A stretch of DNA of 64,000 nucleotides from Agelas oroides (Eukaryota; Porifera; Demospongiae; Agelasida; Agelasidae). The translations under genes were made by a program, and so were the position numbers. A model generated the notes under the pieces. That model saw only the letters and a list, made by a program, of their open reading frames with translations, made no database searches and had not been told where the DNA came from. How positions within the stretch are numbered: position 1 is the first letter of the stretch; every line of letters begins with the position of its first letter. Location: assembly GCA_949130485.1 (NCBI GenBank), contig OX422183.1, forward strand, positions 8,522,636 to 8,586,635. The letters are read 5' to 3'. Positions 1 to 64,000 of the stretch are shown piece after piece.

Positions 1-1864
1 ATAGGTGGTAATTGAAGCCATGTAGAGGCAAGATGATACAAAGGCAGCCAACTTGCTGGGCAGAAGATGGCCATGCTACTGTTGTATGCATCTATATCTA
101 AATTGTATAGAAAATAAGAACACCACACATATGCTATACTGAAAGACATCAGTTGGTGTTGTAAAGAAGCACCATTGCCATCAAAAGCTCTGTGGAGGCA
201 TGGCATGTGCTGTAGTGAGCAAGCCTGTAGCGAAGTGCGCACTTCACTTAAGTATCAAAGTGACTCAGTGGCGTAGCCAGATTACAGTCGATGCTAGGGC
301 ACAGCGTGGGCACAGTACGTTTGTGGGAATTTCAGCGCAAAACGAAGGAACAAAGTTGGGGGGTGAGGGGGGGGGATGCTCCCCCAGAAAATTTTGGAAT
401 TTTTGAGCTTACCAGGTCAGTTCTGAGTCTATTTCAGGCCATACCATCGCCTTGAATCAGGAGCATTCCCACTATGCCGGATTTGTGCGCGGTGTAAAGT
501 CGCTTCATTACTCACGGCAAACTCGCGTGCAGTGAGATCAGGGGAGAGTACGAGACTTCGTTATAATAACAGTAAGTCTCGTACGCTCCCCTGATCCCAC
601 TGCACGCGATTTCTGAGGATACAGATAGCTATCTGCGCTGCTAGATTAGCACCCGATCGCGGTCGACAACGGCACTTTCGGCGTCGATAATTTGCAAGCG
701 CGCCTGCAGTTGGTGGGGCACGGCCTCCAGTTACTGGGGCACGTGCCCCAGTGTGCCCCAGCTTGGCTACGCCACTGAAGTGACTTGTAGCTCAGTGTGG
801 CTGTGCTGTATCGGTAATCTGCTACCAGAAAGTTGTAGCTAATAGACCTAGCTTGTTAACAGTGTACCTACCTTAGTTATTATACAAGGCTCCAGAGCTG
901 CAAGTCAGGATGAAGTTTAGTGTGGTCACTGAAGTGTCAACGTTTTTGATCATAACTCAGGTTAGCAGTGGTTTAAAAAAAATATCGCATACTCTCATTT
1001 TTGTTGACAAATGTATGGTTCTGTGGATTAGCTCTCGACCTTAGTGCTTGCACAGTAGATACTTCAATGATAACTTTTTCAAGCTGTGGTGTCAAACTTC
1101 CGTAAGTCCTCTCAGGCTTGGAAAGAAAGGCTAAAACATTGAACAGACACATGCACTTTTGTGGCTTTTCATTCATTCATTACTATTTCTTTCCACTTGG
1201 GGTGTAATTTGCAAAGAAGGAGTTTAGTAGAGTGCTGTAGTGTCAGTAGCTGTAGCTAGAAGCAGCAGAAAGGCCACAGTGGCCAAGACTGTGTTTGTTG
1301 AGTAGCCCTAGGTCTCGAGGCCAGGTGCTTCAAGTGCTGGGCTGGGCTTTAACTAGAATACGCAATATATCGTTGGTACTACGCTGTATTATCTATCGCC
1401 AAAGGAGGTGCAGAGTGGTTGTGTGTGGAACACAGCCGTGAGTTGTTTAGTGACACAAGGGGGAAAGGTGGGGCTAGTAATGCTTGCTTCCACTCATGAA
1501 TGAGCCCCTCCTGTAGACAAGCTGAAAATATGCATTCATTGCAGTCAAAGTTGTCCATTCCAAAAGTAGTGACAAACATGAGTCCAGCCTAACTTTAAGA
1601 GTAGCTCTGAACAAAAGCTGGCATCCAGTTGTATTGATTTGAGATACATTGGTGGTTAGGATGCTACCTACAGTGAGCATGTAGATGCATCCATCGAGTG
1701 GCAATTTTGGGTTCATGAATATATTAATGAGCCACTAAAGCCCTTTTTAAAATTAGGCAAAGTAAGATTGCCCTAAAGCAAACCCTAACCCAGAAACTAG
1801 GAGTAACCCTGGTCCTGACTGTAACCCAGGTTTAAGTTTTCATTAACCTCTGCCGAGTGACACC
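1..1864. mobile_element. Right part of a TTAA-flanked repeat element (copy 1)
   Basis: Near-identical to 17637-19514, starting off the window on the left. It ends with GACACC followed by TTAA at 1865-1868. The segment 1200-1864 also matches, inverted, 15378-16970 and, directly, 48390-49123. No transposase is visible. Similarity to the second copy continues past the TTAA to about 1947, so the surrounding sequence was duplicated with it. Short open frames here are not conserved as proteins. Confidence 0.7.
266..777. mobile_element. hAT-type MITE (copy 1) with 8-bp target duplication
   Basis: Termini CAGTGGCGTAGCC and GGCTACGCCACTG, flanked by AAGTGACT at 258-265 and 778-785. An 8-bp duplication and CAGTG-type ends are typical of hAT elements. 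Inside (about 523-612) lies a long hairpin whose arms carry GCGTGCAGTG...CTCGTAC, perhaps a nested foldback. No coding capacity. Confidence 0.8.
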
Positions 1865-1947
1865 TTAAAAACCAAAAGAGATTTAGGGATACATGTAGTA
1901 CACCAAAAAGTACACAAACAAGGGAGGGGAGTGAAGGGAAATATATA

Positions 1948-4900
1948 ATATGATACATGTGCACATTGTCATACGATGTCACTCGTAGGCAAACATTAGT
2001 AAGAAACTCTGTCACATGCCGTCCATGTAGCTAGATACCTTCCCCCATTTCTCCTCTTCTTATTTGCCTTCTCCCATCCCCCACTTCTCTTTCCGTCCCA
2101 TGTCCCACCCTCTCTAACATTTTTATGATGTCACTGTCACAAGTGATTACAATACATCCCACCCGTATTAGCAAGCAAGCCAGATATACAATAGAACAGT
2201 GAGCATGATAACACAACTAGTGTGTGATAAACAATGGCATGTGCAGAATTTAACACAAAATCTTTGGTTGGTATTGTCATATTGTAGACTTTCATCAGTA
2301 TAATTTCTCTGATGAGGTTACATAATAATGTTGTTTCACTTGTTTATCTTCTTTTCCCACATGAACTGCTTCATTCCCTCCTACTCAGCGGGTAAGTTGA
2401 CTATTCAAATGATGCATGTGCACATTGTCCTACGATGTCACTCTAGGCAAACACACAACGATTAGTTAGAATCTCTGTCACTTGACGTCCATGTAGATAT
2501 TTGCCTTCTCCCATGTCCCTCTTCTCTTTCCCTCCCAAGTCCCACCCTCTTCCATGTCCAATCTAACATTTTATGATCTCACTATCACAAGATATTACAA
2601 TATCACCCACCCGTATTAGCAAACAAGCCAGATATACAATAGAACAGTGAGCATGATAACACAACTAGTGTATTATAAACAATGGTATGTGCAGAATTTA
2701 ACACAAAAATCTTTGGTTGGTATTGTCATATTGTAGACTTTCATCAGTATAATTTCTGTGATGAGGTTACATTGTCATAGAATGTCACTCCTAGACAAAC
2801 ACGCAACAATTAGTACGAGCCTCTGTCACATGCTGTCCATGTAGGTAGATACCTTTCCCCATTTTTCCTCTTCTTATTCGCCTTCTCCCATTCCCCACTC
2901 CCATCCCATCCCTCACTGTCACTACAATACCACCCATATTAGCAAACAAGCCAGATATGCATAAACAGTGAGCATGATAACACAACTCGTGTTTGGAAAG
3001 GCAATGGCATGTGCAGAATTTAACACAAAAATCTTTGGTTGGTTTTGTCATATTGTAGACTTTCATCAGTATAATTTCTGTGATGAGGTTACATAATAAT
3101 GTTGTTCACTTGTTTATCTTCATTTCCCACATGAACTGGTTCATTCCATCCTACTCAGTGGGTAAGTTGACTATTCGAATGATACATGTGCATATTGTTA
3201 TACAATGTTATTCATAGTCAAACACGCAACAATTAGTACGAAATTCTCACATACCGTCCATGTACGTAGGTAGATACGTTTCCCCATTTTTCCTCTTCTT
3301 ATTCACTTTCTCCCATCCCCCAATTCTCTTTCCCTCACATATCCAACCCTCTCTAACATTTAATGACCTCACTGTCACAAGAGATTAGAATTACCACCCA
3401 CCCGTATTAGCAAACAAGCCACATATACAATAGAACAGTGAGCATGATAACACAACTCGTGTTTGGAAAAGCAATGGCATGTGCAGAATTTAGCACGAAA
3501 ATCTTTGTTTGCTATCGTCATATTGTAGACTTTCATCAGTATAATTTCTGTGATGAGGTTACATAATAATGTTGTTTCACTTGTTTATCTTCTTTTCCCA
3601 CATGAACTGGTTCATTCCATCCTACTCAGTTGGTAAGTTGACTATTCGAATGATACATGTGCACATTGTTATACAATGTTACTCGTAGTCAAACACGCAA
3701 CAATTAGTAAGAAACTATGTCCCATACCGTCCATGTAGATAGATACTTTTCCCCATTTTTCCTCTTCTTATTCGCCTTCTCCCATCCCCTACTTCTCTTT
3801 CCCTCCCATATCCAACCCTCTCTAACATTTTATGATCTCACTGTCGCAAGAGATTAGAATTACCACCCACCCGTATTAGCAAACAAGCCAGATATACAAT
3901 AGAACAGTGAGCATGATAACACAACTCGTGTTTGGAAAAGCAATGGCATGTGCAGAATTTAGCACGAAAATCTTTGGTTGGTATCGTCGTATTGTAGACT
4001 TTCATCAGTATAATTTCTGTGATGAGGTTACATAATAATATTGCTTCACTTGTTTATCTTCATTTCCCACATGAACTGGTTCATTCCCTCCTACTCAGAT
4101 CGTAAGTTGACTATTCGAATGATACATGTGCATATTGTCATTCGATGTCACTCGTAGGCAAACACGTAATAATTAGTAAGAAACTCTGTCACATTCCGTC
4201 CATGTAGGTAGATACTTTTCCCCATTTTTCCTCTTCTTATTCGGATTCTCCCATCCCCCACTTCTCTTTGTGTCCCATGTCCAGCCATTTCTAACATTTA
4301 TGACCTCACTCTCACAAGAGATTACAATTACCACCCACCCGTATTAGCAAACAAGCCACATATACAATAGAACAGTGAGCATGATAACACAACTCGTGTG
4401 TGGAAAAGCAATGGCATGTGCAGAATTTAGCACGAAAATCTTTGGTTGGTATTGTCGTATTGTAGACTTTCGTTAGTATAATTTCTGTGATGAGGTTACA
4501 TAATAATGTTGTTTCACTTGTTTATCTTCTTTTCCCCCATGAACTGGTTCATTCCCTCCTACTCAGGCGGTAAGTTGACTATTCGAATGATACATAAGCA
4601 CATTGTTATACAATGTTACTCATAGTCAAACATGCAACAATTAGTAAGAAACTCTGTCACATACCGTCCATGTAGATAGATACTTTTCCCCATTTTTCCT
4701 CTTCTTATTCGCCTTCTCCCATCCCCCACTTCTCTTTCACTCACATGTCCCACCTTCTTCCATGTCCTGTCTGTCATTTATGACCTCACTGTCACAAGAG
4801 ATTACAATACCACCCACCTGTACTAGCACACAAGCCAGATATACAATAGAACAGTGAGCATGATAACACAACTCGTGTTTGGAAAAGCAATGGCATGTGC

Positions 4901-6750
4901 AGAATTTAGCACGAAAATCTTTGGTTGGTATTGTCATATTGTAGACTTTCATCAGTATAATTTCTGTGATGTGGTTATATAATAATGTTGTTTCACTTGT
5001 TTATCTTCTTTTCCCACATGAACTGCTCCATTCCCTCCTACTCAGGAGGTAAGTTGACTATTCATATGATATGTACATGTGCACGTTGTTATATGATGTT
5101 ACTCATAGGCAAACACGTAATAATTAGTACAAAACTCTGTCACATGGTGTCCATGTAGGTAGGTACTTTTCCCCATTTTTCCTCTTCTTATTCGCCTTCT
5201 CCCATCCCCCAATTCTCTTTCTCTCCCATATCCAACCCTCTCTAACATTTAATGATCTCACTGTCGCAAGAGATTAGAATTACCACCCACCCGTATTAGC
5301 AAACAAGCCACATATACAATAGAACAGTGAGCATGATAACACAACTCGTGTGTAGAAAGGCAATGACATGTGCAGAATTTAGCACGAAAATCTTTGGTTC
5401 GTTTTGTCATATTGTAGACTTTCATCAGTATAATTTTTGTTACATAATAATATTGATTCACTTGTTTATCTTCTTTTCCCACATGAACTGGTTCATTCCA
5501 TCCTACTCAGTCGGTAAGTTGACTATTCAAATGATACATGTGCACATTGTTATACAATGTTACTCATAGTCAAACACGCAACAATTAGTAAGAAACTATG
5601 TCCCATACCGTCCATGTAGATAGATACTTTTCCCCATTTTTCCTCTTCTTATTCGCCTTCTCCCATCCCCTACTTCTCTTTCCCTCCCATATCCAACCCT
5701 CTCTAACATTTTATGATCTCACTGTCGCAAGAGATTAGAATTACCACCCACCCGTATTAGCAAACAAGCCAGATATACAATAGAACAGTGAGCATGATAA
5801 CACAACTCGTGTTTGGAAAAGCAATGGCATGTGCAGAATTTAGCACGAAAATCTTTGGTTGGTATCGTCGTATTGTAGACTTTCATCAGTATAATTTCTG
5901 TGATGAGGTTACATAATAATGTTGTTTCACTTGTTTATCTTCTTTTCCCACATAAACTGGTTCATTCCCTCCTACTCAGCGGGTAAGTTGACTATTCATA
6001 TGATACATGTGCACATTGTTATTCGATGTCACTCGTAGACAAACACGTAATAATTAGTAAGAAACTCTGTCACATTCCGTCCATGTAGGTAGATACTTTT
6101 CCCCATTTTTCCTCTTCTTATTCGGATTCTCCCATCCCCCACTTCTCTTTGTGTCCCATGTCCAGCCATTTCTAACATTTATGACCTCACTCTCACAAGA
6201 GATTACAATTACCACCCACCCGTATTAGCAAACAAGCCAGATACGCAATAGAACTGTGATCATGATAACACAACTAGCGTGTGGAAAAGCAATGGCATGT
6301 GCAGAATTTAGCACAAAAATCTTTGGTTGGTATCGTCGTATTGTAGACTTTCATCAGTATAATTTCTGTGATGAGGTTACATAATAATGTTGTTTCACTT
6401 GTTTATCTTCTTTTCCCACATAAACTGGTTCATTCCCTCCTACTCAGATCGTAAGTTGACTATTCATATGATACATGTGCATATTGTCATTCGATGTCAC
6501 TCATAGGCAACCAAGCAGTATTTAGTAAGAAACTCTGTCACATGCAGTCCAAGTAGGTTGAAACTTTTCCCATTTCTCCTCCTCTTCTTATTCCTATTCT
6601 CCCACACCCCCACTTCTCTTTTCCTCCCATGTCCCACCCTCTTCCGTGTCCTGTCATCGCCTCACTGTCTCAAGAGGTTACAATACCACCCATATCGGCA
6701 GACAATAAAATAGACCAGTGCGCATGATAACACACAACTAGTGTGTGATG
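1948..6750 (+). repeat. Microexon-like tandem array, ~470-bp subfamily (9 triplets)
   Basis: Units of 465-479 bp, each with a pyrimidine-rich stretch ending CTACTCAG, three bases, then GTAAGTTGAC. Triplets by first base: 2389 CGG, 3159 TGG, 3630 TTG, 4099 ATC, 4567 GCG, 5046 GAG, 5511 TCG, 5980 CGG, 6448 ATC. Read as codons: R W L I A E S R I. Unit bodies differ by many substitutions and small indels, but the splice-site block is nearly unchanged. One unit around 2700-2790 has lost the splice block, so 2389 to 3159 is a double step. The array opens abruptly at 1948 inside a unit, next to a TE copy, so it may continue to the left of the window. Confidence 0.9.
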
Positions 6751-9700
6751 TTACATAATAATGTTGTTTCACTTGTTTGTCTTCTCTTCCCACATGAACT
6801 GCTCCATTCACTCCTACTCAGCGTGTAAGTTGACGATTAGAATGATACATGTGCACGTTGTCATACGTTACCACTCATAGGCAACCGTGCAGTATTTAGT
6901 AAGAAGCTCTGTCACATACGGTCCAAGTAGGTTGAATCTTTTCCCATTTCTCCTTCTCTTCTTATTCCTCTTCTCCCACCCACCACTTCTCTTTCACTCC
7001 CATGTCCCACCCTCTTCCATGTCCTGTCATAACCTCACTGTCTCAAGCGGTTACAATACCACCCATATCGGCAGACAAGCCAGATATAAAATAGACCAGT
7101 GCGCATGATAACACACAACTAGTGTGTGATAATTTCTGTGATGAGGTTACATGATAATGTTGTTTCACTTGTTTGTCTTCTCTTCCCACATGAACTGCTC
7201 CATTCACTCCTACTCAGCATGTAAGTTGACGATTAGAATGATACATGTGCACGTTGTCATACGTTACCACTCATAGGCAACCATGCAGTATTTAGTAAGA
7301 AGCTCTGTCACATACGGTCCAAGTAGGTTGAATCTTTTCCCATTTCTCCTTCTCTTCTTATTCCTCTTCTCCCACCCACCACTTCTCTTTCACTCCCATG
7401 TCCCACCCTCTTCCATGTCCTGTCTAACATTTTATAGCCTCACTGTCTCAAGAGGTTACAATACCACCCATATCGGCAGACAAGCCAGATATAAAATACA
7501 CCAGTGTGCATGATAACACACAACTAGTGTGTGATAATTTCTGTGATGAGGTTACGTAATAATGTTGTTTCACTTGTTTGTCTTCTCTTCCCACATGAAC
7601 TGCTCCATTCCCTCCTAATCAGGTGGTAAGTTGACTAGAATGATTTATGTGCACATTGTCATATGTTACCACTCATAGGCAACCAAGCAGTATTTAGTAA
7701 GAAACTCTGTCACATGCCGTCCAAGTAGGTTGAAACTTTTCCCATTTCTCCTCCTCTTCTTATTCCTCTTCTCCCACCCCCCCACTTCTCTTTTCCTCCC
7801 ATGTCCCACCCTCTTCCGTGTCCTGTCATAGCCTCACTGTCTCAAGAGGTTATAATACCACCCATATCGGCAGACAAGCCAGATATAAAATATACCAGTG
7901 CGCATGATAACACACAACTAGTGTGTGATAATTTCTGTGATGAGGTTACGTAATAAAGTTGTTTCACTTGTTTGTCTTCTCTTCCCACATGAACTGTTCC
8001 ATTCACTCCTACTCAGGATGTAAGTTGACGATTAGAATGATTTATGTGCACATTGTCACATGTTACCACTCATAGGCAACCAAGCAGTATTTAGTAAGAA
8101 GCCTTGTCACATGCCGTCCAAGTAGGTTGAAACTTTTCCCATTTCTCCTCCTCTTCTTAATCTTCCTCCCCCGCCCAATTCTCTTTCCCTCCCATGTTTC
8201 ACCCTCTTCCGTGTCCTGTCTAACATTTTATAGCCTCACTGTCTCAAGTGGTTACAATACCACCCATATCGGCAGACAAGCCAGATATAAAATAGACCAG
8301 TGCACATGATAACATACAACTAGTGTGTGATAATTTCTGTGATGAGGTAATGTTGTTTCACTTGTTTGTCTTCTCTTCCCACATGAACTGCTCCATTCAC
8401 TCCTACTCAGCCGGTAAGTTGACTATTAGAATGATACATGCACACATTGTCATACGTTTCCACTCATAAGCAACCATCTAGTATTTAGTAAGAAGCTCTG
8501 TCACATGCCGTCCAAGTAGGTTGAAACTTTTCCCATTTCTCCTCCTCTTCTTATTCCTCTTCTCCCACCCCCCCACTTCTCTTTCCCTCCCATGTCCCAC
8601 CCTCTTCCGTGTCCTGTCATAGCCTCACTGTCTCAAGTGGTTACAATACCATCCATATCGGCAGACAATAAAATAGACCAGTGCGCATGATAACACACAA
8701 CTAGTGTGTGATTATTTCTGTGATGAGGTTACATAATAATGTTGTTTCACTTGTTTGTCTTCTCTTCCCACATGAACTGCTCCATTCACTCCTACTCAGG
8801 CGGTAAGTTGACGATTAGAATGATACATGCGCACATTGTCATACGTTTCCACTCATAAGCAACCATCTAGTATTTAGTAAGAAGCTCTGTCACATGCCGT
8901 CCAAGTAGGTTGAAACTTTTCCCATTTCTCCTCCTCTTCTTATTCCTCTTCTCCCACCCCCCCACTTCTCTTTCCCTCCCATGTCCCACCCTCTTCCGTG
9001 TCCTGTACGTCATAGCCTCACTGTCTCAAGAGGTTACAATACCACCCATATCGGCAGACAAGCCAGATATAAAATATACCAGTGCGCATGATAACACACA
9101 ACTAGTGTGTGATAATTTCTGTGATGAGGTTACATAATAAAGTTGTTTCACATGTTTGTCTTCTCTTCCCACATGAACTGTTCCATTCACTCCTACTCAG
9201 ACGGTAAGTTGACGATTAGAATGATATATGTGCACATTGTCATATGTTACCACTCATAGGCAACCAAGCAGTATTTAGTAAGAAGCCCTGTCACATGCCG
9301 TCCAAGTAGGTTGAAACTTTTCCCATTTCTCCTCCTCTTCTTAATCCTCCTCCCCCGCCCAATTCTCTTTCCCTCCCATGTTTCACCCTCTTCCGTGTCC
9401 TGTCTAACATTTTATAGCCTCACTGTCTCAAGTGGTTACAATACCACCCATATCGGCAGACAAGCCAGATATAAATTAGACCAGTGCGCTTGATAACACT
9501 CAATTAGTCTGTGATAATTTCTGTGATGAGGTAATGTTGTTTCACTTGTTTGTCTTCTCTTCCCACATGAACTGTTCCATTCACTCCTACTCAGCGTGTA
9601 AGTTGACTATTAGAATGATACATGTGCACATTGTCATACGTTACCACTCATAGGCAACCATGTAGTATTTAGTAAGAAGCTCTGTCACATGCTGTCCACG

Positions 9701-11645
9701 TAGATTGAAACTTTTCCCATTTCTCCTCCTCTTCTTATTCCTCTTCTCCCACCCCCCACTTCTCTTTCCCTCCCATGTCCCACCCTCATCCGTGTCCTGT
9801 CATAGCCTCACTGTCTCAAGTGGTTACAATACCACCCATATCGGCAGACAAGCCAGATATAAAATAGACCAGTGCACATGATAACATACAACTAGTGTGT
9901 GATAATTTCTGTGATGAGGTAATGTTGTTTCACTTGTTTGTCTTCTCTTCCCACATGAACTGCTCCATTCACTCCTACTCAGCCGGTAAGTTGACTATTA
10001 GAATGATACATGCACACATTGTCATACGTTTCCACTCATAAGCAACCATCTAGTATTTAGTAAGAAGCTCTGTCACATGCCGTCCAAGTAGGTTGAAACT
10101 TTTCCCATTTCTCCTCCTCTTCTTATTCCTCTTCTCCCACCCCCCCACTTCTCTTTCCCTCCCATGTCCCACCCTCTTCCGTGTCCTGTCATAGCCTCAC
10201 TGTCTCAAGTGGTTACAATACCATCCATATCGGCAGACAATAAAATAGACCAGTGCGCATGATAACACACAACTAGTGTGTGATTATTTCTGTGATGAGG
10301 TTACATAATAATGTTGTTTCACTTGTTTGTCTTCTCTTCCCACATGAACTGCTCCATTCACTCCTACTCAGGCGGTAAGTTGACGATTAGAATGATACAT
10401 GCGCACATTGTCATACGTTTCCACTCATAAGCAACCATCTAGTATTTAGTAAGAAGCTCTGTCACATGCCGTCCAAGTAGGTTGAAACTTTTCCCATTTC
10501 TCCTCCTCTTCTTATTCCTCTTCTCCCACCCCCCCACTTCTCTTTCCCTCCCATGTCCCACCCTCTTCCGTGTCCTGTCATAGCCTCACTGTCTCAAGAG
10601 GTTACAATACCACCCATATCGGCAGACAAGCCAGATATAAAATATACCAGTGCGCATGATAACACACAACTAGTGTGTGATAATTTCTGTGATGAGGTTA
10701 CATAATAAAGTTGTTTCACATGTTTGTCTTCTCTTCCCACATGAACTGTTCCATTCACTCCTACTCAGACGGTAAGTTGACGATTAGAATGATATATGTG
10801 CACATTGTCATATGTTACCACTCATAGGCAACCAAGCAGTATTTAGTAAGAAGCCCTGTCACATGCCGTCCAAGTAGGTTGAAACTTTTCCCATTTCTCC
10901 TCCTCTTCTTAATCCTCCTCCCCCGCCCAATTCTCTTTCCCTCCCATGTTTCACCCTCTTCCGTGTCCTGTCTAACATTTTATAGCCTCACTGTCTCAAG
11001 TGGTTACAATACCACCCATATCGGCAGACAAGCCAGATATAAATTAGACCAGTGCGCTTGATAACACTCAATTAGTCTGTGATAATTTCTGTGATGAGGT
11101 AATGTTGTTTCACTTGTTTGTCTTCTCTTCCCACATGAACTGTTCCATTCACTCCTACTCAGCGTGTAAGTTGACTATTAGAATGATACATGTGCACATT
11201 GTCATACGTTACCACTCATAGGCAACCATGTAGTATTTAGTAAGAAGCTCTGTCACATGCTGTCCACGTAGATTGAAACTTTTCCCATTTCTCCTCCTCT
11301 TCTTATTCCTCTTCTCCCACCCCCCACTTCTCTTTCCCTCCCATGTCCCACCCTCATCCGTGTCCTGTCATAGCCTCACTGTCTCAAGAGGTTACAATAC
11401 CACCCATATCGGCAAACAAGCCAGATATAAAATAGACCAGTGCGCATGATAACACACAACTAGTGTGTGATAATTTCGTTGATGAGGTTACATAATAAAG
11501 TTGTTTCACATGTTTGTCTTCTCTTCCCACATGAACTGTTCCATTCACTCCTACTCAGGATGTAAGTTGACTATTAGAATGATATATGTGCACATTGTCA
11601 TATGTTACCACTCATAGGCAACCAAGCAGTATTTAGTAAGAAGCT
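6751..11645 (+). repeat. Microexon-like tandem array, ~395-bp subfamily (13 triplets)
   Basis: Units of 374-405 bp, shorter than the preceding subfamily through internal deletions and marked by the CACTCCTACTCAG form of the tract. Triplets: 6822 CGT, 7218 CAT, 7623 GTG, 8017 GAT, 8411 CCG, 8800 GCG, 9201 ACG, 9595 CGT, 9983 CCG, 10372 GCG, 10769 ACG, 11163 CGT, 11559 GAT. Read as codons: R H V D P A T R P A T R D. The four units from 8411 are repeated as a block at 9983 (offset about 1572 bp). Only one acceptor is altered (CTAATCAG before 7623); all donors are GTAAGT. Open frames of about 60-76 codons here (for example starting MKLFPFLLLF) are repeat shadows. Confidence 0.9.
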
Positions 11646-11900
11646 TACACAGACCCCTTCCCTCTCTTGCGGAACGGGGTGTGGCCACGCTAAACTATCT
11701 TTTTGTATGCCCCCCGCCCCCCCCCCCCCCCCCCCCCTCCTTCAATCTCTGGATATGCCCCTGTTGTTGCTTGTGTGAAATATGTGATAGTTTGGAAGGT
11801 ATTAATGTGGCATTTTTGTGGGAGAGTTAGCTACATTGTACACACCACTGAGAATAGAAATGGTAGTGTTAGGCTCAGTGCATTGCGTGGCATGAATAAA
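11646..11900. other. Non-array sequence at the edge of the transposon nest
   Basis: The array stops at about 11645 within a unit (after TTTAGTAAGAAGCT). What follows has a poly-C run of roughly 30 bases around 11709-11738. No gene is recognised. Confidence 0.6.
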
Positions 11901-12847
11901 CAGTGGCGGATCTAGAAGTTTAGAAAGGGGGGTTCAGTCACCGGCTCGCGCGCCGGAAATTTTTGGGGTTGCCACGCCCACTTTCGGTCACGTGAATGCA
12001 TAACTCCCGGGGGTTGCTGGTGGCCTATGGGGGTTGCTGGTGGCCTATTGGTTAAAGCACTGGACTGCGGATCAAAAGATCCAGGGTTCCAGTCCCATTA
12101 GCAGCAGAGATTTATTTCTCTTCTGGGTGCACTCAGCCCTACCTCAAAAAAAATTTGAGTAGAAGGTTTTCCTTCGCGTCCTTCGGAGGGGACGTTAAGC
12201 CGTCGGTCCCGGGGAACCCCTTAATATTAACCTAAGTGCTATTGGGGATTTCCTCGTTAACTGGGTATCCCAGGAAAAACTATAAAAAATAAAAAAAATA
12301 AAAAATATAGCTGGAAGGCCGAACCGAGGGGTCCGTCACAAAAGAAATCTCGTACACTGTCCGACAGTGTTGTTTTAGTTAACTATAACTTTAACTAAAT
12401 ACATTTTAGTATGGCCTTTTTAAAATTTAGTTAACCAAAACTACAACTAACTAAAATTTTTTGCTAATATCCAAGAACATACAAGAGACCTGTCGGCAGA
12501 AATCCAAACTGAAATCCAGAAATCCAAACTGAAATCCAGAAATCCACTCTGAAATCCGAAATCCAAGTGAAATCCAGTGGATTTCGAAATCTCGTACGCC
12601 GAGGTGCGCCGTGGCGGACCCCTCGGGCCGAACTGAATATCTCGAAGCAACTCTAGGCCTAGTCAAACGTCTGGAGATCAGTAAGGAACTGATACGTGAG
12701 TGTGTAACTGTGCCTGGTTGTTGTTGCTGCATGCCACTGCTGCATAATCATTTGATGGACTCGTGCAGTTATGTACGCAAAATACATTACTAGCCGCCAA
12801 AGGGGGGTGCATTTGCACCCCCCTTACCCCCCCTAAATCTGCCACTG
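11901..12847. mobile_element. TIR DNA element carrying a SINE and a nested foldback
   Basis: Ends CAGTGGCGGATCTAG and (reverse) CAGTGGCAGATTTAG, about 15 bp of inverted repeat. The flanks share ATAAA (11896-11900 and 12848-12852), so the target duplication is at best 5 bp or decayed. Inside are a tRNA-derived SINE (12033-12309), a nested piece bounded by inverted CCGAGGGGTCCG motifs (about 12318-12630) and short 20-bp tandem repeats of AAATCC type at about 12497-12575. No transposase. Confidence 0.6.
12033..12309 (+). mobile_element. tRNA-derived SINE
   Basis: Head resembles a tRNA: A box TGGCCTATTGG at 12041, B box GGTTCCAGTCC at about 12085, and a GGATC-AAAA-GATCC stem between them. The body contains GGGACGTTAAGCCGTCGGTC at about 12189, resembling the conserved central domain of several metazoan SINE groups. 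It ends in an A-rich tail at 12275-12309. A 20-bp stretch around the A box is duplicated in tandem just upstream (12009-12048). A functional tRNA is unlikely because the head is part of this composite. Confidence 0.7.
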
Positions 12848-12852
12848 ATAAA

Positions 12853-13472
12853 ACTGCTACCATGAGCTTTGCTTTGGCAGAATGTGTATAGTACACTTTT
12901 GGTGAATCCCGAGTTGCATTCACATGATATATATTTAGCACATTATGATGACTAGGAGTGGAAACAGGTTGCAGGATACCCTAATATGGGAAGAAATTGC
13001 ATGCTACGTAAAAACTATATGTGAATGCGAAACAGTTCCTTTGGTTAAGTATTCCACTCACTTCAATGCAGTCCAACAAAACCACTAGTGTTTAATATCA
13101 TGAGCCACAAGTGTAGTTCAGTTGAGCATTAGAGGCTTCTTGTAGGAAGCAAGCAATGCCACCCTGGTCATTTACTAACTTGATGATCACTCACATTTGG
13201 TTTTGGTGAAGCTCACAACACCGTTCCACTACATCTACAACCTCAGCTCAGTTGTGTTAACTTGTTAGCTCATGCATCATTAGAAGCTATAGCTTGTAGC
13301 TTCTAATATTATTGAATGATTGCAATCATTTGACAATGACCACCTTGCAGGAATTTGTTTCCCACAGACCTAGTTTGCCAACACAGTGCATTGCAAGTGT
13401 TGCAAAACTCAGGTCTCTGTGATAAATGCATTATATGGGTATTTCCAAATTACAGTACCAATACAAGTTTCA
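12853..13472. other. Unannotated intronic or intergenic stretch
   Basis: No open frame of note, no clear repeat and no RNA gene recognised. Confidence 0.5.
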
Positions 13473-13583
13473 TAGCCTTGTTCCCAGGCCATTCCCGTGT
13501 TCAGTTTTTGATTGCTTGCAGTATGCAAACTGTAAGTGATCAAAAACTGGATGGTGACAATTAAAGGTCTGGGAACCAAGCTA
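13473..13583. mobile_element. TAGCC-type foldback MITE
   Basis: Begins TAGCCTTGTTCCCAGGCC and ends GGTCTGGGAACCAAGCTA, an almost complete palindrome with the arms continuing inward (CAGTTTTTGAT / ATCAAAAACTG). Same family as 13748, 14903, 15067, 53654 and 62474. Confidence 0.7.
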
Positions 13584-13747
13584 CTGGAACTGCTTTAACG
13601 ATTTTGCATTCCGGTGTGGGGGGGGGGGGCTGGGAACAATTAAGGCTAATGATATAGCAGGTTGTTTGAACTCAGAAATGCAAGGGATTTGCAGATTAAA
13701 AATGTATACACTATGATACCAGCTAGTAGTACATTACAGTCTGACCA

Positions 13748-13803
13748 TAACCTCATTCCCCGGCTCTCTTCACAAGTTGTGGAGAGAGCCCAGAACGAGG
13801 CTA
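13748..13803. mobile_element. Short TAGCC-type foldback MITE
   Basis: TAACCTCATTCCCCGGCTCT and its imperfect reverse complement ending GAACGAGGCTA enclose a 12-nt loop. The sequence between here and 14100 shows no recognisable gene; a 61-codon frame at 13880-14065 has no known relatives that I recognise. Confidence 0.6.
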
Positions 13804-14458
13804 AGCTATGTTCCACAACGAAATAGGATTAGTGCTGCATAACAAACTTATTCTCATCTCCAGACCAAGTTTTTAACGCATGGCCTCATTGAAGAATAGG
13901 GTCTTGACACCTTTACTGGAAAAACTGGGACCTAATTATAAAGTCTATTGGCATGTTGTTGCACGATCAAATTGTTTATACATCATCAAAGATAGCCAGC
14001 TTGCAGATTATTGGTTGCCAATGCTTATACCATCAGTAACTGATGAGTTTCCAATTAACACCTAAAATTCAGAGGCGCCTCTGCAATTTATGCTATCAGT
14101 AACTGAAAATGTGATAAGCTTCCAATTAACACCTAAAATAGTCTATCAAGCCAGACCATCTCTCACCCTCCTGAAAAGTGAGAGAGGGTCTAGCAGATGT
14201 TATTAGTATGCATGAGATGCTGACCAATCAGATCCATTTTGAGACAGTAGCAACACCTTGGCTTCAGTATCAGAGAGTCGGTAGACTCTCTATGTAGGGA
14301 TGGCACCGATGCGCAATATATGCAATACTTAAGCAAAAGCCGTATAACTTCACCACAAACGCGCCCAGGCTTCCTCTTTGAGTGCCTTTGTGATCAGCAA
14401 GACTGCGGAAGACAGCTAAACACAAAAGTGTGCGCTAGGAAAAGTGCCATTTTTCTTA

Positions 14459-14689
<231 letters not shown>

Positions 14690-14902
14690 TTTGTTCAAAC
14701 AGCAATAACTCAAAAACGGTTCAAGCACTCACCGTAATTTTAGCACGAAACTGATGCTTATCACAGTGCGGAGCTCTATGACCACTCAGCGTCTTCTTAG
14801 CTTCAAATTCACCCTGGTAAACAAAAGCCATTCACAACACTCTGAGGCTGCTGTGCGTTGCTTATGACGCCATTTTCTAATTGTGTACGCATGCGCACAC
14901 GA

Positions 14903-14952
14903 AGTCTCGTTCCCAGACCAAAGACCATGGTCATTGGTCTAGAAGCGAGACT
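14903..14952. mobile_element. Short TAGCC-family foldback
   Basis: AGTCTCGTTCCCAGACC and GGTCTAGAAGCGAGACT form inverted arms around a 17-nt loop. Related to the other foldbacks in this nest, with a diverged outer end. Confidence 0.5.
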
Positions 14953-15066
14953 AGTACACAAGCGAAATCGCCAGCGACACTATCATAAGTCTGCAGTCTA
15001 CTCCAACTCACTGCTTAAGTTGTTGAAGAGGTTCCGTATAACGTAATGCTACCAAGAGGGTCATAC

Positions 15067-15119
15067 TAGCCTCATTACCAGGCCATGTGGGAGGAGGAAG
15101 TGGCCTGAGAACGAGGCTA
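15067..15119. mobile_element. Short TAGCC-type foldback MITE
   Basis: TAGCCTCATTACCAGGCCA and TGGCCTGAGAACGAGGCTA face each other across about 15 nt. Confidence 0.65.
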
Positions 15120-15198
15120 CAGCCATGAGCTGCCAGTAATAAAGGTTGTGAACTTGTGGTACGTTTTAGGAAGACCCCCATGCACTAACTGTAGTGTG

Positions 15199-15307
15199 AA
15201 AAAGATGTAGGGATGGGGCTTTGCCAATATGTTGACCTTTGCTTTCATGCGTTTAATATCCCTACCTTGTTTGCCTACTTTTTGGCATGCCATCCCTACA
15301 TCTTTTT
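15199..15307. mobile_element. ATGTAGGGATG-type foldback MITE
   Basis: AAAAAGATGTAGGGATGG and CCATCCCTACATCTTTTT are inverted ends of a 109-bp unit. The same end motif recurs at 19611-19650 and around the 39498-41333 insertion, so this is a family. Confidence 0.65.
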
Positions 15308-15377
15308 ACATTTTTAATGTTTTTAAGTCTTGTATATGTAAGACTAATACTGGTGCAGTTTTAGGGCTGCAGATTAA

Positions 15378-18300
15378 GGTGGCGGCGGAAGTCACTCGGC
15401 GGAGGTTAACAAAAACATAAACCTGGGTTACAGTCAGGACTGGTGTTACTCCTAGTTTCAGGGTTAGGGTTTGGTTTAGGGCAATCTTGCTTTGCCTAAT
15501 TTTAAAAAAGGGTTTTAGTAGCTTATTAATATATTCATGACCCAAAATTGCCACTCGATGGACACATCTACATGCTCGCTGTAGGTAGCGTCCTAACCAC
15601 CAATGTATCTCAAATCAGTCTGTGCCAGCTTTTGTTCAGAGCTACTCTCAAAGTCAGGCTAGACTCATGTTTGTCACTACTCTTGGAATGGACAACTTTG
15701 ACTGCACCAAAATGAATGCACATTTTAAAAAATTCACAGCTTGTCTACGGGAGGAGCTCATTCACGAGTGGAAGCAAGCGTTACTAAAACTAAACAACTC
15801 ACGGCTCTGTTCCACACACAACCACTCTTCAGCTTTCTTCTCTACTGCAGCGTAGTACCAACGATCATAGATAATAGAGAAGGATATGGATTGGAAACGC
15901 AATGATTTCGTGTTCTATTCACGTTACGCATTATGTCGTTTTAGAATAGACAAGTGAAGCTACCAGAATTGACGAAAATCGCTTCTACAAGCTGTTCCTC
16001 GACCCAGGAGGTCTCACAAGACTTGAATAAAGCCGGCGTAGTGGCATTAAATTTGATCTAAATGGAACTCGACCAATTCTTTGCCTGGTATGCATTTCAG
16101 AGCGGCTTGTCAGCGTTCGAAAGCTACTATTGGAAGCTACTGCTCCGCCCCCTACTAGATCCACTGCTCCTTGCTAATGCCACGTTGCAACACAGTGAGC
16201 CCAGTACGAATTATATCTCTGATATGAAACCTTGGGAAGCTACCGTTACTGACTTGTAGTCCCACAAACACTTGTACCGTGTACCGTCTACAAAGCTGGA
16301 TTTCTCCCGGCCTATCATCCGTTATTTTTTGCCAATGCCATGTTGCAATACAACAGCTCCAGTACAAATTATATCTCTGAAATGGAACTTTGAGAAGCTC
16401 TTGATAGTGACTTGTAGTCCCACAAAGGTTTGTTTTGCCATTTACACATAAAAGGCTGGATTTCTCCCATCTTACACTGTTTATGGGGACTTGTTTTTAG
16501 CTTCGTACAATCTAACAATGCATGACAAATTGCATGATCCTACTAGCTGGTTCTGGTATAATGGCTACAGTCCCACAAAGGTACCGCATTCCTGTGATTT
16601 TCAATGCGTAACGCGTAACACGGATAAGATCAAAGGGCATGCCGCGTTCAGTATGGGCGTTAATGGCAGATTGATCACGTGAGTTACGTGCGTTTCCAAT
16701 CCATATCCTACTCTACTATCTATGCAACGATATATTGCGCATTCTAGTTAAAGCCCAGCCCAGCACTTGAAGCACCGGACCACGGTCACCTACTAGGCTT
16801 GGCATACGATCGCAAGGCCTGGGCCTACCCAATGAGTACAGCCTTGGCCACTGTGGCCTTTCTGCTGCTTCTAGACACAAGCTTGCTTTCACAAGCAGGC
16901 ATTACGCACTACTCACAGCTACTAACACTACAGCACTCTACTAAACTCCTTTTTTTTTTTCTTTTCTTTTTTAAGTCGATCTAAGCTTATCTTCAAAGTT
17001 CCGACCACCACATGAGGCACCCTGTATTTTTGAGGTTGACAAACCTGAAATCCAAGCTGATAGACTTCTTTGTCTTCTTAATCGGTTAGCAAATAGTCAG
17101 TTTTGGGAGTCTTCAACTGTTCTCGGTCCATATAATTGGGAATTTTCCCAGCTTCCTGTCGGCATTGGCATCCAATAATGCATCTATAATTGGCATCCAA
17201 TAATTTATAGTTGGCATCCAATAATGCAATTATAATTAAGTTAGTTAAGATGTGGCCTGGCAGAATCCCTGGTGTGGTGGTCGGAACTTTGAAGATAAGC
17301 TTAGCAGTGACTAGAGTGGTAACTGCATCCCAAGTGAAAAGTATCGGGTGTAGGTGGCAGGCCATTTCGTCCTACCCATAACAGACCATTGAGCAGATCC
17401 ACTAGAGGCACACACTTCCATGGTGCATGGTGAGCAAGCAGCAAGGGCACAAACTTTGACTAAGAGAAACCCACTAACTACACATAGTGTGGAAGCCTGG
17501 CTAGATTAGGGCAAAAGTGGAACAGGGAACAGGGGATTGGGGTTAGGTGCACAATCCAACTTCTAACATTACATAGTCATTGGGTGTAGAGTGAAGTGAA
17601 GCTTACTTGGTATTGCCAATTAGAAGAGGGGTGCTAATAGGTGGTAATTGAAGCCATGTAGAGGCAAGATGATACAAAGGCAGCCAACTTGCTGGGCAGA
17701 AGATGGCCATGCTACTGTTGTATGCATCTATATCTAAATTGTATAGAAAATAAGAACACCACACATATGCTATACTGAAAGACATCAGTCGGTGTTGTAA
17801 AGAAGCACCATTGCCATCAAAAGCTCTGTGGAGGCATGGCATGTGCTGTAGTGAGCAAGCCTGTAGCGAAGTGCGCACTTCACTTAAGTATCAAAGTGAC
17901 TCAGTGGCGTAGCCAGATTACAGTCGATGCTAGGGCACAGCGTGGGCACAGTACGTTTGTGGGAATTTCAGCGCAAAACGAAGGAACAAAGTTGGGGGGT
18001 AGGGGGGGGGGGGATGCTCCCCCAGAAAATTTTGGAATTTTTGAGCTTACCAGGTCAGTTCTGAGGCTATTTCAGGCCATACCATCGCCTTGAATCAGGA
18101 GCATTCCCACTATGCCGGATTTGTGCGTGGTGTAAAGTCGCTTCATTACTCACGGCAAACTCGCGTGCAGTGAGATCAGGGGAGAGTACGAGACTTCGTT
18201 ATAATAACAGTAAGTCTCGTACGCTCCCCTGATCCCACTGCACGCGATTTCTGAGGATACAGATAGCTATCTGCGCTGCTAGATTAGCACCCGATCGCGG

Positions 18301-19514
18301 TCGACAACGGCACTTTCGGCGTCGATAATTTGCAAGCGCGCCTGCAGTTGGTGGGGCACGGCCTCCAGTTACTGGGGCTACGCCACTGAAGTGACTTGTA
18401 GCTCAGTGTGGCTGTGCTGTATCGGTAATCTGCTACCAGAAAGTTGTAGCTAATAGACCTAGCTTGTTAACAGTGTACCTACCTTAGTTATTATGACAAG
18501 GCTCCAGACCTGCAAGTCAGGATGAAGTTTAGTGTGGTCACTGAAGTGTCAACGTTTTTGATCATAACTCAGGTTAGCAGTGGTTTAAAAAAAATATCGC
18601 ATACTCTCATTTTTGTTGACAAATGTATGGTTCTGTGGATTAGCTCTCGACCTTAGTGCTTGCACAGTAGATACTTCAATGATAACTTTTTCAAGCTGTG
18701 GTGTCAAACTTCCGTAAGTCCTCTCAGGCTTGGAAAGAAAGGCTAAAACATTGAACAGACACATGCACTTTTGTGGCTTTTCATTCATTCATTACTATTT
18801 CTTTCCACTTGGGGTGTAATTTGCAAAGAAGGAGTTTAGTAGAGTGCTGTAGTGTCAGTAGCTGTAGCTAGAAGCAGCAGAAAGGCCGCAGTGGCCAAGA
18901 CTGTGTTTGTTGAGTAGCCCTAGGTCTCGAAGCCATATGCCTAGCCTAGTTGGTGACCGTGGCCAGGTGCTTCAAGTGCTGGGCTGGGCTTTAACTAGAA
19001 TACGCAATATATCGTTGGTACTACGCTGTATTATCTATCGCCAAAGGAGGTGCAGAGTGGTTGTGTGTGGAACACAGCCGTGAGTTGTTTAGTGACACAA
19101 GGGGGAGAGGTGAGGCTAGTAATGCTTGCTTCCACTCATGAATGAGCCCCTCCCGTAGACAAGCTGAAAATATGCATTCATTGCAGTCAAAGTTGTCCAT
19201 TCCAAAAGTAGTGACAAACATGAGTCCAGCCTAACTTTAAGAGTAGCTCTGAACAAAAGCTGGCATCCAGTTGTATTGATTTGAGATACATTGGTGGTTA
19301 GGATGCTACCTACAGTGAGCATGTAGATGTGTCCATCGAGTGGCAATTTTGGGTTCATGAATATATTAAGAGCTACTAAAGCCCTTTTTAAAATTAGGCA
19401 AACTAAGATTGCCCTAAAGCAAACCCTAACCCAGAAACTAGGAGTAACCCTGGTCCTGACTGTAACTCAGGTTTAAGTTTTCGTTAACCTCCGCCGAGTG
19501 ACCGGCATGACACC
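15378..19514. mobile_element. 4.1-kb TTAA-flanked element with long inverted arms (copy 2)
   Basis: Flanked by TTAA at 15374-15377 and 19515-19518. The left arm (15378 to about 15860) and the right arm (about 19000-19514) are inverted copies of each other: both contain the CACTCGGCGGAGGTTAAC motif, the CAGTCAGGAC motif and the ACAACTTTGACTGCA region. The interior has a second inverted pair (16987-17015 and 17273-17301, AAGCTTATCTTCAAAGTTCC) and the hAT MITE at 17902. TTAA flanks suggest piggyBac-like mobilisation, but no transposase is visible. The interior 15870-16690 is unlike the other copies and has no recognised gene. Confidence 0.6.
17902..18388. mobile_element. hAT-type MITE (copy 2) with the same 8-bp target duplication
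   Basis: Same termini and same AAGTGACT flanks (17894-17901 and 18389-18396) as the copy at 266-777, so the two were duplicated with their host repeat rather than inserted twice. This copy lacks a short stretch near the right end (the repeated GTGCCCCAG part). Confidence 0.8.
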
Positions 19515-19598
19515 TTAAAAACTAAAAGAGATTTAGGGATACATGTAGTACACCAAAACGTACACAAACAAGGGAGGGGAGAGAAGGGAAATATATAA

Positions 19599-19650
19599 AG
19601 CCTCATCCATCCCTACATCTTCGCAACAGACTACAAGATGTAGGAATGAG
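19599..19650. mobile_element. Short CCCTACAT foldback at the array junction
   Basis: CCTCATCCATCCCTACATCTT and AAGATGTAGGAATGAGG are inverted across a short loop, immediately before the array resumes. Confidence 0.55.
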
Positions 19651-21660
19651 GTTGGTATTGTCATATTGTAGACTTTCATCAGTATAATTTCTCTGATGAG
19701 GTCACTTGTTTATCTTCTTTTCCCACATGAACTGGTTCATTCCCTCCTACTCAGTCGGTAAGTTGACTATTCATATGATACATGTGCACAATGTCATACG
19801 ATGTTACTCGTAGGCAAACATGTAATAATTAGTAAGAAACTCTGTCACATACCGTCCATGTAGGTAGATACCTTTCCCCATTTCTCCTCTTCTTATTTAC
19901 CTCCTTCCATCCACCACTTCTCTTTCCGTCCCATGTCCCACCCTCTCTAACATTTTATGATGTCACTGTCACAAGTGATTACAATACATCCCACCCGTAT
20001 TAGCAAACAAGCCAGATAATTATGCAATAGAACAGTGAGCATGATAACACAACTAGTGTGTGATAAACAATGGCATGTGCAGAATTTAACACAAAATCAA
20101 TGGCATGTGCAGAATTTAACACAAAATCTTTGGTTGGTATTGTCATATTGTAGACTTTCATCAGTATGATGAGGTTACATAATAATATTGCTTCACTTGT
20201 TTATCTTCTTTTCCCACATGAACTGGTTCATTCCCTCCTACTCAGATCGTAAGTTGACTATTCGAATGATACATGTGCACATTGTCTTAGAAAGTCACTT
20301 GTAGGAAAACATGCAACAATTAGTAAGAATCTCTGTCACATCCCGTCCATGTAGGTACGTGGATACCTTTCCCCATTTCTCCTCTTCTAATATGCCTTCT
20401 CCCATCTCCCTCTTCTCTTTCCCTCCCAAGTTCCACCCTCTTCCGTCTCCATTCTAACATTTTAAATAATCTCACTGTCACAAGATATTACAATACCACC
20501 CACCCGTATTAGCAAACAAGCCAGATATGCAATAGAACAGTGAGCATGATAACACAACTAGTGTGTGATAAACAATGGCATGAGGAGAATTTAGCACAAA
20601 AGTGTTTGGTTGGTATTGTCATATTGTAGACTTTCATCAGTAATAATTTCTCTGATGAGGTTACATAATAATGTTGTTTCACTTGTTTATCTTCTTTTCC
20701 CACATGAACATGTTTCATTCCCTCCTACTCAGTTGGTAAGTTGACTATTCATATGATACATGTGCACATTGTCATACAATGTTACTCGTAGGCAAACACG
20801 CAACAATTAGTAAGAAACTCTGTCACATACCGTCCATGTAGGTAGATACTTTTCCCCATTTTTGCTCTTCTTATTCGCCTTCTCCCATCCCCCACTTCTC
20901 TTTCCCTCCCATATCCAACCCTCTCTAACATTTAATGACCTCACTGTCACAAGAGATTAGAATTACCACCCACCCGTATTAGCAAACAAGCCAGATATAC
21001 AATACAACAGTGAGCATGATAACACAACTCGTGTTTGGAAAAGCAATGGCATGTGCAGAATTTAGCACGAAAATCTTTGGTTGGTATTGTCATATTGTAG
21101 ACTTTCATCAGTATAATTTCTGTGATGAGGTTACATAATAATATTGCTTCACTTGTTTATCTTCATTTCCCACATGAACTGGTTCATTCCCTCCTACTCA
21201 GCTGGTAAGTTGACTATTCGAATGATACATGTGCATATTGTCATTCGATGTCACTCGTAGGCAAACACGTAATAATTAGTAAGAAACTCTGTCACATTCC
21301 GTCCATGTAGGTAGATACTTTTCCCCATTTCTTCTTATTCGGATTCTCCCATCCCCCACTTCTCTTTGTGTCCCATGTCCAGCCATTTATGACCTTACTG
21401 TCACAAGAGATTACAATTACCACTCACCTGTATTAGCAAACAAGCCAGATATGCAATAGAACTGTGATCATGATAATACAACTAGTGTGTGGAAAAGCAA
21501 TTGCATGTGTAGAATTTAACACAAAAAGTCTTTGTTTGGTATTGTCATATTGTAGACTTTCATCAGTATAATTTCTGTGATGAGGTTATATAATGATATT
21601 GTTTCACTTGTTTATCTTCTTTTCACACATGAACTGGTTCATTCCATCCTACTCAGATCG
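19651..21660 (+). repeat. Microexon-like tandem array, mixed divergent units (5 triplets)
   Basis: The array resumes after the transposon nest with GGTTGGTATTGTCATATTG. Triplets: 19755 TCG, 20246 ATC, 20733 TTG, 21202 CTG, 21657 ATC (S I L L I). Unit spacing is 455-491 bp. Units resemble the 470-bp subfamily and grade into the homogenised 455-bp form that follows. The first unit contains a short internal duplication around 20075-20130. Confidence 0.88.
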
Positions 21661-24600
21661 TAAGTTGACTATTCATATGATACATGTGCACATTGTATAC
21701 AATGTCACTCATAATAGGCAAATACCCAAGAATTAGTACGAAACTCTGTCACATGCCGTCCATGTAGGTAGATACCTTTCCCCATTTTACCTCTTCTTAT
21801 TCGCCTTCTCCCATCCCCCAATTCTCTTTCCCTCCCATATACAACCCTCTCTAACATTTAATGACCTCACTGTCACAAGATATTACAAGATCACCCACCC
21901 GTATTAGCACACAAGCCAGATATACAATAGAACTGTGATCATGATAATACAACTAGTGTGTGGAAAAGCAATTGCATGTGTAGAATTTAACACGAAAAGT
22001 CTTTGTTTGGTATTGTCATATTGTAGACTTTCAACAGTATAATTTCTGTGATGAGGTTATATAATGATATTGTTTCACTTGTTTATCTTCTTTTCACACA
22101 TGAACTGGTTCATTCCATCCTACTCAGATCGTAAGTTGACTATTCATATGATACATGTGCACATTGTCATTCGATGTCACTCGTAGGCAAACACGTAATA
22201 ATTAGTAAGAAACTCTGTCACATTTCGTCCATGTAGGTAGATACTTTTCCCCATTTCTTCTTATTCGGATTCTCCCATCCCCCACTTCTCTTTGTGTCCC
22301 ATGTCCAGCCATTTATGACCTTACTGTCACAAGAGATTACAATTACCACCCACCCGTATTAGCAAACAAGCCAGATATGCAATAGAACTGTGATCATGAT
22401 AATACAACTAGTGTGTGGAAAAGCAATTGCATGTGTAGAATTTAACACGAAAAGTCTTTGTTTGGTATTGTCATATTGTAGACTTTCAACAGTATAATTT
22501 CTGTGATGAGGTTATATAATGATATTGTTTCACTTGTTTATCTTCTTTTCACACATGAACTGGTTCATTCCATCCTACTCAGATCGTAAGTTGACTATTC
22601 ATATGATACATGTGCACATTGTCATTCGATGTCACTCGTAGGCAAACACGTAATAATTAGTAAGAAACTCTGTCACATTTCGTCCATGTAGGTAGATACT
22701 TTTCCCCATTTCTTCTTATTCGGATTCTCCCATCCCCCACTTCTCTTTGTGTCCCATGTCCAGCCATTTATGACCTTACTGTCACAAGAGATTACAATTA
22801 CCACCCACCCGTATTAGCAAACAAGCCAGATATGCAATAGAACTGTGATCATGATAATACAACTAGTGTGTGGAAAAGCAATTGCATGTGTAGAATTTAA
22901 CACGAAAAGTCTTTGTTTGGTATTGTCATATTGTAGACTTTCAACAGTATAATTTCTGTGATGAGGTTATATAATGATATTGTTTCACTTGTTTATCTTC
23001 TTTTCACACATGAACTGGTTCATTCCATCCTACTCAGCTCGTAAGTTGACTATTCATATGATACATGTGCACATTGTCATTCGATGTCACTCGTAGGCAA
23101 ACACGTAATAATTAGTAAGAAACTCTGTCACATTTCGTCCATGTAGGTAGATACTTTTCCCCATTTCTTCTTATTCGGATTCTCCCATCCCCCACTTCTC
23201 TTTGTGTCCCATGTCCAGCCATTTATGACCTTACTGTCACAAGAGATTACAATTACCACCCACCCGTATTAGCAAACAAGCCAGATATGCAATAGAACTG
23301 TGATCATGATAATACAACTAGTGTGTGGAAAAGCAATTGCATGTGTAGATTTTAACACGAAAAGTCTTTGTTTGGTATTGTCATATTGTAGACTTTCAAC
23401 AGTATAATTTCTGTGATGAGGTTATATAATGATATTGTTTCACTTGTTTATCTTCTTTTCACACATGAACTGGTTCATTCCATCCTACTCAGATCGTAAG
23501 TTGACTATTCATATGATACATGTGCACATTGTCATTCGATGTCACTCGTAGGCAAACACGTAATAATTAGTAAGAAACTCTGTCATATTTCGTCCATGTA
23601 GGTAGATACTTTTCCCCATTTCTTCTTATTCGGATTCTCCCATCCCCCACTTCTCTTTGTGTCCCATGTCCAGCCATTTATGACCTTACTGTCACAAGAG
23701 ATTACAATTACCACCCACCCGTATTAGCAAACAAGCCAGATATGCAATAGAACTGTGATCATGATAATACAACTAGTGTGTGGAAAAGCAATTGCATGTG
23801 TAGAATTTAACACGAAAAGTCTTTGTTTGGTATTGTCATATTGTAGACTTTCAACAGTATAATTTCTGTGATGAGGTTATATAATGACATTGTTTCACTT
23901 GTTTATCTTCTTTTCACACATGAACTGGTTCATTCCATCCTACTCAGATCGTAAGTTGACTATTCATATGATACATGTGCACATTGTCATTCGATGTCAC
24001 TCGTAGGCAAACACGTAGTAATTAGTAAGAAACTCTGTCACATTTCGTCCATGTAGGTAGATACTTTTCCCCATTTCTTCTTATTCGGATTCTCCCATCC
24101 CCCACTTCTCTTTGTGTCCCATGTCCAGCCATTTATGACCTTACTGTCACAAGAGATTACAATTACCACCCACCCGAATTCGCAAACAAGCCAGATATGC
24201 AATAGAACTGTGATCATGATAATACAACTAGTGTGTGGAAAAGCAATTGCATGTGTAGAATTTAACACGAAAAGTCTTTGTTTGGTATTGTCATATTGTA
24301 GACTTTCAACAGTATAATTTCTGTGATGAGGTTATATAATGATATTGTTTCACTTGTTTATCTTCTTTTCACACATGAACTGGTTCATTCCATCCTACTC
24401 AGCTCGTAAGTTGACTATTCATATGATACATGTGCACATTGTCATTCGATGTCACTCGTAGGCAAACACGTAATAATTAGTAAGAAACTCTGTCACATTT
24501 CGTCCATGTAGGTAGATACTTTTCCCCATTTATTCTTATTCGGATTCTCCCATCCCCCACTTCTCTTTGTGTCCCATGTCCAGCCATTTATGAACTTACT

Positions 24601-27600
24601 GTCACAAGAGATTACAATTACCACCCACCCGTATTAGCAAACAAGCCAGATATGCAATAGAACTGTGATCATGATAATACAACTAGTGTGTGGAAAAGCA
24701 ATTGCATGTGTAGAATTTAACACGAAAAGTCTTTGTTTGGTATTGTCATATTGTAGACTTTCAACAGTATAATTTCTGTGATGAGGTTATATAATGATAT
24801 TGTTTCACTTGTTTATCTTCTTTTCACACATGAACTGGTTCATTCCCTCCTACTCAGTGTGTAAGTTGACTATTCATATGATACATGTGCACATTGTCAT
24901 TCGATGTCACTCGTAGGCAAACACGTAATAATTAGTAAGAAACTCTGTCACATTTCGTCCATGTAGGTAGATACTTTTCCCCATTTCTTCTTATTCGGAT
25001 TCTCCCATCCCCCACTTCTCTTTGTGTCCCATGTCCAGCCATTTATGACCTTACTGTCACAAGAGATTACAATTACCACCCACCCGTATTAGCAAACAAG
25101 CCAGATATGCAATAGAACTGTGATCATGATAATACAACTAGTGTGTGGAAAAGCAATTGCATGTGTAGAATTTAACACGAAAAGTCTTTGTTTGGTATTG
25201 TCATATTGTAGACTTTCAACAGTATAATTTCTGTGATGAGGTTATATAATAATGTTGTTTCACTTGTTTATCTTCTTTTCACACATGAACTGGTTCATTC
25301 CATCCTACTCAGATCGTAAGTTGACTATTCATATGATACATGTGCACATTGTCATTCGATGTCACTCGTAGGCAAACACGTACTAATTAGTAAGAAACTC
25401 TGTCACATTTCGTCCATGTAGGTAGATACTTTTCCCCATTTCTTCTTATTCGGATTCTCCCATCCCCCACTTCTCTTTGTGTCCCATGTCCAGCCATTTA
25501 TGACCTTACTGTCACAAGAGATTACAATTACCACCCACCCGTATTAGCAAACAAGCCAGATATGCAATAGAACTGTGATCATGATAATACAACTAGTGTG
25601 TGGAAAAGCAATTGCATGTGTAGAATTTAACACGAAAAGTCTTTGTTTGGTATTGTCATATTGTAGACTTTCAACAGTATAATTTCTGTGATGAGGTTAT
25701 ATAATGATATTGTTTCACTTGTTTATCTTCTTTTCACACATGAACTGGTTCATTCCATCCTACTCAGATCGTAAGTTGACTATTCATATGATACATGTGC
25801 ACATTGTCATTCGATGTCACTCGTAGGCAAACACGTAATAATTAGTAAGAAACTCTGTCACATTTCGTCCATGTAGGTAGATACTTTTCCCCATTTCTTC
25901 TTATTTGGATTCTCCCATCCCCCACTTCTCTTTGTGTCTCATGTCCAGCCATTTATGACCTTACTGTCACAAGAGATTACAATTACCACCCACCCGTATT
26001 AGCAAACAAGCCAGATATGCAATAGAACTGTGATCATGATAATACAACTAGTGTGTGGAAAAGCAATTGCATGTGTAGAATTTAACACGAAAAGTCTTTG
26101 TTTGGTATTGTCATATTGTAGACTTTCAACAGTATAATTTCTGTGATGAGGTTATATAATGATATTGTTTCACTTGTTTATCTTCTTTTCACACATGAAC
26201 TGGTTCATTCCATCCTACTCAGCTCGTAAGTTGACTATTCATATGATACATGTGCACATTGTCATTCGATGTCACTCGTAGGCAAACACGTAATAATTAG
26301 TAAGAAACTCTGTCACATTTCGTCCATGTAGGTAGATACTTTTCCCCATTTCTTCTTATTCGGATTCTCCCATCCCCCACTTCTCTTTGTGTCCCATGTC
26401 CAGCCATTTATGACCTTACTGTCACAAGAGATTACAATTACCACCCACCCGTATTAGCAAACAAGCCAGATATGCAATAGAACTGTGATCATGATAATAC
26501 AACTAGTGTGTGGAAAAGCAATTGCATGTGTAGAATTTAACACGAAAAGTCTTTGTTTGGTATTGTCATATTGTAGACTTTCAACAGTATAATTTCTGTG
26601 ATGAGGTTATATAATGATATTGTTTCACTTGTTTATCTTCTTTTCACACATGAACTGGTTCATTCCATCCTACTCAGCTCGTAAGTTGACTATTCATATG
26701 ATACATGTGCACATTGTCATTCGATGTCACTCGTAGGCAAACACGTAATAATTAGTAAGAAACTCTGTCACATTTCGTCCATGTAGGTAGATACTTTTCC
26801 CCATTTCTTCTTATTCGGATTCTCCCATCCCCCACTTCTCTTTGTGTCCCATGTCCAGCCATTTATGACCTTACTGTCACAAGAGATTACAATTACCACC
26901 CACCCGTATTAGCAAACAAGCCAGATATGCAATAGAACTGTGATCATGATAATACAACTAGTGTGTGGAAAAGCAATTGCATGTATAGAATTTAACACGA
27001 AAAGTCTTTGTTTGGTATTGTCATATTGTAGACTTTCAACAGTATAATTTCTGTGATGAGGTTATATAATGATATTGTTTCACTTGTTTGTCTTCTTTTC
27101 ACACATGAACTGGTTCATTCCATCCTACTCAGATCGTAAGTTGACTATTCATATGATACATGTGCACATTGTCATTCGATGTCACTCGTAGGCAAACACG
27201 TAATAATTAGTAAGAAACTCTGTCACATTTCGTCCATGTAGGTAGATACTTTTCCCCATTTCTTCTTATTCGGATTCTCCCATCCCCCACTTCTCTTTGT
27301 GTCCCATGTCCAGCCATTTATGACCTTACTGTCACAAGAGATTACAATTACCACCCACCCGTATTAGCAAACAAGCCAGATATGCAATAGAACTGTGATC
27401 ATGATAATACAACTAGTGTGTGGAAAAGCAATTGCATGTATAGAATTTAACACGAAAAGTCTTTGTTTGGTATTGTCATATTGTAGACTTTCAACAGTAT
27501 AATTTCTGTGATGAGGTTATATAATGATATTGTTTCACTTGTTTATCTTCTTTTCACACATGAACTGGTTCATTCCATCCTACTCAGATCGTAAGTTGAC

Positions 27601-30600
27601 TATTCATATGATACATGTGCACATTGTTATACAATGTTAGTCATAGTCAAACACGCAACAATTAGTAAGAAACTATGTCCCATACCGTCCATGTAGATAC
27701 TTTATTAGATACTTTCCCCCATTTTTCCTCTTCTTATTCGGATTCTCCCATCCCCCACTTCTCTTTCCCTCACATGTCCCACCCTCTTCCATGTCCTGTC
27801 TGTCATTTATGACCTCACTCTCACAAGAGATTACAATACCACCCACCCGTACTAGCAAACAAGCCAGATATACAATAGAACAGTGAGCATGATAACACAA
27901 CTAGTGTGTGATAAACAATGGCATGTGCAGAATTTAGCACGAAAGTCTTTGGCTGGTATTGTCATATTGTAGACTTTCATTAGTATAATTTCTGTGATGT
28001 GGTTATTATAATAATATTGTTTCACTTGTTTATCTTCTTTTCCCACATGAACCGGTTCGTTCCCTCCTACTCAGCCGGTAAGTTGACTATTCATGTGCAC
28101 ATTGTCATACGATGTCACTCATAGGCAAACACCCAAGAATTAGTACGAAACTCTGTCACATGCCGTCCATGTAGGTAGATACCTTTCCCCATTTCTCCTC
28201 TTGTTATTCGCCTTCTCCCATCCCCTACTTCTCTTTCCCTTCCATATCCAACCCTCTCTAACATTTAATGATCTCACTGTCACAAGAGATTACAATTACC
28301 ACCCACCCGTATTAGCAAACAAGCCAGATACGCAATAGAACTGTGATCATGATAATACAACTAGCGTGTGGAAAAGCAATGGCATATGACACAAAAGTCT
28401 TTGGTTGGTATTTTCATATTGTAGACTCTCATCAGTATAATTTCTGTGATGCGGTTAAATAATAATGTTGTTTCACTTGTTTATCTTCTTTTCCCACATA
28501 AACTGGTTCATTCCCTCCTACTCAGCGGGTAAGTTGACTATTCATCTGCACATTGTCATACATGTACAATGACACTCGTAGGCAAACATGCAAAAGTTAG
28601 TACAAAACTCTGTCACATGCCATCCATGTAGGTAGGTACTTTTCCCCATTTCTCCTCTTCTTATTCACCTTCTCCCATCCCCTACTTCTCTTTCCCTCCC
28701 ATGTCCAACCGTCTATAACAATTAATGATCTCACTGTCACAAGAGATTGCAACCGTATTAGCACACAAGCCAGGTATACAATAGAACAGTGAGCATGATA
28801 ACACAACTAGTGTGTGGAAAAGCAATTGCATGTGTAGAATTTAACACGAAAAGTCTTTGTTTGGTATTGTCATATTGTAGACTTTCAACAGTATAATTTC
28901 TGTGATGAGGTTATATAATGATATTGTTTCACTTGTTTATCTTCTTTTCACACATGAACTGGTTCATTCCATCCTACTCAGATCGTAAGTTGACTATTCA
29001 TATGATACATGTGCACATTGTCATTCGATGTCACTCGTAGGCAAACACGTAATAATTAGTAAGAAACTCTGTCACATTTCGTCCATGTAGGTAGATACTT
29101 TTCCCCATTTCTTCTTATTCGGATTCTCCCATCCCCCACTTCTCTTTGTGTCCCATGTCCAGCCATTTATGACCTTACTGTCACAAGAGATTACAATTAC
29201 CACCCACCCGTATTAGCAAACAAGCCAGATATGCAATAGAACTGTGATCATGATAATACAACTAGTGTGTGGAAAAGCAATTGCATGTGTAGAATTTAAC
29301 ACGAAAAGTCTTTGTTTGGTATTGTCATATTGTAGACTTTCAACAGTATAATTTCTGTGATGAGGTTATATAATGATATTGTTTCACTTGTTTATCTTCT
29401 TTTCACACATGAACTGGTTCATTCCATCCTACTCAGATCGTAAGTTGACTATTCATATGATACATGTGCACATTGTCATTCGATGTCACTCGTAGGCAAA
29501 CACGTAATAATTAGTAAGAAACTCTGTCACATTTCGTCCATGTAGGTAGATACTTTTCCCCATTTCTTCTTATTCGGATTCTCCCATCCCCACTTCTCTT
29601 TGTGTCCCATGTCCAGCCATTTATGACCTTACTGTCACAAGAGATTACAATTACCATCCACCCGTATTAGCAAACAAGCCAGATATGCAATAGAACTGTG
29701 ATCATGATAATACAACTAGTGTGTGGAAAAGCAATTGCATGTGTAGAATTTAACACGAAAAGTCTTTGTTTGGTATTGTCATATTGTAGACTTTCAACAG
29801 TATAATTTCTGTGATGAGGTTATATAATGATATTGTTTCACTTGTTTATCTTCTTTTCACACATGAACTGGTTCATTCCATCCTACTCAGCTTGTAAGTT
29901 GACTATTCATATGATACATGTGCACATTGTCATTCGATGTCACTCGTAGGCAAACACGTAATAATTAGTAAGAAACTCTGTCACATTTCGTCCATGTAGG
30001 TAGATACTTTTCCCCATTTATTCTTATTCGGATTCTCCCATCCCCCACTTCTCTTTGTGTCCCATGTCCAGCCATTTATGACCTTACTGTCACAAGAGAT
30101 TACAATTACCACCCACCCGTATTAGCAAACAAGCCAGATATGCAATAGAACTGTGATCATGATAATACAACTAGTGTGTGGAAAAGCAATTGCATGTGTA
30201 GAATTTAACACGAAAAGTCTTTGTTTGGTATTGTCATATTGTAGACTTTCAACAGTATAATTTCTGTGATGAGGTTATATAATGATATTGTTTCACTTGT
30301 TTATCTTCTTTTCACACATGAACTGGTTCATTCCCTCCTACTCAGTATGTAAGTTGACTATTCATATGATACATGTGCACATTGTCATTCGATGTCACTC
30401 GTAGGCAAACACGTAATAATTAGTAAGAAACTCTGTCACATTTCGTCCATGTAGGTAGATACTTTTCCCCATTTCTTCTTATTCGGATTCTCCCATCCCC
30501 CACTTCTCTTTGTGTCCCATGTCCAGCCATTTATGACCTTACTGTCACAAGAGATTACAATTACCACCCACCCGTATTAGCAAACAAGCCAGATATGCAA

Positions 30601-33600
30601 TAGAACTGTGATCATGATAATACAACTAGTGTGTGGAAAAGCAATTGCATGTGTAGAATTTAACACGAAAAGTCTTTGTTTGGTATTGTCATATTGTAGA
30701 CTTTCAACAGTATAATTTCTGTGATGAGGTTATATAATGATATTGTTTCACTTGTTTATCTTCTTTTCACACATGAACTGGTTCATTCCATCCTACTCAG
30801 CTCGTAAGTTGACTATTCATATGATACATGTGCACATTGTCATTCGATGTCACTCGTAGGCAAACACGTAATAATTAGTAAGAAACTCTGTCACATTTCG
30901 TCCATGTAGGTAGATACTTTTCCCCATTTCTTCTTATTCGGATTCTCCCATCCCCCACTTCTCTTTGTGTCCCATGTCCAGCCATTTATGACCTTACTGT
31001 CACAAGAGATTACAATTACCACCCACCCGTATTAGCAAACAAGCCAGATATGCAATAGAACTGTGATCATGATAATACAACTAGTGTGTGGAAAAGCAAT
31101 TGCATGTATAGAATTTAACACGAAAAGTCTTTGTTTGGTATTGTCATATTGTAGACTTTCAACAGTATAATTTCTGTGATGAGGTTATATAATGATATTG
31201 TTTCACTTGTTTATCTTCTTTTCACACATGAACTGGTTCATTCCATCCTACTCAGATCGTAAGTTGACTATTCATATGATACATGTGCACATTGTTATAC
31301 AATGTTAGTCATAGTCAAACACGCAACAATTAGTAAGAAACTATGTCCCATACCGTCCATGTAGATACTTTATTAGATACTTTCCCCCATTTTTCCTCTT
31401 CTTATTCGGATTCTCCCATCCCCCACTTCTCTTTCCCTCACATGTCCCACCCTCTTCCATGTCCTGTCTGTCATTTATGACCTCACTCTCACAAGAGATT
31501 ACAATACCACCCACCCGTACTAGCAAACAAGCCAGATATACAATAGAACAGTGAGCATGATAACACAACTAGTGTGTGATAAACAATGGCATGTGCAGAA
31601 TTTAGCACGAAAGTCTTTGGCTGGTATTGTCATATTGTAGACTTTCATTAGTATAATTTCTGTGATGTGGTTATATAATAATATTGTTTCACTTGTTTAT
31701 CTTCTTTTCCCACATGAACCGGTTCGTTCCCTCCTACTCAGCCGGTAAGTTGACTATTCATGTGCACATTGTCATACGATGTCACTCATAGGCAAACACC
31801 CAAGAATTAGTACGAAACTCTGTCACATGCCGTCCATGTAGGTAGATACCTTTCCCCATTTCTCCTCTTGTTATTCGCCTTCTCCCATCCCCTACTTCTC
31901 TTTCCCTTCCATATCCAACCCTCTCTAACATTTAATGATCTCACTGTCACAAGAGATTACAATTACCACCCACCCGTATTAGCAAACAAGCCAGATACGC
32001 AATAGAACTGTGATCATGATAATACAACTAGCGTGTGGAAAAGCAATGGCATATGACACAAAAGTCTTTGGTTGGTATTGTCATATTGTAGACTCTCATC
32101 AGTATAATTTCTGTGATGCGGTTAAATAATAATGTTGTTTCACTTGTTTATCTTCTTTTCCCACATAAACTGGTTCATTCCCTCCTACTCAGCGGGTAAG
32201 TTGACTATTCATCTGCACATTGTCATACATGTACAATGACACTCGTAGGCAAACATGCAAAAGTTAGTACAAAACTCTGTCACATGCCATCCATGTAGGT
32301 AGGTACTTTTCCCCATTTCTCCTCTTCTTATTCACCTTCTCCCATCCCCTACTTCTCTTTCCCTCCCATGTCCAACCGTCTATAACAATTAATGATCTCA
32401 CTGTCACAAGAGATTGCAACCGTATTAGCACACAAGCCAGGTATACAATAGAACAGTGAGCATGATAACACAACTAGTGTGTGGAAAAGCAATTGCATGT
32501 GTAGAATTTAACACGAAAAGTCTTTGTTTGGTATTGTCATATTGTAGACTTTCAACAGTATAATTTCTGTGATGAGGTTATATAATGATATTGTTTCACT
32601 TGTTTATCTTCTTTTCACACATGAACTGGTTCATTCCATCCTACTCAGATCGTAAGTTGACTATTCATATGATACATGTGCACATTGTCATTCGATGTCA
32701 CTCGTAGGCAAACACGTAATAATTAGTAAGAAACTCTGTCACATTTCGTCCATGTAGGTAGATACTTTTCCCCATTTCTTCTTATTCGGATTCTCCCATC
32801 CCCCACTTCTCTTTGTGTCCCATGTCCAGCCATTTATGACCTTACTGTCACAAGAGATTACAATTACCACCCACCCGTATTAGCAAACAAGCCAGATATG
32901 CAATAGAACTGTGATCATGATAATACAACTAGTGTGTGGAAAAGCAATTGCATGTGTAGAATTTAACACGAAAAGTCTTTGTTTGGTATTGTCATATTGT
33001 AGACTTTCAACAGTATAATTTCTGTGATGAGGTTATATAATGATATTGTTTCACTTGTTTATCTTCTTTTCACACATGAACTGGTTCATTCCATCCTACT
33101 CAGATCGTAAGTTGACTATTCGAATGATACATGTGCACATTGTCATTCGATGTCACTCGTAGGCAAACACGTAATAATTAGTAAGAAACTCTGTCACATT
33201 TCGTCCATGTAGGTAGATACTTTTCCCCATTTCTTCTTATTCGGATTCTCCCATCCCCCACTTCTCTTTGTGTCCCATGTCCAGCCATTTATGACCTTAC
33301 TGTCACAAGAGATTACAATTACCACCCACCCGTATTAGCAAACAAGCCAGATATGCAATAGAACTGTGATCATGATAATACAACTAGTGTGTGGAAAAGC
33401 AATTGCATGTGTAGAATTTAACACGAAAAGTCTTTGTTTGGTATTGTCATATTGTAGACTTTCAACAGTATAATTTCTGTGATGAGGTTATACAATGATA
33501 TTGTTTCACTTGTTTATCTTCTTTTCACACATGAACTGGTTCATTCCATCCTACTCAGATCGTAAGTTGACTATTCATATGATACATGTGCACATTGTCA

Positions 33601-36600
33601 TTCGATGTCACTCGTAGGCAAACACGTAATAATTAGTAAGAAACTCTGTCACATTTCGTCCATGTAGGTAGATACTTTTCCCCATTTCTTCTTATTCGGA
33701 TTCTCCCATCCCCCACTTCTCTTTGTGTCCCATGTCCAGCCATTTATGACCTTACTGTCACAAGAGATTACAATTACCACCCACCCGTATTAGCAAACAA
33801 GCCAGATATGCAATAGAACTGTGATCATGATAATACAACTAGTGTGTGGAAAAGCAATTGCATGTGTAGAATTTAACACGAAAAGTCTTTGTTTGGTATT
33901 GTCATATTGTAGACTTTCAACAGTATAATTTCTGTGATGAGGTTATATAATGATATTGTTTCACTTGTTTATCTTCTTTTCACACATGAACTGGTTCATT
34001 CCATCCTACTCAGATCGTAAGTTGACTATTCATATGATACATGTGCACATTGTCATTCGATGTCACTCGTAGGCAAACACGTAATAATTAGTAAGAAACT
34101 CTGTCACATTTCGTCCATGTAGGTAGATACTTTTCCCCATTTCTTCTTATTCGGATTCTCCCATCCCCCACTTCTCTTTGTGTCCCATGTCCAGCCATTT
34201 ATGACCTTACTGTCACAAGAGATTACAATTACCACCCACCCGTATTCGCAAACAAGCCAGATATGCAATAGAACTGTGATCATGATAATACAACTAGTGT
34301 GTGGAAAAGCAATTGCATGTGTAGAATTTAACACGAAAAGTCTTTGTTTGGTATTGTCATATTGTAGACTTTCAACAGTATAATTTCTGTGATGAGGTTA
34401 TATAATGATATTGTTTCACTTGTTTATCTTCTTTTCACACATGAACTGGTTCATTCCATCCTACTCAGATCGTAAGTTGACTATTCATATGATACATGTG
34501 CACATTGTCATTCGATGTCACTCGTAGGCAAACACGTAATAATTAGTAAGAAACTCTGTCACATTTCGTCCATGTAGGTAGATACTTTTCCCCATTTCTT
34601 CTTATTCGGATTTTCCCATCCCCCACTTCTCTTTGTGTCCCATGTCCAGCCATTTATGACCTTACTGTCACAAGAGATTACAATTACCACCCACCCGTAT
34701 TAGCAAACAAGCCAGATATGCAATAGAACTGTGATCATGATAATACAACTAGTGTGTGGAAAAGCAATTGCATGTGTAGAATTTAACACGAAAAGTCTTT
34801 GTTTGGTATTGTCATATTGTAGACTTTCAACAGTATAATTTCTGTGATGAGGTTATATAATGATATTGTTTCACTTGTTTATCTTCTTTTCACACATGAA
34901 CTGGTTCATTCCATCCTACTCAGATCGTAAGTTGACTATTCATATGATACATGTGCACATTGTCATTCGATGTCACTCGTAGGCAAACACGTAATAATTA
35001 GTAAGAAACTCTGTCACATTTCGTCCATGTAGGTAGATACTTTTCCCCATTTCTTCTTATTCGGATTCTCCCATCCCCCACTTCTCTTTGTGTCCCATGT
35101 CCAGCCATTTATGACCTTACTGTCACAAGAGATTACAATTACCACCCACCCGTATTCGCAAACAAGCCAGATATGCAATAGAACTGTGATCATGATAATA
35201 CAACTAGTGTGTGGAAAAGCAATTGCATGTGTAGAATTTAACACGAAAAGTCTTTGTTTGGTATTGTCATATTGTAGACTTTCAACAGTATAATTTCTGT
35301 GATGAGGTTATATAATGATATTGTTTCACTTGTTTATCTTCTTTTCACACATGAACTGGTTCATTCCATCCTACTCAGATCGTAAGTTGACTATTCATAT
35401 GATACATGTGCACATTGTCATTCGATGTCACTCGTAGGCAAACACGTAATAATTAGTAAGAAACTCTGTCACATTTCGTCCATGTAGGTAGATACTTTTC
35501 CCCATTTCTTCTTATTCGGATTCTCCCATCCCCCACTTCTCTTTGTGTCCCATGTCCAGCCATTTATGACCTTACTGTCACAAGAGATTACAATTACCAC
35601 CCACCCGTATTAGCAAACAAGCCAGATATGCAATAGAACTGTGATCATGATAATACAACTAGTGTGTGGAAAAGCAATTGCATGTGTAGAATTTAACACG
35701 AAAAGTCTTTGTTTGGTATTGTCATATTGTAGACTTTCAACAGTATAATTTCTGTGATGAGGTTATATAATGATATTGTTTCACTTGTTTATCTTCTTTT
35801 CACACATGAACTGGTTCATTCCATCCTACTCAGATCGTAAGTTGACTATTCATATGATACATGTGCACATTGTCATTCGATGTCACTCGTAGGCAAACAC
35901 GTAATAATTAGTAAGAAACTCTGTCACATTTCGTCCATGTAGGTAGATACTTTTCCCCATTTCTTCTTATTCGGATTCTCCCATCCCCCACTTCTCTTTG
36001 TGTCCCATGTCCAGCCATTTATGACCTTACTGTCACAAGAGATTACAATTACCACCCACCCGTATTAGCAAACAAGCCAGATATGCAATAGAACTGTGAT
36101 CATGATAATACAACTAGTGTGTGGAAAAGCAATTGCATGTGTAGAATTTAACACGAAAAGTCTTTGTTTGGTATTGTCATATTGTAGACTTTCAACAGTA
36201 TAATTTCTGTGATGAGGTTATATAATGATATTGTTTCACTTGTTTATCTTCTTTTCACACATGAACTGGTTCATTCCATCCTACTCAGATCGTAAGTTGA
36301 CTATTCATATGATACATGTGCACATTGTCATTCGATGTCACTCGTAGGCAAACACGTAATAATTAGTAAGAAACTCTGTCACATTTCGTCCATGTAGGTA
36401 GATACTTTTCCCCATTTCTTCTTATTCGGATTCTCCCATCCCCCACTTCTCTTTGTGTCCCATGTCCAGCCATTTATGACCTTACTGTCACAAGAGATTA
36501 CAATTACCACCCACCCGTATTAGCAAACAAGCCAGATATGCAATAGAACTGTGATCATGATAATACAACTAGTGTGTGGAAAAGCAATTGCATGTGTAGA

Positions 36601-39497
36601 ATTTAACACGAAAAGTCTTTGTTTGGTATTGTCATATTGTAGACTTTCAACAGTATAATTTCTGTGATGAGGTTATATAATGATATTGTTTCACTTGTTT
36701 ATCTTCTTTTCACACATGAACTGGTTCATTCCATCCTACTCAGCTCGTAAGTTGACTATTCATATGATACATGTGCACATTGTCATTCGATGTCACTCGT
36801 AGGCAAACACGTAATAATTAGTAAGAAACTCTGTCACATTTCGTCCATGTAGGTAGATACTTTTCCCCATTTCTTCTTATTCGGATTCTCCCATCCCCCA
36901 CTTCTCTTTGTGTCCCATGTCCAGCCATTTATGACCTTACTGTCACAAGAGATTACAATTACCACCCACCCGTATTAGCAAACAAGCCAGATATGCAATA
37001 GAACTGTGATCATGATAATACAACTAGTGTGTGGAAAAGCAATTGCATGTGTAGAATTTAACACGAAAAGTCTTTGTTTGGTATTGTCATATTGTAGACT
37101 TTCAACAGTATAATTTCTGTGATGAGGTTATATAATGATATTGTTTCACTTGTTTATCTTCTTTTCACACATGAACTGGTTCATTCCATCCTACTCAGAT
37201 CGTAAGTTGACTATTCATATGATACATGTGCACATTGTCATTCGATGTCACTCGTAGGCAAACACGTAATAATTAGTAAGAAACTCTGTCACATTTCGTC
37301 CATGTAGGTAGATACTTTTCCCCATTTCTTCTTATTCGGATTCTCCCATCCCCCACTTCTCTTTGTGTCCCATGTCCAGCCATTTATGACCTTACTGTCA
37401 CAAGAGATTACAATTACCACCCACCCGTATTAGCAAACAAGCCAGATATGCAATAGAACTGTGATCATGATAATACAACTAGTGTGTGGAAAAGCAATTG
37501 CATGTGTTGAATTTAACACGAAAAGTCTTTGTTTGGTATTGTCATATTGTAGACTTTCAACAGTATAATTTCTGTGATGAGGTTATATAATGATATTGTT
37601 TCACTTGTTTATCTTCTTTTCACACATGAACTGGTTCATTCCCTCCTACTCAGCTCGTAAGTTGACTATTCATATGATACATGTGCACATTGTCATTCGA
37701 TGTCACTCGTAGGCAAACACGTAATAATTAGTAAGAAACTCTGTCACATTTCGTCCATGTAGGTAGATACTTTTCCCCATTTCTTCTTATTCGGATTCTC
37801 CCATCCCCCACTTCTCTTTGTGTCCCATGTCCAGCCATTTATGACCTTACTGTCACAAGAGATTACAATTACCACCCACCCGTATTAGCAAACAAGCCAG
37901 ATATGCAATAGAACTGTGATCATGATAATACAACTAGTGTGTGGAAAAGCAATTGCATGTGTAGAATTTAACACGAAAAGTCTTTGTTTGGTATTGTCAT
38001 ATTATAGACTTTCAACAGTATAATTTCTGTGATGAGGTTATATAATGATATTGTTTCACTTGTTTATCTTCTTTTCACACATGAACTGGTTCATTCCATC
38101 CTACTCAGATCGTAAGTTGACTATTCATATGATACATGTGCACATTGTCATTCGATGTCACTCGTAGGCAAACACGTAATAATTAGTAAGAAACTCTGTC
38201 ACATTTCGTCCATGTAGGTAGATACTTTTCCCCATTTCTTCTTATTCGGATTCTCCCATCCCCCACTTCTCTTTGTGTCCCATGTCCAGCCATTTATGAC
38301 CTTACTGTCACAAGAGATTACAATTACCACCCACCCGTATTAGCAAACAAGCCAGATATGCAATAGAACTGTGATCATGATAATACAACTAGTGTGTGGA
38401 AAAGCAATTGCATGTGTAGAATTTAACACGAAAAGTCTTTGTTTGGTATTGTCATATTGTAGACTTTCAACAGTATAATTTCTGTGATGAGGTTATATAA
38501 TGATATTGTTTCACTTGTTTATCTTCTTTTCACACATGAACTGGTTCATTCCATCCTACTCAGCTCGTAAGTTGACTATTCATATGATACATGTGCACAT
38601 TGTCATTCGATGTCACTCGTAGGCAAACACGTAATAATTAGTAAGAAACTCTGTCACATTTCGTCCATGTAGGTAGATACTTTTCCCCATTTCTTCTTAT
38701 TCGGATTCTCCCATCCCCCACTTCTCTTTGTGTCCCATGTCCAGCCATTTATGACCTTACTGTCACAAGAGATTACAATTACCACCCACCCGTATTAGCA
38801 AACAAGCCAGATATGCAATAGAACTGTGATCATGATAATACAACTAGTGTGTGGAAAAGCAATTGCATGTGTAGAATTTAACACGAAAAGTCTTTGTTTG
38901 GTATTGTCATATTGTAGACTTTCAACAGTATAATTTCTGTGATGAGGTTATATAATGATATTGTTTCACTTGTTTATCTTCTTTTCACACATGAACTGGT
39001 TCATTCCATCCTACTCAGATCGTAAGTTGACTATTCATATGATACATGTGCACATTGTCATTCGATGTCACTCGTAGGCAAACACGTAATAATTAGTAAG
39101 AAACTCTGTCACATTTCGTCCATGTAGGTAGATACTTTTCCCCATTTCTTCTTATTCGGATTCTCCCATCCCCCACTTCTCTTTGTGTCCCATGTCCAGC
39201 CATTTATGACCTTACTGTCACAAGAGATTACAATTACCACCCACCCGTATTAGCAAACAAGCCAGATATGCAATAGAACTGTGATCATGATAATACAACT
39301 AGTGTGTGGAAAAGCAATTGCATGTGTAGAATTTAACACGAAAAGTCTTTGTTTGGTATTGTCATATTGTAGACTTTCAACAGTATAATTTCTGTGATGA
39401 GGTTATATAATGATATTGTTTCACTTGTTTATCTTCTTTTCACACATGAACTGGTTCATTCCATCCTACTCAGATCGTAAGTTGACTATTCATATGA
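21661..39497 (+). repeat. Microexon-like tandem array, homogenised 455-bp unit (39 triplets)
   Basis: Mostly exact 455-bp spacing with very few differences between units. Triplets: ATC at 22128, 22583; CTC 23038; ATC 23493, 23948; CTC 24403; TGT 24858; ATC 25313, 25768; CTC 26223, 26678; ATC 27133, 27588; CCG 28075; CGG 28526; ATC 28982, 29437; CTT 29891; TAT 30346; CTC 30801; ATC 31256; CCG 31742; CGG 32193; then ATC at 32649, 33104, 33559, 34014, 34469, 34924, 35379, 35834, 36289; CTC 36744; ATC 37199; CTC 37654; ATC 38109; CTC 38564; ATC 39019, 39474. Two older-type units (CCG, CGG) at 28075/28526 recur at 31742/32193, offset 3667 bp. Recent unequal exchange or gene conversion is the likely cause of the homogeneity. 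Confidence 0.92.
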
Positions 39498-41068
39498 CAA
39501 GTCACAAAAAAGTTTGCCAAACGCAAACAAGCACATGTAGGGATGAAATCCTCAAAAACCAACCAAACAAGACGGGAACGACACCACAATACTTTTACAC
39601 CATCCCTACATCTTGTGCCATTTTGCCAAAACTGTGTGTTTGTATTTGTTTTTTAGTTGTGTGTAGAAGAGGGTTGTCTTGTAGATGGAAGGGTGTGGCG
39701 TGGGTGTGTTGTGCATAGTGAGTATGTTGTGTTGTTGGTGGTTGCTACTGAGTGTAGCAGGTATGGTCCAAGTTGTGTGTAGAAGGTGTGGAGTGAGTGA
39801 GGAGTGGTGAGTGTGTGTGTTATGTTGGAATGTGCATTATGTTGTTAAGTTTTATGCCTGTTTAGCATGATAGATATGGGTTGTCTTGTATACAGGTGGC
39901 TGTGAAGTGAGTAGTGGTAATTTTGTAATGCTTTGTGAAGGATGGGTTATTTTGTGAGATAGTTGAATGGAGTGAAGTACTATGTTTGTTTGTGGTTGGT
40001 GTGGGCTAATAAGTACAAATGTAGAGGGTTTTGTGTTGTGTACAGGTGGCAAAATGGCACAAGATGTAGGGATGGTGTAAAAGTATTGTGGTGTCGTTCC
40101 CGTCTTGTTTGGTTGGTTTTTGAGGATTTCATCCCTACATGTGCTTGTTTGCGTTTGGCAAACTTTTTTGTGACTTGTTTCTGTTGTTTTTTTGTTGTTG
40201 TTGTGTAACCACACCCCAAGTGAAATGACTTGTTATGTAGTTTATTGTTGATGTTGATGGATTTCTGGAGGATGTTAGCTGTTTGCACTTATCCACTTGA
40301 CAATGGAATCATGGGTGTAACTGTTGTCTAATTGGGTATGTGCATGTGTGTGTGAGTGGTTGTTCTAAGGCACTGTGGTATATACATGACTGTCTACCTG
40401 TTCTGTTGTATGACAGGGTTGTAACACTGTATGTTGTGTGTTGTCCAAGGAACAGTTTCTATAGCTGGTTATACATTGTGGGCAGGTGTGTGTAGGTTGT
40501 GTATGGTGGGTGGCAGGTACATAGGTCATAAAGAGGTAAGGCATAACTGTGGTAAAGGAACCCTTGGAGAGTAAGAGTGTTTTTCCGGGTTCTTCCAGTA
40601 CTTGTTACGGGACGCTTGCCTTTTGCTTTCTTTGTTTCGCAGATAGTTCTGCTTATCCCGCGCCCGTTTCTTGTGGACGTTACGCATACTGCGTTCCTTG
40701 TCAAATCCAGCACAAGTACGTCAACTGCTGTATGAAAGTAGCAACATATGCAATCGTTTGGGAATCAATCGATCGTCAAGTTCTCTACGGAAGTAGAATA
40801 ACCGCAGCTGCATGCCAACTTCACGTGCTGTAGCTGTTGAACTTCTGTTGACGTAATCGCTATGAATATTCTATTCTAACAAAATGGCGTATAGCAGCAA
40901 GCATAAGCGTGGGGTTACCTGAGAATCGCCGATTAATCCGACTTCTTTCTTTGAGAACGATGAGTGGTGGGTACAATACCCAGTAATTTATGCTGATCTT
41001 TCGCGTTTGAATCGTTGTAATAGCTTCAGCCGTTGTCGTGCTATCGTGGTGAGCAAAAGAAGAAGAAG

Positions 41069-41099
<31 letters not shown>

Positions 41100-41333
41100 C
41101 AGAAGATAGACGATTTGCCTTTTTTAGCGACTCGACTGTCAGGTACTTAGCGATGCTTTCCAGCAAATTTAACGATCCTGTTGCCCATGGAAGCACTCGA
41201 TAATGTCTGATATGGCTCATGGAGGCCGTTGACTTATCTAACGCGGACATTTCGAGCATGTCATTTGTGCACTTTGAATGTGGCCGCCATTATTTTCGGG
41301 GTCATCCCTACATATGGCGTACTACCGTACGCC
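39498..41333. mobile_element. 1.8-kb insertion in the array with a perfect 130-bp inverted repeat
   Basis: The array breaks after CATATGA (39497) and resumes with ATGATAC (41334), so ATGA may be a 4-bp target duplication. 39498-39627 and 40048-40177 are exact reverse complements, 130 bp each, around a 420-bp GT-rich loop. 40178-41333 holds no recognisable gene; a 94-codon frame at 40549-40833 resembles nothing I know. A CATCCCTACAT motif sits near the right end (41302), next to a GGCGTAC palindrome. The class is unknown. Confidence 0.7.
41053..41098. repeat. AAG trinucleotide microsatellite
   Basis: About 14 tandem AAG units inside the 39498-41333 insertion. Confidence 0.95.
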
Positions 41334-44300
41334 ATGATACATGTGCACATTGTCATTCGATGTCACTCGTAGGCAAACACGTAATAATTAGTAAGAAACT
41401 CTGTCACATTTCGTCCATGTAGGTAGATACTTTTCCCCATTTCTTCTTATTCGGATTCTCCCATCCCCCACTTCTCTTTGTGTCCCATGTCCAGCCATTT
41501 ATGACCTTACTGTCACAAGAGATTACAATTACCACCCACCCGTATTAGCAAACAAGCCAGATATGCAATAGAACTGTGATCATGATAATACAACTAGTGT
41601 GTGGAAAAGCAATTGCATGTGTAGAATTTAACACGAAAAGTCTTTGTTTGGTATTGTCATATTGTAGACTTTCAACAGTATAATTTCTGTGATGAGGTTA
41701 TATAATGATATTGTTTCACTTGTTTATCTTCTTTTCACACATGAACTGGTTCATTCCATCCTACTCAGCTCGTAAGTTGACTATTCATATGATACATGTG
41801 CACATTGTCATTCGATGTCACTCGTAGGCAAACACGTAATAATTAGTAAGAAACTCTGTCACATTTCGTCCATGTAGGTAGATACTTTTCCCCATTTCTT
41901 CTTATTCGGATTCTCCCATCCCCCACTTCTCTTTGTGTCCCATGTCCAGCCATTTATGACCTTACTGTCACAAGAGATTACAATTACCACCCACCCGTAT
42001 TAGCAAACAAGCCAGATATGCAATAGAACTGTGATCATGATAATACAACTAGTGTGTGGAAAAGCAATTGCATGTGTAGAATTTAACACGAAAAGTCTTT
42101 GTTTGGTATTGTCATATTGTAGACTTTCAACAGTATAATTTCTGTGATGAGGTTATATAATGATATTGTTTCACTTGTTTATCTTCTTTTCACACATGAA
42201 CTGGTTCATTCCCTCCTACTCAGTATGTAAGTTGACTATTCATATGATACATGTGCACATTGTCATTCGATGTCACTCGTAGGCAAACACGTAATAATTA
42301 GTAAGAAACTCTGTCACATTTCGTCCATGTAGGTAGATACTTTTCCCCATTTCTTCTTATTCGGATTCTCCCATCCCCCACTTCTCTTTGTGTCCCATGT
42401 CCAGCCATTTATGACCTTACTGTCACAAGAGATTACAATTACCACCCACCCGTATTAGCAAACAAGCCAGATATGCAATAGAACTGTGATCATGATAATA
42501 CAACTAGTGTGTGGAAAAGCAATTGCATGTGTAGAATTTAACACGAAAAGTCTTTGTTTGGTATTGTCATATTGTAGACTTTCAACAGTATAATTTCTGT
42601 GATGAGGTTATATAATGATATTGTTTCACTTGTTTATCTTCTTTTCACACATGAACTGGTTCATTCCATCCTACTCAGCTCGTAAGTTGACTATTCATAT
42701 GATACATGTGCACATTGTCATTCGATGTCACTCGTAGGCAAACACGTAATAATTAGTAAGAAACTCTGTCACATTTCGTCCATGTAGGTAGATACTTTTC
42801 CCCATTTCTTCTTATTCGGATTCTCCCATCCCCCACTTCTCTTTGTGTCCCATGTCCAGCCATTTATGACCTTACTGTCACAAGAGATTACAATTACCAC
42901 CCACCCGTATTAGCAAACAAGCCAGATATGCAATAGAACTGTGATCATGATAATACAACTAGTGTGTGGAAAAGCAATTGCATGTGTAGAATTTAACACG
43001 AAAAGTCTTTGTTTGGTATTGTCATATTGTAGACTTTCAACAGTATAATTTCTGTGATGAGGTTATATAATGATATTGTTTCACTTGTTTATCTTCTTTT
43101 CACACATGAACTGGTTCATTCCCTCCTACTCAGTATGTAAGTTGACTATTCATATGATACATGTGCACATTGTCATTCGATGTCACTCGTAGGCAAACAC
43201 GTAATAATTAGTAAGAAACTCTGTCACATTTCGTCCATGTAGGTAGATACTTTTCCCCATTTCTTCTTATTCGGATTCTCCCATCCCCCACTTCTCTTTG
43301 TGTCCCATGTCCAGCCATTTATGACCTTACTGTCACAAGAGATTACAATTACCACCCACCCGTATTAGCAAACAAGCCAGATATGCAATAGAACTGTGAT
43401 CATGATAATACAACTAGTGTGTGGAAAAGCAATTGCATGTGTAGAATTTAACACGAAAAGTCTTTGTTTGGTATTGTCATATTGTAGACTTTCAACAGTA
43501 TAATTTCTGTGATGAGGTTATATAATGATATTGTTTCACTTGTTTATCTTCTTTTCACACATGAACTGGTTCATTCCATCCTACTCAGCTCGTAAGTTGA
43601 CTATTCATATGATACATGTGCACATTGTCATTCGATGTCACTCGTAGGCAAACACGTAATAATTAGTAAGAAACTCTGTCACATTTCGTCCATGTAGGTA
43701 GATACTGTTCCCCATTTCTTCTTATTCGGATTCTCCCATCCCCCACTTCTCTTTGTGTCCCATGTCCAGCCATTTATGACCTTACTGTCACAAGAGATTA
43801 CAATTACCACCCACCCGTATTAGCAAACAAGCCAGATATGCAATAGAACTGTGATCATGATAATACAACTAGTGTGTGGAAAAGCAATTGCATGTGTAGA
43901 ATTTAACACGAAAAGTCTTTGTTTGGTATTGTCATATTGTAGACTTTCAACAGTATAATTTCTGTGATGAGGTTATATAATGATATTGTTTCACTTGTTT
44001 ATCTTCTTTTCACACATGAACTGGTTCATTCCCTCCTACTCAGTATGTAAGTTGACTATTCATATGATACATGTGCACATTGTCATTCGATGTCACTCGT
44101 AGGCAAACACGTAATAATTAGTAAGAAACTCTGTCACATTTCGTCCATGTAGGTAGATACTTTTCCCCATTTCTTCTTATTCGGATTCTCCCATCCCCCA
44201 CTTCTCTTTGTGTCCCATGTCCAGCCATTTATGACCTTACTGTCACAAGAGATTACAATTACCACCCACCCGTATTAGCAAACAAGCCAGATATGCAATA

Positions 44301-45000
44301 GAACTGTGATCATGATAATACAACTAGTGTGTGGAAAAGCAATTGCATGTGTAGAATTTAACACGAAAAGTCTTTGTTTGGTATTGTCATATTGTAGACT
44401 TTCAACAGTATAATTTCTGTGATGAGGTTATATAATGATATTGTTTCACTTGTTTATCTTCTTTTCACACATGAACTGGTTCATTCCATCCTACTCAGCT
44501 CGTAAGTTGACTATTCATATGATACATGTGCACATTGTCATTCGATGTCACTCGTATGCAAACACGTAATAATTAGTAAGAAACTCTGTCACATTTCGTC
44601 CATGTAGGTAGATACTTTTCCCCATTTCTTCTTATTCGGATTCTCCCATCCCCCACTTCTCTTTGTGTCCCATGTCCAGCCATTTATGACCTTACTGTCA
44701 CAAGAGATTACAATTACCACCCACCCGTATTAGCAAACAAGCCAGATATGCAATAGAACTGTGATCATGATAATACAACTAGTGTGTGGAAAAGCAATTG
44801 CATGTGTAGAATTTAACACGAAAAGTCTTTGTTTGGTATTGTCATATTGTAGACTTTCAACAGTATAATTTCTGTGATGAGGTTATATAATGATATTGTT
44901 TCACTTGTTTATCTTCTTTTCACACATGAACTGGTTCATTCCCTCCTACTCAGCGGGTAAGTCGAATGATACATGTGCATGTTGTCATACGATGTCACTC
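41334..45000 (+). repeat. Microexon-like tandem array, alternating CTC/TAT dimers (8 triplets)
   Basis: The same 455-bp unit resumes in phase after the insertion. Triplets: CTC 41769, TAT 42224, CTC 42679, TAT 43134, CTC 43589, TAT 44044, CTC 44499, CGG 44954. The strict alternation gives a 910-bp higher-order repeat. TAT units also carry CCCTCC rather than CCATCC in the tract just before the AG, so the triplet and its 5' neighbour move together. Confidence 0.92.
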
Positions 45001-47146
45001 GTAGGCAAACACGTAATAATTAGTAAGAAACTGTCAAGAGATTACAATACCACCCGCCCGTATTAGGAAACAAGCCAGATATGCAATAGAACAGTGACCA
45101 TGATAATACACAACTAGTGTGTGATAAACAATGGCATGTGCATAATTTGACACAACAGTCTTTGTCTGGTTTTGTCATATTGTAGACCTTCATCAGTATA
45201 ATTTCTGTGATGTGGTTATATAATAATATTGTTTCACTTGTTTATCTTCTTTTCCCACATGAACCGGTTCATTCCCTCCTACTCAGCGGGTAAGTTGACT
45301 ATTCGAATGATTCATGTGCACATTGTCATACAATGTCACTCATAGGCAAACACCCAAGAATTAGTACGAAACTCTGTCACATGCCGTCCATGTAGGTAGA
45401 TACCTTTCCCCATTTCTCCTCTTCTTGTTCGGCTTCTCCCATCCCCCACTTCTCTTTTCCTCCCATGTCCCACCCTCTTCCATGTCCTGTCTGTCATTTA
45501 TGACCTCACTCTCACAAGATATTACAATACCACCCACCCGTATTAGCAAACAAGCCAGATATGCAATAGAACAGTGAGCATGATAACACAACTAGTGTGT
45601 GATAAACAATGGCATGTGCAGAATTAAACACGAAAGTCTTTGGCTGGTATTGTCATATTGTAGACTCTCATCAGTATCATTTCTGTGATGAGGTTACATA
45701 ATAATATATTGTTTCACTTGTTTATCTTCTTTTCCCACATGAACTGGTTCATTCCCTCCTACTCAGCGGGTAAGTCGAATGATACATGTGCATGTTGTCA
45801 TACGATGTCACTCGTAGGCAAACACGTAATAATTAGTAAGAAACTGTCACATGCCGTCCATGTAGGTAGATAGTTTTCCCTATTTTTCCTCTTCTTATTC
45901 GCCATCTCTCGTCCCCCACTTCTCTTTCCCTCCCATATCCAACCCTCTCTAACATTTAATGATCTCACTCTCACAAGAGATTACAATTACCACCCACCCG
46001 TATTAGCAAACAAGCCAGATAATTATGCAATAGAACAGTGAGCATGATAACACAACTAGTGTGTGATAAACAATGGCATGTGCAGAATTTAACACAAAAA
46101 TCTTTGGTTGGTATTGTCATCTTCAACAGTATAATTTCTGTGATGAGGTTACATAATAATGTTTGTTTATCTTCTTTTCCCACATGAAAGAGAAGTGCTG
46201 GATGGGAGAAGGTGAATAAGGTAAGTTTCTTACTAATTATTACGTGTTTGCCTACGAGTGACATCGTATGACAACATGCACATGTATCATTCGACTTACC
46301 CGCTGAGTAGGAGGGAATGAACCAGTTCATGTGGGAAAAGAAGATAAACAAGTGAAACAATATATTATTATGTAACCTCATCACAAAAGTCTTTGGTTAG
46401 TATCATTGTATTGTAGACCTTCATCAGTATAATTTCTGTGATGAGGTTACATAATAATATTGTTTCACTTGTTTATCTTCTTTTCCCGCATGAACTGGTT
46501 CATTCCCTCCTACTCAGGATGTAAGTTGACTATTGAAATGATACATGTGCACATTGCCATACAATGTCACTCGTAGGCCAACATGCAAGAAATAGTAAGA
46601 AACTCTGCCAAATGCCGTCCATGTAGGTAGATACTTTCTCCGTTTCTTCTCTTCTTATTCACCTTCTCCCATCCCCCACTTCTCTTTCCCTCCCATGTCC
46701 TGTCCATCATTTATGACCTCACTGTCACAAGAGATTACAATACCACCCACCCGTATTAGGAAACAAGCCGGATATGCAATAGAACAGTGATACACAACTT
46801 GTGTGTGATGAACAATGGCATGTGCAGAAATTAACACAAAAGTCTTTGGTTGGTATCATTGTATTGTAGACTTTCGTTAGTATAATTTCTGTGATGAGGT
46901 TACATAATATTGTTGTTTCACTTGTTTATCTTCTTTTCCCACATGAACTGGTCCATTCGCTCCTACTCAGTCGGTAAGTTGACTATTAGAATGATACCTG
47001 TGCACATTGTCACACATTACCACTCAATAGCAGCATGCAAGATTTAGTAAAAAAAAAACTGTCACAAGTTGTCAAAGTAGGTTGATACTTTCCCCATTTC
47101 TGCTCTTCTTATTCCCCTTCTCCCATCCCCCACTTCTCTTTCCGTC
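45001..47146 (+). repeat. Microexon-like tandem array, divergent units with one inverted piece (4 + 1 triplets)
   Basis: Triplets on the + strand: 45287 CGG, 45767 CGG, 46518 GAT, 46971 TCG. Between the last two pairs lies an inverted fragment at about 46218-46384 whose minus-strand reading gives CTACTCAG, CGG (46300-46302), GTAAGTCG; it matches the 45685-45850 unit. One short unit (spacing 333 bp) precedes 45287. Confidence 0.88.
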
Positions 47147-47500
47147 GACGAAGCGAAGAAGCAAGCTTGTGCAACAACGGCCTAGTCTTCCTTTTGTGTA
47201 GAGGCCTTCGCAATTATGAAAGTATCAAGACTGCCGCTGTGGGCGAGAAATTGACTTGTTGAACAGAAGGATTCGGCACTGCTGATCTCGACTTCAACAA
47301 CTTCAGAGCGTCTCTTACAGGTTCAATGGCATTTTGTATAGTAGCAGGCTGATTTTTCTCTACAGTGACCATTTAGAGGGCAGTGACTGTAGAGAACCGT
47401 GTCATTCACATGAGTAACTACGTATTGATGTACGCACATAATGACGTTATCCCCATAAATCGCGAAAATTTTCACCCAACGAAACGTTCCCGCTATACGG
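47147..47500. mobile_element. Unclassified 350-bp insertion in an array unit
   Basis: The unit sequence CTTCTCTTTCCGTC is interrupted and resumes with TATGACCCCACTG. The inserted sequence has no long open frame. It includes a short inverted pair TCTCTACAGTGACC / AGTGACTGTAGAGA at about 47358-47395. The origin is not recognised. Confidence 0.5.
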
Positions 47501-47901
47501 TATGACCCCACTGTCTCAAGAGATTCCAATACCACCCATATCGGTAAACAAGCCAAATACAATAGAACAGTGAGCATGATAACACACAACTAGTGTGTGA
47601 TAATTTCTGTGATGAGGTTACATAATATTGTTGTTTCACTTGTTTATCTTCTTTTCCCACATGAACTGGTCCACTTCGCTCCTACTCAGCGTGTAAGTTG
47701 ACTATTACAATGATACATGTGCACATTGTCATACAGTACCACTCATAGGCAACCATGCAAGATTTAGTAAGAAACTCTGTCACATTTCGTCCAAGTAGGT
47801 TGGTCATTTCTCCTCTTCTTTTTCCTTCTCCCACTCACCACTTCTCTTTCCCTCCCATGTCACACCCTCTTCCTTGTCCTGTTTAACATTTTATGAACCC
47901 C

Positions 47902-49240
47902 CAGGGTTTCATACAGGAGTTTGAGTTGGGAGGGGGAAACAGGATGGTAGCAGAGTGATAGTAGCGTGCAAAATGTGTGTGTGCCTATTAGGGGGGTCTG
48001 GGGCATGCCCCCTTAGGAAAATTTTGAATTTGCATCCTATCAGATTGCTTCTGACGCAATCTGGGACAAACTTTCCAAACAACATTTTGATGACACATAC
48101 TTAAGGTGGCACAGTACCCTGGATTTTTAAGGTCAACAAACCTGGAATCCAAGCTGATAGACTTCTTTGTCTTGTTAAAATTTTAGCACACAGTCCGTTT
48201 TGAGAGTCTCAAACCGTTCACAGTCCGTAAAATTGGGGATTTTCCCCGTTTCCTGTCGGCATTGCCATCCAATAATCAGTTTATAATTAAGTTAGTTAAG
48301 ATGTGGCCTGGCGGCACCCTTCATGTGGTGGTCGGAACTTTGAAAATAAGCTTAGATCGACTTAAAAAAAAATAAAAAAATTAAAAAAATTAAAAAAGGA
48401 GTTTAGTAGAGTGCTGTAGTGTCAGTAGCTGTGAGTAGTGCGTAATGTCTGCTTGTGAAAGCAAGCTTGCGTCTAGAAGAAGCAGAAAGGCCACAGTGGC
48501 CAAGACTGTGTTTGTTGAGTAGGTCCAGGTCTCGCGGCCGTATGCCTAGCCTAGTTGGTGACCGTGGCCAGGTGCTTCAAGTGCTGGGATGGGCTTTAAC
48601 TAGAATACGCAATTTATCGTTGGTGCTACAGTCTGACAGCCAAGGGAGCTGAACGGTGGCTGTGTGTGGAACAGAGCCGTGAGTTGTTTAGCGACATAAG
48701 GGAGAGAGGTGGGGCTAGTAATGCTTGCTTCCACTCGTGAATGAGCCCCTCCTGTAGACAAGCTGTGAATTTTTTAAAATGTGCATTCATTTTGGTGCAG
48801 TCAAAGTTGTCCATTCCAAGAGTAGTGACAAACATGAGTCTAGCCTGACTTTGAGAGTAGCTTTGAACAAAAGCTGGCATAGATTGTTTTGAGATACATT
48901 GGTGGTTGGGACGCTACCTACAGTGAGCGTGTAGATGCGTCCATCGAGTGGCAATTTGGGGTTCATGAATATATTAATGAGCTACTAAAACCCTTTTTAA
49001 AATTAGGCAAAGCAAGATTGCCCTAAAGCAAACCCTAATCCTGGAACTAGGAGTAACCCTGGTCCTGACTGTAACCCAGGTTTATGTTTTCGTTAACCTC
49101 CGCCGAGTGACGACCGTGCCACCTTAATATGTTCAGTAACCTGTAAATAGCTAATATAATAAGCATACTCAATTTCAAGATTTCTGGGGGGGGGGGGGGG
49201 GGGGGAATAATTCCAGCCCCCCCCTCTGTATGAAACCCTG
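47902..49240. mobile_element. G/C-tract MITE, copy 1 (interrupted by a TTAA element)
   Basis: Ends CAGGGTTTCATACAG and CTGTATGAAACCCTG, about 15-bp inverted repeats, about 320 bp without the nested element. The interior has a poly-G run followed by a poly-C run near the right end. It sits at the same place in a repeat unit as seven other copies, so it entered one unit and multiplied with the array. Confidence 0.75.
48105..49123. mobile_element. 1.0-kb TTAA element with an empty site available for comparison
   Basis: Flanked by TTAA at 48101-48104 and 49124-49127. Ends GGTGGCACAGT and (reverse) GGTGGCACGGT. The uninterrupted MITE copies at 49642 and 50754 read CATACTTAATATGTTC at the same place, showing the empty target with a single TTAA. 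This is the signature of piggyBac-type transposition. The interior is a compact version of the 15378-17301 sequence, without a transposase. The 84-codon frame at 48626-48880 is not supported as a protein. Confidence 0.8.
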
Positions 49241-49641
49241 ACCCCACTGTCCCAAGAGATTACAATACCACCCATATCAGCAGACAAGCCAAATATGCAA
49301 TAGCCCAGTGAGCATGATAACACACAACTAGTGTGTGATAATTTCTGTGGTGAAGTTACATAATAACGTTGTTTCACTTGTTTCTCTTCTTTTCCCACAT
49401 AAACTGGTTCATCCACTCCTACTCAGCCGGTAAGTTGACTATTAGAATGATACATGTGCACATTATCACACAATGCCACTCAGTGGCAACCATGCAATAT
49501 TAAATTTTAGTAAGAAACTCTGTCACATTCCGTCCAAGTAGGTTGGTAATTTCTCTTCTTTTTCCTTCTCCCACTCACCGCTTCTCTTTCCCTCCCATGT
49601 CACACCCTCTTCCTTGTCCTGTTTAACATTTTATGAACCCC

Positions 49642-49962
49642 CAGGGTTTCGTACAGGATTTTGAGTTGGGAGGGGGAAACAGGATGGTAGCAGGATGATA
49701 GTAGCGTGTGAAATGTGTGCATGCCTACTAGGGGGGGATGGGGGCATGCCCCCTTAGGAAAATTTTGAATTTGCATCCTATCAGATTGCTTCTGACGCAA
49801 TCTCGGACAAACTTCCAAACAACATTTTGATGACACATACTTAATATGTTCAGTAACCTGTAAAAAGCTAATATAATAACCATACTCAATTTCAAGATTT
49901 CTGGGGGGGGGGGGAAATAATTCCAGCCCCCCCCCCCCCAACCCCCTCTGTACGAAACCTTG
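49642..49962. mobile_element. G/C-tract MITE, copy 2
   Basis: Same ends and interior as the copy at 47902. The G and C runs differ in length between copies. Confidence 0.75.
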
Positions 49963-50753
49963 ACCTCACTGTCTCAAGAGATTACAATAGCACCCATATC
50001 AGCAGACAAGCCAGATATAAAATAGACCAGTGCACATGATAACACACAACTAGTGTGTGATAATTTCTGTGATGAAGTTACATAATAATGTCATTTCACT
50101 TGTTTATCTTCTTTTCCCACACGAACTGGTCCGTTCACTCCTACTCAGACCGTAAGTTGACAATTAGAACGATACATGCGCACATTGTCATACAATACCA
50201 CTCATAGGCAACCATGCAAGATTTAGTAAGAAAGTCTGTCACATGCCGTCCAAGTAGGTTGATAATTTCTCCTCTTCTTATTCCCCTTCTCCCACCCCCC
50301 ACTTCTCTTCCCATGTCCCACCTTCTTCCGTGTCTAAGATTTTATAACCCCACTGTCTCAAGAGATTACAATACCACCCATATCGCCAGACAAGCCAAAC
50401 ACGCAATAGACCAGTGAGCATGATAACACACAACTAGTGTGTGGTAATTTCTGTGATGATTTGCATAATAGTGTTGTTTCACTTGTTTATCTTCTCTTCC
50501 CACATGAACTGGTTCATTCACTCCTACTCAGTTGGTAAGTTGACTATTAGAATGATACATGTGCACATTGTCATACAATGCCACTCAGTGGCAACCATGC
50601 ATGGTTTAGTAAGAAACTCTGTCATATGCCGTCAAAGTAGGTAGATACTTCTCCCATTTCTCCTCTTCTTATTCCCCTTCTCCCATCCCCCACTTCTCTT
50701 TCCCTCCCATGTCACACCCTCTTCCATGTCCTATTTAACATTTTATGAACCCC

Positions 50754-51081
50754 CAGGGTTTCGTACAGGATTTTGAGTTGGGAGGGGGAAACAGGATGGT
50801 AGCAGGATGATAGTAGCGTGTGAAATGTGTGCATGCCTACTAGGGGGGGATGGGGGCATGCCCCCTTAGGAAAATTTTGAATTTGCATCCTATCAGATTG
50901 CTTCTGACGCAATCTCGGACAAACTTCCAAACAACATTTTGATGACACATACTTAATATGTTCAGTAACCTGTAAATAGCTAATATAATAACCATACTCA
51001 ATTTCAAGATTTCTGGGGGGGGGGGGGGGGAAATAATTCCAGCCCCCCCCCCCCCCCCAACCCCCTCTGTACGAAACCTTG
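50754..51081. mobile_element. G/C-tract MITE, copy 3
   Basis: Part of the duplicated block of about 1119 bp, with ACC and TTG triplets on both sides. Confidence 0.75.
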
Positions 51082-51871
51082 ACCTCACTGTCTCAAGAGA
51101 TTATAATAGCACCCATATCAGCAGACAAGCCAGATATAAAATAGACCAGTGCACATGATAACACACAACTAGTGTGTGATAATTTCTGTGATGAGGTTAC
51201 ATAATAATGTCGTTTCACTTGTTTATCTTCTTTTCCCACACGAACTGGTCCGTTCACTCCTACTCAGACCGTAAGTTGACAATTAGAACGATACATGCGC
51301 ACATTGTCATACAATACCACTCATAGGCAACCATGCAAGATTTAGTAAGAAAGTCTGTCACATGCCGTCCAAGTAGGTTGATAATTTCTCCTCTTCTTAT
51401 TCCCCTTCTCCCACCCCCCACTTCTCTTCCCATGTCCCACCTTCTTCCGTGTCTAAGATTTTATAACCCCACTGTCTCAAGAGATTACAATACCACCCAT
51501 ATCGCCAGACAAGCCAAACACGCAATAGACCAGTGAGCATGATAACACACAACTAGTGTGTGGTAATTTCTGTGATGATTTGCATAATAGTGTTGTTTCA
51601 CTTGTTTATCTTCTCTTCCCACATGAACTGGTTCATTCACTCCTACTCAGTTGGTAAGTTGACTATTAGAATGATACATGTGCACATTGTCATACAATGC
51701 CACTCAGTGGCAACCATGCATGGTTTAGTAAGAAACTCTGTCATATGCCGTCAAAGTAGGTAGATACTTCTCCCATTTCTCCTCTTCTTATTCCCCTTCT
51801 CCCATCCCCCACTTCTCTTTCCCTCCCATGTCACACCCTCTTCCATGTCCTATTTAACATTTTATGACCCC

Positions 51872-53013
51872 CAGGGTTTCATACAGGATTTTGAGTTGGG
51901 AGGGGGAAAAACAGGATGGTAGCAGGATGATAGTGGCGTGTGAAATGTGTGCATGCCTACTAGGGGGGTCTGGGGCATATCCCCCTGGAAATTTTTGAAT
52001 TTGCATCCTCTCTGATTGCTTCTGACGCAATCTCGGACGAAATTTCCAAACAACATTTTGATGACACATACTTAATATGTTCAGTAACCTGTAAATAGCT
52101 AATATAATAACCATACTCAATTTCAAGATTTCTGGGGGGGGGGGGGGGGGAATAATTCCAGCCCCCCTCCAGTGCTCACGATAACATCTCGAAGTTGCTC
52201 TGATGTAATGTCAGAACATCATTAAGTTTGATCGGACAAGTACCAGTCATGCCCGGACAATCCGACATATGAAATAAATGCAGTTCAAATGCATACCGGG
52301 CCCTTCTCACAGCCTAGGAAAACCAATAAACTCTTTGTCACCTAATAAGTAATCATCACAAAAGTTAATGTATTTACACGACATAATAAATCAGAGGTTA
52401 TAAACATGTAGGCCTAACAGTGATTGACAGTCTGAAAAAAAGTTACAGTTTAACAGAGGACCCATCTTGGTGAAAGCTAGGTTGTGCTTAGCTATCAGGT
52501 AAGCAATGTCGAACTTTCGCTTCACCTTCAGCGCAGCGTCACCATCAAGATTGTAGCTATCGGCGCGTATTCAGTGACATCACTGGAGCTCTGCTTCTTC
52601 GAAAGAAGCATTGCTCGCTTGTGCATGTCGGTAGCAGCATGATCTTTGTAGCTGGACGCTCGCAGGTTCTTCAAACCAACTACAACGCAGGGTTGCAGTT
52701 GCGCATGCCTCGCAGCTTCTCGTTGAACATAGAGCACTTCAGCGTCGCCACGTAGTCGCGATCAGCCTTCTCGTACTTAAGCCATGCAGACGTACTCATC
52801 TCTCTGTCGCTCCCAGTGATCCACTTCTGAACCGTTTTCACCGATACCCCTCGCTTCTTCGCCGGTGGAACCTCGTCAGAGCAAGCTGCACGCTTTTGTC
52901 CAGACATTTTGTCCGCACGCTTACGAGATTGATCGGTCACGTGGCATAATTACCCGGAAATTGTCCGATGACCGGACGTTATCGCGAGCACTGCCCCTCT
53001 GTATGAAACCCTG
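51872..53013. mobile_element. G/C-tract MITE, copy 4 (interrupted by a hAT derivative)
   Basis: Begins CAGGGTTTCATACAG and ends GTATGAAACCCTG. The hAT-like element 52170-52993 sits in its C-tract. Confidence 0.75.
52170..52993 (-). mobile_element. Non-autonomous hAT-like transposon retaining the transposase N-terminus
   Basis: Ends CAGTGCTCACGATAAC and (reverse) CAGTGCTCGCGATAAC; flanks share CCCCTC within a C-tract, so the duplication length is uncertain. The minus strand 52942-52528 encodes a basic start (MTDQSRKRADKMSGQKRAAC), a VKTVQKWI segment, and then a degenerate zinc-finger stretch with MRNCNPAL, NLRASSYKDHAATDMHKRAM and SSSDVTEYAPIA. This resembles the TTF/BED-like N-terminal finger of ZNF862-type hAT proteins. 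The reading frame shifts near 52686, the usual second Cys of the finger is absent (CSMF), and the catalytic region is missing. Confidence 0.7.
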
Positions 53014-53409
53014 ACCCCACTGTCCCAAGAGATTACAATACCACCCATATCAGCAGACAAGCCAAATATGCAATAGACCAGTGAGCATGATAACACACAA
53101 CTAGTGTGTGATAATTTCTGTGATGAGGTTACATAATAATGTTGTTTCTTGTTTGTCTTCTTTTCCCACATGAACTGGTCCATCCACTCGTACTCAGAAG
53201 GTAAGCTGACTATTAGAATGATTCATGTGCACATTGTCATACAATACCACTCATAGGCAACCATGCAGTATTTATTAAAAAAACTCTGTCACATGCTGTC
53301 CAAGTAGGTTGGTAATTTCTCCTCTTCTTTTTCCTTCTCCCGCTCACCGCTTCTCTTTCCCTCCCATGTCCCACCCTCTTCCGTGTCCTGTTTAACATTT
53401 TATGACCCC

Positions 53410-53627
53410 CAGGGTTTCATACAGGATTTTGAGTTGTGGGGGAAAAACAGGATGGTAGCAGGATGATAGTAGCGTGCGAAATGTGTGCGTGCCTACTAGG
53501 GGGGTCTGTGGGCATGCCCCCCTAGGAAAATTTTGAATTTGCATCCTCTCAGATTGCTTCTGATGTAATCTGGAACAAAATTTCCAAACAACATTTTGAT
53601 GACACATACTTAATATGTTCAGTAACA
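53410..53627. mobile_element. G/C-tract MITE, copy 5 (right end lost)
   Basis: Starts as the others (CAGGGTTTCATACAG) but stops after ATATGTTCAGTAAC and passes directly into array sequence (GACAAGCCAAATATG). Confidence 0.65.
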
Positions 53628-53653
53628 AATAACCGGTAGACAAGCCAAATATG

Positions 53654-54055
53654 TAGCCTCGGTCCCAGGCCTCCCCCGTTTTACCTTCCGTTTGCGTTCA
53701 CAATAATACACGGGAGCGGAAGGCCTGGGAGCACTCATCACGTGAATGATGTCAGGTGGACGTAGGGGGGGAGGGGGCGATATTCAAATGTATACGTACT
53801 AAACTTGAAAGTGAGTTTCTTACCGGTCAAGACGAGTAGTTTCCATCACGCTAAGGTCTGGAGTCCGTAAAAGCGGTAGAGCACTCGAACGGATGGTCGT
53901 GTGCATTGTTTTGGAAGTTGGGCCCCTCCCCCCTACGTCCACCTCGCGTCCACCTGACGTCATTCACATGATGAATGTTCCTAAGCCTTCTGCTCCCGTC
54001 TATTATTGTGAACGCAAACGGAAGGTAAAACGGGGGAGGCCTGGGACCGAGGCTA
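53654..54055. mobile_element. 402-bp TAGCC-type TIR element with 9-bp target duplication
   Basis: Ends TAGCCTCGGTCCCAGGCCT and its exact reverse complement; the arms extend inward through a Cys-free GC-rich region (CCCCCGTTTTACCTTCCG...). Flanks CCAAATATG at 53645-53653 and 54056-54064. A 9-bp duplication would fit Mutator-like elements, but the family assignment is inference. Confidence 0.75.
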
Positions 54056-54758
54056 CCAAATATGCAATAGCCCAGTGAGCATGATAACACACAACTAGTG
54101 TGTGGTAATTTCGTTACATAATAACATTGTTTCACTTCTTTATCTTCTTTTCCCACATGAACTGGTCCATTCACTCCTACTCAGGAGGTAAGTTGACTAT
54201 TACAATGATACCTGTGCACTTTGTCATACAGTACCACTCATATTTAGTAAGAAACTCTGTCACATGCCGTCCAAGTAGGTTGGTAATTTCTCCTCTTCTA
54301 ATTCCCCTTCTCCCACCCCCCCACTTCCCTTTCCCTCCCATGTCCCACCCTCTTCCGTGTCTGTCTAAGATTTTATAACCTCACTCTCTCAAGAGATTAC
54401 AGTAACACCCATATCGGCAGACAAGCCAAATATGCAATAGCCCAGTGAGCATGATAACACACAACTAGTGTGTGATAATTTCTGTCATAATAGTGTTGTT
54501 TCACTTGTTTATCTTCTTTTCCCACATGAACTGGTCCATTCCCTCCTACTCAGTTGGTAAGTTGACTATTAGAATGATACATGTGCACATTGTCACACAA
54601 TGCCACTCAGTGGCAACCATGCAAGATTTAGTAAGAAACTCCCGTCCAAGTAGGTTGGTAATTTCTCCTCTTCTCATTCCCCTTCTCCCATCCCCCACTT
54701 CTCTTTCCCTCCCATGTCACACCCTCTTCCTTGTCCTGTTTAACATTTTATGAACCCC

Positions 54759-55111
54759 CAGGGTTTCATACAGGATTTTGAGTTGGGGGCGGGGGAAGCA
54801 GGATGGTAGCAGGGTGATAGTAGCGTGCGAAAGCACGCTCATGCACGCTTACGAGTGTGTGCCTACTAGGGGTGTCTGGGGGCATGCTCCCCCAGGAAAA
54901 TTTTGAATTTGCATCCTCTCAGATTGCTTCTTATGCAATCTCGGACAAACTTTCCAAACAACATTTTGATGACACATACTTATGTTCAGTAACATGTAAA
55001 TAGCTGAGATAATAATCATACTCAATTTCAAGATTTCTGGAGGGGGGGGGAGGGGGGGGGGGGGGGGGAATTCCAGTCTCCCACCCCCCCACCCCTCTGT
55101 ATGAAACCCTG
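54759..55111. mobile_element. G/C-tract MITE, copy 6
   Basis: Same ends, with a long interrupted G-run around 55041-55068. Confidence 0.75.
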
Positions 55112-55517
55112 GACCCCACTGTCTCAACAGATTACAATACCACCCATATCAGCAGACGAGCCAAATATGCAATAGCCCAGTGAGCATGATAACACACAAC
55201 TAGTGTGTGATAATTTCTGTGATGAGGTTACATAATAATGTTGTTTCACTTCTCTTCCCACATGAACTGGTCCATTCACTCCTACTCAGGCGGTAAGTTG
55301 ACTATTAGAATGATACATGATACGTGTGCACATTATCATACGTTACCACTCAATAGCAACATGCAAGATTTAGTAAGAAACTCTGTCACAAGTCGTCAAA
55401 GTAGGTTGATACTTCTCCCATTTCTCCTCTTCTTATTCCCCTTCTCCCATCCTACACTTCTCTTTCCCTCCCATGTCACACCCTCTTCCATGTCCTGTTT
55501 AACATTTTATGAACCCC

Positions 55518-55838
55518 CAGGGTTTCATACAGGATTTTGAGTTGAGGGGGTGGGGAAACAGGATGGTAGCAAAATGATAGTAGTGTGTGAAACGCGTGCA
55601 TGTCTACTAGGGGGGTCTGGGGGCATTTCCCCCCCAGGAAAATTTTGAATTTGCATCCTCTCAGATTGCTTCTTATGCAATCTCGGACAAACTTTCCAAA
55701 CAACATTTTGATGACACATACTTATGTTCAGTAACATGTAAATAGCTGATATAATAATCATACTCAATTTCAAGATTTCTGGGGGGGGGGGGGGGAAATC
55801 CAGTCCCCCACCCGTCCACCTCTCTGTATGAAACCCTG
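55518..55838. mobile_element. G/C-tract MITE, copy 7
   Basis: Same ends and site in the repeat unit. Confidence 0.75.
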
Positions 55839-56240
55839 ACCCCACTGTCTCAACAGATTACAGTAGCACCCATATCGATAGACAAGCCAGATATGCAATA
55901 GCCCAGTGAGCATGATAATACACAACTAGTGTGTGATAATTTCTGTGATGAGGTTACATAATAATATTGTTTATCTTCTTTTCCCACATGAACTTGTCCA
56001 TTCTCTCCTACTCAGCGGGTAAGTTGACTATTCGAATGATACATGATACGTGTGCACATTATCATACGTTACCACTCAAAAACAACATGCAAGATTTAGT
56101 AAGAAACTCTCACATGCCGTCAAAGTAGGTTGATACTTCTCCCATTTCTCCTCTTCTTATTCACCTACTCCCATCCTACACTTCTCTCTCCCTCCCATGT
56201 CACACACTCTTCCATGTCCTGTTTAACATTTTATGACCCC

Positions 56241-56564
56241 CAGGGTTTCATACAGGATTTTGAGTTGGGGGGGGGGGAAAACAGGATGGTAACAGGATGA
56301 TAGTAGCATGCGAAACGCGTGCGTGTCTACTAGGGGGGTCTGGGGGCATTTCCCCCCCAGGAAAATTTTGAATTTGCATCCTCTCAGATTGCTTCTTACG
56401 CAATCTCGGACAAAATTTCCAAACAACATTTTGATGACACATACTTATGTTCAGTAACATGTAAATAGCTGATATAATAATCATACTCAATTTCAAGATT
56501 TCTGGGCGGGGGGGGGGGGAGAAATCTAGTCCCCCACCCGTCCGCATCTCTGTATGAAACCCTG
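56241..56564. mobile_element. G/C-tract MITE, copy 8
   Basis: Same ends and site in the repeat unit; the copy closest to the constant exon. Confidence 0.75.
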
Positions 56565-57122
56565 ACCCCACTCTCTCAACAGATTACAGTAGCACCCATA
56601 TCGATAGACAAGCCAGATATGCAATAGACCAGTGAGCATGATAACACACAACTAGTGTGTGATAATTTCTGTGATGAGGTTACATAATAACGTTGTTTCA
56701 CTTGTTTCTCTTCTTTTCCCACATGAACTGGTCCATTTCGCTTCTACTCAGTTTGTAAGTTGACTATTACAATGATACCTGTACACATTGTCATACAATA
56801 CCACTCATAGGCAACCATGCAAGATTTACATGCCGTCCAAGTGGGTTGGTAATTTCTCCTCTTCTTTTTCCTTCTCCCACCCCCACTTCTCTTGCCCTCC
56901 CATGTCACACCCTCTTCCATGTCTAAGATTTTATACCCTCACTCTCTCAAGAGATTACAGTAACACCCATATCGGCAGACAAGCCAAATATGCAATAGCC
57001 CAGTGAGCATGATAACACACAATGAGTGTGTGATAATTTCTGTGATGAGGTTACATAATAATATTGTTTCACTTGTTTATCTTCTTTTTCCATATAGAAA
57101 GTGCCTTAATTTATTCCTGTAG

Positions 57123-57204
57123 GAAAACAAGGGAGCTACAAGAGGTAGTGACCGTGCCCATGAAATAGTCACTTCAGTTGACAATACTTCCAGGACAACC
57201 GGAG
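57123..57204 (+). other. First constant exon after the microexon array (phase 0 in, phase 1 out)
   Basis: The acceptor AG at 57121-57122 sits 53 nt from the start of the CACTTGTTTATCTTCTTT block, the same place (52-53 nt) where the repeat units have the AG before their triplet. From 57123 the frame GAA AAC AAG... is open to 57204 (ENKGATRGSDRAHEI... 27 codons plus one base). The last G joins GA of the ZU5 exon to give Gly. An earlier donor of the same kind (GAG followed by GTAGTG) lies at 57144/57145; it would give a 22-nt exon, also ending in phase 1, so two in-frame forms are possible. Both donors are GTAGTG, weaker than the GTAAGT of the array. The exon is inferred from signals and phase only. 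Confidence 0.65.
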
Positions 57205-60200
57205 GTAGTGCTCACCACTATAACAGTACTTCTTTAAAAACTTTACTATTGTCCATTGTGTAGCACAATGGACAATAGTAAAGGTGTAGTTTGACTAGAG
57301 CAATGGCTAACAGCTTCCTTGTAGGAACTGGCAGGTGTTAGCTGACTGTTAATTGCAACAAACATTTCTTAAGTATGGACTTGATGCACAGTTTCCAACC
57401 TTGGACAAGCTGCATTCTTGCTGGGGATAGGAATAAATGGTGTGTAGTTCCTGCGAAACTCAGCAATGCTGAATTTGCCCACAGCACTAGTTTTAGGCTA
57501 CAAAAAGAATGTACATCTTGAGTGAGAGTTCCTTCATACTGTACATAGACACTGGTTGTTATTATAGTGTACCTCCTTATAGCATTTATAAGCAGGTGAT
57601 TTTATCCATCATGTTTTTGAGCCGAAGATGATGTTATGCACTTATTCCCTGCATGCTTTTTACTGCCAACTTCTATAATCACATGTGTTTAATAACCAGT
57701 GTGTACGGTAGTTGAATAATAATTGTAACTTTTTTGTGTGTAGGAGACCTGTGTGGTTTTAAGACCTTTGCAGAGACAAGTTTTGTTGTCACCGACAGCC
57801 ACTCTCACAGTTTTGAATGGCAGAGATATGGCCTCAAGCTGCACATTCCTGAGGGGGCAGTACCAGCACAACACACAGAATACAGAGTTGCTATCAAAGC
57901 ATGTCTCACTGGACAGTTCAGTATCCCAGATGATTTACAGCTCGTTAGTTGTGTATACTGGCTATCCTGTCCTCAAACGTTCATGAAGCCTGTAACACTT
58001 GAAATTGAACACTGTGCACTATTTCAGGACTCCTCTCAGGTTTCAAGCCTCCAGTTCATTGTTGCTAATAGTTCGCAGGCAAAACTTCCATACAAATTCC
58101 GAGTGCTAGAGCAAGGAACATTTGTACATTCTTATGGCAGCATTCAAGTCTCTCAATTCTCATTCTTTGGGATCAGCACTCTCAAAAGGATCTGGAGGAG
58201 TTGGTTACCTACATACTACAGTAGACTTCACTACATTCGGAAAGATGTTAATACTTGGGATGTGGATTATGTCGTTACATTACATTTGCAGGCAGCCTTG
58301 ACAGTAAGTCAATGCATTGTATTATGTTAGTAACACTACATGTTGTGGCTGCATGGTCGTTAAACAATACTGGCAATTTACATCTATACTCATGCTAACT
58401 CTGATCTGGCTGCAGGCAATTGAGGATAAATACTCTAGTTGGGGTGCAACACACGGACCTGGTTTTGAGGTTCAGTTTGAAGGTGACACTATTCGTTTAG
58501 AGATTGATGAAAATGGTGTTTGCTTGCAGAATGGCTGGGAAATTACACCACTTATAGCTCCAGTGGTGAGTTTGAAAATCATTATTATGGTTGGTATATT
58601 GTTCATAGTCCATGTGTATTCAAAACAGATTAAGAAACAGCAAGTAGATGGATTTCAATCATGGAAAGAAGCTCCCTACTGCCGACTAAAGGTGACATTT
58701 GACAAGGACAGGAAACCTGTTGAACTGAAACACAAAGTGAAACTACTGGGAGTTGAAGGCCCGCATAACTTTTTCACCATCACTTGCATTGCTGAAGGTA
58801 AAAGATATTTTATGTCCAAATGTGGATGCAAGGAGAATGGCAAGTATACTATGTGGTCACAAATACAAGTATCAGGTTGCCATTCTTCCCTTCTGCAATG
58901 TATGCTGAATTGTGTTTTAGTGCATTTCATGGTCATGTATGAGGAATGTTAACAGTAGAAAATCACCAATTGGCCAATTTGAGTTCTTTCTGTCAACGAA
59001 ACACTAAAACTGACCACCTATTTGCTACATATTTCATCACTATTCCCCCATCCACTCACTTGAAGCCTTTAGAACATGAAAGTGGATGTAGTTTTAGCTC
59101 ACTCTTTGATTTCAATGGCAGATGGAAGTGTGTGATACAGTCATGTGATGGAGGGTTAGATATTATGCACTACATATTTAAGTAGTGCATAGATAAGAGT
59201 GAAAAGGAATACCTTGTGAAGAATAGTACAGAAAGATTTCACATGAGGTTTTTCTTGCTGCCAGTTAATGTGGATATGAATGGGTACTGAGTTGACAGCT
59301 GTTATATGATTTTGTTTTATGAAATTGGTTTGGTGTTTGTGCTATGGGTTTTGGTGGGTTAACTTTGGGAGAGGGTGTGCACTAATGTGGCTTTGGCTTC
59401 ACCAGTCTTCCCCAATTTGTGGTATTTCTGCAGAATTTTCTCCACCCCGTGTCCCACCCCCCAGCGTGTTGCAGCCAACTTATCCCATGGGTTTCAAACA
59501 TCCATCTTCACAGCAGCTGTACAGTGAAAGTATGTGCATTAATTTTGCCAACCTCCATGGCATATCAAAGTATTTCTGGTCATGGTTGGTAGCTCTGAGG
59601 ATAGGATCCATAAAAGCCCAATATTGACTGAAGCTACACTTAGCAAATGCAGAAACCGTTGTAATTTTTCTTAGGCCAAGCAGACCAATAACTGTCTTGC
59701 ATGCAAACCCCATTCTTCTCGTAAAGAAGTTTCTAACTGTGCAATAAGAATCTTCAAAGATCAGCTGTAACCTTTATCTTTGTGCATTAGGAATCCTGTC
59801 TGAGCAAGATTTGCACATCCTTACTGAGATAATGAGACCAGCTACTCCACAGTGGAGAACTATTGGAGGCTCTCTTGGGTTTCTAGATTCTGACCTGGAC
59901 ATAATACAACACAGCTCATTACTCATTCCTGAAGGTACCCTGGGGTACTTCAGGAAGATGCTGAGCCAGTGGTTAAAATGGGCCCCTCCCAACCATCCTC
60001 AGCCAACTCTTAAAGCTCTGTCAGATGCTCTTCAGAGCAGTGGCCATGAATCCCTTGCAGGCAGCCTTGAATTTTTCTATGTACAGAGAAAAGGTATGTA
60101 AATTGGAGAAGTGTTTGGCCAACTAGTCTGTTAAATTAGAATGTTTGAAGCACTTTACAATAATGCTATCTGATTTTCTTTCTCTCAGCTGATTGCCCTA

Positions 60201-60576
60201 AGATTACTCATCAACATACTGCTTGTAAGTTATACTCTCTTATGTGTATGGACAATGATCTTATTCTGAAATTTGTGTGTTATGTCATGCAAAACACTGA
60301 CATATTAGTTCTCCTATGACTGCAGATTGCAACCTGAAGACAGTTCTGAAGACAGGTGGCATCATCTGTGTACTTGTGCTGGTGTTGCTTGCTGGATTTG
60401 GAATGTGGTACTTACTAGTGAGAAAGAGTAAGTTATGGCTTACCTCTGAATAGTGTGTGCTGGAAGTTGGAATGTTTGAAAAGGTTTGTTTATGTATGCT
60501 TGCTTCTAATTAGTTGCTGAATTTCTGCTATTGAATTTCAGATTGTTTGGAACATCCTCATCCAGATGAACTGTAG
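57123..60576 (+). CDS. ZU5 and death-domain transmembrane protein, 3' eight exons (5' end outside view)
   Basis: Exons seen: 57123-57204, 57744-58303, 58416-58565, 58629-58797, 59791-60093, 60189-60224, 60326-60427 and 60542-60576 (stop TAG at 60574-60576). Introns are GT-AG; phases run 1,0,0,1,1,1,1 and every junction is in frame, giving 478 codons before the stop. Order: a short Ser/Thr/charged linker (residues 1-27), a ZU5 domain (about 38-170), a second beta-rich stretch (about 215-320), a death domain (about 325-415), a single hydrophobic helix (IICVLVLVLLAGFGMWYLLV) followed by RK, and a tail ending HPDEL. ZU5 plus death is the module of UNC5, ankyrin and PIDD type proteins, which bind partners and recruit death-fold signalling proteins; family function here is inferred. 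The TM near the C terminus is unusual. No start codon or signal peptide is visible; the missing 5' end should lie upstream of the microexon array. The short introns (63-114 nt, plus two longer ones) are typical of sponges. Confidence 0.85.
57241..57283. promoter_or_regulatory. Perfect 20-bp intronic hairpin downstream of the first constant exon
   Basis: CTTTACTATTGTCCATTGTG (57241-57260), loop TAG, then its exact reverse complement (57264-57283). It begins 36 nt after the donor at 57204/57205, within the intron that leads to the ZU5 exon. A 20-bp perfect stem with a 3-nt loop would form a very stable RNA hairpin and could affect the choice between the 57144 and 57204 donors. It could equally be a tiny foldback MITE remnant. 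Confidence 0.6.
57744..58303 (+). other. Exon encoding the ZU5 domain
   Basis: Acceptor TGTGTAG at 57743, donor ACA followed by GTAAGTC at 58303/58304. Hallmarks of ZU5: the stretch YGLKLHIPEGAVPAQHTEYR (the conserved 'hydrophobic-IP-GA-P' strand), then a LVSCVYWLSCPQTFMKPVTL segment matching the 'P.G..F.KPV.L.I.HC' core, ending with EIEHCA. The exon continues through FGISTLKRIWRSWLP and ends phase 0. ZU5 domains form a beta sandwich used for protein contacts (spectrin in ankyrin, autoinhibitory packing on UPA-death in UNC5). The exon starts with the last two bases of a codon. Confidence 0.85.
59791..60093 (+). other. Exon encoding the death domain
   Basis: Acceptor GCATTAG at 59790, donor AAAAG followed by GTATGT at 60093/60094. 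The peptide SEQDLHILTEIMRPATPQWR, then IGGSLGFLDSDLDIIQ, LGYFRKMLSQWLKW and PTLKALSDALQSSGHESLAG fits the six-helix death-domain pattern: the W in helix 2, 'L..W' in helix 5 and 'TL..AL...G...LA' in helix 6. The whole domain is in one exon. It starts phase 1, matching the 58797 donor across a 993-nt intron in which I see no further convincing exon. Confidence 0.82.
60326..60427 (+). other. Exon encoding the transmembrane helix
   Basis: After CNLKTVLKTGG comes a hydrophobic run of about 20 residues beginning IICVLVLVLLAGFG, then RKN. The next exon (60542-60576) adds CLEHPHPDEL and stops. The positive RK directly after the helix suggests by the positive-inside rule that the short tail is cytosolic, which would put ZU5 and death on the non-cytosolic side unless the protein is tail-anchored the other way round. 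Lysines also precede the helix, so topology is undecided. Confidence 0.75.
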
Positions 60577-61440
60577 GAAACTGCAACAATTTCTACACTA
60601 CTGCATATCTCATCAGTCAACTCAAATGTACATGTATCCAGTAGACCTGGTACATGAGAATTGTACAACCCACTTCTGTTGGGGTTAATTTTGCTTCTAC
60701 TTATATGCATAATAATATTGTCTTATGTCAGAAATTATTGGTATACATTTATCTCCCAACCTCTGCTTTATGTCTCTCTCTCTCTCTAAGAGGCATCCTT
60801 GAAGTTACTCAGCTATACATATTTTCATAGCCAGTTCATGTGTACACATACCCACACTTCCTTTTTACCTTAATGTCATTGTACTCACTTATACTGTCAC
60901 TACACTTGTGGAATGTTTACTGTTGCTACATTGATGCAGCATCATAGCATTGAGCCCTCTCAAAAATATATAGCTATGCCGTTTTTGATTGTAATTTGAA
61001 CTGAAATTTTCCTGCTTGTAAATAGATCAATGAGAAGAAAGTTATAGTGAATGACATGAGTTACCAAGAATTAGGTTATAGTTATAGCAAATGTCAGACT
61101 AGATCTACCTCTTTTCAGGAGGGTGTAGGAACAAGACTAGGAAATGGGAGTAAATTATGCTGGGGGGTAGAGTTAAATTTTTAGCTCTGTGTTGAAGTGT
61201 TGAATTACATATTGCTGCCCAAATATAGGCCCCTGACACTGTTGAAGAGCGTGGGGAAAACGCTAGGCCCTGTAGATGAATTCTTGCTAAGCTGATTAAT
61301 GCAAACTTGATTTCATGGGAATAGCTAGCTAATTGTGCAATATTGGTCAGGAATTCACACACTGCACCCCTAAATGTAACCAGGATCAAGCGGAAGCAAA
61401 TGGCATAGTGTGGCAGATGTGAGGGGGTTGCAGGCACCAC
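60577..61440. other. 3' flank of the ZU5/death gene
   Basis: Probably 3' UTR followed by intergenic DNA. A short TC-dinucleotide run lies at about 60772-60788. No clear AATAAA was found just after the stop, and no further exon is recognised. The 111-codon minus-strand frame at 61105-61440 has no recognisable domain. Confidence 0.5.
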
Positions 61441-61496
61441 TGGTATGTGAAAAACATTTCAGAACCTCTGTTTGCTCGTAGTGGCAATTATTAAGA

Positions 61497-61830
61497 GTGG
61501 TGGGCGTTAACAACACCTTAATTGGCATGATTGGTCAAGGTGTCTTTACAGATGTGTCAGCACATGTGTTAGCATCAAGTGGCATCAATGATGAAATCTA
61601 CTTCTGCATGGTTATGTATGTCCTGTTTCACACCAGAAGAATGCAGTTTCAGCAGAGAGGCACTGATTATGGACTCTTTGCCATTGCCTTTGCGACCCAG
61701 TTTTGTTTTGGGAATAATCCGCAGTGTTACAGGTAAGCTACTGTAGTGTCACAGTGTTATTCATGCAGGTATGACCAGAAAAGATGAGAGCACTTCCACA
61801 TGAAATGCAGTCATCCCAGGCGGAAATGCA
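61497..61830 (+). pseudogene. Broken C48-protease-like remnant, probably from a mobile element
   Basis: The stretch around DYGLFAIAFATQFCFGNN recalls the 'DCGLFAIAFA' motif of Ulp1/C48-like proteins that are common in repetitive elements of sponges and cnidarians. A likely short intron follows 61734. It is fragmentary and broken, with no other part of such an element nearby. Confidence 0.45.
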
Positions 61831-62368
61831 TATCATAAATATCCAGGACACCGGAAGAAACTTTATTGTCTTGTTCCCAGGAGCCACTTTGGAACCGGAA
61901 CGAGACTAGTACTGCGTTCGCCACGTGGTGGAAGCTGAGAGGAGTAGAAAGATCGAGCAGCAGAAGACAACGCGAGCGGGAATGCTGTGATTACTGGATA
62001 TAAACACGCTCAAAAACTGGAGACGTGTGGAACGGAACTACAAAACAGCGGTGGATAAACAGAAGCGCAACTAGTGGAGACGCAGTATAGACTTACTACG
62101 ACTGGATCTTCTCAGCGTTGTCGGCAACCGCGGCTTCCTTGGTAGTTGACAGCAAAGTAAGTACGTTCAGGCATCTATGGTTCAGGCTGGAATGTGTATT
62201 ATTTTTTGCCAGATTACTTTGCGTTTGCTTGTACAATCATATGGTGTAAGTTTAGAGTTGTGGCATTGCCCCCCCCAATTCAACTCGTACTCTGGAAGCT
62301 TTTCGTTTGTTTTGTTTTGTGCTGAGATTGCTATACCGTTGTAGTCATAGATTACTTCCATCTACAGC

Positions 62369-62748
62369 TAAGGCCATACCAAATTGATTTTATGTTTCAC
62401 GGATCCGGCCGAGTCTTTTTTTTTGAAAATTGAAAAAAATGCTATTAATATGTACACGCAATCCTGTACTCACTAGCCTTGTTCCAGGCCTTCGCGCGTT
62501 TGTCGGTAGCAGTGCGAATTATTTCGTACTGCAGGCGACGAACGCGCGAAGGCCTGGAGACGAAGCTAAGTACTCACCAAGTGGCAAGAATGGAGAAAGG
62601 AGAGGAGTTTTGTGTGGCTGAGTGGTATCTAATTAAATTCATGAGAAGTTTGGTCATTTTTATTTTTATTTTTTTGCCTGCCTACCAGGTCATGTTTCTG
62701 ACCTAAGCAATCCGTGAAACATCAAATCAATTTGGTATAGCCTAACTA
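62369..62748. mobile_element. 380-bp TIR MITE with a nested foldback
   Basis: Inverted ends of about 37 bp containing GCCATACCAAATTGATTT and ATGTTTCACGGAT at 62371-62404 and about 62712-62748. A second MITE is inserted within (62474-62568). Confidence 0.65.
62474..62568. mobile_element. 95-bp TAGCC-type palindromic MITE
   Basis: TAGCCTTGTTCCAGGCCTTC and its near reverse complement ending GAAGCTA. Flanks TGTACTCAC (62465-62473) and AGTACTCAC (62569-62577), a 9-bp duplication with one mismatch, in line with the element at 53654. Confidence 0.72.
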
Positions 62749-63425
62749 GAAAGATGCTGCATCATCCTGGGGTGAGCCTGAGCCGAGTAGTTAATTACAT
62801 TCAAAATGACCACACATGCTGACATGCAACTATGTGTCCAGCCAGACTACTATGGCTACACGGGCATGGGCTAATATTCACTTGAGCTAGCAGGGGAATC
62901 CCTCCTAATGTACGAGCACTCATGCCAGGTGCTTACCTGAAGCAAACCTTGCCACCGTACATTCTGCTGTCTGTCACTCGCAGCCGGACGGTCATGTGAT
63001 CCATGGTCACACTCAGATGTACCATAGGCATAGTTTTATCAGAAGGTAAGTTACCGTGCATGCTGCCAGCGCATTCAACTTCAACTTGAATCGTCTTTGC
63101 TCTCACTCTCTTTCACGCTGACCGTGCAGTCTGACAGTAGCCCTTCACGCTCGTTCTCACGGCTTAGCTGAAGTACGTGGTGTACACGTCGGAGTAAAAT
63201 TGATTAGTTGTGTCACAGTTTTACACTGCCCTCTCCCTACCTCTTTTTTCCCATGACATGCCCTTTCCTGAATTCCTAATAAAAGTAGTACTATTTTATC
63301 AATGCCGGATACAATTTCCTTTCACATTCAAGCAAGAACCTCCTTATTTCTACACATCTTCCCTCCTCTTTTCATGACCTGTTCTTTGCAGGGAGGGACA
63401 GCTGCTGTGTGAAATCAGACTACTG
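62749..63425. other. Unannotated flank
   Basis: No gene, RNA or repeat family recognised in this stretch before the minisatellite. Confidence 0.5.
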
Positions 63426-64000
63426 TCAACTGGGGTTCATGAATGTATCTGACTGTGTGAGCTCGTGTCCAACACTACCGTCAACTGGGGTTCATGAATG
63501 TATCTGACTGTGTGAGCTCGTATCCAACACTACTGTCAACTGGGGTTCATGAATGTATCTGACTGTGTGAGCTCGTGTCCAACACTACCGTCAACTAGGT
63601 TCATGAATGCATCTGACTGTGTGAGCTCGTGTCCAACACTACCGTCAACTGGGGTTCATGAATGTATCTGACTGTGTGAGCTCGTATCCAACACTACCGT
63701 CAACCAGGGTTCATGAATGTATCTGACTGTGTGAGCTCGTGTCCAACACTACCGTCAACTGGGGTTCATGAATGTATCTGACTGTGTGAGCTCGTGTCCA
63801 ACACTACCGTCAACTGGGTTCATGAATGTATCTGACTGTGTGAGCTCGTGTCCAACACTACCGTCAGCTGGGGTTCATGAATGTATCTGACTGTGTGAGC
63901 TCGTGTCCAACACTACCGTCAACTGGGGTTCATGAATGTATCTGACTGTGTGAGCTCGTGTCCAACACTGCCGTCAACTGGGGTTCATGAATGTATCTGA
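63426..64000. repeat. 55-bp minisatellite, about 10 copies, running off the window
   Basis: Tandem units containing TCAACTGGGGTTCATGAATG and TGTGTGAGCTCGTGTCCAAC, 55 bp each with a few 53-54-bp variants. Differences between units are single bases (CGTGTCC/CGTATCC, CTACCG/CTACTG). The array continues past position 64000. Confidence 0.95.

Follow-up and report, generated by a model that had tools for sequence, protein, structure and literature searches.

Arrays of putative one-codon exons upstream of Roc-COR genes and a ZU5-Death gene in the sponge Agelas oroides

The alternative exons of Dscam encode parts of Ig domains and occur in clusters of about 12-48. Dscam1-type choice relies on RNA docking together with selector pairing (PMC6071210). 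In the micro-exon genes (MEGs) of Schistosoma mansoni, many very short exons of 3-81 bp lie between long introns (PMC10526429), and splice variation gives rise to protein variants (PMC10526429, PMC4015677); tandemly repeated 81-base exons are recorded for MEGs in the title of a reference-list entry. Drosophila homothorax contains a single 3-nt microexon under conserved alternative splicing (PMC7392893). At the ratchet points of recursive splicing, introns are removed stepwise with recreation of the donor (PMC8605326).

Here we describe a tandem array of putative exons of one codon each in a 64,000-nt stretch of the Agelas oroides genome (contig OX422183.1), called the window below. No description of arrays of such one-codon exons was found among the papers listed in searches of an open-access library.

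Arrays of acceptor-triplet-donor units

The array occupies positions 1948..57122 on the + strand and consists of 90 cassettes, in each of which a 3' splice site-like CTACTCAG is followed by a single triplet and then by the 5' splice site GTAAGT. A pattern search of the window returned 88 exact CTACTCAGNNNGTAAGT sites on the + strand. Scanning the same strand with a unit core of 55 bases, of which 52 were scored and at most 20 could mismatch, gave 90 units, comprising the 88 exact sites and two near copies and carrying 21 different triplets, which bears out an earlier note on this DNA that had described ninety one-triplet units on this strand. The first putative exon is CGG at 2389..2391 (motif start at 2381), the last is TTT at 56752..56754, and ATC at 34469..34471 is typical of the 455-nt family, all on the + strand. 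Variant units are found at 7615..7631 (CTAATCAG-GTG-GTAAGT) and 53190..53206 (GTACTCAG-AAG-GTAAGC), both on the + strand, and a single inverted unit with CGG lies inside the array at 46294..46310 on the - strand.

Unit length is mostly 330-490 nt, and 455 nt is the commonest. The spacing of 330-480 nt given by the earlier note describes most of the array, as 76 of 89 gaps correspond to introns of 330-499 nt, but not the 13 longer gaps: nine measure 500-1000 nt and four exceed 1 kb (8193, 2292, 1734 and 1544 nt). The tract 5' of the AG is pyrimidine-rich and broken by a conserved CACATGAACTGG. When the 90 window units were compared, the triplet columns were the three most variable of 103, and columns -10 to -1 and +3 to +8 were invariant or nearly so. 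Triplet usage is uneven (ATC in 28 and CTC in 12 of 88 sites), and the window codons are rich in I and L. Within the 455-nt family, 20 units are identical in their flanks (150+150 nt), yet the triplet is ATC in 12 of them and CTC in eight.

The search for further motif arrays suggested by the earlier note was productive. The motif with a 3-nt gap has 757 sites genome-wide versus 2 for a control in which the pattern was read backwards, a count far above chance, and the listed places fall into 17 arrays. Other gap lengths behave differently: CTACTCAGN{4,24}GTAAGT, covering the 21 lengths from 4 to 24 nt, has 49 scattered matches genome-wide versus 28 for the control, and none of the 49 lies at array coordinates. 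In the array sequence examined, every GTAAG located up to 30 nt downstream of CTACTCAG or CAACTCAG follows it with a gap of exactly 3 (180/180), the acceptor-to-donor distance of an in-frame one-codon microexon. The motif was absent from the viral contigs and the GTDB genomes searched.

We also considered whether 3-nt exons might be in excess throughout this genome, and rejected the idea. A strong acceptor followed by NNN and GTAAGT has 20 matches elsewhere in the genome, outside the arrays, versus 41 in the backwards control. The triplets of these 20 include four TAG and one TGA, and the four TAG have one sequence in common, which is a repeat.

Stop avoidance and hypervariability of the triplet

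The triplet is open in phase 0, as in an in-frame one-codon microexon, apart from one TGA among the 757 exact sites; TAA and TAG are both absent, and the complete lists place the TGA site outside the arrays, alone on its contig. Yet 156 triplets begin with T, 140 are NAG (including CAG) and 34 are NNA. Roughly 36 TAG and six TAA plus TGA are expected, although units and exons derive from one another through duplication and thus neither these stop counts nor the codon-change and phase counts below are independent. All 20 amino acids are encoded among 203 units examined. Splice constraints do not account for the whole of the stop avoidance, since NNA and CAG triplets do occur. Competition by a second AG could explain part of the TAG and NNA deficit, though CAG, GAA, AAA and GGA are present.

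To count substitutions, trees were built from the flanks with the triplet excluded, and steps were counted per column. The three triplet columns took 33, 26 and 15 steps in 89 window units, versus a flank mean of 2.25 and maximum of 12, and 76, 69 and 28 steps in 199 units, versus a mean of 5.5 and maximum of 19. Six overlapping unit sets were compared: the window, its 455-nt family, three other sets and all units pooled. The fastest-evolving run of three columns is exactly the triplet in 6/6, while in 3/6 some flank columns keep pace with the third triplet column (91/351 columns in an 18-unit set). The preceding 8 nt change 0-5 times and the following 5 nt never in the pooled set. Selecting the units by a motif builds part of this splice-site conservation in; the looser unit scan of the window showed the same pattern, and decayed motifs are present in array sequence (stretches L059, L062, L065 and L067, for example). 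The codon of each cassette thus changes far faster than the sequence around it.

These changes mostly alter the amino acid. In 76 of 176 unit pairs identical over 400 flanking bases the triplets differ, and no such difference is synonymous; among pairs with 1-6 flank differences, 12 of 370 triplet-differing pairs are synonymous. Reconstruction yielded about 106 inferred codon changes, on average 0.44 of them synonymous; for the roughly 33 single-base changes the figure is again 0.44, against about 20% expected. Two or three bases are involved in 73/108 codon changes of one reconstruction, which points to gene conversion or to tree error inflating the counts.

These patterns bear on the idea that the units are stepping stones of recursive splicing, or decoys, for removing or regulating a very long intron, with the triplet normally not kept in the mRNA. 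The juxtaposed acceptor and donor do resemble ratchet points, which are spliced as 0-nt exons (PMC8605326). However, AG abuts GT in a ratchet point, and here three bases separate them in 180/180 sites. Stop avoidance and an excess of amino-acid-changing substitutions are unexpected in discarded sequence, and the shorter arrays of a few kb need no such help. We consider this explanation unlikely.

Flanking exons and downstream genes

A short predicted start exon of the window gene, encoding MSDSESSEDE and ending in phase 0, lies outside the window at C1:8518806-8518853. Ten copies of this exon were found, all of which end in phase 0 at a GTATGT, GTGTGT or GTATAT donor, and nine precede an array on its strand by 0.3-7.5 kb; the search found no copy for 8/17 arrays. 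It is the only element common to all five upstream stretches compared. We rejected the possibility that a longer exon adjoins the arrays on their upstream side, as the other common stretches join two to four of the five and look like repeats. An ATG-started alternative first exon in each unit was likewise rejected: window units read ATGAACTGGTTCATT..., the Roc-COR units compared have a stop there, and the phase would not match. The sequence …GAGGATGAG, or a paralogue of it, marks the start exon.

At the other end of the array, GAAAACAAGGGAGCTACAAGAG (57123..57144, + strand; ENKGATR + G) starts in phase 0, ends in phase 1 and, when joined, keeps the frame open into the ZU5-domain exon at 57744..58303 (+ strand; PF00791, E 4.1e-7), which starts in phase 1. 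We propose it as the acceptor exon from its phase and the look of its splice sites; an alternative end near 57204 is also in phase 1. In these phases it agrees with the acceptor exons found at Roc-COR arrays, which are 22-25 nt long. Fourteen putative acceptor exons were found, 13 of the Roc-COR type and that of the window, and all start in phase 0 and end in phase 1. Their length is 3n+1 before a phase-1 exon in 14/14, the phase relation expected for a one-codon microexon, where one screen admitted only 3n+1 lengths, a second worked by similarity without a length condition, and the Roc exon itself lies within the examined DNA at 7/13 Roc-type loci. The acceptor exon was missing in 4/8 stretches searched, and array units continue in or beyond those stretches. 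Sequences of these exons include GAAAACAAGGG; GAACTGCAAGAGAAG and the like. The ZU5 paralogues have an upstream segment common among themselves, with nothing in common with the window.

Further exons of the window gene are a Death-domain exon at 59792..60095 (+ strand; PF00531, 19.7 bits, under the Pfam cut-off of 22.6) and an exon at 60325..60428 (+ strand) with the hydrophobic stretch GGIICVLVLVLLAGFGMWYLLV, which by eye may be a C-terminal membrane anchor. The tie between array and ZU5/death-domain gene drawn by the earlier note holds inasmuch as the two adjoin in the window, but it is no speciality of such genes, as 15/17 arrays precede Roc-COR genes. Of the 17 close Roc-COR genes found, 15 directly follow an array that lies on their strand. 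Moreover, about 47 kb beyond the window array and the ZU5 gene there is a Roc-COR gene that has an acceptor exon of its own (near C1:8626248). The ZU5 gene therefore looks like a later partner of the array, and this Roc-COR gene could be the real or former one. When proteins were searched with the Roc-COR exon, 886 of the 8000 candidates scored were relatives. The 120 relatives listed yielded no sign of transcripts; the P-loop pattern is present in 37 of them, and where these reach upstream of the pattern the sequence is intron-like by eye.

Alternatively, the arrays might be a satellite-like repeat that contains a local hotspot of mutation or the core of a recombination site and resembles splice sites by coincidence. 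Expansion of the units in tandem and in higher-order repeats is indeed seen, and 3-unit repeats in one array stretch (L053) indicate block duplications. Nevertheless, the units lie on one strand between a conserved start exon (nine arrays) and a coding acceptor exon (14 loci), the phases agree, stops are avoided, both splice-site sequences are conserved, and the acceptor-NNN-GTAAGT pattern outside the arrays does not exceed its backwards control. We regard a mere satellite as hardly credible.

Proposed splicing route and comparison with known systems

The frame, the stop avoidance, the hypervariable codon, the strict 3-nt length and the phase-0 start and acceptor exons support the one-codon exon reading of the earlier note, with splicing as a prediction from the genomic DNA. 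Each unit would comprise an intron and an exon of exactly one phase-0 codon, placed between a start exon ending in phase 0 and an acceptor exon beginning in phase 0. The complexes of both splice sites cannot sit on one 3-nt exon simultaneously, and stepwise inclusion is therefore expected. In our model, the growing 5' exon would first join a CTACTCAG acceptor. This joining would recreate a donor, NNN|GTAAGT, which would then be joined to a later unit or to the final acceptor exon. Since every unit could be used or skipped, an mRNA would carry zero, one or a few codons in array order, and the product would be a Roc-COR-Death or ZU5-Death signalling protein with a variable N-terminal tail. We give about an even chance to this model, in which in-frame one-codon exons are spliced stepwise and contribute zero to several codons per mRNA.

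Alternatively, exactly one unit may be included per mRNA, a mutually exclusive, Dscam-like outcome that would leave a single hypervariable residue near the N-terminus. The evidence from frame, stops and hypervariability fits this equally well. Protein length would be fixed and any array size tolerated, and an implausibly long hydrophobic stretch from many joined I/L-rich window codons would be avoided. Pairing of the docking or selector type was not found in a limited test of one unit, in which 40/40 shuffles reached or beat the observed duplex energy with the intron after the start exon and 32/40 that with the stretch before the acceptor exon. The splice sites are also all of one kind and phase, and nothing seen would forbid two inclusions. 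Single inclusion thus appears possible but somewhat doubtful.

A third outcome is that all units are constitutively spliced in series to encode a long peptide. In some arrays the codons do read like a charged helix that runs on through the acceptor exon (at C1:1.1 Mb, ...EEKKWLREEN followed by EQEEKKLKDYQEALKL). The window, however, would then yield about 50 consecutive residues, most of them I or L, with two PR pairs and a few others as the sole interruptions; block duplications as in L053 would keep altering protein length; and it is hard to believe that nearly 100 splicing steps of 3 nt could proceed without error in each mRNA. We judge serial inclusion very unlikely.

If stepwise splicing does occur, it is tempting to go one step further. 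The arrays may act as a somatic, RNA-level diversity generator, in which the ratchet, adding one codon per step, draws an ordered random subset from up to 90 single-codon exons, and the death-fold GTPases and ZU5-Death proteins would bear an N-terminal peptide particular to each mRNA or cell. Either strong diversifying selection or a dedicated mutation process would keep altering the codons, in the manner of immune or self-recognition repertoires. We put this forward tentatively.

Sponges are animals not known to have adaptive immunity. Given where the arrays lie, splicing could introduce variable residues close to the N-termini of signalling proteins of the immune type. If the units are spliced, protein diversity would be gained one amino acid at a time, with the codon as the unit of an exon array and all 20 residues on offer, recurrently in the Roc-COR GTPase family of a sponge. 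The spliceosome would prove able to manage long runs of 3-nt exons, selection would be seen to act on single-codon cassettes, and a new route to repertoires would stand beside gene families, V(D)J-type recombination and large-exon arrays.

Like Dscam1, the locus has a tandem cassette array at one point of a gene, with diversity predicted to arise by cassette choice; unlike Dscam1, the exons are 3 nt long with up to 90 per array, and docking or selector pairing was not found in the limited test. With the Schistosoma mansoni MEGs it shares many tiny exons and, by prediction, splice-derived protein variants. MEGs, however, consist mostly of microexons of varied length in the coding sequence and have secreted products, whereas here exon length is fixed at 3 and the rest of the protein is encoded by large exons of the usual kind, which carry Roc and COR, Death or ZU5. 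The MEG descriptions, in the available parts of PMC10526429 and PMC4015677, are without arrays of one-codon exons that have a hypervariable codon in conserved flanks. The homothorax microexon is likewise an exon of one codon, but it is one exon at one fixed place, without array or diversification. As in ratchet points, the acceptor is directly followed by a donor and stepwise removal is proposed; a ratchet point, however, is a 0-nt exon that leaves nothing in the mRNA, and the units described here hold three nucleotides between the two sites.

Tandem one-triplet units in the window and across the genome

A motif search of the window identified 88 exact + strand copies of CTACTCAG-NNN-GTAAGT and two further + strand copies with one or two motif changes each. 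This agrees with the ninety tandem units on one strand, each with three bases before GTAAGT, described in the earlier note, and the 21 triplets it had proposed were also recovered, since the 90 units carry 21 different ones. The claimed spacing of 330-480 nt holds for most of the tandem units (mostly 330-490 nt) but not for an 8-kb and a 2-kb interruption. The 8-kb unit-free interruption (11650-19700) holds a 221-nt TTCT microsatellite, and its segment 14200-14460 has a 99.6% copy before the array begins (L050 6623-6883), with pieces also present in another stretch of the genome (L047). Part of the 2-kb interruption (39852-40214) has a 99% match downstream of the C17 array (L043 1755-2118) and is taken to be an interspersed repeat. 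A lone inverted unit was matched inside the array (46294-46310, - strand). A 55-nt unit is repeated in tandem at 63419-64000, running past the window's end.

The same 90 units were recovered by a loose scan (<=20 mismatches in 52 scored bases), so the motif conservation is not merely a search artefact. Among 103 columns counted over these units, the three triplet columns are the most variable, and on either side of them positions -10 to -1 and +3 to +8 show no or almost no variation.

A genome-wide search for other arrays, suggested in the earlier note, was productive. In this genome (259 Mb, 141 contigs), the exact motif occurs at 757 sites versus 2 for a backwards control. Among the matches listed by several sub-patterns, a subset of the 757, all but three fall in 17 clusters with approximate limits. 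On C1, + strand clusters lie at 1.097-1.119, 1.677-1.691, 1.776-1.788, 8.410-8.445 and, in the window, 8.525-8.579 Mb, and - strand clusters at 5.383-5.395, 5.512-5.559, 5.645-5.651, 5.723-5.744, 5.874-5.937 (perhaps two), 6.073-6.075, 6.138-6.148 and 6.205-6.2165 Mb. The others lie on C9 (8.431-8.452 Mb, +; 8.683-8.704 and 8.744-8.752 Mb, -) and C17 (4.028-4.039 Mb, -). The arrays are a genome-wide system. The gap is exactly 3 nt in 180/180 sites of the array DNA examined. Gaps of 4-24 nt gave 49 scattered matches in the whole genome versus 28 in the control, none at array coordinates, and outside the arrays a generic strong acceptor followed by NNN and GTAAGT shows no enrichment (20 versus 41 in the control). 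In C1:5550001-5560000, three-unit blocks (TTG-GAG-GAG, 1393 nt) form a tandem higher-order repeat, one block having CGG in place of GAG.

Putative flanking exons and downstream genes

When the sequences preceding five arrays were compared, a single element proved common to all of them. It consists of a pyrimidine tract followed by TAGCAG (CACAG in one), typically ~18 further bases and ATGAGTGAC (ATGGGCAAT in one), and it terminates at a donor, which is GTATGT, GTGTGT or GTATAT. Genome-wide, ten copies of this putative start exon were found, nine of them 0.3-7.5 kb upstream of a same-strand array; none was detected for 8 of the 17 arrays. The copy of the window gene, at C1:8518806-8518853, precedes its first unit by ~6.1 kb. 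The start peptides are predicted to be MSDSESSEDE and MSDSEPSEDE (two copies each), MSDRESYEK, MSDRKPSHNQ, MSDRESSEK, MSDRVPRRQ, MGNGESSEK and MSRIELPEE. All ten copies end in phase 0, with coding parts of 27 or 30 nt.

The 3' side was read for many of the arrays. At 13 loci, the last unit is followed by an acceptor exon of 22-25 nt (length 3n+1), with the peptides EQEEKKLK, EQREKKMK, ELQEKKMK, ALQEKKMK, ELQETKMK, VLQEKKMK, GREEKKLK, DPAERLQ and ETPEQRLQ. The exon after it was covered at seven loci (at one, just its first bases); its sequence is DYQEALKLGEVLVAYARVMMVGPGGVGKSS or closely similar and its start is in phase 1, so that the acceptor exon starts in phase 0. Since the start exon ends in phase 0 as well, the triplet is predicted to be one whole codon. 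Four of eight stretches examined for more acceptor exons contain one; in the other four none was found, and array units run on within or past the stretch.

Pfam comparison of three of these downstream exons gave Roc and COR-A in each case, and a Death domain was identified in the single subsequent exon examined (L044, PF00531, E 5.8e-7). With one Roc-COR exon as query, 17 Roc-COR genes were found (58 of 278 candidates scored, E up to 1e-30), 15 of which directly follow an array and share its strand. The sixteenth (C9:9310038) is preceded, at 31 kb, by a start exon (C9:9279263; first 2.3 kb of this locus read, L058), with no exact unit between them in any match list; it may be ancestral and never have had an array, or its array may have been lost or have diverged. 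The C9 - strand array at 8.683-8.704 Mb has no Roc-COR gene among the 17 found.

The window's array had been placed directly upstream of a ZU5/death-domain gene. Its putative acceptor exon (GAAAACAAGGGAGCTACAAGAG, 57123-57144, + strand), proposed from phase and splice-site appearance, joins in frame to an exon at 57744 that is ZU5 (PF00791); the Death match downstream is weak and is followed by a hydrophobic C-terminal stretch. The ZU5 exon has 150 matches genome-wide, with pieces of one gene counted apart, pointing to a large, expanded family. In the seven nearest paralogues (59-77% identical) an acceptor occupies the equivalent position and fits phase 1, and some of them have an upstream segment in common; nothing matching the window's acceptor exon was detected upstream of these seven. 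Beyond the ZU5 gene lies the seventeenth Roc-COR gene (C1:8628654-8630896), with its own acceptor exon at C1:8626248 (L067 548-572), ~47 kb after that of the window, and the last unit before it has lost its donor (CAATTCAGGAAATAAGT). This gene may be decayed, since its match holds six stops versus 0-4 in other genes (counts include introns). The window's array probably served this Roc-COR gene originally, with the ZU5 gene now in between.

Composition and variability of the triplet

Neither TAA nor TAG occurs among the 757 sites, and the sole TGA (C10:7817424) is alone on its contig in complete match lists. The first base is T in 156 sites, 140 triplets are NAG, and 34 are NNA (including GAA, CAA, AAA, GGA, ATA and CGA); under independence, ~36 TAG and ~6 TAA+TGA would be expected. 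We attach no p-value to this deficit because the sites are non-independent through duplication. Splicing may account for part of it, because a second AG that follows CAG acts as a competitor. The absence of AGN among 203 examined units (7.8 expected) agrees with such competition, and GTN is rare (6 versus 23 expected), a pattern that would fit selection against newly arising AG and GT dinucleotides beside the acceptor. Yet CAG triplets are tolerated, although CAG competes more strongly. The 20 background matches outside arrays include four TAG (one repeated sequence) and one TGA. All 20 amino acids are represented among the 203 units, a set with the inverted window unit (46310) but without the one at 53190. 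The stop avoidance in arrays suggests that the codon is read.

Parsimony steps per column were counted on trees from flanking sequence alone. In the window (89 units), the triplet columns take 33, 26 and 15 steps versus a flank mean of 2.25 (maximum 12); over the 199 examined units with enough flank, they take 76, 69 and 28 versus 5.5 (maximum 19). In 6/6 unit sets, which overlap and include the pooled set, the three adjacent columns that change most are precisely those of the triplet. Flank columns reach or exceed the third triplet column in 6/360 cases for a 455-nt family, 91/351 for an 18-unit set and 25/263 for a 29-unit set. Of the three bases, the third is the least changeable, which both the genetic code and its place at donor position -1 would lead one to expect. 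Among 176 unit pairs with identical flanks over 400 bases, the triplet is different in 76, and the encoded amino acid changes every time. Of 370 triplet-differing pairs with 1-6 flank differences, 12 are synonymous. Most of these pairs set ATC against CTC within one 455-nt family and thus represent few independent events. Synonymous changes average 0.44 among ~106 inferred codon changes, where mere shuffling of existing codons would give ~3.6% (~4). In one reconstruction, 73/108 codon changes involve two or three bases, indicating that the change counts are inflated by gene conversion or by errors in the tree. With non-independent units and inflated counts, these results suggest diversifying pressure on the codon.

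Proposed splicing route and known systems

For steric reasons, a 3-nt exon cannot have its two splice sites occupied simultaneously, and stepwise inclusion is therefore expected. In such a scheme, the start exon would join the acceptor of one unit, recreating a donor (NNN|GTAAGT) that would in turn join a later acceptor. The route would be recursive splicing, but with one codon left behind per step. All units could instead be included in series, a reading against which the I/L-rich codons of the window speak. A Dscam-like docking/selector system was not found in one limited test and, together with the stepwise reasoning, this leads us to favour inclusion of a variable number of units over a strict one-of-many choice. 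Splicing, codon number per mRNA and array function are what we infer from the sequence of one genome.

Exon arrays are familiar from Dscam, and we know of no system combining an array, one-codon exons and a hypervariable codon; a description of such arrays was not found in the open-access literature searched. A single 3-nt exon is described in Drosophila homothorax (PMC7392893), and schistosome genes are described as rich in tiny exons of 3-81 bp (PMC10526429; also PMC4015677). Recursive-splicing ratchet points, as described, leave 0 nt (PMC8605326), whereas the units here would leave one codon per step.
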